Assembly: GCA_946699065.1 (NCBI GenBank)
Contig: CAMPDV010000151.1
Coordinates: 496,001 to 560,000, forward strand
Length of the DNA stretch: 64,000 bases
Direction: 5' to 3'
DNA from: Loxodes magnus
Lineage: Eukaryota; Ciliophora; Karyorelictea; Loxodida; Loxodidae
Positions 1 through 64,000 of this stretch are shown one piece after another. The notes beneath the pieces were generated by a model, which saw only the letters and a list, made by a program, of their open reading frames with translations, was not told the DNA's origin and ran no database searches. How positions within the stretch are numbered: position 1 is the stretch's first letter; each line of letters opens with the position of its first letter. The position numbers were made by a program, and so were the translations under genes.

Positions 1-1322
1 ATTTTTAGAAAGTCTGAGTTCATAAGGTTTTGCATTTTTATCTTTAAATTTTTCTCAGATTTAAAATATTTTTTTTTAATGTCAGATTAAAGTCATATCT
101 TTAATTTAAAGTTTTTAATTTTCTTAAAAAACCTCGTCATTTCGAAAGAATTTACTGTTGGAACTTTTGAAAGCATAAAATTTCCGACTTTACAACCTGT
201 AAAATTTGAACCACTATTTTGCTCAAAGATATTAAATTTTCTTAATAGACCATACTGGTTAAAAAGAATTTACCTTAGCTATTAATACTTTTTCTGTAAT
301 TAAAAAGTTAAAATTAAAGGAACACAAGCACTCATTACATATTTTAAAGATTTTAAACTTATACACCATCCTCTTCAGTTCAAAAAGATTCAAATTTGTT
401 AAGTTGGGTGTTTATATGCAAACTTTGATTCAGTTACAATCTGAAAAATTGATATATTTATCTAAAGATTTTTAATTCTAGCTATTATATAAATATTTAA
501 AATTAGTAAAAGTGTCAAATTCTTATTTCCTAGATCTTGACTGAATTAATAAGTTCTCTTTTAAAAAAGGAGATTAAGTTTTTCCTTAAACTTGACCTAA
601 GAGAAAGTTTTTAAAATACTCTTTAAGATTGTGAACTGAACTAATAATACAAACTTAACTCATGCAATAAAAGCTGTTTTTGTCTCAAAACTAGTACTAA
701 GCCTTGCAAAGAAATCTTAATCTCTCTAAATTATTTAAAGATTTTGACTTAATTCTTTTAAAGTTATAGATTTAAAAGCTACAACATACATAAGAAATCA
801 AACTTAATATTTATGACTTAGTATCATAACAAATATCATGTTAAATTTCTAAATAAACTAAACGAGCCTCTTTAAATACGAAAATTTAAAACTGTTATAT
901 TTTTAGATTTCAAAATTTTTGTTAATTTTTGTTGCGAAATTTAAAAATATTCAATATATCTTAACAAATCGATATATCCTTAAAATTTATCAATTTTTAA
1001 GCTGTAATCACTATTGATTGCAAACTAAAAACATTTTCTAAGAATATCAACAGCTTTAAATATAAATAAATATTTGACTTTTTCATTTTAAATCAGCGAA
1101 AATCTTAAAACTGTAACTTTCACTTGTACTTAAAAATTCCTACCTTTAATCGTATCGAAATAGAGATCTCTCTTAAGGATTGAAAAATTATATTTTTTCT
1201 AATTTAAGCTATCAATTGCTAAAAACCATCTAACTGTATTAATCACCAAACATCCGACCTTTTCTCGTATTAGCATAGAACTTTCTCTTTCGAATTTGAA
1301 CAATTAAATTCATCGCTTTCAT
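1..1322 (-). CDS. Large unrecognised protein, C-terminal end outside the window
   Basis: Read with TAA/TAG=Gln and TGA=Trp, this frame gives about 440 residues from an ATG at 1322 (MKAMNLIVQIRKRK) to the window edge, so the C-terminus is missing. The frame was picked because codons begin mostly with A or G and because it yields balanced stretches such as SGSNFTGCKVGNFMLSKVP (encoded near 150-220). Several hydrophobic runs (for example near residues 190-215) could be membrane segments. I recognise no domain. The region upstream of the ATG is T-rich and unremarkable. Since no frame can contain a stop under this code, length is not evidence; the case rests on composition only. Confidence 0.5.
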
Positions 1323-1809
1323 TTTATAATCTTTAGACTACATTTTTTTTCAAACGTTAGTCACGCTATTTGATAAAATCTCATTTCGTTTTTTTATTAT
1401 TAATCCATTTTATTTGCAGCTTAAAATCCAAAGTTTTTGGAAGCCTCATTTTGATCAGTAGAAAATGTTTTTACTTTATATATTCAAGCTTTTTGAAAAA
1501 TCCTTTATTAAAAGTTTTAGTTTATTTCTGTTTTTTAATTTTTATTTAATTTCCTAATTGATAAATTTTTATTTTTTTATATTAGAAATATTTTTTATTC
1601 TTTTTTATAAATTAACTTCAATTTTTCTTTTTTAAAAGGATAATAATTTTTGATTCTTTTAAGTTGATTTTAAGTTTTCTTTTTTATTGTTATTTGCTTT
1701 GAAGTTTTATTTTTTTCATTCTAGTTCATATTTAATTAGCTTTATTTTTTTTCTTTTTGAGGTACCATTTTTTTATAAATTATTAATAAATTTTATTAAG
1801 GATAATAAA

Positions 1810-2554
1810 ATGGCACCTAGGAAGTAATCCATCTAAGACTAATCTCCTAACTAGCAATAAGATATCTAGATTCAGATTTATTCGTTATGAATTGAAGAAA
1901 AATAGATTCGGTGAAGAAACTAATTCAGCAAGTAAAAAGCTTTGACTTAAAAATTTACTAGTTCAAGAGTGATAATAAAATCCTGAATATAGATCTAAGT
2001 TTAATAGTTTCTAAATATCTATTAAACTAAGAAATTAAAAGAGTAGAAGGTAAAATATAAGAAATTTGATGTCTTAATTAAATCAAAAACGAACAAGTTA
2101 TGATCGTAGTTATTTACGATCCAATGGAGATTAAACAATCAAACTTAAATAATAATTAAACAAAAGAATGTTATCAAATTAAATAAGTAATAAAGGGAAG
2201 GTCAATTATGTGTGTTGATTTAGCTGAAGGATAAATCATAAAAAGAACTGTTGAAGATACCAAAATTTAAAAAGGCGAAAATAAAAAATTATGAAAAAAC
2301 CCAAACAAAAATTTATTTGATAATCTGGAAACGACCTTTATAAATAAAAATGATTGGTGAATAAGATACTCTAGTAAATGTTATATGCTGAAAAAAGAAC
2401 CAAGTAAATGTTTAAAACGATTGAGATTGGTATAAAATACCCACAGTAAAGAAAAGATAGATTAATAGAAATAAATATGTTATTTAGAATACAAACCAGG
2501 AGAAGATATGGACGATTTCAATGATTTTTGCAATTATTCTCAAGACATTTGATA
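1810..2554 (+). CDS. Small unrecognised gene with acidic C-terminus
   Basis: A purine-rich block flanked by T-rich DNA. An ATG at 1810 opens MAPRKQSIQDQSPNQQQD, but the better central frame is shifted by one (RYELKKNRFGEETNSASKK). The C-terminal part is clear: VCVDLAEGQIIKRTVEDTK near 2210-2270, then YKPGEDMDDFNDFCNYSQDI ending at a TGA followed at once by TAA (2552-2557). The last 27 codons lack any TAA, TAG or TGA, which fits a true terminator there. The frame changes probably mean one or two tiny introns; a GT...AG stretch of about 24 nt near 1966-1990 is a candidate. No family recognised. Confidence 0.45.
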
Positions 2555-2999
2555 AATTAATACATGAAAAGTCAACTAAAGGCTACGTAGCTTTTATAAT
2601 TATGTTATGTTAGATATTTTCATGTTTTTACTTTTCAAATCAATATTTGATGTTTATAATTTTTTAATTAGTTAATTTGACTGGATTATCTTTTTCCTTT
2701 AATTCATTAATGTTCTTTGTCAGGTTCTTCCACTATATTTATTTTACATTTCAATATTTATCTCTTTCTGAATGATAAAGATTGGGACTAATAAATTTTA
2801 TTGATTTTGTAGTTTTTTTTATTTTTATTCAATAGAAAATTTATTTTTTATTATTCTTTTCATTATTAATTTTACTTTTTTTAATATGATAAGATATAAA
2901 TTTAATTTCTCAAAGTTGTTTCATAAAAAGTAATGAACCAATTAATGCTTTTTTCTTAAACTACTTTATAAAGCATAAATATAATAATAATATATAAAT

Positions 3000-3943
3000 T
3001 TAAGTTTTCCATTTTGAGGTATTTCAACCTCGTCCAGAAGACAGCAGTTTATGCTCCCTGCTGTTAAATAAAAATGTTTGACATTACCAATTTTAGCGAG
3101 ATTGGGAACTCGAGATTTTTCAGGTTTACCTTCCTCTCCTTTCCTCTTATTGTCTTATCGCATCTTTCTTGATTTTTTTAATTTCTCCACTCGGACTGCA
3201 ATACATTCAGTTTAATCTGCTTCTTCTTGATTCTTTCTTCTTTTTTCTTGAATCTAATAATTCCGTTTTTTTGCTAGAATTTCTTACATTTCCGATATAA
3301 ATATCACAAGCTTCCACAAACAAAAGCATTTTTTTCTAATCTTTATTTACCTCTATTTTCTTTAAGGCTTTCTGATAATTTCTTCTTCAATCAGCATTGG
3401 GTCACTTTTATGCTCTCTTATCTTAATTTTAAGTTTTAATTTTTGCTAGTTTTTCTTCTATTTTCTCTATTCTATTTTCAAGTTCTGTCTGTTTCTATTG
3501 CTAGCTTTAAGATTGATTGTTTTGATCTTATGAAATGCTTCAGAGAAGCATTTAAATCTCTTTCCTAGGGACATGAGTCTTGATTTCCTCTTGCTTTTCG
3601 GATTCTCCATTAGCTTGTCCTTGTCTTTTTTCAGCTTCCTGACTTCTTCCTGGAGGTTTAACACCACTTTGATGAGTTATTCCATACTCATATAGCTAGA
3701 AGGATTGAACTCCGAGATCTCCTAGTGAAGAGCAGACTTCATCTGCTTCCTTGGCTTCTCTTATGAGGTTGGAGTTATTTCATGGATGACTTTCTTTGAT
3801 TACTTCTGTTCTTCTTGGACCTACGTTCCGGATTATTAAGAAAAAAGTTAGGGGTTAAGTAAAAGAAGACTGGCTGAGAGTAGTCTCTAGTTTCCTCTCC
3901 TTCTTGGAGGTGGTGTAGGAATCTGATTTGAAGCCTTCCATTT
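3000..3943 (-). CDS. Family-A basic coiled-coil protein, copy 1
   Basis: First of three relatives (others at 24165-22870 and 28309-29450). The ATG at 3943 gives MEGFKSDSYTTSKKERKLE. The body shifts to the frame encoding MVLNLQEEVRKLKKDKDK (near 3667), which aligns with the other two copies, as does the stretch SDPMLIEEEIIRK (near 3400) against NDPMIIEGEETQD. The protein is Lys/Arg/Glu-rich and probably coiled-coil. It ends near 3000 in a GC-richer stretch encoding PNLAKIGNVKHFYLTAGS. Conservation across three copies supports the frame; function is unknown. A nucleic-acid-binding or retroelement ORF1-like role is conceivable but not shown. Confidence 0.55.
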
Positions 3944-4050
3944 TATTTTATCTAAAGCACAAAGATTAAATTATATTTTATTTAATGATGATTCTATATG
4001 AAGGATTAATTTATTTATTAATGATAAATAAAATATAGATGTTGGTTGTG

Positions 4051-4146
4051 GTCAGGAAAGATAGTAGGTATTCTGGTGCAGTGTATACTGAGTTTATCTC
4101 GCGCTAGATGCCACTACGGGAAAGGATGGAAAAGCTCGGGAGATTC
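4051..4146 (+). repeat. Repeat B, copy 1
   Basis: About 95 bases of GC-richer sequence with relatives at 8744 and 11428. Shared pieces are a GTCAG...TCTGGTG(C/T)AGTGTATA start, a (G)CACTAGATGC-like block and TGGAAAAGCTC. No coding frame is conserved. It resembles a short interspersed or RNA-derived element. Confidence 0.45.
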
Positions 4147-4699
4147 ATTAATAAGACTAGAAATACATTTCCTTCTTGTTTATGAATTAAGCCATGAAAC
4201 TTAAGTACAAATGTATTTGAGTCACTTTTTACGCATAGAAAGGGAATATGGAACAAAATTAGTTGGTGCTATAACTTTTGAGAACATTTCAGGTACAGAT
4301 AAGAAAATCAGCAAGAACTAACACAACTGAGCTTGAAAGTTTTATGTAAAGACTATTAATTTATGACAGAGAAATTAAGATGAGTGGAACATTTAATAGG
4401 CTTTTACTTAGCTTTTATTACCTAGATATTTCTAATAAGTTACTATAATTTTTGCTATTTCTTCTAGTTTTCTGATTTCAAAAATAATGAGAAAGTTAAA
4501 AAGCGGCTTCTGAGTTTCTAATTTTTGGCTAACTTCTAAAGAATATGCATATCATATTATATGAAAATAGGATTTGCTTCTTCAAATAGTTAATAGCTAA
4601 GAGTACTTTTAGTTGAATTTTCCAGTATCATTATTTTACTTTATGTACCTTTTAATTTTTTCTAATACTCATTCACTTTAAAATTATTATTTATATTAT

Positions 4700-5730
4700 T
4701 AAAATTATTTGCAAACATAAAGTATAATCCTACTCTTTTTTCTCTTGAACTTACAATTCCTTACAATGTGGAGGTTTTAGTGTTTCTTCACATTCTTATT
4801 TTTTCTTAGGTTATCTCATTTCTTAATTTATTTTATCCATATTTGATATTATCCAATTGCTATCTATTGAGAATTTAACTGTAGCTACTTATTTGCGTGA
4901 CCTTTAAGATAAAAATACATTATCTAGTTGAAAATTTCCTAACTTTATCGTTTCTTCAACTTTTCCTAAAATGATTCATTTCTGGTCACTTGATTTAATT
5001 ACAGATCTTACAGAATTATTATGTCCCTACGAAGTTAACTAACCACTAGTCAAGTTTTATACCTTTACTTGATTTATCAGTAGATCCTTATATTATTAAA
5101 TTTTTATCAAGTGCAATAGCTACAAAATTGACTTAGGATATGTGGCTTTAAAAAATAAGAGTGGCAGTGAAATTGAAGTTATTAGTTGCTTATATCAGAT
5201 TGCTGTAATAAAATGGATAATGTTCTATCAAGCCAGTTTTGATCAAAGGCTTTTTTTTTTCCTGAGATATCTAAACTTTTCAAAGTGAAGCTCGTAAAAT
5301 CTTAGACTACTCATTTTATTAAATTTTGCTAAGTTAAATTATCCCATTAAGCCAAAATCTATTCATTGAAACTTCTTTTCTTCCTTCTTAACTTAAGTTA
5401 TCTATACTTTGTATAATTTAGTGGTTTATCTTATTACTAGTCCTTTTAAGAGTATTGATTTAGTAATAATGATAGCTATGAAAGTTTCAATATTTTGGAT
5501 ATTGGAACATAATTGCATACTTACGTTGAATATAAGATGCAAATTATGTTTAAAAGAGGCTTCTATTTACTTCAAGTGCTCATTCAAAACTACTTGCTCT
5601 AATTCTTCTTATAAAGCTAAATTAAAAAATTCTCACTTTTTCCATCTGAGGAAGTTATTGATTTTTCCTGTTTCAACTTTAACATTTCTAATCCTCTCTT
5701 CACTATTCCTTATGAAAGACCCTAATTAAT
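4700..5730 (-). pseudogene. Decayed or fragmentary WD40-repeat gene
   Basis: On the minus strand the segment near 4800-4900 reads KVATVKFSIDSNWIISNMDK, a typical WD40 blade start (G-H dipeptide, VxxVxFSxDxxW), followed by KKKQECEETLKPPHCKELQ. Another piece, near 5060-5130, reads FVAIALDKNLIIQGSTDKS, again WD-like. Between and upstream (5150-5400) are degenerate N-L/D-L pairs like the pentapeptide segment of the two full relatives (15415-13200 and 24287-26420). The blades sit in different frames and several lack the terminal W-D, so it is either broken or has unrecognised introns and indels. A 106-codon open frame on the opposite strand is its shadow. Confidence 0.45.
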
Positions 5731-5875
5731 TTAACCACTTAGAAAGTTAGGTTTTAGAAAGATTCTAGTTTATATAAGTCAATCAAATAAAATTAACTCC
5801 TTCTAGTCTTTTCCCAAAAAGTAACTAGCTATTAGAAAAGCCTAAATAAAGTCTACGAAGTAAAGGAAATTAAAA

Positions 5876-6340
5876 ATGTGTACGGATGCGTCTAAATCTT
5901 AGTCATATATACAAAACGTACTTGATTAGGTACCATTATGGTATTAACGTTGCTCAAATTAGAAATATTAAGAGTAAGCTCCCAGTTTTTAAAAGGAAGT
6001 ATAGTCCAGAATAAGGTACTTATTCAATTTAGAGTTTGATATTTAAAGAAGCACTTTTAATTATCTTATACTCGATCAATTTATTTTTTTAAAAGAGATA
6101 CTTAGAAGACATTTATTAGAAGGATTTATTTTCAAATCTTAGATGTAAAATGCTTATTAAACTCTTTTAAAAGTACGAGTTTTATAAGCATCAAATTGAT
6201 AAATTTAGATGCTTTTATTTAAATGACTACGAAATGTTAAATCTTGTAAAAAACAGTTTGACAATAAAAAATATATCGGAGTCTTCCTCTTAATTGATTT
6301 AGTTTAGATTTACATTTTATTTAGCAATTAAAATGTTTTT
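5876..6340 (+). CDS. Small unrecognised ORF
   Basis: From ATG 5876 the frame reads MCTDASKSQSYIQNVLDQV and continues about 150 residues with Leu/Phe/Lys-rich helical segments. Purine-first codons hold through about 6300. No motif recognised and no clear terminator; the end is a guess. Confidence 0.35.
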
Positions 6341-6344
6341 ACCC

Positions 6345-7240
6345 TAACAAAAATTAACTTTTAATTTACTCCTTTAAAAAGATAAAAGCATGGAAAATTT
6401 AATTTTGAATCATTTACTTGAATTTGTTTGCTCTTTTTCCTAACCCTATTTCTTCCTAACTCCTTGATTATCTTTAAGGCTAATTGCGATTAATTAAATT
6501 ATTTTCGATTTGCTTTCTATGAACTTTCATTTGATTACCACAGAATTAGTTATAAACTACGAGTGATGTAGTTTAATCGTTCTAAATACTAGCCTAGTTA
6601 TTAGATACTATTCTTTGAAGTTTCTTTCAATGCTTTGAGTACTTGCTAAACGAACTGAACTTATTTATGTCTGATTTAATTATTAAGTATCAGTGAGTGA
6701 TTTTATTTGATTTATTAACTTTATTTCTAAAACCATTCACTCTATAACAGCTTCACTTACTCATTACTTTGAATACATTCAAGCATATTTATCTGATTTC
6801 CTAACGTTTGTCAGAATTCCAATTTTCTAGCTTTCCAGTCTTACACCGAGCATTTTTAATGATTTCTACATACTACCATTAAAAATTTAAAATACTGTAT
6901 AAAACATTATAACATGAGAAACATCTACAAGGTAACCGATTTGCAAGTCGATAGTCATAGTTTAAGTTCTTATGACGGTATCAATACAAATTGTATCCTT
7001 AATTATAAAAAATGTATACAATCATAATAATAAAAATTAGATATACTGAAATAAATATTTAATAGACTAATATATAATTATTAAATTTAAGCTTAATAGA
7101 AGCAATAAAATGGTCACTTAAAATAGTATTTTTAACTATTTAAATTACTTTTTTTAGGTAAAATTTTACCAAAAAAAAATTAAAATTTTTGGAAAAAGTT
7201 TGACCGAAAATTTTTTTTGTGAAAGTTGTTAAAATCGTAT
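6345..7240. other. Stretch without a supported gene
   Basis: AT-rich sequence with mixed strand bias. I see no conserved motif, repeat or RNA here. A purine-rich tract begins at about 7190 and leads into the zinc-knuckle ORF. Confidence 0.4.
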
Positions 7241-7359
7241 TGATAATAAAAAAATAAGGAAAAGAAAAAATTTAATAGATTTAAAAAAGGAAAACATTTA
7301 AAATCAAAGAGGGATGTAAGTTTAAATATCAAAAAAGATAGAAAAAAGCAAAAAAAGTT

Positions 7360-8160
7360 AAGATGATGTCTGTTAAATCAAATTATGAGGAATGAAAAAA
7401 ATGGATAAATCTTCTTCTAAAGGAAAGAATAAATAACCTTAAACATGATATATTAAATGGAGATATAAAAAATTTGTTCTAAAAGAGATAGAGATTAAAA
7501 ATTAAATCATGGAATTAAATAAATTGCAGTGTAGGTATAATAAGAAAATAACTAATTTAAAAAAATTAATAGTAGAATGGAAATACAAGAGATAAAATTT
7601 AATTTAATTTAAACTAGAAGAAAAGCTCAATTAATTTACCTTACCTTAACAATATATATTATAGAAAACTGAAAAATGGATATTCTATAAATATCGAGAA
7701 AGACTAGAAACTTGATTTCGTCTATAAGCAGAGAAATATAATAAGATGTTAATTCTGTAAGAGGCAAGGACATCTAATAAGGTAATATTAACGGATTAAA
7801 ATCAAGTAAAGAATAGAAAGCAAAAACTTTGAAGAAAACTGAGTCAAATATATTCACGATGGATGGTTAAATTTATAAAAGAAAATGCTATCAAGGAATG
7901 GAATTAAATTAATCAATAACGAAAGCAAACAATAGAATAATGAGGAAAATATTAAAAGGAATTACGGTTTATATTGAACTAAAAGAGGAAGCTAGTACCG
8001 CTAGAAAGAACCCTTTAATAAGTAAGGCTTATCCCACAAACGTCACATGCATACTTATTCTTGGTTGCATCTGATATGAAAGTACTCATAATGCAGTCGT
8101 CACTGTACTAGATTTCCTACTCGGCTGATTAGAGCCCATCATCCATTTTTCAGACTCTTT
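7360..8160 (+). pseudogene. Gag/ORF1-like zinc-knuckle ORF, decayed
   Basis: Reading TAA/TAG as Gln gives a lysine-rich N-terminal part (MMSVKSNYEEWKKWINLLL) and then, near 7735-7790, CQFCKRQGHLIRQY. This matches the retroelement zinc knuckle C-x2-C-x4-H-x4-C except that the last Cys is Tyr (TAT for TGT), so zinc binding is probably lost. Such CCHC knuckles are typical of gag proteins of LTR elements and ORF1 of LINEs. No reverse transcriptase follows within 1.5 kb on this strand. The block from 7990 to 8160 is GC-richer and may be the 3' end of the element. The family assignment (gag or ORF1) is inference. Confidence 0.45.
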
Positions 8161-8743
8161 AAATATTAAAATTTTCTATGCTAAAATAAATGATTTATTT
8201 GCATAGAAAAGAATCAAAGATGCTTTCAAAAGTTTAAAAATAAAACTAAATGGTATTTATTTTATTAAACATATAATAAATATCATTTCAACTTATTCTA
8301 TTTATAGAAAATAAATCTATTATTAATGAAGTTAAAATTTTATTTATAAATAAATATTTTTAATTTAGATGTGAAAAATTAACATTTTTAAATATATTTT
8401 AAATTTAGATAATTCAGAAATTTTCCTAAATAAGACTTTTTTTAACTTATACTTTCAAGCTTTGTAAATTTTAAATCTTTTAGATTTTAGATTTTTTTGC
8501 TTTTTTGAGAAAAATTTATTTCTTTACTTTTGCTGTTTTTTATAGATAGATTAGCATTATTATTTTGCTTATTTTTAGCAACTTTTTTAATTATTTACTT
8601 TTTTTGGATTTTAAGTAATTAATGCAATTTTTTAGTTTTATAAGTAACTTTTTAGTTTAAACTAGTTAACTTTATTTTTTTCGTTTCCTAATTTATACAA
8701 AATAGAATTTGCTTTAAAGATTATTATATATAATAAAACTGCT

Positions 8744-8840
8744 GTCAGAGAACTAGAAGGAAATCTGGTGTAGTGTATAATGCTTTGCGAGTAATCTTGC
8801 ACTAGATGCTCCATATGGAAAGGTAAACAAGCAAGAAAGA
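8744..8840 (+). repeat. Repeat B, copy 2
   Basis: Same order of blocks as the copies at 4051 and 11428: GTCAG, TCTGGTGTAGTGTATA, TTTGCGAGTAATCTTGCA, CACTAGATGC. The GCGAGTAATCTTGC piece can fold back on itself, suggesting a structured transcript. Confidence 0.45.
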
Positions 8841-9097
8841 GATAAGTCTAACTTACCCAAAAGTTCTCGATAGCAGTTTGAATGTTTAACTGACGGGCCT
8901 TCTAATGACTTAATTACAAATTCTTATTTGGATTTATTTTAAGAAGTCTGGAACATCTGGTTCAAGATTTTAAAATAATCTTTTAATAAGTAGATTTCTC
9001 ATTTGGAGAAGCTGACGTGACTCACTGGACAGCTAGAATGATAACAAGAAGTATGATAACACTTTTTTTAATATTAAATATTAATATTGAAAGAACT

Positions 9098-9124
9098 GGT
9101 ACCAACGAGGTGCTACGCGCTCTA
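9098..9124 (+). repeat. 3'-end fragment of repeat A
   Basis: GGTACC followed by GAGGTGCTACGCGCTC, the same short hairpin that ends the full repeat-A copies at 12208 and 20561. The body of the element is absent or too diverged to see. Its arms pair as GAG(G)TGC with GCGCTC around a three-base loop. Confidence 0.4.
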
Positions 9125-9576
9125 TAATAATATTTATTATATAAATTTTGAATAGTCCAAGAATCTTAAGGGACCATAATTTTAGTATAAATAAAAACTT
9201 AAAGCTTTTAATCTTTTCTTTTATTTGCAATTTTCTTTCAATTTCTTTAAAATTTATACTTTAATAAAATTTAATTTAAACTAAAAGAGTTTTTTTGATG
9301 TTTTTAATGCAAGAATTGCTTCCTTCAATTATAGACGTTAGTAAATGTTTTTAAATAGCTTTTTAATCTAGTCCTGATCTCATTATTTTTCTTCAATTAT
9401 TCTTATTTTCTACTCCTCTTTAACTTCTTCCTTTTTTTGGTTTTTCCATTTCTAGAATTCCAAGTTTTCTTGTCATTAGCTTCTTGTGAAATATTTTGAT
9501 TTGCATTTCTAAATACTCAATTTAAGCCTTGAAATTGAGTTTATATATTCTCCTTAAATCACTTTTTCTTTATTTA

Positions 9577-11150
9577 ATGAAAAAGATAGAAGAAAATAAA
9601 TAGAGTCAGTTTGCAGGAATTTTAGAATAGAAACCCTTTGAAGTTTTATCTTTGATATTTCATCAAATGCTACTGCAAACAAATTTTCTGAAATATATCT
9701 CTCGTTTGGTCTAAAATATAAAAGACTATTCAGAAAAAAATTACCAAGATCAGAAATACTGGAACTAATTTAAATTTTGGCAAATGCACATAAAATTAGC
9801 AATTTTTAGTTAAATCCGCCTAAACATGAGACTTAGAGTTGTGAATAAGAATTAAAATATCATAACTATATTGGTAATGAAAGTAATAGAACATGGAAGA
9901 AATATTTAAATGCTTAAAAAATAGTAACAAATACAAATCTAAAGCGATCAATGCTTTTAAATGGGTATCGAACATTTTGACAACGAAAATTTTGTTATCG
10001 AAATTGAGATTTTTTTATAATTACACTGAGATAATCAAAAATGCAGAAATTATAGTGAAAAAAGAAAAAAACAGAAGTTGCAGAATCTTAGTCATTTTAA
10101 GTAAAACAAATTCTAGAGCATTAATTAGTTTTTCATCGAAATGTACTGTTAAACTGCTTATGAGTAATTTAAGGGTTAAATAAATGCCCGCACTTTTAAA
10201 AGAAACTTATGACTCAAAACGAATAAACGAATTTAGAAGCAGAAGATTTAGTTAAGTTTCTTTTTGCTAATAAAATCGTATCAGTAGAACAGTATACTCT
10301 TAATCCCAGTACAATTTGCTTAAGAAAGTTTCAATGATAATAACGTAGTTTAGATGATATTCCGACTATTAAAATAAATAATAAAATAGTATTTCAAAAA
10401 AGAAATGAATTAAATAGAAATAATAGTTGAATATCAATTTAAGCAAGCTTAGTTATCACAAAAATCTTAAATAGAGACAAAGTTAAATTAAGAAAAAAGC
10501 AAGAATCAAATTAAAGAATTAAGCAAACGAAAAAATAAAGCTTAATAGTATGATAATATTTAAGTAATAATAAATTTAATAAGGGCTATTATAAAAGTGT
10601 ATAAGTAATTATATAATCTTTTTAAAAAGCTTACTTTTGTAAAAGGTTTTTAAATAAAACAAAATAATAATGTATTGTTTAGAGGGTTAATAAAGAATAA
10701 GCTGAAAAATAAAATTATTTAAGGAAAAATTGCAAAATGATTTTCTAATATTAAGAATAAAAAATTGACAATTGATATTCAACAAATTGAGAATCGAGTA
10801 AATAGAAACAAAGTTCAATTAATTTGCAGAGCTAGTAGAAAGTTTAATTCTTTAAAATATGTTGGGAAAAGTTCTATGGATGCAAAGCTTAAAGATTAAC
10901 CGAAAAAATTTCTTTTTATAGGAGAATAAGGTAATGCTGATATTGCAGGAGAATTGGCCATACGGTAATTTAATGCTGATATTTAAATGAAAATAATGAT
11001 AAGAAAACTTAAAATAAAGGCAATCGCTAGGTAATTTATATTGCACTCCTAATTGGTCATCGTATAAAAAGAAAATGTATAGAGAGAATTAAATTTTAAG
11101 AGACATATCATTAGCACAACAAAAAAAGAAGCATATTTAAAAAATATTTT
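9577..11150 (+). CDS. Unrecognised ~500-residue protein, possible F-box-like start
   Basis: One frame stays protein-like from ATG 9577 (MKKIEENKQSQFAGILEQK) to about 11100 without a frame change, unusual in this window. Residues about 17-45 (EQKPFEVLSLIFHQMLLQ) resemble the start of an F-box helix bundle, a weak resemblance. The middle is Gln/Lys-rich and probably coiled coil (ETKLNQEKSKNQIKELSKRK). The C-terminal part has conserved-looking pieces such as KFLFIGEQGNADIAGELAIR near 10900-10970. TGA codons occur only sparsely. The end is uncertain because no TGA near 11150 stands out. Short standard-code ORFs on the opposite strand are shadows. Confidence 0.45.
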
Positions 11151-11427
11151 TTAATTACGCATCCAATTATCGCTTATAAAATTTTCTGAAACATATCCCT
11201 TTTGAATTTGAAATCTATACAATCATTCTTAAATTAAAAAGAGATAAGACTTAACCAAATTTATTAAATTTACTTACTTTTAGATTAAATTTAAGCATAT
11301 TTTATAAGATCATATTACAGATAGCCTTTATTTCATTTTATTTTCTTTCTAAAAATTATTAAAATATTAAAAGCATTCAATTCCCACTTTTGTGACATTT
11401 TATAATATATATAAAAACAAACTATGA

Positions 11428-11530
11428 GTCGTTGGACAGTTTTGTGGGCAATCTGGTTAGCATGTTTTCTTACGAGTAATCTCATGAAAGATATCACCAC
11501 GGATAAGAGTGGAAAAGCTCTTGAGATATA
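11428..11530 (+). repeat. Repeat B, copy 3 (most diverged)
   Basis: Shares ACGAGTAATCTCATG and TGGAAAAGCTC with the copies at 4051 and 8744. Flanking sequence differs, as expected for a dispersed element. Confidence 0.35.
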
Positions 11531-11539
11531 AGCCAAATT

Positions 11540-12200
11540 TATTTGAGAGTTCTCTCTAGCGGTTAGAAAGATTATCTAATGACTCTGTATCAGTATTTGG
11601 AAGCTGAAGTCAAAACCTCAGAGTTTTCCTGCATTTTATTTTATTCAGATTTGGTATTTATAACAGGGATTGGAACTTCCTCTATTTCCTTTTAGCTCCA
11701 GCCTTCAGAAAGAATTTCAGTATTGAGAGAAAGGAGGTAATTAAATTTCTTATTTCAAAAACGGAGAAAAGAATGACGGTCCATTTTTTTATCGTGGTGT
11801 TCCTATCACATATCAAGAATGAAGACAAACTTTAAATAAGATAATCATGGAAAAACAAAATAAAGATGATTCCACATTAATAAACTATGATATGATATAG
11901 CTTTTATATTTTTCAATAAATGCTCAAATATTTCACATTCTTCACACAAGCAATATAATAAAATTAAGAATATTAAATTTTGATATCTAATTTTTAAATT
12001 CTTAAATCCAATAAAATAATAGATATGAAGTTTAAATAGCAAAATTAGTAAATAAACTTGATGTTTAAACCTAAAAATTTAAATAGATATTACAAATTCT
12101 AATTTTTGTTTTAAAAGCATAAAATAGGATTTAATCACTTTGAAGTTTTATCCAGAAAGAATTCAATTTTTTTAATCTTAGGATCTCATTTTATTAAATA
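11540..12200. other. Stretch without a supported gene
   Basis: Moderately GC-richer up to about 11730, then A/T-rich. No conserved frame, repeat or RNA motif could be supported. Confidence 0.35.
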
Positions 12201-12207
12201 ATTAATA

Positions 12208-12513
12208 GGGAGGAGAGGAGCAATCCTCCAACTGAGACTGATTTAAGATCTGGTACCAGGAAGTATCCATGGTCGAAGAACTGAGCAAGAATCTTGGTAG
12301 GAGCCAAGAGAGAAGACTAAGACCGAAGAGGTATCAAGTAACGTTAATGATGAAAGATGTCAGATGCTAAGGTCTTTTAAGGGCATTCCGATAACACCTA
12401 TAGAAGACAAGACTTACAAGGAAATGCTTCACTGTGGAAGACTTCAGTAAATAATTTAGCTTTAAAAATCTTTATTAAAGAGCTATATTCCATTGAGGTG
12501 CTATGCACTCTCT
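12208..12513 (+). repeat. Repeat A, copy 1: structured ~300-nt element
   Basis: A GC-richer, non-coding-looking element with a relative at 20561-20848. It opens with a hairpin at 12215-12228: GAGGA, a GCAA loop of the GNRA type, TCCTC. Shared internal blocks include TAATGA(T/C)GAAAGA, GGCATTCCGAT/ACATTCCGAT, CACTGTGGAA and CTTTAAAAATCTTTATTAAA. It ends with a second hairpin at 12495-12511 (GAGGTGC, TAT, GCACTC). Structure is kept at both ends while the middle diverges, which suggests an RNA-derived repeat (SINE-like) or a dispersed small RNA gene. No tRNA, SRP or snRNA signature was recognised. Confidence 0.5.
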
Positions 12514-12519
12514 AATCTT

Positions 12520-13200
12520 ATTTATTTAATTATTTAATTTCTTTCTAAAATATCTTCCTTGTTAATACTTTTATTTTAAATAAACTTCGTTTGGTATTTT
12601 TATCACTACAAAGTTTCCAACATTAAAAACAATAAGCAAAATATTCTCACTCCTTTTTATACATAATTAGTATTTTATTATTTTACAGTTCTTAAGAAAC
12701 TCACCTTACATATTTTAAATTTCGATATCTACATTTTTATTTTTTATGATATGTAAATTCCTAAATTCAATTTAAAATTTTTAATGCTTTATTTTTTAAG
12801 ATAAGATCCTTTTTTATTTTTGCTTTAGATACTTTGAAAATTTTATTTATTAAAATTATTAACTACTCAACTCATTTTAAATGGTAGTTATTAAATTTAA
12901 ATTTTTATTTCTGCTGCTTTTTAAGAAATTTTCTATGGGTAATACTTTATTTTGCTTTTATAATTTTAAGTATATTTATTTTCAATAAAGGCTTAAAAAT
13001 TCAAAATATGCCACATTCCTCACTCTTATCTTTTATTTTCTACTTGATACTCTCGTCCACTTTTATATTTTTTGCACTACAGTTAATAAATTATAATCCA
13101 TAATTTTCATACACTTTGCTTCAATCTCTCTATTAAATTGACTATATTATATCTTACTTAGTCTTATTCACTTGAGTCTTAACTACTATTTATTCTTTAT
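12520..13200. other. AT-rich stretch downstream of the minus-strand WD40 gene
   Basis: T-rich on the plus strand with little third-position pattern. It probably holds the 3' flank of the gene ending near 13200; I see nothing else in it. Confidence 0.4.
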
Positions 13201-15415
13201 ACATTTCATCTTCTCAGTGTAAAATCTTTATCCTATCCTCATAAGGATACACTACCTCTACCTGATACCAACCATTTATCATCTTTTGATATATCTATAG
13301 TTTCAACTACCTCATTATGACCTAGTAAAGTACAAATGCATCTTCCATTCTTGAATTCCCATATCCTAATTGTTTTATCCGAACTTCCAGAGATTATATA
13401 TCTATTGCTTGAAGTGATCTTCACACACCCTACATAATTTGTATGACCTAAAAGAGTCTAAATACATTTACCAGTTTAAAAATCTCATATCTTTATCGTT
13501 TTATCTCTACTTCCTGATATCAGTCACTATGAGTCATTTGATATTGCTATAGATATTATATAATCCATATGTCCTTGCAAAGTGTTCTTACATTATCCTG
13601 TCATCAATTCTCATATCTTGATTGTCTTGTCATAACTTCCCGATACTAGTCACTTGGAGTCACTTGATATTGCTACAGCATAAACATTTCTTGTATGTCA
13701 TGTCAAAGTTTTTTTAATTGACCTGTCACTAAATCTCATATCTTTATTGTTGTATCTTCACTACCTGATACTAATCATTTCGAATCACTTGACAATGCTA
13801 AATCTCTTACATAACTCGTATGTCCTTACAAAGTGAAATTACATTAACCAGTCAATAACTCTCATATCTTTATCGTTTTATCTCAACTTCCTGATATAAT
13901 TCGCTTTGAATAACTTGATATTGCTACTGCTAATACATAACTTGTATGCCCTTGCAATGTACATTTACACTAACCCGTTATCAAATCTCAAACCTTAATC
14001 GTATTATCAAAACTACCTGATACAATTCACTTTGAATCACTTGATATTGCTACAGAAGTAACATAACTAGAATGACCTTAGATGATATGAGGGTGTTCGG
14101 TAATAGAGTTGGAGAGATTAGCATTATTTAGATTACAATTGATGAACTTTGTATTACGAAGATTGCAGTTTTAGAGCTGTGCATTTGCAAAATTACATTC
14201 ATTGAAAGTAATGTCAGACAAATCAGCGTTAGATACTTCAATTCCCTATAAATTTGATTTAGTGAAATTGTAATTCATATAGTTTAAACATGTTAAAGCA
14301 TTTGAAACCGCTTATTGTAGCTATTAACTATTGCTTTATAAATTAATGATTTATCATAATTTTTACTAGATTTTCCTATCTTTAAGTGATATTAATTCTG
14401 TTATGCTTTCCGTATTTTAACTTATGTTTACTTTGTTAAATTATCATTGTTCTAGCTATTTTTACTCTACTTCATGGTTTTATAATTCGATTAAGAAATT
14501 TTATAACTACTTTGCACTCTTAAAATTGTCATACTATTCGTACCAATTTTCTTAATGAACCTAAACTTGTTTCTAATCCTACTGACTTTAAATTTATTAG
14601 CAAAGTTACATAAACTCTTGGCTAATAACTTTTCCTTACTAGTCTTAGATTTAATTTGATTCTTTCTTATTGCTGATACTTTGCTTGGTGAAATACTACT
14701 AAATCAAATTTTATATTTAATGTATTTCCAATCTCTTTCCTTTAAAACTATTTGCCATCTCTTAAACTACATTGATAATATGCGTTTGCAAATTGTTTTA
14801 GAAGTCGTTAATATCGATTAAAGTTTCTTGAAACGACTAAACTTGTTCAATTTCGATCTGTAATGTAGCAAAGCTTTATGCAATCTCATTTAATTAGTTT
14901 AAATTTTGATTACATTCTAGGATATTATTCACTCTTTAGTCTTTAACTTGCTATAAACTGTTATTTACCTTGTTTAGTTGTTTTAATAGTTCTTCTATTT
15001 ATTTAACCTTAACTTGCAATGCTCTTATTTCACTTGAGTATAAATAATAGCTAACCTTTTAAATTATTCCTATGTACAATTTCTAGTACTCAGTTACAGT
15101 TTTTATTATATCTTAAAGTTATATCTTCTAATTGTTATTATACAGCATAAGGAGTTATATCAGATCACCTAGATGTGTATGTTACTCCAATCTACTTACT
15201 TCCTATTTTAAATAATCATTTCAGTTTAAATCTTTAAGACTTTAGGTATCAATACTGACTAATTAGCTATGCTTATTACAATTTATAGTGTTAGTTCTTT
15301 CTTAGATCTAGTTTATACAAACTAAACACTTTACACAACCACAATTAAGAACTTTTGGAACTCTCTAATTTTAATCGAAAGCCTACTAGCAGTTTTAGCA
15401 GATACTAAGATCCAT
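13200..15415 (-). CDS. RING / coiled-coil / pentapeptide / WD40 protein, paralogue 1
   Basis: ATG at 15415. Residues 1-52 form a RING-like zinc module: CQNC, then CGCVKCLVC, then CNKH. RING modules usually recruit E2 enzymes for ubiquitin transfer. A Gln-rich coiled-coil region follows (about 15200-14300). Pentapeptide repeats come next (14265-14110: SNADLSDITFNECNF, then CNLRNTKFINCNLNNANL), and finally about seven WD40 blades (14100-13236). Trp positions of the blades are often TGA (for example SSDSK-TGA-LVSGS, KI-TGA-EL) and sometimes TGG; Gln is often TAA or TAG. One expected Trp is Arg (CGA). The last 60-75 codons carry no stop-type codon before TGA at 13236-13238, the probable terminator. 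At 13709-13715 an A7 run (T7 on the plus strand) breaks the frame; one more A restores it. A close relative starts at 24287. Confidence 0.85.
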
Positions 15416-15419
15416 TTAT

Positions 15420-16840
15420 TATTGGTTTTCCTTACGAACTTGATTACATTGAAATAAATAAAAAATATCAGTTTAACTAAATTAATTATTTAGTGGGTAT
15501 CAATTAATATGTCTATTACTATATTTTCACATTGATAGTTTACTTTACTTATTTTACATCCATCAGTCACTCCTTTTTCGCTTGTTGCTCTTATTTTTAT
15601 TTTTATTTTTCTTTTTCTACTTCAATTTTATCCACTCCTTTCTAACATTCTTACAGCTCTTAAAAACCTCATCATTTCACTTCGAGAGTTTCAATTCTTT
15701 TTCTTTTTAGTTTAGTTGAAATTTTTTAATTTTAAAGTTGCTTTTTTCACTTTTTTAAGTATGAAAATTAAGAGCTTTGATATATGTAAGATCTTTAGAA
15801 AATCATAATTTATTAAATCTTAAAATTCCTAAATTATCTAATATAATTTGATTAAAAACAAGCTAACAATACATAAAGTGATCGTGGAGATTTATAAGAT
15901 ACCCCGTTTACAAATACTGATTGAGAAATTTTTATGTTAAGTCAATTAAAAAAAAGTTGAGAGTAAATAGTAGGGCTGGGGATTAGCTGTCTCAAAACAT
16001 TTGAAATTAATATTTAATCATCAAAATACGAAAATAAATTAAAATACTAACTGAATATAAAAGAACAATAGAATATATACCTAAAACTTTTTATTTAGAT
16101 TACCAAAAAAATACATCAAAATGTATCATTGCAAAAATAAAAAATTTATTTACAAGAAAAGCAAAAATAAGAAAAAGGAAAGAAAATATAATAACATCAA
16201 ATAAGATATTTTTACAAGGTATAATAAATAAAATGATGGTGATTAAGAAATAATTTCTTTAAAAATAAAATCAAAATCATAGAAATAAAAAAACTGTTAT
16301 TTATCTAGAATACTTTTTTAAAGAATAAAAAGGATTTTAGCATTTTTAATATATAAAAAGTAAAAAAAGCAAAAAAGTTTACATCTTAATGATATAAAAC
16401 TTAAAAATAGCTATTAAGAAATTAAATAAAATTAAGTGAAAATTAAAGATTATTTATGAGTTTAATAAAGAAGGAATAAAAAAGAGATTTATATAAGAAA
16501 AATTCTATTAATCTAGCAAAAAAAACTTTATGTCAACTTAATTAAAAAATAGAAGAAAATCAACGTAGAAATAAAGAAAATGCCTTTAATAAAAGAATAT
16601 AAAAAAGATTTAAAAAAAAATAAAAATTTAATGAAAAAACTAAAATTAAAATTATTAAAGAAATAAAAAATATCGAATTATCTATATTTTTTAGTATTGC
16701 GAAGTTATGATTATTTATCGGGTCTAAATTCAGATAATAATCGGAATTAAATTATGATATTTAAAGTATCCTATTCTCTAAGTTTTTACACTACCTTTTT
16801 TTATTTTAATCTATAAAAAATGATTTAAATTAAGATTGAA
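15420..16840. other. Stretch without a supported gene
   Basis: The first 500 bases are the 5' flank of the WD40 gene. From about 16010 the sequence is A-rich and low in complexity; weak lysine-rich translations are possible on the plus strand but nothing distinguishes a frame. Confidence 0.35.
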
Positions 16841-16849
16841 AAAAACATG

Positions 16850-17200
16850 GGGAATAGAAAATAAAAAAGCCTAAAAAATATGATAAGGAAAGGCTAGGAG
16901 ATAACCAGAAAAAGCAAAAGTCAAAGAAAATTTTCTCATGGCAAATTAATATATGGAATTAGGAAAGCTCTTCAATAATAGAACAAGAAAATTAATTTGT
17001 ATATGAATAATGTGAGAAAATAAAAAATTCTTGCAAGAAGATGAGGTAATTTATATTCTTTCAGATAGAATAAGTGAATTTATGACACTTATTGAACAAC
17101 TGTCCTTAGAAGCTACATACTTATGAAAGTAACATGTTAAATCAAAATTAGAACAAAGGAAAAATTGTGGTGCTTATTAATTAATTTTAACTTAAAGAGT
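16850..17200 (+). CDS. Short helical ORF
   Basis: The frame with the purine-first pattern encodes AKVKENFLMANQYMELGKLF and then LQEDEVIYILSDRISEFM and LIEQLSLEATYLWKQHVKSK (TGA as Trp). Likely alpha-helical; no family recognised. It runs directly into repeat C at 17204, so it may be part of the same element. Confidence 0.4.
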
Positions 17201-17203
17201 TTT

Positions 17204-17478
17204 GGGTACCAGAGATCTTTCCAGTTAGACAGCCAGATGCTCTCTTTTTTAGGAATAACGGAGATATCCTGTTGTATTCTAAACACAGCTGCCAGGGAGT
17301 TCCATCGCTATGAGAAGCCAGACTTCAAGCCCCTACCATAAGCGGATAATCTCGAAGACAGCATTTCCTTCAGAAAATGACTCTGACCAAGGACTCCCTT
17401 AGCGACAGGAATGAATCTTGTTCCTAGCCATAAAACCAGAAAGTTTAATCCAGAAGGTTAATTTTAGCTACCACCATC
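17204..17478 (+). repeat. Repeat C, copy 1 (GC-richer, RNA-like)
   Basis: Begins GGGTACC and is clearly richer in G+C than its surroundings. The core near 17293-17350 (CAGGGAGTTCCATCGCTATG, then ACTTCAAGCCCCTACC, TAAGCGGATAAT) is found again on the opposite strand at 21268-21600. No frame gives a conserved protein. It could be a structured RNA or a retroelement 3' region. Confidence 0.45.
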
Positions 17479-17504
17479 TTTTTAATTATAAAAATTGTGG
17501 TGTT

Positions 17505-17943
17505 AATACTAAACCAAATGAATAGAAGTAATTCAAGAGATGTCTAAAGGAACTAAGATTAATATCGTGACTGATCAATTTAATTAAATTATTAAATAGA
17601 AGCTTAAAGAACTTAGACAAAGAAGATTGGACAAACATGAGAACTTTATTTTCCAAAATAAAAATAGAAATATAAGATAAAGATATGTTTTATTTCAAGG
17701 CTACCTAATATCCAATAAAATACTGTTTTGAATACAAAAGACTTAAAAGACAAGAGTACTAAAGAACCCTAAAGATCTAATAAATTTTTAACAAATAATA
17801 ATAGAGCCTACAAAAAATATTGGAGAGAAGAGATCTGAGTTCAGTCAGATGGGTTAGAAGTGGTAACCATCCACATAAAAAAATGGAAAATTGAAATTGG
17901 TTGAAAATTCATGGAAAGCGAATATTTCTTAAACTTCAAGTTG
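17505..17943 (+). CDS. Unrecognised ~145-residue protein
   Basis: One frame, with TAA/TAG as Gln, reads WIEVIQEMSKGTKINIVTDQ, then KQKLKELRQRRLDKHENFIF and, near the end, PTKNIGEKRSEFSQMGQKW, closing ISQTSS before TGA-TAA-TAA at 17941-17949. Codons are strongly purine-first. The basic helix in the first third could bind nucleic acid, but no domain is recognised. It lies just after repeat C. Confidence 0.5.
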
Positions 17944-18004
17944 ATAATAATAATTATAAAATTTAATTACTTTAAAAAAGAATAAAAATTAAGTTTATAA
18001 TCTT

Positions 18005-20090
18005 AGAGAAGAGCTTAACAGTTTACTTCTATTCGTTCCTGTTCTCTCCTAAAAGGATATCGTAGGATTTCACTAGTCCACTATCCTTATCACCCCAAAA
18101 TTCATTTTTCCTTCTAGTTTCTTCTCCAATTTTTATTCTATTCGTTGATTCTTGAGATATATAATTTCTTTCTGTATACTTATCTGTCCTTATTGGTGAA
18201 AAACAGAAAAGCTCTTTTATTATTTATTTATTTCAATTTCTATTTTCTTCAATATCTATTTCAACAGTGATACTTCAAAAATATGTAGCAACCGATTCTT
18301 GTATGATAAGAATTTATCTAATTATATCTAATTTTTAATATTCAGAATCGATTTCCATTGTAATACTTGATAGTTTATTTAATGCTTTTTATATTACTAT
18401 TTATGATTAAATTTTATTAAAAGTTTCTTCTATGGATGGAAATTATAGGTCTAGTTATTGGATCATATTTTCTAGTATGTTTTCTAGGTTTTCTATCCTT
18501 TATCTTTATATTTTAACTCGTATTATATGTAAGCTATTCGTTATTGCACCGATTATGCAAATGCTTCCTTAAATTATATTTCTTAAGCTTATTGATGTTC
18601 TTATTCAGTGAGATTAGATTATTTATTATTTACTACTGATACTTATGAAACAAATAAATGAGAGGCATTTAAAACATTAGCCATTTATCATTTAGAACCT
18701 TTTAAAATTTTAGTTTCCATTCTAGTTTAATTTAAAGTAGCAATATTTAAATACTCTGCTAATTTTGAGGATCAGACTCATTATACGGACTCTTTAAAAT
18801 TATTTTTAGCGTTCCTTATTCTGGATTTTTTTTACTTTTTCAAGTTTTGATTTTGATGCTGCAATTAATCTATAATTTTAAAACTTGATATCAAAGGAAC
18901 CAAAATAGCTTTATTCTAAATTTTTATATTAGAAGGCAAAACAAAAATCCCATTAACGATCATATAAATCAGTATTTGTATCAATCTTATTTCGTCTTTG
19001 TAGTGTTTAGTTACTTAGCTTATTCCAAAATAGATTTATTTATCATTTTTATTTCTTCTTTAGTAATCAATTAAATATGGCACCCAAATTAAATGGTGCA
19101 AGAGTCTCTAAATTCCAGTTATTATTATGGTTAATTGTGTCCTTTGGATTGTTTAGCGAGGTGGGGAGATTATTCTATTTTTTTGGGAAATGAGATTTTT
19201 ATATGGAAGATTGGAATTAACCTTTCGCATGTCTATGTTGTATTATAGAATCGATTGTAGTTTGACAAAACCTACAGAATAGGCCAATAAGATTGATGCT
19301 TAATCAGGCTTATTGTAAGAACCTTATGTAATGTACTTAATAACTACTGGAAGTTCAAAATCCTGAGCTCTTAAGCAAACCAAATTTCTTAATCTTAATA
19401 TCTTCATTAGTAAAATTAAAATTTACTGATGAGTATATTTATTATATTTCTTACCTAAATCAGTGTATTCCTCCATTCCAATCCTATCACATATTGATTA
19501 ACTTTAACCATTTAAAATCGTTCACTAAACTTTATCATTTATAAGAATCTAGAGTTTCAATACTCTCATCCTGTATTAATTATCTTCTCAAACAAGAAAT
19601 TATCTCATCTGCCAGTTTGACGTCTATACTTGATAAAACATTTGATTTTGTATCTTTAAGTGGTTTCTCTTTTGATTTCAAGTTTAAATCTTCATTATCA
19701 ACTAATTTCATGTACAATTGCAAAGTTAACTAGCTAAAGAGTTATTTCCTTTTATGATGCAACTGGAAATTTTTATTTCTTGCTCTTATATTTGCATAGG
19801 TTGATCTTACAAAGATTAGCTATCTTCAGTAAATAGTTAACTATCTTTTATTTTTGCTTAAGCATAATAAGAAAAAAGGTATTAGATCTAGTTAATCTCA
19901 AAGGAACTAGTTTTAAAGCTTAAACTTAAGTGAGTGTCACAAAGTTGCATACTTATCGTTTGAATAGCCTTTTAGAGATTTTTCCAACTTTTTTAAAAAT
20001 GGAACTTAACTTTTGAGTATGATTGTAGATTGCAGAAGCGAAGAAAAAGTATTAAGACAAGATAAGTCTCACTGATTCCATAATCCATAG
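18005..20090 (-). CDS. Long unrecognised gene, several exons or frames
   Basis: The minus strand is coding-like throughout but in more than one frame. Segments that stand out are MQLCDTHLSLSFKTSSF (near 19930), RNLVCLRAQDFELPVVIKY (near 19340), the helical IEEENLENILENMIQQL-like stretch near 18470, and IGEETRRKNEFWGDKDSG near 18100, close to the C-terminus. Frame changes may mark tiny introns as in the gene at 24287. The Cys-Asp-x-His piece near the start could belong to a B-box- or RING-type zinc module, a weak guess. Boundaries are approximate. Confidence 0.4.
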
Positions 20091-20560
20091 GATTATATAT
20101 AAGAATTTATGGTTTCTTTGTAATTTAACTGAATAGAGTACTTTCAAAGTGCGTAAGTCGTAATTAAAATATTAATCGTATAGTAGACTTGAGCTAAGTA
20201 AAGGTAGTCAAACAAAATTGACCTTATTCTGAATGATCCTCATCATGTAGTTTTTCAATATTATTTAAGCGAAAGTTTTAAGTCAACTTACTAAAATATA
20301 AATTTTCCCTACCAATGAAAGATATTCTAACAAATTAGCATTTTCGATTTTAATAGCTTACCAAACTATTAGGCAAATTAATAGAAATTGAATTAAAGAG
20401 AATATTAATTTATTTAAATTGGTATTTACTAAGAAATCAAACAAACTTGCTATTTATATTAGAAATTCCATTTTTTTATCTCAAATTTTATTTTTTAAAT
20501 AATCATATTTTAACTTTCTTGATTAAAAAGATACAAAATATTATCTTTTATAAATAAATA

Positions 20561-20848
20561 GGGAGGAGCAATCCTCCAACTAAACTGACTTAAACTCTAG
20601 TACATGGGAATATCTATAGATGAAGAGCAAGACTAGAGAAGAGAAGACAAGATCGAAAAGGCATCAAGTAGTATTAATGACGAAAGAGGCCAGATATTAA
20701 GATCTCTTAGGGTAACATTCCGATCGCTGCCCTATAGATGACAGAACTCACAAGGGAATGCTAGCACTGTGGAAAACTTCAACAAGGAATTTTTTAACTT
20801 TAAAAATCTTTATTAAAGAGCTGCGCACCATTGAGGTGCTACGAGCTA
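20561..20848 (+). repeat. Repeat A, copy 2
   Basis: Starts with the GAGGA-GCAA-TCCTC hairpin (20563-20576), preceded like copy 1 by AATAG. Shares internal blocks with the copy at 12208. Near the 3' end it has GCGCACC and GAGGTGC, which can pair around ATT, showing that the terminal hairpin is kept with different bases. About 290 nt long. Confidence 0.5.
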
Positions 20849-20859
20849 TATAGTCTCAT

Positions 20860-21265
20860 TTATTTATTTATCTTTCTAATTTTGAATTTTATTTTTCTTC
20901 GTTTTGAATTTATTTTTTTAAATAAAATTTTTTTCTTATTTTATTTATATCATTTTGGTCTTTATTTACCCCTTTTTTACTTATTCTAAAACTTTTACTT
21001 TTTTCTCCTTTGCAATTGTTTTTTTTTATTTTCATATTTTCTTTTTTCAAAAAAAGTATTTAAAAAAATAAAAAAAACTCCAAACTTTTTTTTAATTATA
21101 TTTAAGAATTTTTATTTTCTCGAAATTAGAAAAACTTAATTAAGCAAATTATTTTTATTGCTTAAAATCTTTATTCTATACTTAAGGATTTAAATTCCAT
21201 TTTATTGTAGCATATCATGTAAAAGTATTTTATTATAGATTATTTCAAAATTTTTTACAAATTAG
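20860..21265. other. T- then A-rich spacer
   Basis: Homopolymer-rich AT sequence between repeats A and C. No gene, repeat or RNA seen. Confidence 0.4.
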
Positions 21266-21267
21266 TC

Positions 21268-21600
21268 CCGTTCTCGGCAAGCATATTCCTGCCACACTTT
21301 TTATTTGAATTTAAAGTTTAAATAACTTAAAATTTGGCGGCTTCAAGAGAAGTGCTTATCTACACTTTGATACAGTTCACTAGCATGAATATATCATCCT
21401 GATTCAAAGTAGAATTGAATTATTCGGCTTATCATTGGTAGAGACTTGACATCAGACAGTCCATAGCGATGAAGCTCCCTGATTGCAGATTCAAAATATC
21501 AATTGCCTATCCCCTCACATGCCACCGGTAATCGTTAGTAATTAAAGACAGTATACCAGGAGTTATGGCTGAGCAAGGTACAGAGCTTCCTATCAGAATA
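21268..21600 (-). repeat. Repeat C, copy 2 (inverted relative to copy 1)
   Basis: The reverse complement near 21505-21430 gives CAGGGAGCTTCATCGCTATG, GTCAAGTCTCTACCA and TGATAAGCCGAATA, matching the core of the copy at 17204. The flanks are GC-richer and non-coding in appearance. Confidence 0.45.
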
Positions 21601-21709
21601 AATCAAACAATTTTAGTTTAATAAATAAAATAAAGTTTAAATAAGTTAAAATCTTTAAATATAGTTTCCTAAAAGACACTTAATTACATAGATTTTTTAG
21701 GATAAAAAA

Positions 21710-22845
21710 ATGTTTCCATCTGCAAAAAATGCTAAGAAAGTAGTAAAATAGATGTTCTAAAATCCTTTATCTCCGAAAAATTCTAAAATAGCATCAGAGG
21801 ATTAATAGTATTTTCTAAATTTGGAATAGGAGTAGTAAAATATGAAATATGCTCCAATGTTAGATATTTCTGACCTTATATAAAAAACATATCGATCGTA
21901 TATTAAAATTCAAAGACTAAAAAAACCGTCAATGTTAAAGGTAAAATATAAAGAACGTGATATAAGTATTGAAAATACTAACGATGACTCCGCTAAATAG
22001 AACAAATATATTAAAATACTTTGATTATCTCAGGAGCGTAACCAGTTAACTAAAAAGATCCCTAATTAATGACTAAAATAAATCTGATATTTATGAAACG
22101 AAATTTTAAAGATGCTGTCATAAAATTTAATTCAATAATAAGAAAGAAGTTTTCATTTCATCTGGTTAATTTTGGCAGAAAGATGGTTTAAAGAATATAG
22201 AAGAATATGAGGTCTTTAGAATGAGAACTAAAACATTTAGAAATATAAGTCTTACTCGATATTCAGCAAATTTAATTTGATGCGACGCATGTAAAGAAAA
22301 TATTTTTTTGTTTGGGGAGGAAGTAATAAAAAAGGGTTTGGATGGATTTTTATATAAGTGCATGACTAAATAAAAATGAATGGCATACTTTAGAACAGTT
22401 TATACGACAAGGAGGACAAAATCCAGCTATTTACATTCCTTAAGATTAACATTTTCTTATTTACGAGAATCTATAAGATTTAGCGCCTCAGTTCTTTGAT
22501 TTGAAACAAATTTACAAAAGAGGTTAAAATTATCCCAAGTTAAACAGTAGCGATTTTACTTGGTTAGTTTTTACTTAACTTGAGAAAAGGGGATAAAAAT
22601 TAGATATTTAAAATTAAAATAATTATTTAATGCTATATTAGATAGACTACTACTTCTTGGATCTAGCACAATGTGTATCTAAAGTATTGCTTAAATTTAT
22701 TACCAATAACTATTCTTTTTATGACATTCTATGCTTGTTGATTTATTTTATAACTTTATATTCATATTTAATAAAATTTATAAATCTACTGCATTTTCGA
22801 CTGATTTTAATTTTTAATTTTTTCCAGTTAACTAAAAAATAAAAA
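21710..22845 (+). CDS. Unrecognised protein with one 20-nt intron
   Basis: ATG 21710 gives MFPSAKNAKKVVKQMFQNPL and a first exon to 22037. Removing GT...AG 22038-22057 joins it in frame to the second exon (MKRNFKDAVIKFNSIIRKK, then NEWHTLEQFIRQGGQNPAIY and DFTWLVFTQLEKRG near 22560). The frame goes on into a stretch of about 60 codons free of stop-type codons (MDLAQCVSKVLLKFITNNY) that is hydrophobic near its end and runs into TAA at 22840-22842. That depletion hints that TAA might terminate here, as in Condylostoma, although TGA looks like the terminator elsewhere. No known domain. Confidence 0.55.
22038..22057 (+). other. Inferred 20-nt spliceosomal intron
   Basis: GTAACCAGTTAACTAAAAAG has GT...AG ends, and its removal joins two protein-like frames of the gene at 21710. 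Length fits the tiny introns inferred in the gene at 24287. No transcript evidence. Confidence 0.5.
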
Positions 22846-22869
22846 TAAAAGATCTTATAATTTTAAATA

Positions 22870-24165
22870 ATCAGTAGTTTAAAAAATTAAATTTTAATTT
22901 TATTCTAGTAATTTTATTTCTTTTTTTAATAGATTTTCTTATAATTTTATATGCTAAACATTATATTTCAATTTTAATTTTTTAGTTGCTAATTTTCGAA
23001 AAAAACATTAGTATATATATATTTTTTATTTTTCATTGTATTTTTTTATTATTTCAGCTTTTTTTAGTTCCTTTTTATTTTTAGTTTGATTTTAATAATT
23101 AAATAATAATTTTTTTATTGTATGTATGTTATTAAAGTTTATAAGCTTTTCGTTATGATAACTTAAATTAGAAATGTCATTTGATTTAGTTTATTTTCTT
23201 TTAAGATATTATTTGGTTTTCTAGTTTTAGTCTTGATTTTTTAATTGTGCTTTTGATTTATCAATTATTATTAAATTTAGGTTTATAAACAAAGCTTCTT
23301 TATTTTGTATAAACTATTAGTAACTAGTTTTCAAATTGTCAAAAGCATTATGATTTAAACTAGAGGCTTAATATAAAAGTTTGAATGCTTCTACAACTCT
23401 TTTTCTTGCTATGTGTATGTTCCTTGAGGTATCCTTTCGCCTAGATAATTCTTTATATCTTTTTTCTTTTATGTTTTTTCCAAATTAGTTGTATTATAAT
23501 ATTTCTCTTTTTAGTAATAGCTGATGTTTTTTCTTCTTTTTGTTCTTCTACTTCTTCTTGTAGCTTCAGTATTCTTATTCGAAATTTTGAAATTTATAGC
23601 ATCTTTTCAGATGTTTTCGGGAGTTTTCGTAATAGCATCTTTTCATTTCTCGTTTAGATTTATATCTTGAGTCTCTTCTCCTTCTATTATCATTGGATCA
23701 TTTTTTTAGTCCCATTTAACATTTCAATTTTTTATTATTTTCTTTTATTTTACTGATCAGTTCTTTAAGCTTTTATTGGTGGTTTTATGATAATTGTTCT
23801 GATTTTGTGAAATATTTCAAAAAGCGTTAAAGTTTCTTTCTTAGACTGGGATTTACGATTCTATTTCCTCCACAATTTCAAGTTTTTAATTAGTTACTTT
23901 TTATCTTTCTTCGATTTTTTTACCTCTTTTTGGGAATCCATTACCATTTTAATCAGATAATAATAGCTTATTTACTGTTTAGTAGTGAAATTAAAGACTT
24001 CTGAGTGTTTTATATTATTAGCCTACTTCCTAGACTGTTTTTTTAAAAGTGGAAGATTCGATTTGTTGAGCGAACTTTTAGGTTTTTTTTCTCTTCCTAA
24101 TTTGACTAGAAAGTAATTAATCCTTATCTTTTGAGCCCTTAAAATTTGTATTTGAATCTTGACAT
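22870..24165 (-). CDS. Family-A basic coiled-coil protein, copy 2 (left arm of inverted repeat)
   Basis: ATG at 24165 (MSRFKYKF). The main frame reads LGREKKPKSSLNKSNLPLL, then MVMDSQKEVKKSKKDKKQLI, LFEIFHKIRTIIIKPP, NDPMIIEGEETQDINLNEKW and KDAITKTPENIWKDAINFK. Past 23380 either ERIPQGTYTQQEKELQ or a neighbouring frame (VVEAFKLLYQASS) continues. Lys/Gln-rich and predicted coiled coil. The first part (24050-23380) is nearly identical, inverted, to 28430-29100. It starts 121 bp from the divergent RING/WD40 gene at 24287, so the two may share a promoter region. Function unknown. Confidence 0.55.
23380..24050 (-). repeat. Left arm of ~0.65-kb inverted repeat
   Basis: Reverse complement of 28430-29100, nearly base for base by eye, with scattered substitutions and single-base indels. 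It carries the conserved core of the family-A gene. The arms enclose about 4.4 kb holding the RING/WD40 gene and a convergent gene. Confidence 0.8.
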
Positions 24166-24286
24166 TTTCTTTTTGATTAGCGATAATATTTATCTTTTTG
24201 ATATAAATGCTTATTTAATTTTTTAAATTTGGTATTTGATTTTACCAATTATTGTTATAATTAGTTCCTTAAATGACTTTTTAAAT

Positions 24287-26420
24287 ATGGATACTAACCA
24301 GTGTCCATATTGCTTAGCTCCTTATAACAATGACAGTCAGTTAGCTAAGTAACTTCCATGTGGTTGTGCTTCATGCTTCTAATGTATTAAAACGTTTTAT
24401 TAGTTTTATTAGCACATAAAATGCAAGAAGCATAATTAAGCTTTTAATATCAGACCAGAAGAATTATAAAACTATACGGTTCAAGTAAAGACGAAGGAAA
24501 AGGAGTAGAATTTGTCCTATCAAATCTAAACTAGTGAGTAAGTAAATGGTTATAGGACACATATAATAAGAACCAAGTTTAGTACAAGAGCTTAGTAAAT
24601 TTTATGAACGACAGTTAAAAGTTATTCAAACAAATATGCAGCTAAATTCATTAGTAAGTCCTCAAAATAATGAAAGGAACTTTAAGAAGCAACATTCTTT
24701 AAATAGGTTAATACTTAAATAAAATGAGCTACTTCACTGATAGTCTATATCAGATGTAGTGTAAATCTAGTTTAGGTTGATAACAAGCAGGATGAAAAAA
24801 ATAGAAGATAATAGAGCTGTAAAATTAACTCTAAATGGTACTTGAGGAAATAAAGGAGTTCAAAGAGAAATAAGTTTAGGAAATAGAACTGAATAACTTC
24901 AAGCAATTGGTTCAGGATTAAACTTTCAGTATTTTTAATTTTTTTAAATAGTAAGCAAATGGTTAATTATTGACTGAGGATAAGGCATTTTAATTACTAG
25001 GTCAATATTTATAATAAAATCAACTTTTAGATAAATTCAATAATCTTTAATAGCTATAGAAAAGCAAAGGGTAAGGTTAAGAAGAATAAACAGAAATAAC
25101 TCCAATGCATAACTAATAGCCTAAGGAGCTAATTAAGATACAGCAAAAGTAGATTAAGTATGTATTATAAGATTTCAATCAAATCACTTTTGATAAACTA
25201 AGAGAATTCCTTAACTAAGTTAAAGAGGAGAATATAACTATTCAAAGCATGAGATAGAATCCTCTGAACAAACCAGGATTGATAGAATAGACATCTATCT
25301 TATTACAACTATCTTCTAAAATGACTAAGAACTAAATTAAAAATTAAGCTAAATACTATAGTTGGCAAAAACATGCTAAGAAATTTAATAAGCAGCATCT
25401 AATGTAATAACCATAATGAACTATATGAATGTTAGATTAGATATGTAAAACTTATAGTGAATCAATTTGAAAAATGCTGACTTATCAGACACTACATTAG
25501 CTAATTGCGATTTATCCAGCTCAAGCTTATAATAATGCAATTTAAGAAATACGAAATTCATCAACTGCAACTTGAATAATGCCAATCTCACTTCCATCAC
25601 AACTGAGTGACCTATTTTAAAAGGCCACTCCTCTTCCATTTACTCTGTAACTATAACAAGTGACCAGAAATGAATCATATCGGGAAGTTATGATAAGACT
25701 ATTAAGATCTGAGATTTCTAGACTAATATTCGCAAGAGTAATTTGTAGGGACATACAAGTACAGTTGTATCATTAGCTGTAACAAATGATCAGAAATGAA
25801 TTGTATCGGGAAGCGCAGATAAGACAATAAGGATATGGGATTTTCTAAGTTGGGCCTGTAAGAATACTTTGACGGAACATAAAAGTACAGTTTTATCGGT
25901 AGCCATAGCAAACGACATGAAATGAATCGTGTCGGGAAGTTACGATAAAACATTAAAAATATGGGATTTTTTAACTTTTCAATGTATTCGAACTCTGAAT
26001 GGACATTAAAAAAAGTGAATTCTGCAAAGATAACATCAGACAATAATTGAATAATTTCAAGTTCTAACGATAATACAATTAGAATATGGAATTTCTAGAC
26101 TGGTTAATGTTTATTCACTTTTTAAAATCACTAGGGATGAATTTAGGACTTAGCATTAAGTAAAGACAATACTTGAATACTTTCAGGAGGAGAGGAAAAA
26201 ATATTATGAAAATGGAACATCTAAAGGTTGATATAATCGAAGGATTAAATTCAATAAGTAAGTATTATTTTAAATATTCCTCTAATAATTAAAGAAGTTC
26301 GGCTGAAATGAAATATATGCTGAGTATGGTTTAAAATTTAAGAACTGTGATACTGCTGGTATTTAGATGAGTGAGGAGGATAAGTAGAGATATTTAGGAA
26401 ATGAATGAGTGAAAACGAAG
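24287..26420 (+). CDS. RING / coiled-coil / pentapeptide / WD40 protein, paralogue 2
   Basis: ATG 24287 (MDTNQCPYCLAPYN). RING-like Cys/His pattern: CPYC, CGCASCFQC, CKKH within the first 60 residues. Gln/Lys-rich coiled coil follows (for example EEIKEFKEKQVQEIELNNF). Pentapeptide repeats lie at 25450-25590 (NADLSDTTLANCDL, CNLRNTKFINCNLNNANL) and at least six WD40 blades at 25620-26235. At blade and adjacent Trp positions I count about ten TGA and five TGG. Three GT...AG introns (24534-24555, 24759-24775, 25404-25435) restore frame; two A7 runs (near 24795 and 26008-26014) each need one extra A. RING plus WD40 suggests a ubiquitin-ligase-type adaptor; that role is inference. The C-terminal end is uncertain between 26250 and 26420. 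Confidence 0.85.
24534..24555 (+). other. Inferred 22-nt intron
   Basis: GTGAGTAAGTAAATGGTTATAG. Removing it links the RING-proximal frame to the frame encoding QQEPSLVQELSKFYERQLK. Confidence 0.55.
24759..24775 (+). other. Inferred 17-nt intron
   Basis: GTGTAAATCTAGTTTAG. Its removal gives SDVVDNKQDE, which runs into the coiled-coil frame after the adjacent A7 run is read as A8. Confidence 0.4.
25404..25435 (+). other. Inferred 32-nt intron
   Basis: GTAATAACC...GTTAG. Removal joins the coiled-coil frame (KKFNKQHL) to the pentapeptide frame (LDMQNLQWINLKNADLSD) exactly in phase. Confidence 0.55.
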
Positions 26421-26679
26421 AGGAAATTTTTTAAAATTTTATATTTAAGGTATTAAATTTCCAAAATTTTAAAAGAAATAAAAATAAAAAAATTGAAGAT
26501 AAAAAGCTATTAGAATTGTCGAAAATTTTTAAACTAAATTGAAATAGAAAAATTAAAATAAATGCTAAAATTTTAATTTTAAAGTTTAAAAAAATAAGTT
26601 TACTTAAAATCAAAAAATTATTTGAATTAAAATATTTAGGATTAAGAAGAGTTTTTATGTAGAATTATATAAGTTCGCT

Positions 26680-27612
26680 ATTGTTATAGTTCAAAATAAT
26701 ATCTTGTCTTTAGATCTAGCTTACCACTAGTCCCTTTGTTTCTCTTCCTTCTTCAGGCTTCGCATTTCAAGAGTTCTTAAATAGCTCAGCTCAGAAAATT
26801 TTATTTCTTAGTATAAGGATTGCTCTCTATGCTGGATAAGAGATTATCTCCCTTCAAATCTTGTCTTTTAATTTCTTCTCCCAACATTTTTTCAAATAGT
26901 ATCCAATCTTGATGCAAACCTACATATCTTAGTTTTTTTGGTATTTAATTAAATTAGGTTTTGATTATTGCTTATTCAAATTCTATTGATATGATATCAT
27001 TAGTATGCACCTTGTCATGCTTTTTTATTAGATTTTTTATATTTTTCTAAAAATCTTTCATATTTCAAATTTAGTAAAATCCTTTGATTGCTGTTCTTCG
27101 AGTGTCATTAAATCAACAAAAATTTGTCTCGTTATAAAACGATCCTGCTTTCGCCTATCTATCCGTTGTGTGGATTTCATTGTCATCTCTCTTCGTATGA
27201 GACCCTGCTTTATTGTATTTATTATCTCATGGTCATGAACAAGATTATAGACTTACTTGTCCAGATCTTAAATCTTAATAATAAGTTCTAAAATCACCTT
27301 AGCCATTTCTTTCTTACTCGTTCCAAAGATTTGCTTCTTGTTTAAGTCCTCTAGCTTCGTATAGGGACTAAATGTCTTTTAATAGATCTTGAATTCGCTG
27401 ACTTTCTATCTCTTTGTTAATTCCACAGTAAAGACTATCACATGTGAATGCTTCATAGTTTGTTTCAGAGTAGTCATTTATGTTTATTTTCCAGTACTTC
27501 AAGAAGAAGATTATGCTATTAAAGAAGACTTGGACTAAAAAATTAACTTTTCTAACTTTCTCCTTTATTTTTAGTATGCAATCAAAAAGCTTTTCTTAAA
27601 GACATCTTCCAT
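26680..27612 (-). CDS. Unrecognised protein, helical
   Basis: ATG 27612 gives MEDVFKKSFLIAYQKQRRK. Strong coding pattern continues with KKEMAKVILELIIKIQDLDK, RITRQ-type basic stretches and LMTLEEQQSKDFTKFE. The frame then changes near 27050 to KNLIKKHDKVHTNDIISIEF, LRYVGLHQDWILFEKMLGEE and a C-terminus around 26700. The change may be a tiny intron or an indel. Mostly alpha-helical with many charged residues. No domain is recognised. It converges on the RING/WD40 gene inside the inverted repeat. Confidence 0.5.
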
Positions 27613-28308
27613 TTATTTTTTAACTGTACAAATATTCAAAAAAATAAGTTCAAAAATAGAGAAAAATAAAAAAAAGTATTTTAGGATGAATGGGAGAAAT
27701 TCAGATTGGGTGTATAATGTACTATACTAAGAAAAGACAAACTACATTACATTATGAAATATATAAAAAAGAGAAAGCAAAACTAATTTCTTCCAAATTA
27801 CTCTTTTTTTTTCAAAAAAGGAAAGTAAAATAATTAAATTTTTTTATTGGTTAATGAAGAAAATTTTAAACTTAAGAAAATAAAAAAGAAGCACTTGATT
27901 TTAGATATTAAGAGCTAGATATAAAAATTAATTATTATTTAACTTTTAAAAAATAGAGGAAAAATGAGAATAGACAGGTAGTATAATTTTTGGATAAATA
28001 AATAGGAAAATGAAATGGAAATGGAAATGAAATTTAGAAAAATATAGAAAAAGAGCGTTGAAAATAATGAAGGGAAACAAAAAATAAAATAGGAAAAAAG
28101 TAAAAGATAACAATTTGAAATTTAGAGATGTAAAGTACATTGATAGTCTACTTTAAAGCTAAAATAAAATTATTTCTATAAAATGGTATAAGAGAATTGT
28201 GGATCTTTAGTTATAAAAATTTGTTTGGAACTTAAAAAAAATAAAAACAAAAATTAGGAATTTTAAATAATGAAATTAATAAATTTTGCTTTGAGTTGTG
28301 TGGTTAAG

Positions 28309-29450
28309 ATGTCAGGCTTAAAATAAGATTTTTCAAGACTTTATAAAAAAGAGTTAGCAGCATTCTAGAGAAATTAGAACCAGGAAAAAGCAACAAAAAG
28401 ATCTTTCACCAAATCGAATCTACCATTTCCGAAGAACAGTCTAGGAAGTAGGCTACTAATATAAAACACTCAGAAGTCTTTAATTTCACTACTAAACAGT
28501 AAATAAGCTATTATTATCTGATTAAAATGGTAATGGATTCCCAAAAAGAGTTCAAAAATTGAAGAAAGATAACAAGTAACTAATTAAAAACTTGAAATTG
28601 TAGAGGAAATAGAATCGAGAATCTCAGTCTAAGAAAGAAACTTTAACGCTTTTTGAAATATTTCACAAAATCAGAACAATTATCATAAAACCACCAATAA
28701 AAGCTTAAAGAACTGATCAGTAAAATAAAAGAAAATCATTAAAAATTGAAATGTTAAATGGGACTAAAAAAATGATCCAATGATAATAGAAAGAGAAGAG
28801 ACTCAAGATATAAATCTAAACGAGAAATGCAAAGATGCTATTACGAAAACTCCCGAAAACATCTGAAAAGATGCTATAAATTTCAAAATTTCGAATAAGA
28901 ATACTGAAGCTACAAGAAGAAGTAGAAGAACAAAAAGAAGAAAAAACATCAGCTATTACTAAAAAGAGAAATATTATAATACAACTAATTTGGAAAAAAC
29001 ATAAAAGAAAAAAGATATAAAGAATTATCTAGGCGAAAGGATACCTCAAGGAACATACACATAGCAAGAAAAAGAGTTGTAGAGACATTCAAACTTTTAA
29101 ATTTAGACTCTAGAGCATTCTAGAGGTTGGACATCCTCAAAGAATACCAAACATTTAATTTTGTCTTATCTTATCTTGAGACATGTGACTTATTGAATAT
29201 AAAATTATGAAGATGTAACAAAATTGAAACTGATAAGAAGCAAAATAAACCACAATTTAAATAACCATTATAAAAATATGGCAAATCGACAAAAGTCGAG
29301 TAAAATTGGAGGAAGATATTTAAAGAAAATTAGTTAAGTAAAAACTAGAAAAATAATTAAAGTTTCATACGAGAATGCTAAGTATACTGAAGATCTAAAA
29401 GTATTAAATAAGTTAATCTTCGTATTTCATATCTTAATATTATTTCAAAT
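28309..29450 (+). CDS. Family-A basic coiled-coil protein, copy 3 (right arm)
   Basis: ATG 28309 gives MSGLKQDFSRLYKKELAAF and KATKRSFTKSNLPFP, matching the start of copy 2. Compared with copy 2, single-base indels near 28430 and 28560 shift the frame, so this copy may be damaged or need small introns. Beyond the near-identical part (after 29100) it diverges: a neighbouring frame encodes EYQTFNFVLSYLETCDLLNI, vaguely F-box-like. Unknown function. Confidence 0.45.
28430..29100 (+). repeat. Right arm of ~0.65-kb inverted repeat
   Basis: Inverted match to 23380-24050. Similarity stops near 29100 (23380 in the other arm), within the family-A gene rather than at its end, so the repeat is not simply a gene duplicated whole. 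Confidence 0.8.
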
Positions 29451-29701
29451 GAGCATTAAAATCTAACCCTATAGATATTATCATTTTAAAATATTCTAAT
29501 AGTTGTCCTAGTTCTAATAGCAATTGTATATAATTAAGATAGTTTGGTTTTAAAATAAAAACTTTAAATCAATCAGCTGAATTTCAATAAGAGAGTAAAG
29601 GAAAAAATCTAAAGAGTTACTACTAAAATTCAGAATTTTTTGCCATAAGCTAGAAATATAAAATCGCTGAGATGTAAAAATAGAGTAATTAAAGAAAAGG
29701 A

Positions 29702-30930
29702 ATGGAAATTATATATGCTAATTGAAGTTAATTTTAAAGTACCAAAAAATAAAAAGGCAAACAGAGTAAAATAGCAAACAAAAAATGATTAATACTGTAA
29801 TACAAGAAACTAATAGAAGACTAAAAATGATTTCAAAGCAAATATTGAATTAAAGAACTTATTCTAAGATTAAAGGTTATAGATATAATTATAATTGCAT
29901 CATAGGGTTTTGGAGCATTAATGGTAAAAAATAAGTGGGATTTGATTCACAGGTTAGAAGGGTAAGAGGGATAAAATTAAAGTTTAATTGAACCTAAGAC
30001 TAATAACTTTTTGTTCAATTACTTAGGTGGTTGAATTACAGACTAATAGTCATTAAGTTAATTTAAACTGAGCTTGATTACACACTTGGGAAAAGATACA
30101 ATTTGTACACCAAGTCCTTAAGGATATAATGACCATAAGATTAAAAAAAAATCTATTAGATATAAGAAAAAGCTTTTTTGGTCAAAATAACGGAAAAAAA
30201 GTAAATATCAGATCTCGAATATGCCTAGTTAAACTACATGACTGATGAAAATATAACAATAAGCGATCAAGTAAACTAAGGTATTAAAAATGGGTATAAT
30301 AAGCAATTAGAGTCAATAAGCGAATCAATTTAATAAAACTAACTGGATTAAAGTTGAAAAATTAGGAAAGAAGATTTATTAAAAATCATAGACTTGAATT
30401 GGCTCACTTTTGAATGCTTCATCCACAATGAAATATTTAAAGTTTTGCTTAAGAAACTTAAACAAACTTGGACTCTGAGATTGCTTTTCTATTTAAAAAA
30501 GCAAGGAGCGGTTGCCTGAGATATTTTTAGTGAGTTGGAGAACTGAATTAGCATTTGGAAATAGATGTATATATCATGAATAAGGCTTAAGATAGATTAA
30601 AAGAAGAGTTCTTTTAAAAGACTATAGATGGATTGAGATCAATTATAACGGCACGCTTTTATTTTGAAGATATTGACAACCAAGCAAGATAATTTCCAAT
30701 TTCTACTCCTCAAAATAAAAAAAATGAAGACATGCGAAATAGTTTCTTTATACAAATTTAGAACCTTTTGCTATAATCTCTAATAAACCTTATAATAAAG
30801 GCACGACTAAATTAAGCATTCTGAGATTTGAATCTGTGGAGAGTTTGATAGCTTTGATTATATTTAATCATGCGAAGTTCTTCAAGATCTTAATTAGGAA
30901 TTCTAAAGATCTTAACTTATAGTCAGAATT
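29702..30930 (+). CDS. Unrecognised ~410-residue protein
   Basis: From ATG 29702 one frame stays coding-like for about 400 codons. Notable pieces are IIASQGFGALMVKNKWDLIH, FLFNYLGGWITDQQSLSQF and LSLITHLGKDTICTPSPQGY in the N-terminal third, a Lys-rich middle, and LEPFAIISNKPYNKGTTKL towards the end. The start has a hydrophobic stretch (ELILRLKVIDIIIIASQGF), possibly a membrane segment. No family recognised. It converges on the minus-strand copia-like region. Confidence 0.5.
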
Positions 30931-30949
30931 ATTTTAGTCTTAATTTTCA

Positions 30950-33900
30950 TCCTTATCATTCAAACATTATAGCAGCTCTTAAAAATTTAACCGTTTCGCT
31001 TGAGATTTTCAAACCTTCTTCTAAGTAATTTTTGGTAAAATTTTTTAGATTTAAAGTCGATTTTTTTTAACTGTTTTAAAGTATAAAAGTGAAATAGAAG
31101 AGTCAGAAAGCTATGAGTATCAAGAATAGGATCTTTATAGTTTCATATTCTTACTTAAGAGTTGATATCTTGACTTCCACAGTCTTAAATAATAGTAGCC
31201 AAACATCTTCTAATGCAATATGGTTTAACTCTTATTCACCTTATTGATCAAAGTGTTTTAAGAAATTTCTAGTCTAGGATCAGGTTTATGTTCTGTATGT
31301 AAACACTAAAGTGCTCAAAAATATGCTGATTTTAAACCTGAAGGACTTAAAATCACAGTAGCTTCTTTGTATTTCCCAATTAATTTAGCACAAATCCTTT
31401 GCTATTATGGTAAGTTGTGCTATAAAGATTGAACTTGATAGCTAATTAGAACTCTCTTAGCTTCAATGTGTAAGCCTATACTATCAAGTGCGAGTTCATT
31501 ACTATGATGGAAAGTAACATTTCTAGAGTCTATTCATAAAGTTATATCACATCCCCTATAAAAAAGCATAATACTCTCTTCTCCTTGCCTGCCTTCTTCA
31601 TATAATCTCTCTTTACATCTTTCTCTAGATCAAGTAACTTAATTCTAAAAAGTGTAGAGCCTATGGAATATCTTGGTTTGAGCGTTCAAATTTTCTACCT
31701 GCTTTCCAGAAAATAAAGAAACCCATCAAGCCATAAAAGATCGTTCTTCTTGTATCTAGGTTTCCAAACTTTTACTTACTGAAGTTAGTTTCTCAAATAA
31801 TTATAGTACGTTCATTCATTTTAATTATTATATTCTTATCCTTTTAAAACTCATCATTTAAAGTTTTATTATTACATGACTGAATGCATCGTATTCTCCA
31901 TACTAGCAATATGGTTTTTCAACTAGGTAATTAAATCTTATAACAACTTCTGAAAGTCATAAGCTTGAGCCTGATTTTCTAGAAATTAGTATCTTCTTAT
32001 CTATATTACTTATTAAGCTTTACCTATGCTATTACTGGAGACTATTATAGATTTCAAATCTATTAAGTATTAATTTAGGCAGTAGACACTCTGATGAATG
32101 CCTTAGTTACAGTCATATAAAGCTTTTAGTATTCTCTCTATTACTTATATAGATACTAAAAAGGATAAAACTATTGTTAGTTCCTCCACCTCTTAAGTCA
32201 ATATCATAGTAAGTAGCTTCCTTATTAACTTCATTGTAGTACTAATATACTTTCTTCCTTTTTTACTAGCCTAACTTATTTGATTCAAGTCCTTTATTAT
32301 TATGAACTATTGCTTTTTTAGAATCCTCTCTAAGAGTTTTACCATAGCTTATCATAATCTCTTCGTACTTTTCTAACTTATACTGTTAAATCTCTTTTCA
32401 TAAATGACAGTTGAATTACTGGACCATGTTTAAAACTTCCTCATAAGTCGATCGATCTTGCTTCTTAGTATTTTCCAGATATATTTTTACATTATTGGAT
32501 CTAGACTAAAAGTGATCTCAAAGCTCTTTATAACTTCGTTGTATTTTCTTTGTTAATGATTAGTAATCTTAATTAGAATGGAAAGTAGCATTATTAGGAT
32601 CAAGAGCAGCATCATTGTTTTCTATATCTTCCTTGTGATTCCCTAAGTTACCCTTTTCTAATCTTTTATTATTATAAAGTATCTCATTAAGGATCTTAGT
32701 GAAAGCTTAGTTAAGCTACTCATTGATTCAAGGTATTTTCGCTCTTAGCTTATTTATCCTTCTTATTGCTTTTAAAGGATCTCATACTTCTAGCAGTAAT
32801 TATATGAATTATACCCTTTTCTTATAGCTGACTATCGCTCAATCATTATTATGGATCTTCAGATTATTTTCCTAACTAACTCTTCCTTCTAAGGTTATTA
32901 GTATAGGGTGCCTAATTAAGATTACTTTGAATATTGTTTGAATATGATGCTTATGTAATGGTAGACTAACTTCTAGAGAGGTAATTATTGATAGTACTAT
33001 AAATTAAGGAAGTTGCTTTCGCTTTATTTTATATACTCTTAACTAGCTTTCTACCTTACACTGTCTATTTTTTCTAACTCTATACTTAATATTCTGTTTC
33101 ATGGCTCTAAGTTAAAGTAATGATATATGAAGCCTTTTTGGGTGTTTGGTATCTTAACTACTATCGGAAAAGTCTGATCATTTCTATATTTTCAACTACT
33201 TATTCTTTCTTTTTATCTTTAGCTTATTTCTTTGACTTAGATTAGTCCTTTTATGCTTATTATTGATTCTTTATTACAGTTATAATGAAACTATCATAAA
33301 CCTTTACCTTTCTTTAGTACCAAAATATTTCAGTTATTAGTCGAAGTTTCATTTTAATACACTATTGACTAAAATACTATCTCTAAGTTCCTGTCTAATT
33401 GCTTAGACACATCTCATTACCTTATTTATACTCCCAGATCTCTTAACTTCTAAGTTTAAATTACTGTATGAAGATTAAATCCCATTTTTACAGCTTTAGT
33501 CAAGCTCTCAATAGTTTTACATTGCTATCCTTAGTAGTTAAGTTAGCTTCTATATACTAAGTTATGAATTGTATACTACATTTTAGCTTTAAGACTTATA
33601 TGGAAGGTTTTAGAATTAAAGTTTCTTGTGCTAACTGCTCTTATTTTAAAATTTCGCCTGAATGTACTAGTTTGTATCTCTTTCCCTATTTCTATCTTGC
33701 TTCTTCCTTTTTTCCTTTTATCTATAGGAGCTATTAGTGAACTTTGGCGCTCTGCATCTTTAGAGTATCTTAATTGCTAATGTAGGTCTAAATAGATAAG
33801 GACCATTATTAGGAGCATGTCTAAGCAATCCTTATCAAGCTTATCTTGATTTCTTTAAGCATCTTCTTGATACTTCAGGTAGAAGCATTATTAGCATTTA

Positions 33901-34880
33901 ATAAGCAGTTCCCTAGACAGCTTCGTTTCAATTTTGATTAAGTTTATTAATACAACTTGATTAGGATTTAGTTAATGGCTTTGTTCAAACACTCAGTTGG
34001 TTCTTTTAACTTACCAGCCTTGATAGAATAAACTCTTTTACAAAGGCAGGAAAAAGATTACTATCTACCTTAAAAGCTTTTAGCATTTGAATACTTCTTC
34101 ATAGTATTCTAAAAAGTTATTAGCAGTTCTTTACATTAGTGAACTACTGCTATGCTAGCATTAAGCTTATTAAAGACATTAAGATGCTCAATAGCTTCAA
34201 CCTAGTCCTTTTTTTATTCTAGTATACATTATTGTAGTTATGTTCAGTTAAAAGATCAGTCCTTAACACTTTGCCGCTTAATTATACTGATTAAGATTTT
34301 AAGGCTTTTCTTAGTAGCAAACTTAATCACCTTTACTGCTTTATTACTTATATCCTAAAGCTTAATTTTAGCATTATATCTAAAATATCTTTAAGGTAGA
34401 AATAATTCCCTCTTCCCTTTACTTTTACTTCTATAATCTACAAAATACTTAACTTTTAGTCTAGTTTATCTAGCAATAATTTTATCCTTATTACTCTTAC
34501 TTCACCTTACACATTATTCAAGCATATTACTTAGCTTGTCTTCTTCTTAATTACTACTAGCTTGTATTTTAATGCCATATACTTTTTAGTTTGCTTAAAT
34601 GCTTTCTTATATACTATATTACATTTAACTCATTTTAGCTTAATTGAGGGTATATTAAGTCTCTCTTTCCCATTACTCTCTTAAGATTAATTTTAAGCTA
34701 CTTCTTGCCAATTTCTTTGTAGAGGGGATTTTTATCATAGTCTAGTATCTTCAAAGCTTCTTTTTAAAAGCCTTTAGAATGCTCTATTTTTAGTATCTCT
34801 TACAGGTTAAAGAATAGCTTCTTTTTATAGAGTCAAGTGGAGCTCAATCATTATCAAATAAGGATATGAGGTTTGCATGA
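30950..34880 (-). mobile_element. Decayed Ty1/copia-like retrotransposon pol region
   Basis: On the minus strand the order is integrase, reverse transcriptase, RNase H, as in Ty1/copia. Near 34480-34240 the frames encode ARQTRLKVKYFVDYRSKSK and then SGKVLRTDLLTEHNYNN, which fits the copia integrase block around its second catalytic Asp (consensus LRxDNGxE). Near 33340-33250 comes NWNILVLKKGKGLW followed by NDQTFPIVVK, resembling the copia RT entry (TWxLVxLPxGK and ETFxPVV). Near 32210 ATYYDIDLRGGG resembles the RNase H motif YxDxDxxG. A very conserved-looking stretch follows to 31090. The YVDD box was not found and frames change, so it is probably dead. An inverted partial copy lies at 40820-41700. 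Confidence 0.5.
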
Positions 34881-34894
34881 TTGGAGCTCTATTA

Positions 34895-35800
34895 GCAAAG
34901 CTTATTGATAAGTAGTTTAGATATCGATAGAGAAGGTTCAATAGAAGACTGACTTAGAGAGTTTATAAGTGGATGGCTAAGGAAAAGAGGTGGTTAGTTA
35001 TTAAGTATCTGATCGATATGGCGTAAGGTAAATATTGGAAGACTATAGAACAAAAACTCTGGAGATATAATCTTAGCATTCTCTACTGAAGCTCCAAATC
35101 TTTAAAGGAAGTTCTTAAACCAAATAATTGAAAACATCCAAGTAATTGCTTCTAATTTAACTCGCTACAAGTAAGAAAAAATGATTTCTAAGACAGTAAG
35201 ATGGAGGAAGGATTAAAGAGAGCTTAAGACTTAAAAAGTTTGGAAGTAAGAATGTAAAACTAACTTTAGAGGTAAAAAAATTAGGAATTAAAACTAGGAG
35301 ATAAGAAGATTTTCATTTTTTGGATAATTGCCAAAACATTTTTCTGCTATCACATGAAGAAAGATTTACTTAGTTTAGCAGTAAAACAGTTTAACCATCA
35401 ATAAAAAATAAAAAATTTGCATGAAAAGTGCAATCTAAGCAGTAGCTTTTTGATTCTTTGAATTAGTGAATATGAGGAGTAAAAAACTTTGAGAGTCAAT
35501 TGAGAAGACGAAGAAAAAATGTTCTTATATAACGTCCAAAAAGCGAAAAGGAGATATTCAAGATGGTTGATTAGTTGTCTTTATCATAAAAAAGTACGCA
35601 ATTAACTAGTAGTCTATAAGAGGGAATTTTAAAAGGATTTTCGGGCTTAAAAAAAACATTACCAACTAATAAAAAAATTTTAAACTTTCTTATAGAGAAT
35701 TAGGAGAACTAAATTGAGATAAGATAATAACTTTACTAAGAAGAGACTAACTATACCATAATTGTTTTAATAAAAGTTAATTATATAAAATCATACTTTT
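34895..35800 (+). CDS. Unrecognised basic protein
   Basis: One frame reads KEKRWLVIKYLIDMAQGKYW, then QNQLQRQKNQELKLGDKK, FIFWIIAKTFFCYHMKKDLL and YHKKVRNQLVVYKREFQKDF. Rich in Lys, Arg, Trp and Gln, with one hydrophobic segment. It begins about 15 bp from the 5' edge of the copia-like element on the other strand. No domain recognised; it might be the far part of a mobile element. Confidence 0.4.
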
Positions 35801-35889
35801 ATGATCTAAGTAAAGATTAGATAAACTATATCAAGCTACGATAACATATTGTGAAGAATAGATAGCATATAAGCTTAATAGCTAACTAC

Positions 35890-37196
35890 TCCTTTACTTC
35901 CTACTTACATAATTTAAATAAGAATTTACAAAAATGTCTTTATCTTTATCAGTAAATGAATAGAATGGAGTTAAATAAGCTTTCTACTAATCATTAAGGT
36001 AACCTAAATTCTCTCGTAGAAATCTTCTATTTTCACTATATCTCTCTTCAAATCTATATCATCAGTGCTTATTTAGTACAGATATTTTGCATATAAAAGC
36101 TAAATTCGTTTTTTTGTTTATCTCTTATGAATTATCTCCTAAGTTTGCAAATTCTACGTAATTGAACTTTGTGGAATTTTTTGGTAGGGCTCCTTTATTA
36201 AATTGCTAACTTTTAAAGATCTTCCTCTTCTCATTTGTATTAAAAACTGCCAATTGTCTATCTATCCTAACTTATCCTTAAAGCTTCCTTTCCTTGCAAA
36301 ATTTTCTTTGATATTCTCGTTTTTTTATTCGAAAATTACCCCTTTTTATCGTTTATCTCCGCATCATTTTTTTAAGAAAGCTGTTATCATAACTTATCTA
36401 ATCCCATCTACCCAAGTAAGTGTTGCTTATGAACTCTTCGTACTCAAAAGTCCTATATCTTTTTAGTGCCAAATCCATGGTTTTTTATCTTTAATCTCTT
36501 ACAAGTTAATTAATTCATTTATCTACTTCAATATTCCCGAACTACTCTTCGATTTTTTTTGAATCCATTGAAATTCCGTCCTAGAATACTTAATTCTGTG
36601 CAAGCTAATTCTAAATTTCCTATTTCTTATATCAGATTTAGCTTTTAAGCTTATTGACAGTTTCTAGAAAAGCAAAACCATTTTCTGACTAAAAATTAAT
36701 TGCCTACAACTTCTAATTTTTTTGCTCTTATTATATCATTTTCTTTCTTCAAGTTCTTATTTATTTCTTCAATATCACATTCTTCCAAAGCAAACATTTC
36801 TATTCCATTTTACCTAAAACTCCTTTACTATTCAGTCAATGTAGTTTTTCATACTCCTACAGTTTCTCCAGTTTCACTATCTACTCCCATCTTTATTGAC
36901 ACTTAAGTTGTAGGATATTAATTAAGCTCCTAATTATTCTATGGGTTTTATCAACTGGACTGAAAATTGCTCTACACTAAGGAAATTTCTTACTTCTATC
37001 TAGTTAGTTAGAGAGGTGTTAGCTACATAGGAGTCTAGCATTCTAAGTATTCAACTGGTACTTCAAAAATATCAGAGCCTATCTTCCATGTAAACTCAGG
37101 ATTAGCAATTCAAGCCATAAATTCAACATAAGGTCAGATTTTTGGGTTTTAAGCCCTTTATTTGAATTCCCTTTTCTTCTTTCTAGATTGAGTCAT
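35890..37196 (-). CDS. Unrecognised ~430-residue protein with a weak SANT-like patch
   Basis: ATG 37196 gives MTQSRKKKREFKQRAQNPK. One frame runs to about 36050: WPYVEFMAWIANPEFTWKI, SIKMGVDSETGETVGVWK, EMFALEECDIEEINKNLKK, WVRRVHKQHLLGQMGLDKL. Near 36260 TIGSFQYKWEEEDLQKLAIQ looks a little like the first helix of a Myb/SANT domain (W-x-E-E-E-D), but the rest of the domain is not evident. Basic N-terminus, acidic middle. The final part switches frame near 36000 (YLTPFYSFTDKDKDIFVNSY). It is divergent from the gene starting near 37290. Confidence 0.5.
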
Positions 37197-37289
37197 ACTG
37201 TAATAATACTAAGGCAGCACCATCCGGCAATAAAAATGTAAGCTAAAAGTTGTAATTTTGGTGGATATTTGGTGTTAAGATTTCTAGTG

Positions 37290-39300
37290 GTGATAAGGTA
37301 GTATGAAACTGGAGTATGTGAGAGTGAGAGGAATGATAATAAGGTAGGTTTGATGGGGTGCTGGTTTAGCTTTTTGAGGTAAAATTAAAAGAAATTGGAT
37401 TGAAGGAATTAACGTGGGAAAATAGAGAAAGAAGAATAAAGTGGAGTGCTTGAAGAGCGAGTCAGAAGACAGTAGTGAAGACAAAGGCAGCTAGTTTTGA
37501 ACATCATTTTTTATCTTTAAATCTTATTATCGATATTAATTGAAGTATAGACAGCTATAAGCTATATATTGGTTAAAGTAATGTACTATTGAATGAGAAA
37601 GGTTTAATAATATCGCTTTGCAAACAAGAAGATATCTTCCTAGCTGTAGCTTAATAATACAAAGAAGAAATTTAAAATGCTATAGAAAGTTGATAGTCTA
37701 GCTAGAAAAAAAAGTAATTGCTGTAATATGAAAAAGAGTTAAGAGAAAGGGATTAATATAAAGAAGAGCATTACTTTTTTTTATTATCTCATTACCTTAA
37801 TTTTTTTAATCTAGATTAGTATACAATGTATTAGTCTTCTTTTCAGTAGCACCTTAAGTATAATAATCAACTAAGTATTAATAAATCTAACTATGATTAT
37901 TAACTGTATAGACACTTAATTTAAAACAGACTAACTCTCTATATTTCCCTTTAAAATTTTAAGACTCAATAATCTACCACAAAGCATAATGGGCGCCTTC
38001 CTTTCTCTACCATTTTATCCTTATCCTTTATCTTACTCTTTCTCTTTTTAATTACAATAAAATGCTCCACTTGCCATTATAACTATAATATCACCTTTCT
38101 CTTTCTAGAAATTCTTCATAATAATATTTTATAGTGTCTAAGGAGAAAATTAATATACCTGAAATTTAATTCAGAAACCTTTCCTAAAAACGAAAACAAG
38201 CAGAGTCTTCTATTTCTCCATTACTCTTATATATGTGCTTTCCACTCCCCATATGTAGACTTAGGCGAATTATACCTCTCGGCTACTTTTAAGACATCCA
38301 GCCAAATCCATTTAATCTTCCTACTGAACTTTTAAATCTGCCTTGAACTCATTTTGACTGAATCAATTTGAAGTCTTTATCAGCAAGCTAAGAAAAGCTG
38401 AGAAGTAGAAATTATCCAGTTAGACCTAGCACAGGTTTTGAAGCCTCGTTTAGCTGATATAGTTCTAATTCATATTATTTCGCTTAACTTTGTCTAGTGT
38501 TACTATTCAGCCGCTAATTTTAGCTCACAAGATTACTCTAAAAATAGCAGAATCCTATACTTCCTGAATGGCTCGTTTAGAAATTTCTGACTTTAACCAA
38601 TTCAAATCTTCGAAGATACCAATGTCTTCTACCAGTTCTGCCGGTATTAATTGGATACGCCAATTGGAATCTAAGAGAGTCAGGTCTGCTTAAACCATTT
38701 GTCAATGAGTATCTGATTTTCTTCTTTGAGAAGAAGCAAAGACAGATCTATCACAGCAAGAACAGTATGAAAGTCTAATTAGTCAAAAAATAAGGTGAAG
38801 AAGCGTGTGGTGAACTCTATCGAAGACATCAACTTAATTATCTTTCAAATGTAGTCCAATATCTGAATGTAGGTCTCGCTATTTCAAAAGACTTTGCTCG
38901 ATTATAAGCTTTCAGAAGTTAAGTAGGTAGATTAGCAGATTTATAAAATGTGGGGATGAGCGCAGCATATGCTATGAAGGAATTTAGAAGGCTAAATTTA
39001 TTAACTGTCTGTATATTTTCCATTTCAGTTGCCTGATGAAAGATTTTGATGCAGGAAGCATCTTGAACGAAATCCAAGTGGGATGCTAGTCTTTAAGCAA
39101 AAGTCAAACGAAAAGTTCTGATACAAGGAGAAAAAGAAGTAGTAAAGCAGGAAAACCCAGATAAGGGTATAGAGTCACTTTTTCAAGAAGCAAAAGTAGG
39201 GAAGTAGGCTTGAGTAGTTGAATGTAGATTTTAGTGGAGGCGACTAATAAATTGAAAACTCAAGTAATTAAGTAAATCTTTTGGCTAATGAGGGTAAAAT
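37290..39300 (+). CDS. Large unrecognised gene, two main frames
   Basis: The N-terminal part (37290-37780) encodes LFEVKLKEIGLKELTWENRE, ASFEHHFLSLNLIIDINW and a charged helix KKQLLQYEKELRERDQYK. The best-supported part is 38450-39000: LLPVLPVLIGYANWNLRESG, FVNEYLIFFFEKKQRQIYHS, ACGELYRRHQLNYLSNVVQY, LNVGLAISKDFARLQAFRSQ and GMSAAYAMKEFRRLN, with strong purine-first codons and GC-richer composition. The segment between (37800-38400) is pyrimidine-rich and uncertain. No domain recognised. The composition differs from neighbours, which could mean a mobile element or simply stronger constraint. Confidence 0.45.
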
Positions 39301-39559
39301 ACTACTGAGGATCGATCTAATTTTTTTAATTACAAAGGTAGAGAGAAAATAAGGGCAATAAACTTATACTTTAGTATTATCTTTTAAAATCAGCTTACTA
39401 ACCATTAAAAAACAACTAATTTAGTTATTATTAGAAACTAAAGAGGGATAGAAATAGAAGAGCATGTGTGAAAGTATAAATAGGAAGTTATAGTTATGAT
39501 AAAAAAATAGGTTTGACTTACTAGTCTTTACTACGCTTAAGATTTATATAAAATAATAT

Positions 39560-42500
39560 GAATAAAATGATTTATTTGTCTTGATGAGCTCGTTTCTAAA
39601 AACCTATTACAAAGAAGATCTACTATTGATATACAAATGAAGAGCTGATGATAGAGATTTCGACCAAAAGAATAGAGTAAAGCATGTCATCTCTTTGGAT
39701 TTACCAGAATGAAAGAAAGTCTGATCTATCTTAATAAACTCGTTAATGCTTCTGAAGCTTTAGCTTCGTACTTAATACCTAATTTTTATACTTTTAAGTA
39801 TAAATTATTCTCAAATTCTTCAAGACTAACAGACCAAGAGTGCTTAATGTTAATAGTCATGATCAAGAATGGACTAAGTTATTAAATTTTTAGGTACGGC
39901 TATACCAAAATTTCTATAAAACTTCGTATCGCTTTTAGAAGTCTTTTAATTAAAGCCTTCGACACTTCGATATCTAAATTAGCAAATCTGAAATATCTCT
40001 TCTAGATGTACTTAGAGCATGGTCTAATTAAATCCTAGTTAACAAACCTAAGCAACTTTATATTCCCTAACCTCTACTTTTTCAATAAAGTCTTTCATAT
40101 ACTTTTCTAGTCATTCTACTAAGATCTCAGAAAGGCACGCTAAAGTATTTTTTCACAGTAGTAACTCACTTTTTTAACGATTAATTTTGTAGCTAAACTG
40201 TTAGCTCTTTTTTTGAGCTGCTTTTATAGTGCAAGATGTAGCTTAAAGTTTAGTATTTCCATCCTAATCTTTTTAGTTTTTGAAAGCTGTATTTCTTGAC
40301 TTTTTAACGCTAATAACACTTTCCAGTTTAAGTATTATTAAGGTAAAACTAAATACTCATTAAACCCCTTTATCCCTACAGCAATTAGACTGAGCTAAGG
40401 AGTTAAATAATTAGATCTAAAGAGGTAAGATCAAAACTAAGGTGCTATATTGAAGAAGGCGTTGGAAATAGCAAAAGAGATGGAAAAAGAAGCATAGGAT
40501 ACTGATAAGCACCCTGAGGAGATAAGGAAGATCGATAAGCAGTTAGTTTAGCAAGTTATTACTAAAGGACTATAAATGAATCAAGCTTATTTAGCTCTCT
40601 TTAAGCATATCCATTAATATAAAGCCACTCTTATCTTTATCTACTCAATAAGCTTAAGCTGTGGCATTCACACTTTTACTTAACTATCTGGTAGAAATTT
40701 AAGAAAGGTAGTCAGTAGTCCTTATACCTATCTGATAAAGTGGGTAGGAACAGAGAGTGGAAAGAATGTTCTACTATAGTTGTGAAAAGGTATTAGTACA
40801 GGAAGTAGATGAAACATAAGGTAACTCAATACTAAAGGATTAAAAAAGAAGCTATTGATTACCTGTAAGAGAGAGGCTAAAAATTGAGCATTCTAAATGC
40901 TTAAAAAAAGGTTTTGAAGATGCTAGAATTATGATAAAAATACACCTCAAGAAAGAAATCGGCAAGAAGTATCTTAAAATCCATCTAAAAAAGTAATGGA
41001 AAAGTGAAGTTTAATATACCATCAAGAGTTAAATGTAATCTAGTATATAAGAAAGCACTTAAGCAAAGTAAAAAATATAGGATATTAAGTACAAACAAGT
41101 AGTAATTAAGAAGAAAACAAACAAAGTAATATGGTTAAATAACGTGTAAGGTGAAATAAGAGTAATAAGGATAGAATAATTGCTAGATAAACTAGACTAA
41201 AATTAAGTATTTTGCAGGTATAGAAGTAAAAGTAAAGTGACGAGGGAATATTTTACTACTAAGGAGAGTAACTTGAAGATAGAGAGAGTTTAGTATAGTT
41301 ATAGAATCTCAGAATGATAAGTGCTTTACAGATCTTAATAAGTATAATAAAGTGGTTTAGTGGTTAAACTGGTCTTTTAACTGAACACAAGGTAAAAAAA
41401 GGCCACGGTTGGAGCTATTGAACATCTTAATGTCCTTATTAAGCTTTATCCTAATATACTTCAATTAAAAGAAGCAATTACTCTTGATTTGTAACTGATT
41501 AAATATCAACGGGATGCTTACATTAAGTGTTATTTATAGCTGTCAAAAAAGGTTCTCCTAAAAGCTTTGCTAGGAAACTCAATTTGCTGAGATAGATTTT
41601 GAAGACTTGTAGGCAACTAAATATAATAACTAACTCATAGGGTTATGCAATCTGCTAATATTCTACTAGATGCTTCAGATTTCCCTAAAATAGCTGATTC
41701 CGGGTACTACTTGATTCAAGTATATAGGCAACTAAAAATTAAGAGAGACACTTCAATGAATGGTCCATAAAATTTTAAGTAACGAAGAAAGCAAAAAGAG
41801 TGATATCTGATTCTCAGCTTGTAAGGCCATAAAATATTAAGGAGTGACTAACTTTTCAAGATCTAACTTCATAAGTCTAACTTATGAAGGCAGCTTGCAT
41901 TCACAAAGAATCACTTAATTCTGAAATGAAATTAATTAAGAGCCAGGATAAGCTCAACTATGATAATAAGCTTAGCTAGGAACAAAAATGATAGACTTGA
42001 TATTTGTAGCTTTAAAAAAGATAGATTAATTAAGTTAAAACTGGCAAATGGCGATAAAGAGGAAAGTAAGATTCAGTAAAAAAAGCAAATTGTCTTTCTT
42101 AAAAGCAACTGAAAAGTAACAAGAATAAGGTTAGATACTATAATAAGGATTTAGAGTTAAGTAGCTAGAAAATTAGCGATAACAAAAGGAAGAGAAAAGA
42201 AGCTAATTATTATTAAAATGCCATAATGGCTGCTTATTATATAGCTAAGCTATTAAAGGGATTTTCAATTCAAAGCATTATCATAAAGAAGTAATATTCA
42301 AAGTAAGTGAAGAAGGTTCAAATGAAATTTGACTTATATAATAATAACTTTAATATAACGAGTCTTTTTTATTAAGCATTATTTGATCTATTTAAATAAG
42401 CTAACATGAAGAAACTAAAAAGACTAAAAAAGAAAGGGAGATACAATAAGAGTAGCAACGTTCTAGAAATGGAAAATATCAATTTTTGCTTATTAATAAG

Positions 42501-42660
42501 CCTTTAGATTTACTTGCTGGCATTAATCTAAGTATCTTGAAATTAGATGAGATGTAATAATAGAAATAGTCAAATTAGAAGTAAAGCAAAGAGCTTTGAT
42601 AGCTAATAGAACTTAATTTGTTTATAGATAAATTTAGTTTTTTTAGTCCTATTTGAATAG
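39560..42660 (+). mobile_element. Region with partial, inverted copy of the copia-like element
   Basis: 40820-41700 matches the inverted 34880-33900: shared coding blocks include EAIDYLQERGQKL, VKCNLVYKKALKQ, KDRIIARQTRLK and AIEHLNVLIKLY. The catalytic LRTD block of the other copy is mutated here (41350-41390), and single-base shifts break the frame, so the copy is dead. Upstream (39590-40160) one frame encodes LKTYYKEDLLLIYKWRADDR and LTDQECLMLIVMIKNGLSYQ; the latter resembles a helix-turn-helix but may be chance. Downstream (41900-42650) further coding-like sequence (NDRLDICSFKKDRLIKLKL, GKYQFLLINKPLDLLAGIN) may belong to the element or to a separate gene. Confidence 0.4.
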
Positions 42661-42671
42661 TAAGAGATTTA

Positions 42672-42752
42672 GGCCTTATGGCGCAATGGTAGGAGTATCT
42701 GGCTTCTAAGGTGAGAGCTGAGAGATGAGGGTTTTAATTCCAAGCAAGGAGA
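42672..42752 (+). other. tRNA-like remnant
   Basis: Contains a D-arm-like TGGCGCAATGGTAG, an arm-like TCTGGCTTCTAAGG and a T-arm-like GAGGGTTTTAATTCC in tRNA order and spacing; D-arm wording is close to eukaryotic tRNA-Trp or tRNA-Arg. The anticodon stem does not pair and the acceptor ends do not match, so it is not a working tRNA. It may be a pseudogene or the head of a tRNA-derived SINE. Confidence 0.35.
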
Positions 42753-42993
42753 AGGGCTTTTATGCAATTAAACCTGAGAGCTAGAATAATCTGACTGCTA
42801 GCAATAGGGGAAGCTAGTTTAGAAACTTTGCTTTCAGATTGCAAGCTTAGGATGTTTAAGCAGCTAAGCCCTTGTCTTAAGAGCTTCAAATTAGATCTTA
42901 TAATATCTATCAATAATGATAATTAGAGCTACTTTAAGACAGATTTCACAAGAAAGTCACTAAAAGAATAGTTTTAAGGGCGAACTTTAAGGA

Positions 42994-44290
42994 ATGGAGC
43001 TCTAAATTTGATAATCAATTCGTTTATTTTTTTTGTTTGATAGCTCTTCTACAGTCTTTTTGGCGCTCCGTGCTAAGATCAAATCCTTTGATATATGCTT
43101 CACCTTTTTTCAGTGGAATTACTTCATAAGAACTGAAACAGTTAGGCTAGTATTTGCTATTAGAAGCTGATTCGAGATGCTTAATTATATCAAACTCAGT
43201 CCTAAACCACGACTCATTTGTACTTTTCCTATTTAAGTATCCAACAGACTATATTAGCTAGCTTGAAGGATTATAGAAGAGGAAGATAACTATAGGCATT
43301 GTAATAATACGTTAGGACTAAGAAACTGAAATGCGAAAGAAGGAGATGAAACTTAAATCTTGTCAAGAAATTGCTCGGGAATGATGAAAAGGTACTCTAG
43401 TAGAAGCAAACAAGAACAAAGAAAATCCATTTTTCAATAAAAACGAGAAAGGAAGCGAAATTAATCGTTACTAACGACTAAGTCTAGATAAGGTGAGTTT
43501 AAGGGTTATCATAAGCTAATATGATCGAACTTATGTATAAAAACTGGATTTTCTATCTTACTTCAGGTCTATAAATTTGGCTTAAGTTACAATTTCAATT
43601 GCTTTCTTTCAATTTCCTAAGCTTAAAAAGACTAATTCCTATTTAAAAAGTAAAGCATAATTAACTTAAGGACTATTAGGATATCATAATAGTTGACTAA
43701 ACTTAGAACTGTATAAAAGTTGAACTTATTAGGCACTTTATTTTTGATAATGGTTAAAATGCAGCTGAAGTACCAAGAGTTCCTAAAGAATTAATAACAA
43801 GTACTTAAGGATTGAAAAAGCAAAATTACTTTGTGGTGATGACCAAGAAAAAAATTAGCGAATTAGAACGAAATTAAAAAGAATCCTTTCCACTGTAATC
43901 TATCTCCAAATCGGAAAATAGTAATGAAGAATTGCTGTAAAAGAAATATAGAACTATTATAAGCACTAAAATAGAAGATGAAAGACAAGTAAATTATACC
44001 AAAATTAGATATCTACTAGAGTATTAGAAATTTCAGATACTAACTAAATCCAAAATAATTATACGACAAAAATAAAGAATGCTAGCAATTGAGTGAAATG
44101 ATAAGGATGAAATTTAATCAGATAAGTCTTAACATATATTAATACTTTAGAAAAAGCATTGAAAATAGCTAAAAAGCAAAAAATTAAAAAAAATTAAACT
44201 TTAGATAGAAAGAGGAAAAACATATGAAAGCAAGTAAATCATAATTTGTTTATTCAAAATTATTAAGTAGCCAATTTCTCATCTACCACT
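42994..44290 (+). CDS. Unrecognised gene, at least two frames
   Basis: From ATG 42994: LFFLFDSSSTVFLALRAKIK, NYFIRTETVRLVFAIRSWF, then the Glu/Lys-rich IIEEEDNYRHCNNTLGLRNW and MMKRYSSRSKQEQRKSIF. From about 43740 a second frame reads FDNGQNAAEVPRVPKELITS, NYFVVMTKKKISELERN and LEYQKFQILTKSKIIIRQK, with very clear purine-first codons. A decayed copy of the second part lies at 52760-52930. Function unknown. Confidence 0.5.
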
Positions 44291-44690
44291 TAAAATAAGA
44301 TTTCCAATTAACATTTTTCCTATCTCAGTCTAATTTACCAATATGAAGGTAAATAAAACCTAAGACGCTAATAAAATTATTAAAGGATATCTTTATTTAT
44401 GTACTTTGCATCTTAATAGACTTATAACTAGTTTTAATTATTAATTTCACGATTTGATTACAATATAAGAAAACAGAACAAAAAATTAGCTTTAATTTAA
44501 TTAAATAATTTAACCCCTTTATAGTAATTTAAATTACTAAAAGTTGAAGCTTAAAATTTAAAGTAAGTATTTAAGTAAGAGTATAAATAAGAAAATCGAT
44601 ATGAAAATCATAGATTTATTCTGCTTTTTTTAGTTTTAGATTAATTAGCATCAATTATAGTATTATAAGGACTAGAATAGTAAATAAAGA
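44230..44690 (+). repeat. AT-rich repeat X, copy 1
   Basis: Similar in the same orientation to 49500-50110. Both include CCAATATGAAGGTAAAT-type and TGTACTTTGCAT blocks and end in a TTTAGATTAATTA stretch. It lies 3' of coding islands in both places, so it may be a shared 3' flank. Confidence 0.5.
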
Positions 44691-45469
44691 CTTATTAAAA
44701 ATCAATTAGAATTAGAAATCTATTAGAGTTATAATAAATCTAAGATACTAAATGATTCTAAAATTAGACTGGCTTTTAATAAAAGAAAGATAGTAATCGT
44801 GTCTTTTTAGCTTATATATTTTTGAAAAAAATATATTGGAAAAAGCTAAAAACGAAGTAGCATAATAAGTATTTCTTATCTGAAAATTGATTAAATTTGT
44901 TACTATAGGAAAATTAAATAGAAAGATTAAAAATGTATTAAAAAAGTAAGTCATAAGTATTAACCTTATATTCTAAAATAAATTTTACTAATGTAAACTT
45001 AAAAAATGACTAAGCATATAATTTGTTTAGTTTACTATAAAAAAGCAAAACTCAAAAGTAAGGGATAGAAATATAGTATTATAGCCAACTAATTTTATTT
45101 CAGAATAATAGCAACATAAACGTAATAAAGTAGTTTTTGGATTAAAAAATTAAATAATAAGTAAGAAAATCAGACATAAAAGTATCTAAAGAGTTTATTT
45201 CCAAAATTACGTCACAAGTTCAAAAAAATGGATTTAATTATAGATATGAAAATTAACAATAAGAAGAAAATTAAAAAAACTAAAGAAATCTAAAAAGTAA
45301 TAAATATAATATAGATATAATACATAAATATAAAAATACTATACAAATTAAAACACAATTATAAATATGTTGTTAATTCGCCTAAAGTGATTAATCAATT
45401 AATTAAATCTACAAATTACTTTTCATATTCAGATAAGCATATATCATCGAAGTATAAAATAAATATTAA

Positions 45470-48330
45470 ATAAATTATCAATTAATTTGATATAGATATT
45501 ATGTAAAAATTATTTAAATTCAAAACTCATTAAAGAAAATGCTTTTTAACCATAATGAAAGAATAATAAAGCATTAATAAATTATTTAAAATAAGAAGTT
45601 AACTTGTCTATGATAAATGCTATTAATTTTTTTATTTCTATTAGAATTAAAAATTTTTAATTGTTTTTTATGAATAATTATCTTTTGAATTAAATATATT
45701 GCCTTTCAATTATTTTTAAATTTATATAGATTACAAGATTTATTGCTTTAACTAGTTATAATTATTAAATAATACTGACATTTATTCTTTCTTTTGTAAT
45801 TATTAAATTACTAAAGCATTTAATTAAATCTGCCTTTCCTTACTCCCAATTATCAGTAAAAATGATGTTATCTTCATACTCTTTTTTTAATAAGTTTAAT
45901 TCCTTTATAAGGATAATCTATTTTAGTTAAATAAAAGATATTTTATTAGATTTGCTTATTCACTTAAAATTATAAAAATTTCCTATAAGAAATAGTAAAA
46001 ATAAATAGAATATTATGCTATATTTAATAAATATTCTACAATATACCTATCTAATTAGTTAACCAATTAAATAGTTAGGATATTAAATATATAATTATTA
46101 TATAAAACACAATATCTAACTAATTTACTATTGAAATCTACAAAATAATACAAATTTACATTAGATAGAATAATTTAAACCTATTTAAAATAATATAGAT
46201 AAATCTCTATTTTGAATTATTTTGAATCAAAAGCTAACTAAATAAAAAATTTTAAAGAATTAAAGTGTCAAAACATATAAATAAAGGTTATTAATTAATA
46301 TTCTCTGTTTAATGGTATATTGATAAATATTGGAAGTATTAGCATCCTATATTTTTCATCATGTTTATTTAACATTTAAATTTAATTAATACCTTTATTG
46401 TTTTGAGCTCTCTTTAGTTAAAAAGATATTAAACTTGCGAAGAGCATCAGTATTTAATATCTGGAAAATAAAAGTTAAATTTGTCTCTTTTTTCAATTAA
46501 TTTTTAAAGACAAACACCCTGAAATTGAGTAACTAACATCCTTTAAAAAGTTATCTTTCGGCCTTTCTAATAAATTATTAATAGAAGATGCATTTTTTAG
46601 CCCTTAATAAAGAGTTTTAATTCTATTAGATTCATTATATTCATTATATATTTATTATTGCCTATTGAAACATTTTACTAAATGTAAATAATATATTATC
46701 TTTTTTATACTTCTCAAAATGAATAAAAGTAAATATTTTTTTAATTTATACTAAAAATCGAACTATATATAGTCTTTTATCATACTGTTAGTCTTTTTAA
46801 GGATAGCTTATTATATTAAGTCAATTTTTTATGTGAAGTACAATTAAATTTTGAAAAGAAGAAAAATTAATACTTTTTTAAGATCCTTTACTGTTTTTTA
46901 AAGACTAAACATATTTATTAAGAAAATGTAGTTATCATCATAGAACTTTATTTTGTTTTATATCTTCACTACTATCAATTTTTTAGTTAAGGACTTTATA
47001 AATAATTATTATGATATTTCTATAGAGTAATATTCAGCATTTATTTAATAATAGTTTAGTAATATTTAACTTTTTATAAGCTTTATGAATTTTCGTTACT
47101 TATTATAATGTAATATTTCTAAATTTATATAATAATTTGTGATTTAAACTTTTTATAATCAAAATTAGCTTGATTTACTATTCAAACAGACGAGTTTTAT
47201 AAATAATTATCTATTTATTGAAATAAAAACTATAATGTAAAAGTTAATTTTTTGTAATTATTTAGTACTCTAATAAAATGTATGCATATCTTATGAATTA
47301 AGTATTTATTTTAAATTTTATACAACTATGCTTTAGCTTTTATTAGTATAAGATATTATAATCTAAGTTTGGGTATTATAATTTTAAGGGGATTGGTTTA
47401 ATCCTTTATTTGAATAGATAAAATGATTTTAACTTCCATATTTATGATATATTTTGTTTTACAAACTTCTCATTAGATAAAAAATGCTAATAGTTTATAA
47501 ATTTTTATCTTTTAATGCTTATTTTTTAGTAACATAAATATTTTAAATGAAACTTTATAAAAACTAATTAGCTATTTTTTATTATATCAAACATCAATAA
47601 ACTATACTATTTTTTATGTTTTCCTTATGAACATGAAACTTAAATTTTAATACAATTGTATTTATTATCAATTTTTGAAATTATTACTTTTTTTAAGTCT
47701 TAATTAAGATATAAAACTTCCTAGTTTAATAAGTATATTATTATTTTAATTATCATATGATTATTGCTTTCTTTAGTTTTTAATATTTATCTTTGAACTT
47801 TGCTGTAAAATTTAATGATTAAATACAGTTAATTGCTAATATTTTACACATTTTACTCATAATTTTGATTCTTTTATTAGCAGTAACTGGTAAGCCTTAT
47901 TTTAACTTTCCTTTAGAGTAAATAAATTTCTGATTGCATTAAACTTTTAACCACTGCAATGAAATTTAGCAGTATTAAAGCTTTTAATTTCGGTTAAGAA
48001 ATATTTAAATTTAATAAGCAGTTTCGATAATTAAAAGTTTATGTCTTTTACATTCCTCTTATTCAATTAATTTCCATTCTAAAACAATAATATTTTAAAA
48101 CTTATATGTTTTAGTTAAATAGCTATAAAAAGCGATTGAGTTAAGTAGATCTATAACTCAAATATATAGATATTTTATTATAGCTTTCTAAGATACAAAA
48201 TAGATATCCATAATATCTAACTTATATATATACCATAAACATTTATAGAGCAAAATTATTATCTTAGCTATAAAACAAACTTAAGTTGCAAAATGTAAGT
48301 TATTCATAGAAGCACTTACATAAAAAAGCA
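45470..48330 (-). CDS. Membrane-protein gene, paralogue 1 (in direct duplication)
   Basis: On the minus strand several blocks are conserved with 60030-57500. At 46070-45850: PNYLIGQLIRQVYCRIFIKY, then FYLFLLFLIGNFYNFKWISK, a clear transmembrane segment ending in Trp written TGA in both copies, followed by KEYEDNIIFTDNWEQGKADL. At 46640-46420: NGLKNASSINNLL-like and LTFIFQILNTDALRKFNIFL. Near 46940: KFYDDN. C-terminal: HYGQKAFSLMSFEFKQFLHN near 45560. Exons are probably separated by AT-rich introns or spacer. The protein family is not recognised. Preservation of these blocks in a diverged background argues for past selection. Confidence 0.55.
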
Positions 48331-48499
48331 ATTTTCTATATAATTAAAAAATAATAAGTTTCTATTTAATTTTAATAGGAATTATTGTATTTAAATTATA
48401 TTAAAATAGTATATTATATTTTAATTGTTAATTTATACTAGAAGATATAATTAAACTTTTATTTAGTAAAGTTTTTTAGAAGAAGGTGTAAAGATAGAA

Positions 48500-49035
48500 A
48501 AAGAAAAATTAACTATCTAGATTGTAAAATATAGAGAAGGTTTTACTTAAAAAAAATTAAGATATTTAGAAGACTGAAGAACAGATTAGCATTGGGGAAT
48601 TAACTCTCTTGTATATGAAATTAAATAAACATTTTTTATAAACTAAAAGAAAATATTTAAAAGCTAAAGGAAATCTATTAAAACCTCGAAAAAATAATGT
48701 CTAGTTAAATAAAAGATCTTCAAAATTAAGGTTTAATTGATTAGAATACTAAAACAAAATATATTAATAAATGAAGTGGCTTAGTTTCATTAGATAAAGC
48801 TAAAAGAATAATTACAACAAAATTAAAATAGATATCGAAAGATCTGGAAAACAGCAATAAAATGAATCTAAGAAATCGATCAAACGAATTAAAAAGCGAA
48901 ATGTTTATTAAATACTTAAAAACTCATCGAAAGAAAAAAAATCACTGAGATTTGAAATATTATTTAGTAGAGAATTGTGTGATATTCTGAAAATTAAGGT
49001 AGAAAGATCGAGAATTATCACGAAATATAATTATT
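48500..49035 (+). CDS. Short helical ORF
   Basis: The frame encodes NLEKIMSSQIKDLQNQGLID, GLVSLDKAKRIITTKLKQIS and NELKSEMFIKYLKTHRKK, ending around KDRELSRNIIIKH. Highly charged, alpha-helical, no recognised family. Surrounded by AT-rich DNA. Confidence 0.45.
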
Positions 49036-49499
49036 AAGCATATCTTTTTATTATTTACTTTTGAACAAATGTTAATAGAAAATAAAAATAAGCAAACAAT
49101 ATATTTTGCTTGTATTACTAAAAAACTTTTTAATTAGTAAAAATAATTTAACAATTTCTTTATTTTTAAATTATTGAATATCTGAATTATTTATTTATAG
49201 ATCTTAAATAACGATATAAAAAGTCAATAATATTAAAAAAATTTCTCAATCTACGTTTTTAATTAATCTTACTCAGTTGATTTGTTTTAATACTTTTTTC
49301 AGATCAGATATCAATAGATTCATAGTATAATTCAAGATTTTTCATATCATTATATTCTAATAATGAACTTTTCGCTAAATTTCTTCATAGTTTTTATCTT
49401 ATAAGTTCATCTTAATTATAAAAACCTAAGAATTTTTGACTAAGTGATTAATACAATACAAATAGAAAACTATTTTCTGTGAGTGCTAAGTAATTTACT

Positions 49500-50110
49500 T
49501 TAATTTGTTAATTAATCTTATATTTTACAAACTTATCATTTTTTAATTACTTATTATCTATAGTTTCTACTACTTCTATACTTTTAAATTAATAATTTTA
49601 GTTAATTTATTAATATGAAGGTAAATTAAATTTGATATGCTTATAAATGCTTATAGGATATGTTTATTTAATGTACTTTGCATGTTAATTTAATAGAGTT
49701 TTAAATAAAATAGTTTTAATGATTAATTTCTCAATTTAGTTACAATATAAGAAAATAAAAAATAATAATAACTTTAATTTAAATAAATTGCTTTAATTAT
49801 TTTATAATATTTGAATACTAGTTTAAAACATATAAACATAGTTATATGATAAGTTTCTAAATTTACTATTCTTTTAGAAATTATTTAATTATTATATATT
49901 ATTACATTTATAACCCTTTTTTACCTTTTTAAGTTCAATTATTAAAAAATTAAGCTTTAAAATCCAAGAAGTTTTTGAAAGTAAGGATATAAATAAAAAG
50001 AAAAGCATAAAGCTAAACATATGCTATGATTTTGATTTGGTTTTAGATTAATTATCTTCCATTGTTGCATTATAATGTTCTAGTTTTAATTTAATTTATA
50101 ATAATAATAT
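49500..50110 (+). repeat. AT-rich repeat X, copy 2
   Basis: Direct repeat of 44230-44690, diverged, with several indels. It directly precedes the small gene at 50115. Confidence 0.5.
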
Positions 50111-50114
50111 AATA

Positions 50115-50518
50115 ATAATTGATTAAAATGACTCTACCATTATTAGGTTAGCCACTATTTTGATTGCTCAATTCGATAAATAGGATGCATCTTGAAAATT
50201 TGAGTTGTGCAAGGTTAGCTTTTAGAATTTCCAAGAAGTCTTCACATATCACTTCAAGTCAGATTCAAAGACAAAAAACGCTAAAACTGAAGGTAATTTT
50301 GTTTCAGGTCCAGAATCAACCAAAATAGAGGAAGACAAGTAGTATATTATGGGTACTTAATTTCCCCAACTACTGATGAAGCTATCATTTCTTCATTCCT
50401 CGATTAATAACTTGCAAAGACTTTTTAATATAATAAATAAAGAAATTGGAATGCTTAAAAATGACTCTAATGTTTTTATAAGTTCAAGTGGCAATTTGAC
50501 TCTCTTAAGTTGATTAAA
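50115..50518 (+). CDS. Small unrecognised gene
   Basis: One frame reads STIIRLATILIAQFDKQDAS, WKFELCKVSFQNFQEVFTYH, GNFVSGPESTKIEEDKQYIM and LLMKLSFLHSSINNLQRL, ending GNLTLLS at TGA 50510-50512. The last 50 or so codons contain no TAA, TAG or TGA before that TGA, consistent with it being the terminator. The start is uncertain; an ATG near 50127 lies in another frame. No domain recognised. Confidence 0.5.
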
Positions 50519-51599
50519 AAAATCTTCTTTCTATTGAATCAAACATTTTTTCATCTCATATCAGTTCTACAATCAAATCAGTCTTGACTTTAACACTTTT
50601 CTAAAGTTATCAATTATCAATTATTTCGTCCAAATTTATTAAATAGTTTATCAATTTTTCATGAATATCAATTAAAAATGGTGAATTAAATTTCTCTAAC
50701 AGATCAGATTATATATTTTTTAAGTTTTATAATATGGTTTTAGAATAATATTATAAAGAGAAATAGAACGTCAGTTTTTCCAATCATCTTTACTTCCTTT
50801 TTTAAATATTTAAGAAATTACCTGTTTATTTATTTCTTGAGGGATTATTTTTTATTTCTTAATTTTATTTCTTTTTTTAATTTTCCTAGTCTTGGAAAAA
50901 TTCCTTAGCATCTTCATTAAGAAGTAGAAATTTCTTTTTTGCTGTATTTTTATAATTTAGCAAATTAAGCTTGAAATTTTTCCAAAATCGTTTCAGTAAA
51001 AGCTTTAATATTAGTTAAGAAACATCTATCATTTACCTTAAAAAGCAATATTTTCCAAAAAAGTAAATAAAATATAGAAAATTATAAATAAATTTAAAAA
51101 AAACTTAAAAAAGGCATTTTAAAATAGGATTTGCTGAAAGAAATTTTTTAAATGGTATTATATATTTTTAAAATATGACCGAGTAATAGGCATTGATTAA
51201 TGGTGTGTATAAGATTTAACTCATTAAGAATCTAATCTACCATTAACAATAAAATATAGAACATTAAGCTATAATATACACTGGAGACTAGTTTAATCCT
51301 ATCTTTAACTAAGTTTCTAATCCTTGGAACTTCTTAAATGACACAATAAATAACTTTATAATAAGTATTTCCAACCTAGGGATTCGTAAAGAATAGACAG
51401 TTTCATCTGTGAGATTAAACTAAATTTTTTAAAGAGATTTTATTGTCTATATTTTAGACTATACTCAAATAAAGAAACCTCTACAAGGTCATACTAAATA
51501 AATTTAACCAACTTAAGAACATTAAAATTACTATTAAAGAGAAACTATTCTAAAAAGAGCTTAATACTAATAACTATAAATTACGAATTTAACCCTTAA

Positions 51600-52180
51600 C
51601 ACCAGTCCGTTTTTAGGATGCTCTAATGGCTTTAATATAAGTACTAAATCCCCAAATTAATGAAATAAAAATCAAAAGAGCTGCTGAAGAACAAAATTTA
51701 ATAGGATTCAAAGTATTTTAAATAATAACTTATATTTAATTAAACAAAAGTGACATTAATAGATTACAAAATACTATCTAATACTTAAACTAAAGAATAA
51801 AAATTCTCTAATAAAATATGTCTTAACTTAAAAAAGGACATAACTACAAAGTATGAAAAAAGCTTGTTGAGTAAAAAATATAAAAAAAGCAAAAATAAAT
51901 TAAAATAAAGGAAAATACAATAAATAAATATAATCTTATAAAAATTTAGCAAAAGTAAGAAATTGCAAGAAAGCTATTATTAACACAAGAAATATAATAA
52001 ATACAAAAATACTTAATTTAATGTTTAAAAAACCTGAACAAATAAAATGGATCTATAAGAATTTCTAATACCTATTAAGAAAACCTGACTTTTTTAGTAA
52101 ATTTAAAACGAAAATCTTAGAAAATTCTAAACAGAATGGATTTAAATTAACAAGATATATATAAAATTTTAAAATATGGA
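51600..52180 (+). CDS. Unrecognised coiled-coil ORF
   Basis: From about 51618 the frame encodes DALMALIQVLNPQINEIKIK, AAEEQNLIGFKVFQ and LQNTIQYLNQRIKILQQNM, then Lys-rich sequence. The preceding bases TCCGTTTTTAG look like a 3' splice site, so this may be a second exon. Followed at 52190 by a GC-richer block. Confidence 0.45.
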
Positions 52181-52189
52181 AGATAGTAC

Positions 52190-52400
52190 ATGTTAATATG
52201 GTCTTCGAATTGAATGCCACCTCGCTTAAAAGTGAATAGTTCTATAGAGGAAGCCTAACTTATTCGAGGGCTCTCACCAGCGAAGAGGTTCGACTGACGG
52301 ATAGTTCGTAGTTTAAGGCTCCTAATTTCGGTTCATTTCTCTTGCTTAAAGGTCTTCAAACAAGGCAACAAATCGAAAGAAAGATGAATGGCCCTGAGTA
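52190..52400. other. GC-richer block of unknown nature
   Basis: About 200 bases clearly richer in G+C than the surroundings, like repeats A-C. Its reverse complement contains GCGAGGTGGCATTC, reminiscent of the GAGGTGC end of repeat A. It could be an RNA-derived element; a plus-strand frame (FEGSHQRRGSTDGQFVVQG) is also readable. Confidence 0.3.
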
Positions 52401-52404
52401 GATT

Positions 52405-54175
52405 AATTAATTTCTATTCAGTAGTATCTAATTTAATAATTGATTCATTTGAAACAGATTAAAGATACAAGAATTCCCGTTTGGTGAAATAAGATTTTTC
52501 AAGCTTTATGCAAGAAATAAAAGTTAATCAAAAGAACACTAAAATTAGTTTTAACTTTATATATTAATAACAATTAACGGATAATTCACGCTAATTTAAT
52601 TCATTTATGGATAAATTTTATCTAATTTTTAAATATAAGCGATTAAATAAATCAAACATTTTAGAAAATGCTTAATAAGTTTCAGAAGAAAATTGGAATT
52701 GCCTTTTCAATAATTAATTGGAATGAAACATAAAAGTAATAAGCTTAGATATAAAGAAAAATGTTTAATCATATTATTTTAGATAATAGTTAAATATAGC
52801 TGAAGTTATATAAATTACATTAGAAATAAAATAAATTTTTAAGGATTGAAAAACATAATTATATTGTTAAATAAGCCTAGTTACTTTTAATGATGAGTAA
52901 GAAAATAGATTATGTGGATTAATATAAAAAAATAAAAAAGTAATTATTTCTATTTAACTAGTATAAATACTCCTTCTTAAATGAATTACAATAAGATATT
53001 AAAATAGAATTTTCACATTGCAATATCTCCTAAAATTTTGATTGAAAATTCTATAAACCTACAATTAATTAATTACTACATTTTAAAGTTAAGATATTTT
53101 ATGATTATTTAGACTCTTTACTATAGAGAAATTATTTACTGATTAGAAATATAAAAATATTTGTATAAGAAGATTTGTAATGATCTTAATTTAACGATAT
53201 AGATTATAAAATTTAATATTTGCTAGAATAATTATAAAATTTAAGTAAAAATATAGACTAAATGCTAAAAATTCAAACTAAAAATATATTATCAAATATT
53301 ATTTAGATAGGGTGAAAGATAAGCATTTTAAGTAAGCATGATTTTAAGTTTGGTTTTATTGCTCAAATTATAAACAAAATTATAAACCAATAGAATTTTA
53401 TTTTATTTACATAACGTATAAATTAAATGGTTTAGATAAAAATTAGTTAAAGTTTCTATATTTAATGTTATATTTAAACTAAAAAATATTTATTATAGTA
53501 CCAAAAAATACACATTTTTAATAAAGATTAAATAAAGCTTGTTCAATTACTTTAATTTTTTTTCGAATCAGCTCAAAGTTTATTCAACTTTTGGAATTTA
53601 TAAAAAAAATTTAAAGAGTCTATAACTAAATAAAACTAATAGTATAGATACAAAATCCTTATTCTGAGAGGTGTAAAATTTTACATTAATCAATATTTCC
53701 ATAGAGTCTTTAAGTTAACTTTTAATCATTTATCTTTTTAAATTACATTTATGAGCGCAAATGGTATTAAATTCTTCCAATCACTCTCAAATCCTTTTTT
53801 CAAATTGGAAGAATTCTTACTTATTTGAGTTATCTGGAATGTTTACTTTCAAAACATATCATTAATGAACCTTTATAATGCAAGATTATTTTAAAATTTT
53901 TAAGTTTAATCTAAATTTCTATGTTTTAGATATTATATACTACTCTTAAAATCCGCGGATTAAATTGAAAAATCTTATAACTTTTTTTCTGCTTTTAAAA
54001 ATATTAAAAAATGTAGGCAAATCCTTTAACTTTCTTATATTTTTTTTATAATTTTTATAATTTTATTCTATTTTTTTACTTATTTTAGATACTATTTTAT
54101 AGCTTTATTTATTATTATGATACAGTAATAAAAATTGATATTTTTTTACTATATTTTCATATAAGTAATAAGTAC
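52405..54175. other. AT-rich stretch with a decayed repeat
   Basis: 52760-52930 is a degenerate copy of 43690-43880 (shared TTAAGGATTGAAAAA and TAG(C/T)TGAAG blocks). The rest is AT-rich with no supported gene. Confidence 0.4.
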
Positions 54176-54179
54176 AGTT

Positions 54180-54330
54180 TGTATAATTCCTGATCAATTA
54201 TCTTGCTCCATATCTTTTTTATCTTCCTCTTCATCATTGTAGTTTTCAAAGCTTTCTTAGTTCAATATTCCTTATAAAAATTAATTATTTAGTTAATTAA
54301 TTAGATTTTCTTCATCGAAGTACTATTTTT
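54180..54330 (-). CDS. Possible acidic C-terminal exon
   Basis: The minus strand encodes ESFENYNDEEEDKKDMEQDN followed by TGA. An acidic tail ending in TGA is plausible for a real gene end, but I could not trace the rest upstream. Confidence 0.25.
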
Positions 54331-55139
54331 ATGGAAGTATTTTATTCTAGAATCTAACTGTTATTATTATGATATCTATTTAAATCTAGATTTCTATATT
54401 TTTCTAACTTGTATAAAATAAGAAAATATAAATTAATATAAAATTGCCTTATTTATGACAAAGTACTTAAAAGCTGATTTTAAGCTTAAAAAATAATTGA
54501 TGAAAGGTTAATTAGTAATAAAAGTAAATTATCTGACTTTTAAATAAGCGTAATGACTCTTTAAGTAAATAATAAAATAGTAATTTATATAGTGCTAATA
54601 GTTAATACAATAATGGTCTTTTCTATCTTTATAAATGAAAGATTTTTATCATTACTCTATTTCGAATCGGAATTTTCCTTATTATAATAGATATTATTAA
54701 ATTTGATATTTGGCTTTCATAATAATAATAAGATTGAAATATAAAAGAGTAAAATGAAGGAAATTATAATTATGAGTATGCTTCAAAGTATAAAAGATAA
54801 AATATTTGAAAAAAATTTATATAAATTTATCAAAAAAGTTTAATAAACCACTTTCGCATATAAATCCTATAAATATTAAGTTGGGAATTTTAACATATCT
54901 GGTCATATTTATACTGGGAAGAACTAGATTTATTAATAACCTCTAAGTATCTTTACTTATGAGGCTGCTTCGTTCCCTATAGCACGTCTAATTAGTCTAT
55001 AATTATTCCCTTAAATTTCTACTTGACAAAGCCTCATAATTTTACTACCTAGAATATCCTCTTACTTAGTAAATAGTTTACAATATTTTAATTTAGTTTT
55101 TTTTGAGTTATATTTCAGTTTTATCTATTAAAATAATAG

Positions 55140-55830
55140 CTTATAAATGCATACTAAACTAAATGAAAAGCAAGGTAGAATGATATGAATAAAAAAGGGT
55201 AAGAAAGCAAGCCTAAATTTAAGAATTAGATTAAGGACTAAAGATTCAGCAGTTTAATAGTAAAACTTTATAGCAGCTTAGAAGTTACTATGCAGTAAAG
55301 ATTGAAATTGCATAGCTAAGAGATAAGGAAATAATAATCATAAAGTTAAAAAGCAGGAAGTAGCGGCTATATACATGAAACTAATTCTTTAGCACTAATT
55401 TACTTTATTCTGATAGTATTAGACTCTAAACCCTGCTTAATTCTTATTTTTTCATTGAAGTATATCAATTGCAAAATCTTACTATAATTATCTAAATAAT
55501 TAAACAGGCTGAAAACAAGGTTAAGTAAAAAATTCTCAGACTCTTTTAAAGATATAAGTCTAATTAATTCAGTAGATTGAAGGCTTAAAGCATAAAAGGT
55601 TGTTTTTAATGAAAGGGCCCTTTAATTGAGTCTTTTCAGCAAATTAAAAAAGTTGTAATAGAAATATGATATAGCATAGTATAATTTTCTAAGATAAAAT
55701 TAAAGCAAATCTGGCATATAGAAGAAAGATTGAAATTTTTAAAAAATTAGAAAAAAGAACTAGAGAAATGAAAATTAAATATATAATACTATTTTAGACT
55801 TAGAACAGCAGCATAAACTAATGGTTTCTT
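55140..55830 (+). CDS. Unrecognised coiled-coil ORF
   Basis: MHTKLNEKQGRMIWIKKGKK opens at about 55147. A second frame from about 55450 reads QLSKQLNRLKTRLSKKFSDS, FKDISLINSVDWRLKAQK and ERALQLSLFSKLKKLQQKYD. Long helices, Lys/Gln/Leu-rich. The frame switch is unexplained. No family recognised. Confidence 0.4.
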
Positions 55831-56754
55831 AAGATTATAAAAATCTTTATAAACAAGCCAATTTTATCTTAATAAGAATAAAAAATAAAGAAATAAGAGA
55901 AAAGTAGAATAGTGTTAATAGTTAAGAAAAATTAAATTGTGAAGTGTAAAAATTTTATAATCTGAAAGAAGAGATTTAAGATTTAAAGAAATCATATGCA
56001 TTTTAGTTAATTTAAAAAATATTAAAATTACAACTTTTTGATCTAATTTGAAGATATAAGATATTCTTTTATAATGTTAATTATTTTCAAAATAATTAAA
56101 TGAATGAAGAAAGTTTTTTTTTAATTTTTCCAAATAATATCCTTTAAAGCTCATCATTTTAAAATAAGTTTTTTTATAGAAAGATAAAATTGTAAATAAA
56201 AGCCTTATAGTGATTATTTTTTATCTTAGCAATAAACAAAATTAAATCTATTATGAAAAATGAATATCAATTTTTTAAGCTTATATTACATCTAATTTCA
56301 AGATATTTTATGGAAACTATAAAGAATTATTAGTGCTTTTAACAAAGGAATTTTCATATATTATGAAAAAGATTAGAAGATATTGAAAATAAAGCCAAAA
56401 ATTAAAATATTCTGCTAAATTAATTAATAAAAAGGATTATCTAATTTAAATTATCTACCCAAATATTCTTCTACTACTTTTATTATAAAGATTCTAGTTT
56501 ATTCTTATTAAAGTTTAGTTTTCAAATATTTAATAAAATAGCAAAGCTCAAGATTATAAATTTTTATCTAAATAATACAAATTATTAGATATGTATCTAC
56601 CTAACCAATTTATTTAATTTTAATTTATATAAATAATAAAAGATATAAATGTCTATTCTTATAATTATATAATTGACTGAAGAATTACTAATTACAGTCT
56701 CTATAAAATTATTGTTTTAATATTTAAATTATTCTGAAGATATAATAAATAAGA

Positions 56755-56826
56755 GGACAAGTAGCTCAGTAGTAGAGCATTGGACTGCAGATCCAGAGGT
56801 CGAGGGTTCGACTCCCTCCTTGTCCT
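56755..56826 (+). tRNA. tRNA-Cys(GCA): tRNA-Cys (anticodon GCA)
   Basis: A complete 72-nt cloverleaf: acceptor GGACAAG/CTTGTCC (7 bp), D-arm GCTC...GAGC, anticodon stem TTGGA/TCCAG with loop CTGCAGA, T-arm GAGGG-TTCGACT-CCCTC, discriminator T. The A box (TAGCTCAGTAGTAG) and B box (GGTTCGACTCC) are intact, and a T6 run (56826-56831) follows as RNA polymerase III terminator. No intron, no encoded CCA. It charges Cys and reads UGC/UGU. It is the highest-GC feature of the AT-rich 45-60 kb section and sits between the two copies of the direct duplication. Confidence 0.97.
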
Positions 56827-57499
56827 TTTTTAGTTCTTTTATATAATATAATTTTTAATAACTATATCCATTTAATTTAATTTTTTAATTAGACATAATG
56901 AAACTAAACAGTATAGCTATTTATTAATAAAATAAATAGCGAAAAGATTAAACTTTCCCTTTTTAGCAAGATTATTAAAATAGTGCTATGATTATTATAA
57001 AAGGAAGCAAAATTCCTTATTTTTATTTAACAAAAATGTTTCTTTTATTTCAGAATCCTTTTTTAAAGTATAATAATCTATTTTTATATTTAATTTTATG
57101 AATCTTTATTACAAATGTTTTATATTATTAATTAATAAATACATGATTGTTATAAAAAGCTTATTTATTTAGAAAAATTTAGTATATAAATTTTAGCTAG
57201 TCTTATGAAATTAAATTTAAAATAGCATAATTTAAATACTTTAATGCTTCTTTTGCCATTCACTTTAAGTTAGAAGCCTTAAGTTCTTTACAATCACTTA
57301 TTACTTAATAATTTTTATTAAATATGACTTATTATATAAAATAATGTGAAGTAATAAGTTTTTTTTAAGTTAAATCTGTACTTATTAGTTTATATTTAAT
57401 AGATACCTGAAAATTAGTTTTCTTAGTCATGTTAATTTTTATTTTTTTAATTACTTTTTGAGATTTATAAATATGAAACTTTAATTATTACTTTGATAT

Positions 57500-60030
57500 A
57501 CTATGTAAAAACAATTTAAATAAAAGCTCAATAAAGATTATATTTTTTAAGCAAAATGAAAGAATAATAAAATACTAATTAGATATTTATAAATAAGAAA
57601 GTTAATTTGTCTATGAATAAAGCTATTAATATTTATTTCTATTATAATTAAAAACTTTTAATTTCTCTTTTTTAAATAAGTATATTGGATTTAAGTTAAA
57701 TTTTAAATTAGTATAAATTACAAGATTTATTATTTTAGCTAGTACCAATTATTAATAAATATTTATCTTTACTCTTTTATAATTATCATATTATTAAAGC
57801 TTATTACATTTCTCTTTCATTACTCCTATCACTAAAAATTATGTTATCTTCATACTATTCCTTTTATAATTAGTATAATTCCTTTATAAGAATAATCTAT
57901 TTTAGTCTAATAAAATATACTTAATTATATTTGCTTATTCACTTAAAATTATAAACATTTCCTATAAGAAATAGTAAAAATAAATAGAATATTATGCTAT
58001 ATTTAATAAATATTAAACAATATACCTATTTAATTAGTTAACCAATTAAATAGTTAGGATAATAAATAGAAAAATATATATTATTATAAAGCAATATAAC
58101 AACTAAACTTTTAACTATCAAAAGTTATAAATTAGCATAAATGTATACAAGATAGAATAATTTAAACCTATTAAAAAAATGTAAAACAATATAGATAAAT
58201 TACTATTTTATATTAATTTGAATCAAAAGCTAAAATAAATAAATAATCAAAACACAAAAATTAAAATTAATTAATTAGTATTTTCTATTTTATGGTATAG
58301 TATAAATAATCTAAATATTAATATCTTATTCTTATCATCATCTTTATTAAACATTTCAACTATATAGATCCTTAATTATTTGGAGTCCTCTTTAGTTAAA
58401 AAGATTAGAAAGTGACAATCTACTTATCTTCTAGAGTAAACTTACGAAAAGCAGCAACGTATCATATCTGGAAAATAAAAGTTAGACTAGTCTTTTTTTC
58501 AATTCATTTTTAAAGAAAAACACCAGGAACCTGAGTAACTAGCATTCTTTAAAAAATTATCTTCAATATATCTAATAAATTATTAATAGAAGATGCATTT
58601 CTTAATCCATTTATAAAAGATTTAACTTTATCAGATTCATTTTATATTAGTCTTGACTATTAAAACAAATTATATATAATTATTTCGCATACTGTTAATC
58701 TTTTTTAAAGAAAACCTTATATATTTAGTCAATTTTTAAGTGAAGCTTATATAAATTAAAAAATGATGAAAAATAATAAATTTCTTTATTTTTACTATAA
58801 AGAATAAGTATATTTATTAAGAAAAATGATTATCATCATAGAACTTTACTTACTTTTATGCTAATTTCTATAAAGAATATTTTAAATAATATATATAAAT
58901 AAATAGAAATAATACAAAAAGTAATAAGTGTTTAGTTTAATATAAAATTATTATTTTAAGTTTTTAATGTTATAAATTTTAGTTACTTATTATAATATAT
59001 TATTTAAAATTTCTTATAATTATTTTTACATTTTTCTAAGGATTTATTACTAATCTAGCTTGAATAACCATTTAAATAGACTAGATTTATATTTAATTAT
59101 CAATCTAACAAAATAATGTTTTTTTTGTTATTATTTAGTATTCTAATAAAATCTATGATTTTCTTTATATTTTATCATTATTTTACAATCTATTGCAACT
59201 TTTTAAAAGCTGTTTTTGAGCCTAAGATATGATAATATATGTTTAAATGTTATAATTTAAAAGTAATAATTTTCTATTTAACTAGATAGGTTTCTTCAAA
59301 GAGTCTGATTGAATGATTTAGATAGAAGGATTTGATATAAAAGTTAGTAATTTATAAATTTGTATTTGAATGTTTATTTTAATAGCTTAAATGTTTTTAA
59401 ATGCAATTATAAACTATTTATTTATTCATATTTAAACTAACTATTTTTATGTTTGCTTGCTTGAAACTTAAATTTTAATACAATGATATTTATTAGAAAG
59501 GAATGGCTTTATAAAGTCTTAATTAAGATATAAAGCTCTCAAAGTATTAAAATAATGCTATTTATTTTTAGTTACTTAATATTTTTTACTTGATTGTATT
59601 GAATAAACCCAAATGAATAGTTTATTTTAAGTTGTATAGATTTTAGTAAAATAGGATTCTATATTATTAGTAATTGGTAAGCCTAATAATAGTTTTGTAT
59701 AAGAGTTATATTTCTGATAAAGTTACTAAATACTATTTTTAAATTTAGCAGTATTAATATCTTTATTTGGTTATCTTAAGTTTAATTAGCAATTTAGATA
59801 ACTAAAAGTTTATATCTTTTACATTACTCTTATTAAATTAATTTCCAAAACATTAATATTATTGTAATTTATCTGTTTTAGTAGTTAAGCTAATTATAAC
59901 TAAAATTACTAATATTCTATTATAGATTCAGATGATACTATATAGATATTCATAATGTCTAAATCAATATTTATACAACTAACCTAAATTCTTAGTTATT
60001 AACTTTAATTGCAAATCTTATTTATTCCTA
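57500..60030 (-). CDS. Membrane-protein gene, paralogue 2 (diverged, perhaps decayed)
   Basis: Direct duplicate of 45470-48330. Best block at 58070-57850: PNYLIGQLIKQVYCLIFIKY, FYLFLLFLIGNVYNFKWISK, KEQYEDNIIFSDRSNE. Another at 58680-58440: NGLRNASSINNLLD and NFLKNASYSGSWCFSLKMN. The copies differ by many substitutions and small indels, and the frame of several blocks shifts between them, so one or both may be pseudogenes. TGA for Trp at the FKW position is shared. Confidence 0.5.
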
Positions 60031-60179
60031 CAACCACTTACTTAGAAACACCAATTCTCTATCAAAATTATCACTTTTTCCTCTATTTTCATTATAATAC
60101 TATACTATATTTTACTTTCCTATTAAGGCTCAAAATCAATTTACAATCAAGTAGTTAAGTAGAAGAAGGATTAAATTAA

Positions 60180-60856
60180 AAAGAAACATTTACTATCTAA
60201 AGAAACATTTACTATATAAAGAAACATTTACTATCTAAAGAAACATTTACTATCTAAAGAAACATTTACTATATAAAGAAACATTTACTATCTAAAGAAA
60301 CATTTACTATCTAAAGAAACATTTACTATATAAAGAAACATTTACTATCTAAAGAAACATTTACTATCTAAAGAAACATTTACTATATAAAGAAACATTT
60401 ACTATCTAAAGAAACATTTACTATATAAAGAAACATTTACTATCTAAAGAAACATTTACTATCTAAAGAAACATTTACTATCTAAAGAAACATTTACTAT
60501 CTAAAGAAACATTTACTATCTAAAGAAACATTTACTATCTAAAGAAACATTTACTATCTAAAGAAACATTTACTATATAAAGAAACATTTACTATCTAAA
60601 GAAACATTTACTATCTAAAGAAACATTTACTATCTAAAGAAACATTTACTATCTAAAGAAACATTTACTATCTAAAGAAACATTTACTATCTAAAGAAAC
60701 ATTTACTATCTAAAGAAACATTTACTATCTAAAGAAACATTTACTATCTAAAGAAAAATTTACTATCTAAAGAAACATTTACTATCTAAAGAAACATTTA
60801 CTATATAAAGAAACATTTACTATCTAAAGAAACATTTACTATCTAAAGAAACATTT
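60180..60856 (-). repeat. 19-bp minisatellite, 35 units, inside the LINE ORF
   Basis: On the plus strand the unit is AAAGAAACATTTACTATCT. From 60180 to 60844 there are exactly 35 units without a single indel, then a 12-base partial. Seven units (by my count 2, 5, 8, 11, 13, 21, 33) end in ATAT, and one unit near 60755 has AAAAAT for AAACAT. On the minus strand the array continues the LINE endonuclease frame at SLDSKCFF. Three units (57 nt) return the frame; all frames stay open under this code, giving the 19-residue repeat VSLDSKCFFRQQMFLQIVN. Confidence 0.97.
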
Positions 60857-63260
60857 TCAGGCATATAGCAAGATGTGATTAATATATTTTCCATTTTGAC
60901 TGAAGCAAATCGATTTTAAGTTTCTATATTTACTCATATTCAGTACTATTGGTTTCATCTCTAATAATCAAGCTTACACCTCCTCCTTTATCTGCATTTC
61001 TAAAGTATATCCTATATCCTTTTATTAGTATAGGAGGAAAATCTTACTTTTGTCATGTTTCATTAATTGAGAAGATGTCTATGTCATTACTTTTGATAAA
61101 TTCTTCAATCATTAACTGTTTTCCTGCTATTCCATTAATGTTAACGTGTCCAATCTTGATTCGAGTTCTATATTAATATTAATATTAATTATTATCTTTA
61201 TTACTTTCTTTTGATCCAACTGGAAGTCCATTTTCGTAAATACAAATATTTTTATTCTCTTGTTAATCATAATCAACATTTACAAATTTTTTACCATATT
61301 CCGGACGCTGATGAAAGAATTAGATAATTATTAAAATTACTTATTTATTATATTTTTATAACAGCTTTTGATCAACAAATATTTTGGTTTTTTTAATACT
61401 ATCAATAGTTCCAAATGTTAGATCTTAATTTATTGTCACATACCTGCCTTAAATATTACTCATTTCATACTGTGTTTTTCTTCAAGAACCCTATAATATA
61501 AATTCCTTGAGTAAAGGCGATTTAAAATTTAAGGATTGCATTATTTTTTCACTTTCTTTTTGATCTCTATATTTAATACTACGTTTAGCTACTGGAATTT
61601 AAATATAGTCTTTTTCCTATTTTCTTTTAAGAGGGTTTGATTTTTTAGCAACAGAACATTTTTAGTTTTCAATTTTATTGAAATCTGTCTAGTTCTATTA
61701 ATCTTTTGATTAATTTTTAGCTTTAAGGCTAAATAATCCATTCATTAACATTTTATTAATTTCTTATTATTTTCTCAGATTTTCCTCTCACTTTTAATTG
61801 TTACATATGAAATCTATATTTAACTAATGATATGATTACTAGAGTTTTATATAATTCTTTTCTTACAAATTCACTTGGCAAAATTGGTCTAATTGATCAA
61901 CTTTTATTGTGTTAGATGATATATCTAAACACTGGATTTTTACTTAAATTTGCTTATCCTATCCTAAAACATCTGTTTAAGTTTAATTAATTTTGGTTTA
62001 ATTTATTTCTGTTTATGTTTACATTTCAAAATATATTTTTTAATATTTTTATTGTTGCTTAGTATAAAAGCTTGTTATGTTTTCAATTTCATTTTATTTT
62101 TATGTTAATAATCCTTACAGGATTCATTCTTTTTATTAATGTTGTGCTTGTAATATCCTGATCTGTTCAGAATTATATTGTTATTGATTCTCTAATTCTT
62201 AACTAAAAATAAGATTTAATTTTATAACTCCTAGCGCTGTTTATTGTATTACTGATTTTCAAATTACTAATTTTTAAATTCGACTTCAGTCTTATTCTTT
62301 AGCTAATAAACTTATTAAAGTTCTCATTATATTTGGTCTGATTATTATTGTTGATATTAATATAGTTCAATTAAACATTGCAGATAGTTCATTTATTAAT
62401 AAGTAAATATTTCATTGAATTACAAATTTGTTTATATCGATTTATGATTTTCAACTAACTCAGTTTAAGTAATTTATTGATTAAAATAAGTTTATTCAAA
62501 TTATTAGTTTAAAAAGTCTGTTTAAATTTCCATCTCTCTATATTATTCCTTTATTTATAAACTTCTTAAAGTAACTATTAAGTATGATATAATATAAATT
62601 ATTTGATATCCTTAATTTTCTTATTAATTTTATTTATATAAATCTTGTACTGCTCATAGATTGCTTCATAAGAGTTAATCATGTCTTAATTGTTTTGATT
62701 AATTTGTGCAAGAATATTTTTTATTTTTCTAAAGATATGTTATTATCTGTTAAGTTTTTTATTTATGTCTGAAGCTCTTTTACTTCATTCAAAAGCGTTT
62801 CATTTTCTTTTTTAATTAAAAAAATATATTAAATATCCATAGTATTATTCCCTGCTTAGAAATGGTTAGATAATATAATATCCAAAGTATCTTACTATAA
62901 AAAGGATATTTTTGATACGATTGGTGAGACTGAGGTACCAAACTATTTTTTTTATCTATAAGTATATTTCTCAATCTTTAAAATTCTTGATAGTTAATTT
63001 CCACTTTTTAGGGAATTTCGAAGTAATTTTAACGGAATACGAAGGAACTTGTTAACTGGAGATTAACTACAGATATTTAGTAAAGCTCTTAACAAGTTAT
63101 TTATCTTCTTTACGGATTTGAATTGAAATGAATTAGGGTCAATTTTTAGAAAGTAGTCGAGCATCTGTCTATGCTCATTTCATAAGATGGCAGCTTCTTT
63201 ATTTTTAGATAAAGAAGAGTCGTCAAGATTATAATCCTGCGATATTTAGAAATCATCCAT
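60857..63260 (-). mobile_element. Non-LTR (LINE) retrotransposon, 5' half
   Basis: ATG 63260 opens MDDFQISQDYNLDDSSLSK; an N-terminal region with coiled coil (LLNEVKELQTQIKNLTDNN near 62790) follows. Around 61310-60900 lies an AP-endonuclease-type domain: IGHVNINGIAGKQLMIEEF, SNDIDIFSINETW (Trp=TGA), YRIYFRNADKGGGVSLIIRD and ILITSCYMPEN. These match the N-x-N, E-T and GG-V blocks of LINE endonucleases, which nick target DNA for target-primed reverse transcription. A frame change near 62720 (A-run) and one near 60890 suggest damage or sequencing indels. The reverse transcriptase that should follow is missing; the minisatellite interrupts the endonuclease. Confidence 0.75.
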
Positions 63261-63269
63261 TTTCTTTTT

Positions 63270-64000
63270 TTTTACCTATTATAACTTTTATATCCATCGA
63301 CAATTTTATTATTTTCGCCCTTAATAATTATTAATTCTTTTCTATTAAGCATGCTTTGTAATATCTTGGAAACAAATAAAAGTTTATCTAGATTTGTTTG
63401 AAGTAAATTAAGGATGATTCTAAAGAATTTAGCACTTATATTAATAAATCTTAATCTTAGAAATTTGAGGAGAAGTTAAGAAGTAATAAAGCTATAATGA
63501 AGGATTAATATTAACAAGAAAGAAGTTACTTAAGTTAAAAATTATCTTCTATTAGCATGTTATTTAAATTAAATATTACCTTAAACAAAAATCAAAAGAT
63601 CAAGGGGAAATAGTTAAACAGCTAATATCATTAACAACTATTTTATTATTCATTATCTTTAATCAATACAAACCTACTATATTGTAGTGCTTTCTAAAAT
63701 TCCCCTTAAATCAAATAGCTGTAGACTTTAAGATTAATTCATCATTTATTTGTATCTTATAAGCAGATTAATATTTAATTCTTATCAACAGTTTATAAGC
63801 TATACAAGATAGGATATTATTCAATAGATAGATATTCTAATTTATTACCATAAATAAACCTAAATATACCTTTATCATAATACACCTCTTTATTTATTCT
63901 TTAATCTTAATCAATTTTCATTAATTCCAAAAGAATAATACTCTCCTATCTACTCTTCATCTAATTCAACTCTTTTTGCTAACATTTATTATTCCCTATT
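63270..64000. other. AT-rich flank of the LINE
   Basis: No supported gene. No telomeric repeat at the window end. Confidence 0.4.

What the first reader, a model, noticed from the sequence alone, without database searches (positions are those of the whole stretch)
1..64000. All three stop codons are sense: TAA/TAG=Gln, TGA=Trp
Seen directly: in two WD40 proteins TGA falls again and again at the invariant Trp positions (K-W-[IL]-[IV]-S-G-S and I-W-D), mixed with TGG, while TAA/TAG fall at ordinary Gln sites. The LINE endonuclease has TGA at N-E-T-W. The duplicated membrane protein has a shared TGA at FKW. Known: such codes occur in karyorelict ciliates (table 27), Condylostoma (table 28) and Amoebophrya. 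Inference: an ambiguous-code ciliate. Standard annotation would call this window nearly gene-free.
Basis: partly seen in the sequence, partly recalled or inferred. Interest (0 to 1): 0.9.

Follow-up and report, generated by a model that had tools for sequence, protein, structure and literature searches.

The report
Known ambiguous genetic code of Loxodes
This DNA comes from a single-celled ciliate whose cells read all three usual stop signals as amino acids, and use one of them (TGA) both as tryptophan and as the real stop; the reading is right, but this unusual code has already been published for this group.

Summary
The core observation holds. With the stop codons masked, TGA falls where tryptophan belongs: in 20 protein-kinase domains sampled from the same genome the D-x-W column reads 10 TGA, 8 TGG, 1 TTT, 1 TAT, and the TGA column profile matches Trp (r 0.98). 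TAA/TAG stand for Gln: 9 of 20 sites in eRF1 align with Gln of human eRF1, 4 of 18 histone H4 Gln sites are TAR, and tRNAs with UUA and CUA anticodons are abundant.

One correction: TGA is also the stop, in 9 of 9 histone H4 genes and, by inference, 2 of 2 eRF1 genes. That fits NCBI table 27 (karyorelict), not table 28.

The window lies in a 705.7-Mb genome. The published Loxodes magnus macronuclear assembly is 706 Mbp and uses table 27. Every tRNA-Trp(CCA) gene that I read in full has a 4-bp anticodon stem, already reported for Loxodes.

Both window WD40 genes carry a 1-nt frame slip. Verdict: correct, already known.

The parts
12975..14476 (-). WD40 gene A: N-terminal pentapeptide repeats, then WD40 repeats; TGA at most Trp sites, TAA/TAG in frame; one 1-nt slip at about 13708 (A7 run). 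Ends approximate
   Evidence: Pfam WD40 E 6.2e-37 and 4.9e-40 in two frames; repeat spacing 126,126,125,126,126; slip sequence; paralogue matches reach 12975 and 14476
24206..26482 (+). WD40 gene B: weak RING-like N-terminus, pentapeptide repeats, WD40 repeats; TGA at Trp sites; one 1-nt slip at about 26003 (A7 run), shared by five relatives. Ends approximate
   Evidence: Pfam WD40 E 3.6e-34 and 4.8e-13 in two frames, Pentapeptide 1.6e-11; RING E 0.025, below cut-off; relatives
4841..7079 (-). Possible degraded third relative of the same family (a WD40 remnant at 4841-5056 and a RING-like remnant at 6297-7079)
   Evidence: six-frame self-comparison E 3.7e-7 and 6.5e-12; Pfam WD40 E 0.049, below cut-off
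60930..61331 (-). LINE-type endonuclease fragment with NET-TGA, next to a 19-nt minisatellite
   Evidence: PF03372 E 0.0036, below cut-off; 150 scored matches in the genome, a capped list; TGG or TGA at the site in 5 of 8 fetched relatives
60180..60856 (.). 19-nt tandem repeat array, 35.6 copies
45459..48346 (.).
57467..60070 (.). Duplicated AT-rich stretch, copy 2

Best explanation
The window is most likely a piece of the macronuclear genome of the karyorelict ciliate Loxodes magnus, or a very close relative, and is read with the published karyorelict code (NCBI table 27). TAA and TAG are glutamine, matched by abundant tRNAs with UUA and CUA anticodons. TGA is tryptophan inside genes and is also the stop at gene ends. 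[quoted passage not shown] Inferred from the literature: the 4-bp-stem tRNA-Trp reads TGA as a near-cognate, and nearness to the mRNA 3' end lets eRF1 win at the true stop.
For: Genome of 705,730,643 bases against 706 Mbp published, with table 27 stated for Loxodes. A 17-nt GT...AG intron in the Pelota gene against a published mode of 17 nt. TGA at the Trp column of kinases, 10 TGA and 8 TGG of 20; log-odds 59.5 for Trp, next 7.8 for Phe. eRF1: TAR at Gln in 9 of 20 sites. H4: 4 of 18 Gln sites TAR and 9 of 9 genes followed by TGA. tRNA-Trp(CCA): 96 of the 100 listed pattern matches share one 3' half (132 matches in all); the 27.43 pair is A.C in all genes read on contig C67 and U.C in 4 of 4 read on C148. 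UCA-specific pattern: one chance-like match, control 1+1. CUA tRNA: 74 matches, control 1. UUA tRNA: 215 matches, control 33, most of the 100 listed being one sequence.
Against: In the kinase columns the likelihood test puts Glu above Gln for TAA, and Lys and Glu above Gln for TAG; only the profile correlation favours Gln (0.91 against 0.76 for Glu). The one in-frame TGA of the Pelota stretch aligns with Asn of the Pelota chain in 5lzw. Three of 45 unique WD40 repeats have TGT at the second Trp site. Gln identity of the UUA/CUA tRNAs rests on a recalled likeness to eukaryotic tRNA-Gln. Both window WD40 genes have a frame slip and may not be functional.
Confidence: 0.95

Rival explanations
1. 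Condylostoma-type code (table 28, number recalled): all three codons are sense and all three are also stops.
For: Shares every sense assignment seen here.
Against: 9 of 9 H4 genes end in TGA and both eRF1 copies have TGA at the expected end; Loxodes is published as table 27. Only 11 gene ends were looked at.
Confidence: 0.03
2. Blastocrithidia-type code: TAA/TAG = Glu, TGA = Trp, TAA the stop (as described in PMC12153298, passages).
For: Kinase column likelihood favours Glu over Gln for TAR.
Against: H4 Gln27 and Gln93 are TAR in 4 of 18 sites; eRF1 TAR sites align with Gln 9 times and Glu 2 times of 20; the H4 stop is TGA, not TAA.
Confidence: 0.01
3. The window's WD40 'genes' are pseudogenes under a standard code, and the stops are ordinary decay.
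For: Each has a 1-nt frame slip; a third copy looks degraded.
Against: 20 of 20 kinase domains sampled carry in-frame TAR and 12 of 20 in-frame TGA. H4 and eRF1 do the same with TAR. Gene B against three relatives gives pN/pS 0.39, 0.51 and 0.43 (L143, 0.51, has a slip of its own, so part of it was compared out of frame); L142 and L144 are open in one frame.
Confidence: 0.01

Closest known systems
Karyorelict nuclear code, NCBI translation table 27 (Loxodes; Parduczia)
   Same: TAA/TAG = Gln; TGA = Trp internally and the stop at gene ends. Stated for Loxodes in PMC11441545 (sections 8 and 9 read); Parduczia in PMC4967479 (passages).
   Different: Nothing that I could test differs.
Loxodes magnus macronuclear assembly (PMC11441545)
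   Same: 706 Mbp against 705.73 Mb; short introns, mode 17 nt, against one 17-nt intron here.
[quoted passage not shown]
   Same: CCA anticodon, top stem pair unpaired; no UCA tRNA found with one pattern.
   Different: Here the broken pair is A.C in one tandem array and U.C in the genes read from another; I did not see this detail in the passages that I read.
Condylostoma magnum code (PMC4967479, passages)
   Same: All 64 codons are sense.
   Different: There all three codons also terminate; here only TGA was seen to, in 11 gene ends.

Membership tests
NCBI table 27 (karyorelict code) | TAA and TAG encode Gln | tested here: met
   H4 4 of 18 Gln sites; eRF1 9 of 20 sites; UUA and CUA tRNAs. 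Kinase likelihood alone did not single out Gln.
NCBI table 27 (karyorelict code) | TGA encodes Trp inside genes | tested here: met
   20 kinases, stops masked; WD40 Trp columns; LINE NET-W site.
NCBI table 27 (karyorelict code) | TGA is the only stop | tested here: met
   9 of 9 H4 genes and 2 of 2 eRF1 genes by inference; only 11 gene ends looked at.
NCBI table 27 (karyorelict code) | Stop or sense set by distance to the mRNA 3' end | not testable with these tools
   No transcripts or ribosome profiles on hand; stated in PMC11441545 section 9.
NCBI table 28 (Condylostoma code) | TAA and TAG also act as stops | tested here: not met
   0 of 11 gene ends.
Blastocrithidia code | TAR = Glu with TAA as stop | tested here: not met
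   H4 Gln sites and TGA ends.
4-bp-stem tRNA-Trp(CCA) | 27-43 pair broken | tested here: met
   A.C in the C67 genes read, U.C in 4 of 4 C148 genes read.
4-bp-stem tRNA-Trp(CCA) | No cognate UCA tRNA-Trp | tested here: inconclusive
   None with a usual T loop and 5-base variable region; other forms not searched.
Loxodes magnus | 18S rRNA placement | not tested
   No rRNA search of the genome was made and no named 18S collection is on hand.

The most novel reading that the evidence does not exclude
Some WD40 genes here may be translated through a -1 ribosomal frameshift. Both window genes step back one base at an in-frame A AAA AAA or A AAA AAG, and in gene B the slip is shared by five other copies on four contigs, so it is unlikely to be a sequencing error of one copy. 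An in-frame form with one more base (a T) exists in five other copies, so the step probably arose by loss of that base.
Probability: 0.05. Interest if true: 0.5.

Novelty: already known. Interest (0 to 1): 0.2.

Why it matters
It supports, from DNA alone, that one nuclear genome reads all 64 codons as amino acids and still stops at TGA. Under the standard code this window has no frame of 150 codons, so such genomes must be annotated with their own code. The biology itself is published.

Tried and rejected
Gene finding by self-trained codon composition drifted, found about 4 kb of signal or many weak segments. Pfam scans of 30 chosen frames hit only the WD40 regions; later scans gave weak RING, WD40 and endonuclease matches below cut-off. 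The rest of the window was not scanned in all six frames. RF00005 over the genome was swamped by one family (six of its loci run through ARAGORN were tRNA-Lys). The first tRNA patterns missed the tRNA-Gln genes, which have A, not G, two bases before the T loop. Rejected: the membrane-protein evidence (on codon phase only, since gap lengths did not discriminate); the Condylostoma and Blastocrithidia codes; a pseudogene reading for the code as a whole. Rows dropped before counts: alignment columns with fewer than 8 sense neighbours in the kinase tally (1 of 23 TGA, 4 of 26 TGG); identical nucleotide repeats in the WD40 tally, counted once. In one search positions where both genes hold a listed codon were counted twice by the script; the report gives positions, not those counts.

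Full report
What was checked. The window has 75% A+T and no stop-to-stop frame of 150 codons or more under the standard code, on either strand. Reading TAA/TAG as Gln and TGA as Trp opens every frame, so openness by itself proves nothing; the evidence has to come from conserved positions.

The window's own genes. Two WD40 genes are present: A at about 12975-14476 (-) and B at about 24206-26482 (+). Both have pentapeptide repeats before the WD40 repeats. A motif that leaves the Trp sites free finds 7 repeats; the first Trp site is TGA in 7 of 7, the second TGA in 5 and TGG in 2. The repeats are tandem copies of about 126 nt, so these are not independent. Comparing gene A with gene B over 288 aligned codons, TGA faces TGA at 5 positions, TGG at 3 and other residues at 7; TAA/TAG faces TAA/TAG at 6, CAA/CAG at 3 and other residues at 14. 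dS is 1.70 and dN 0.44.

Wider test, stops masked. Pfam protein kinase gives 136 matches in the genome; only one row reads 'none' under stops inside. I took every seventh row, 20 in all, translated the stops as X, aligned them and asked what stands in the same column in the other sequences. TGA: 22 usable sites of 23, Trp log-odds 59.5, next Phe 7.8; profile correlation with Trp 0.98. The D-x-W column holds 10 TGA, 8 TGG, 1 TTT, 1 TAT. TAA/TAG: 120 sites; profile correlation highest with Gln (0.91), then Glu 0.76 and Lys 0.72. The log-odds, however, put Glu (7.6) above Lys (-6.5) and Gln (-16.3), so kinases do not settle Gln on their own. All 20 have in-frame TAA/TAG; 12 of 20 have in-frame TGA.

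Gln is settled elsewhere. Nine histone H4 genes (read) have two Gln sites each; 4 of these 18 are TAA or TAG and 14 are CAA or CAG. In one eRF1 copy, 20 TAA/TAG sites align with human eRF1 residues: 9 Gln, 3 Ser, 2 Lys, 2 Val, 2 Glu, 1 Ala, 1 Thr. tRNAs with CUA (74 matches, control 1) and UUA (215 matches, control 33) are abundant. ARAGORN finds a tRNA in 5 of 5 fetched pieces, which its bacterial code labels Pyl or Stop, and Rfam in 2 of 2 given to it. Their likeness to eukaryotic tRNA-Gln is recalled.

Stops. All 9 H4 genes end ...YGFGG-TGA. Both eRF1 copies have TGA right after ...DEDFL, near where human eRF1 ends; that it is the stop is inferred, as further in-frame TGA follow. TGA is therefore sense and stop in one genome, and no gene end in TAA or TAG was seen among 11. 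This is table 27, not 28.

Machinery. tRNA-Trp(CCA) lies in tandem arrays on contigs C67 (about 187 nt apart) and C148 (241 nt apart): 48 + 48 of the 100 listed matches, of 132 in all. The 96 share the 3' half of the anticodon stem. Where I read the 5' half the stem has 4 pairs: A27.C43 in all 386 occurrences in the overlapping C67 loci and U27.C43 in 4 of 4 genes on C148 (Rfam marks the mismatch in the C148 gene shown). A pattern for UCA gave one match that looks like chance. eRF1 reads RAQNIKSRAVQKA where human has TASNIKSRVNRLS, so Ser70 is replaced by Ala, and FLCENTF where human has YLCDNKF (Tyr125 to Phe). In Blastocrithidia Ser70Gly goes with TGA readthrough (PMC12153298, passages). That the 4-bp stem lets tRNA-Trp read TGA is from the literature (PMC13092985, passages), not shown here.

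Identity. The genome has 705,730,643 bases. PMC11441545 gives 706 Mbp for the Loxodes magnus macronuclear assembly, table 27, and introns with mode 17 nt (passages; sections 8 and 9). A gene matching Pelota (E 1.1e-83 to 5lzw) has a 17-nt GT...AG intron where the frame changes. The one in-frame TGA in that stretch aligns with Asn. I could not check an accession.

What did not hold. The FKW pair at 45960 and 57939 sits in a duplication whose substitutions are even over codon phases (p 0.13 and 0.39), unlike the WD40 pair (p 2.4e-6); gap lengths did not discriminate. It gives no sign of coding. The LINE endonuclease fragment belongs to a repeat family (150 scored matches, a capped list), and the NET-W site reads TGG in 4, TGA in 1, TCA in 2 and CGA in 1 of 8 fetched relatives.

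A loose end. Both window WD40 genes lose one base at an A7 run (repeat spacing 125 instead of 126). Of 12 relatives of gene B read at this place, 5 share the A7 form, 5 have an in-frame form one base longer, and 2 are more distant without the run. Relatives L142 and L144 are open in one frame across the site; L143 has its own slip elsewhere. No relatives of gene A were read. Decay of a duplicated copy is the plain reading; a -1 frameshift is possible and unproven.

Judgement. The code of Loxodes is published, so this is confirmation, not discovery. Seah 2022 and Swart 2024 (eLife) were not held and are known to me only as cited.

Noticed in passing
window 13700-13720 (-) and 25995-26010 (+): Both WD40 genes step back one base at an A7 run; in gene B the slip is shared by 5 of 12 relatives read there, while 5 others have an in-frame form one base longer.
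   Followed up: partly
G000 contigs C67:482324-491202 and C148:155465-168456: 96 listed tRNA-Trp(CCA) matches in two tandem arrays; the top anticodon-stem pair is broken as A.C in the genes read on one and U.C in the 4 genes read on the other.
   Followed up: partly
G000:C196:19713-20081 and 54613-54981 (L010, L011): Two eRF1 genes about 35 kb apart on one contig, similar in protein by eye.
   Followed up: no
window 23360-24168 and 28306-29113: An inverted pair of about 810 nt at 92% identity; substitutions even over codon phases, so perhaps a repeated non-coding or mobile element.
   Followed up: partly
window 56755-56826 (+): A tRNA-Cys(GCA) gene.
   Followed up: no
G000 contigs C1503, C119, C272, C1832, C9, C620, C6957: Long tandem WD40 arrays, with open frames of up to 2899 codons as the tool reports them (C6957); in the stretches read on six of these contigs the first Trp site is TGG throughout, unlike the window genes.
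   Followed up: partly
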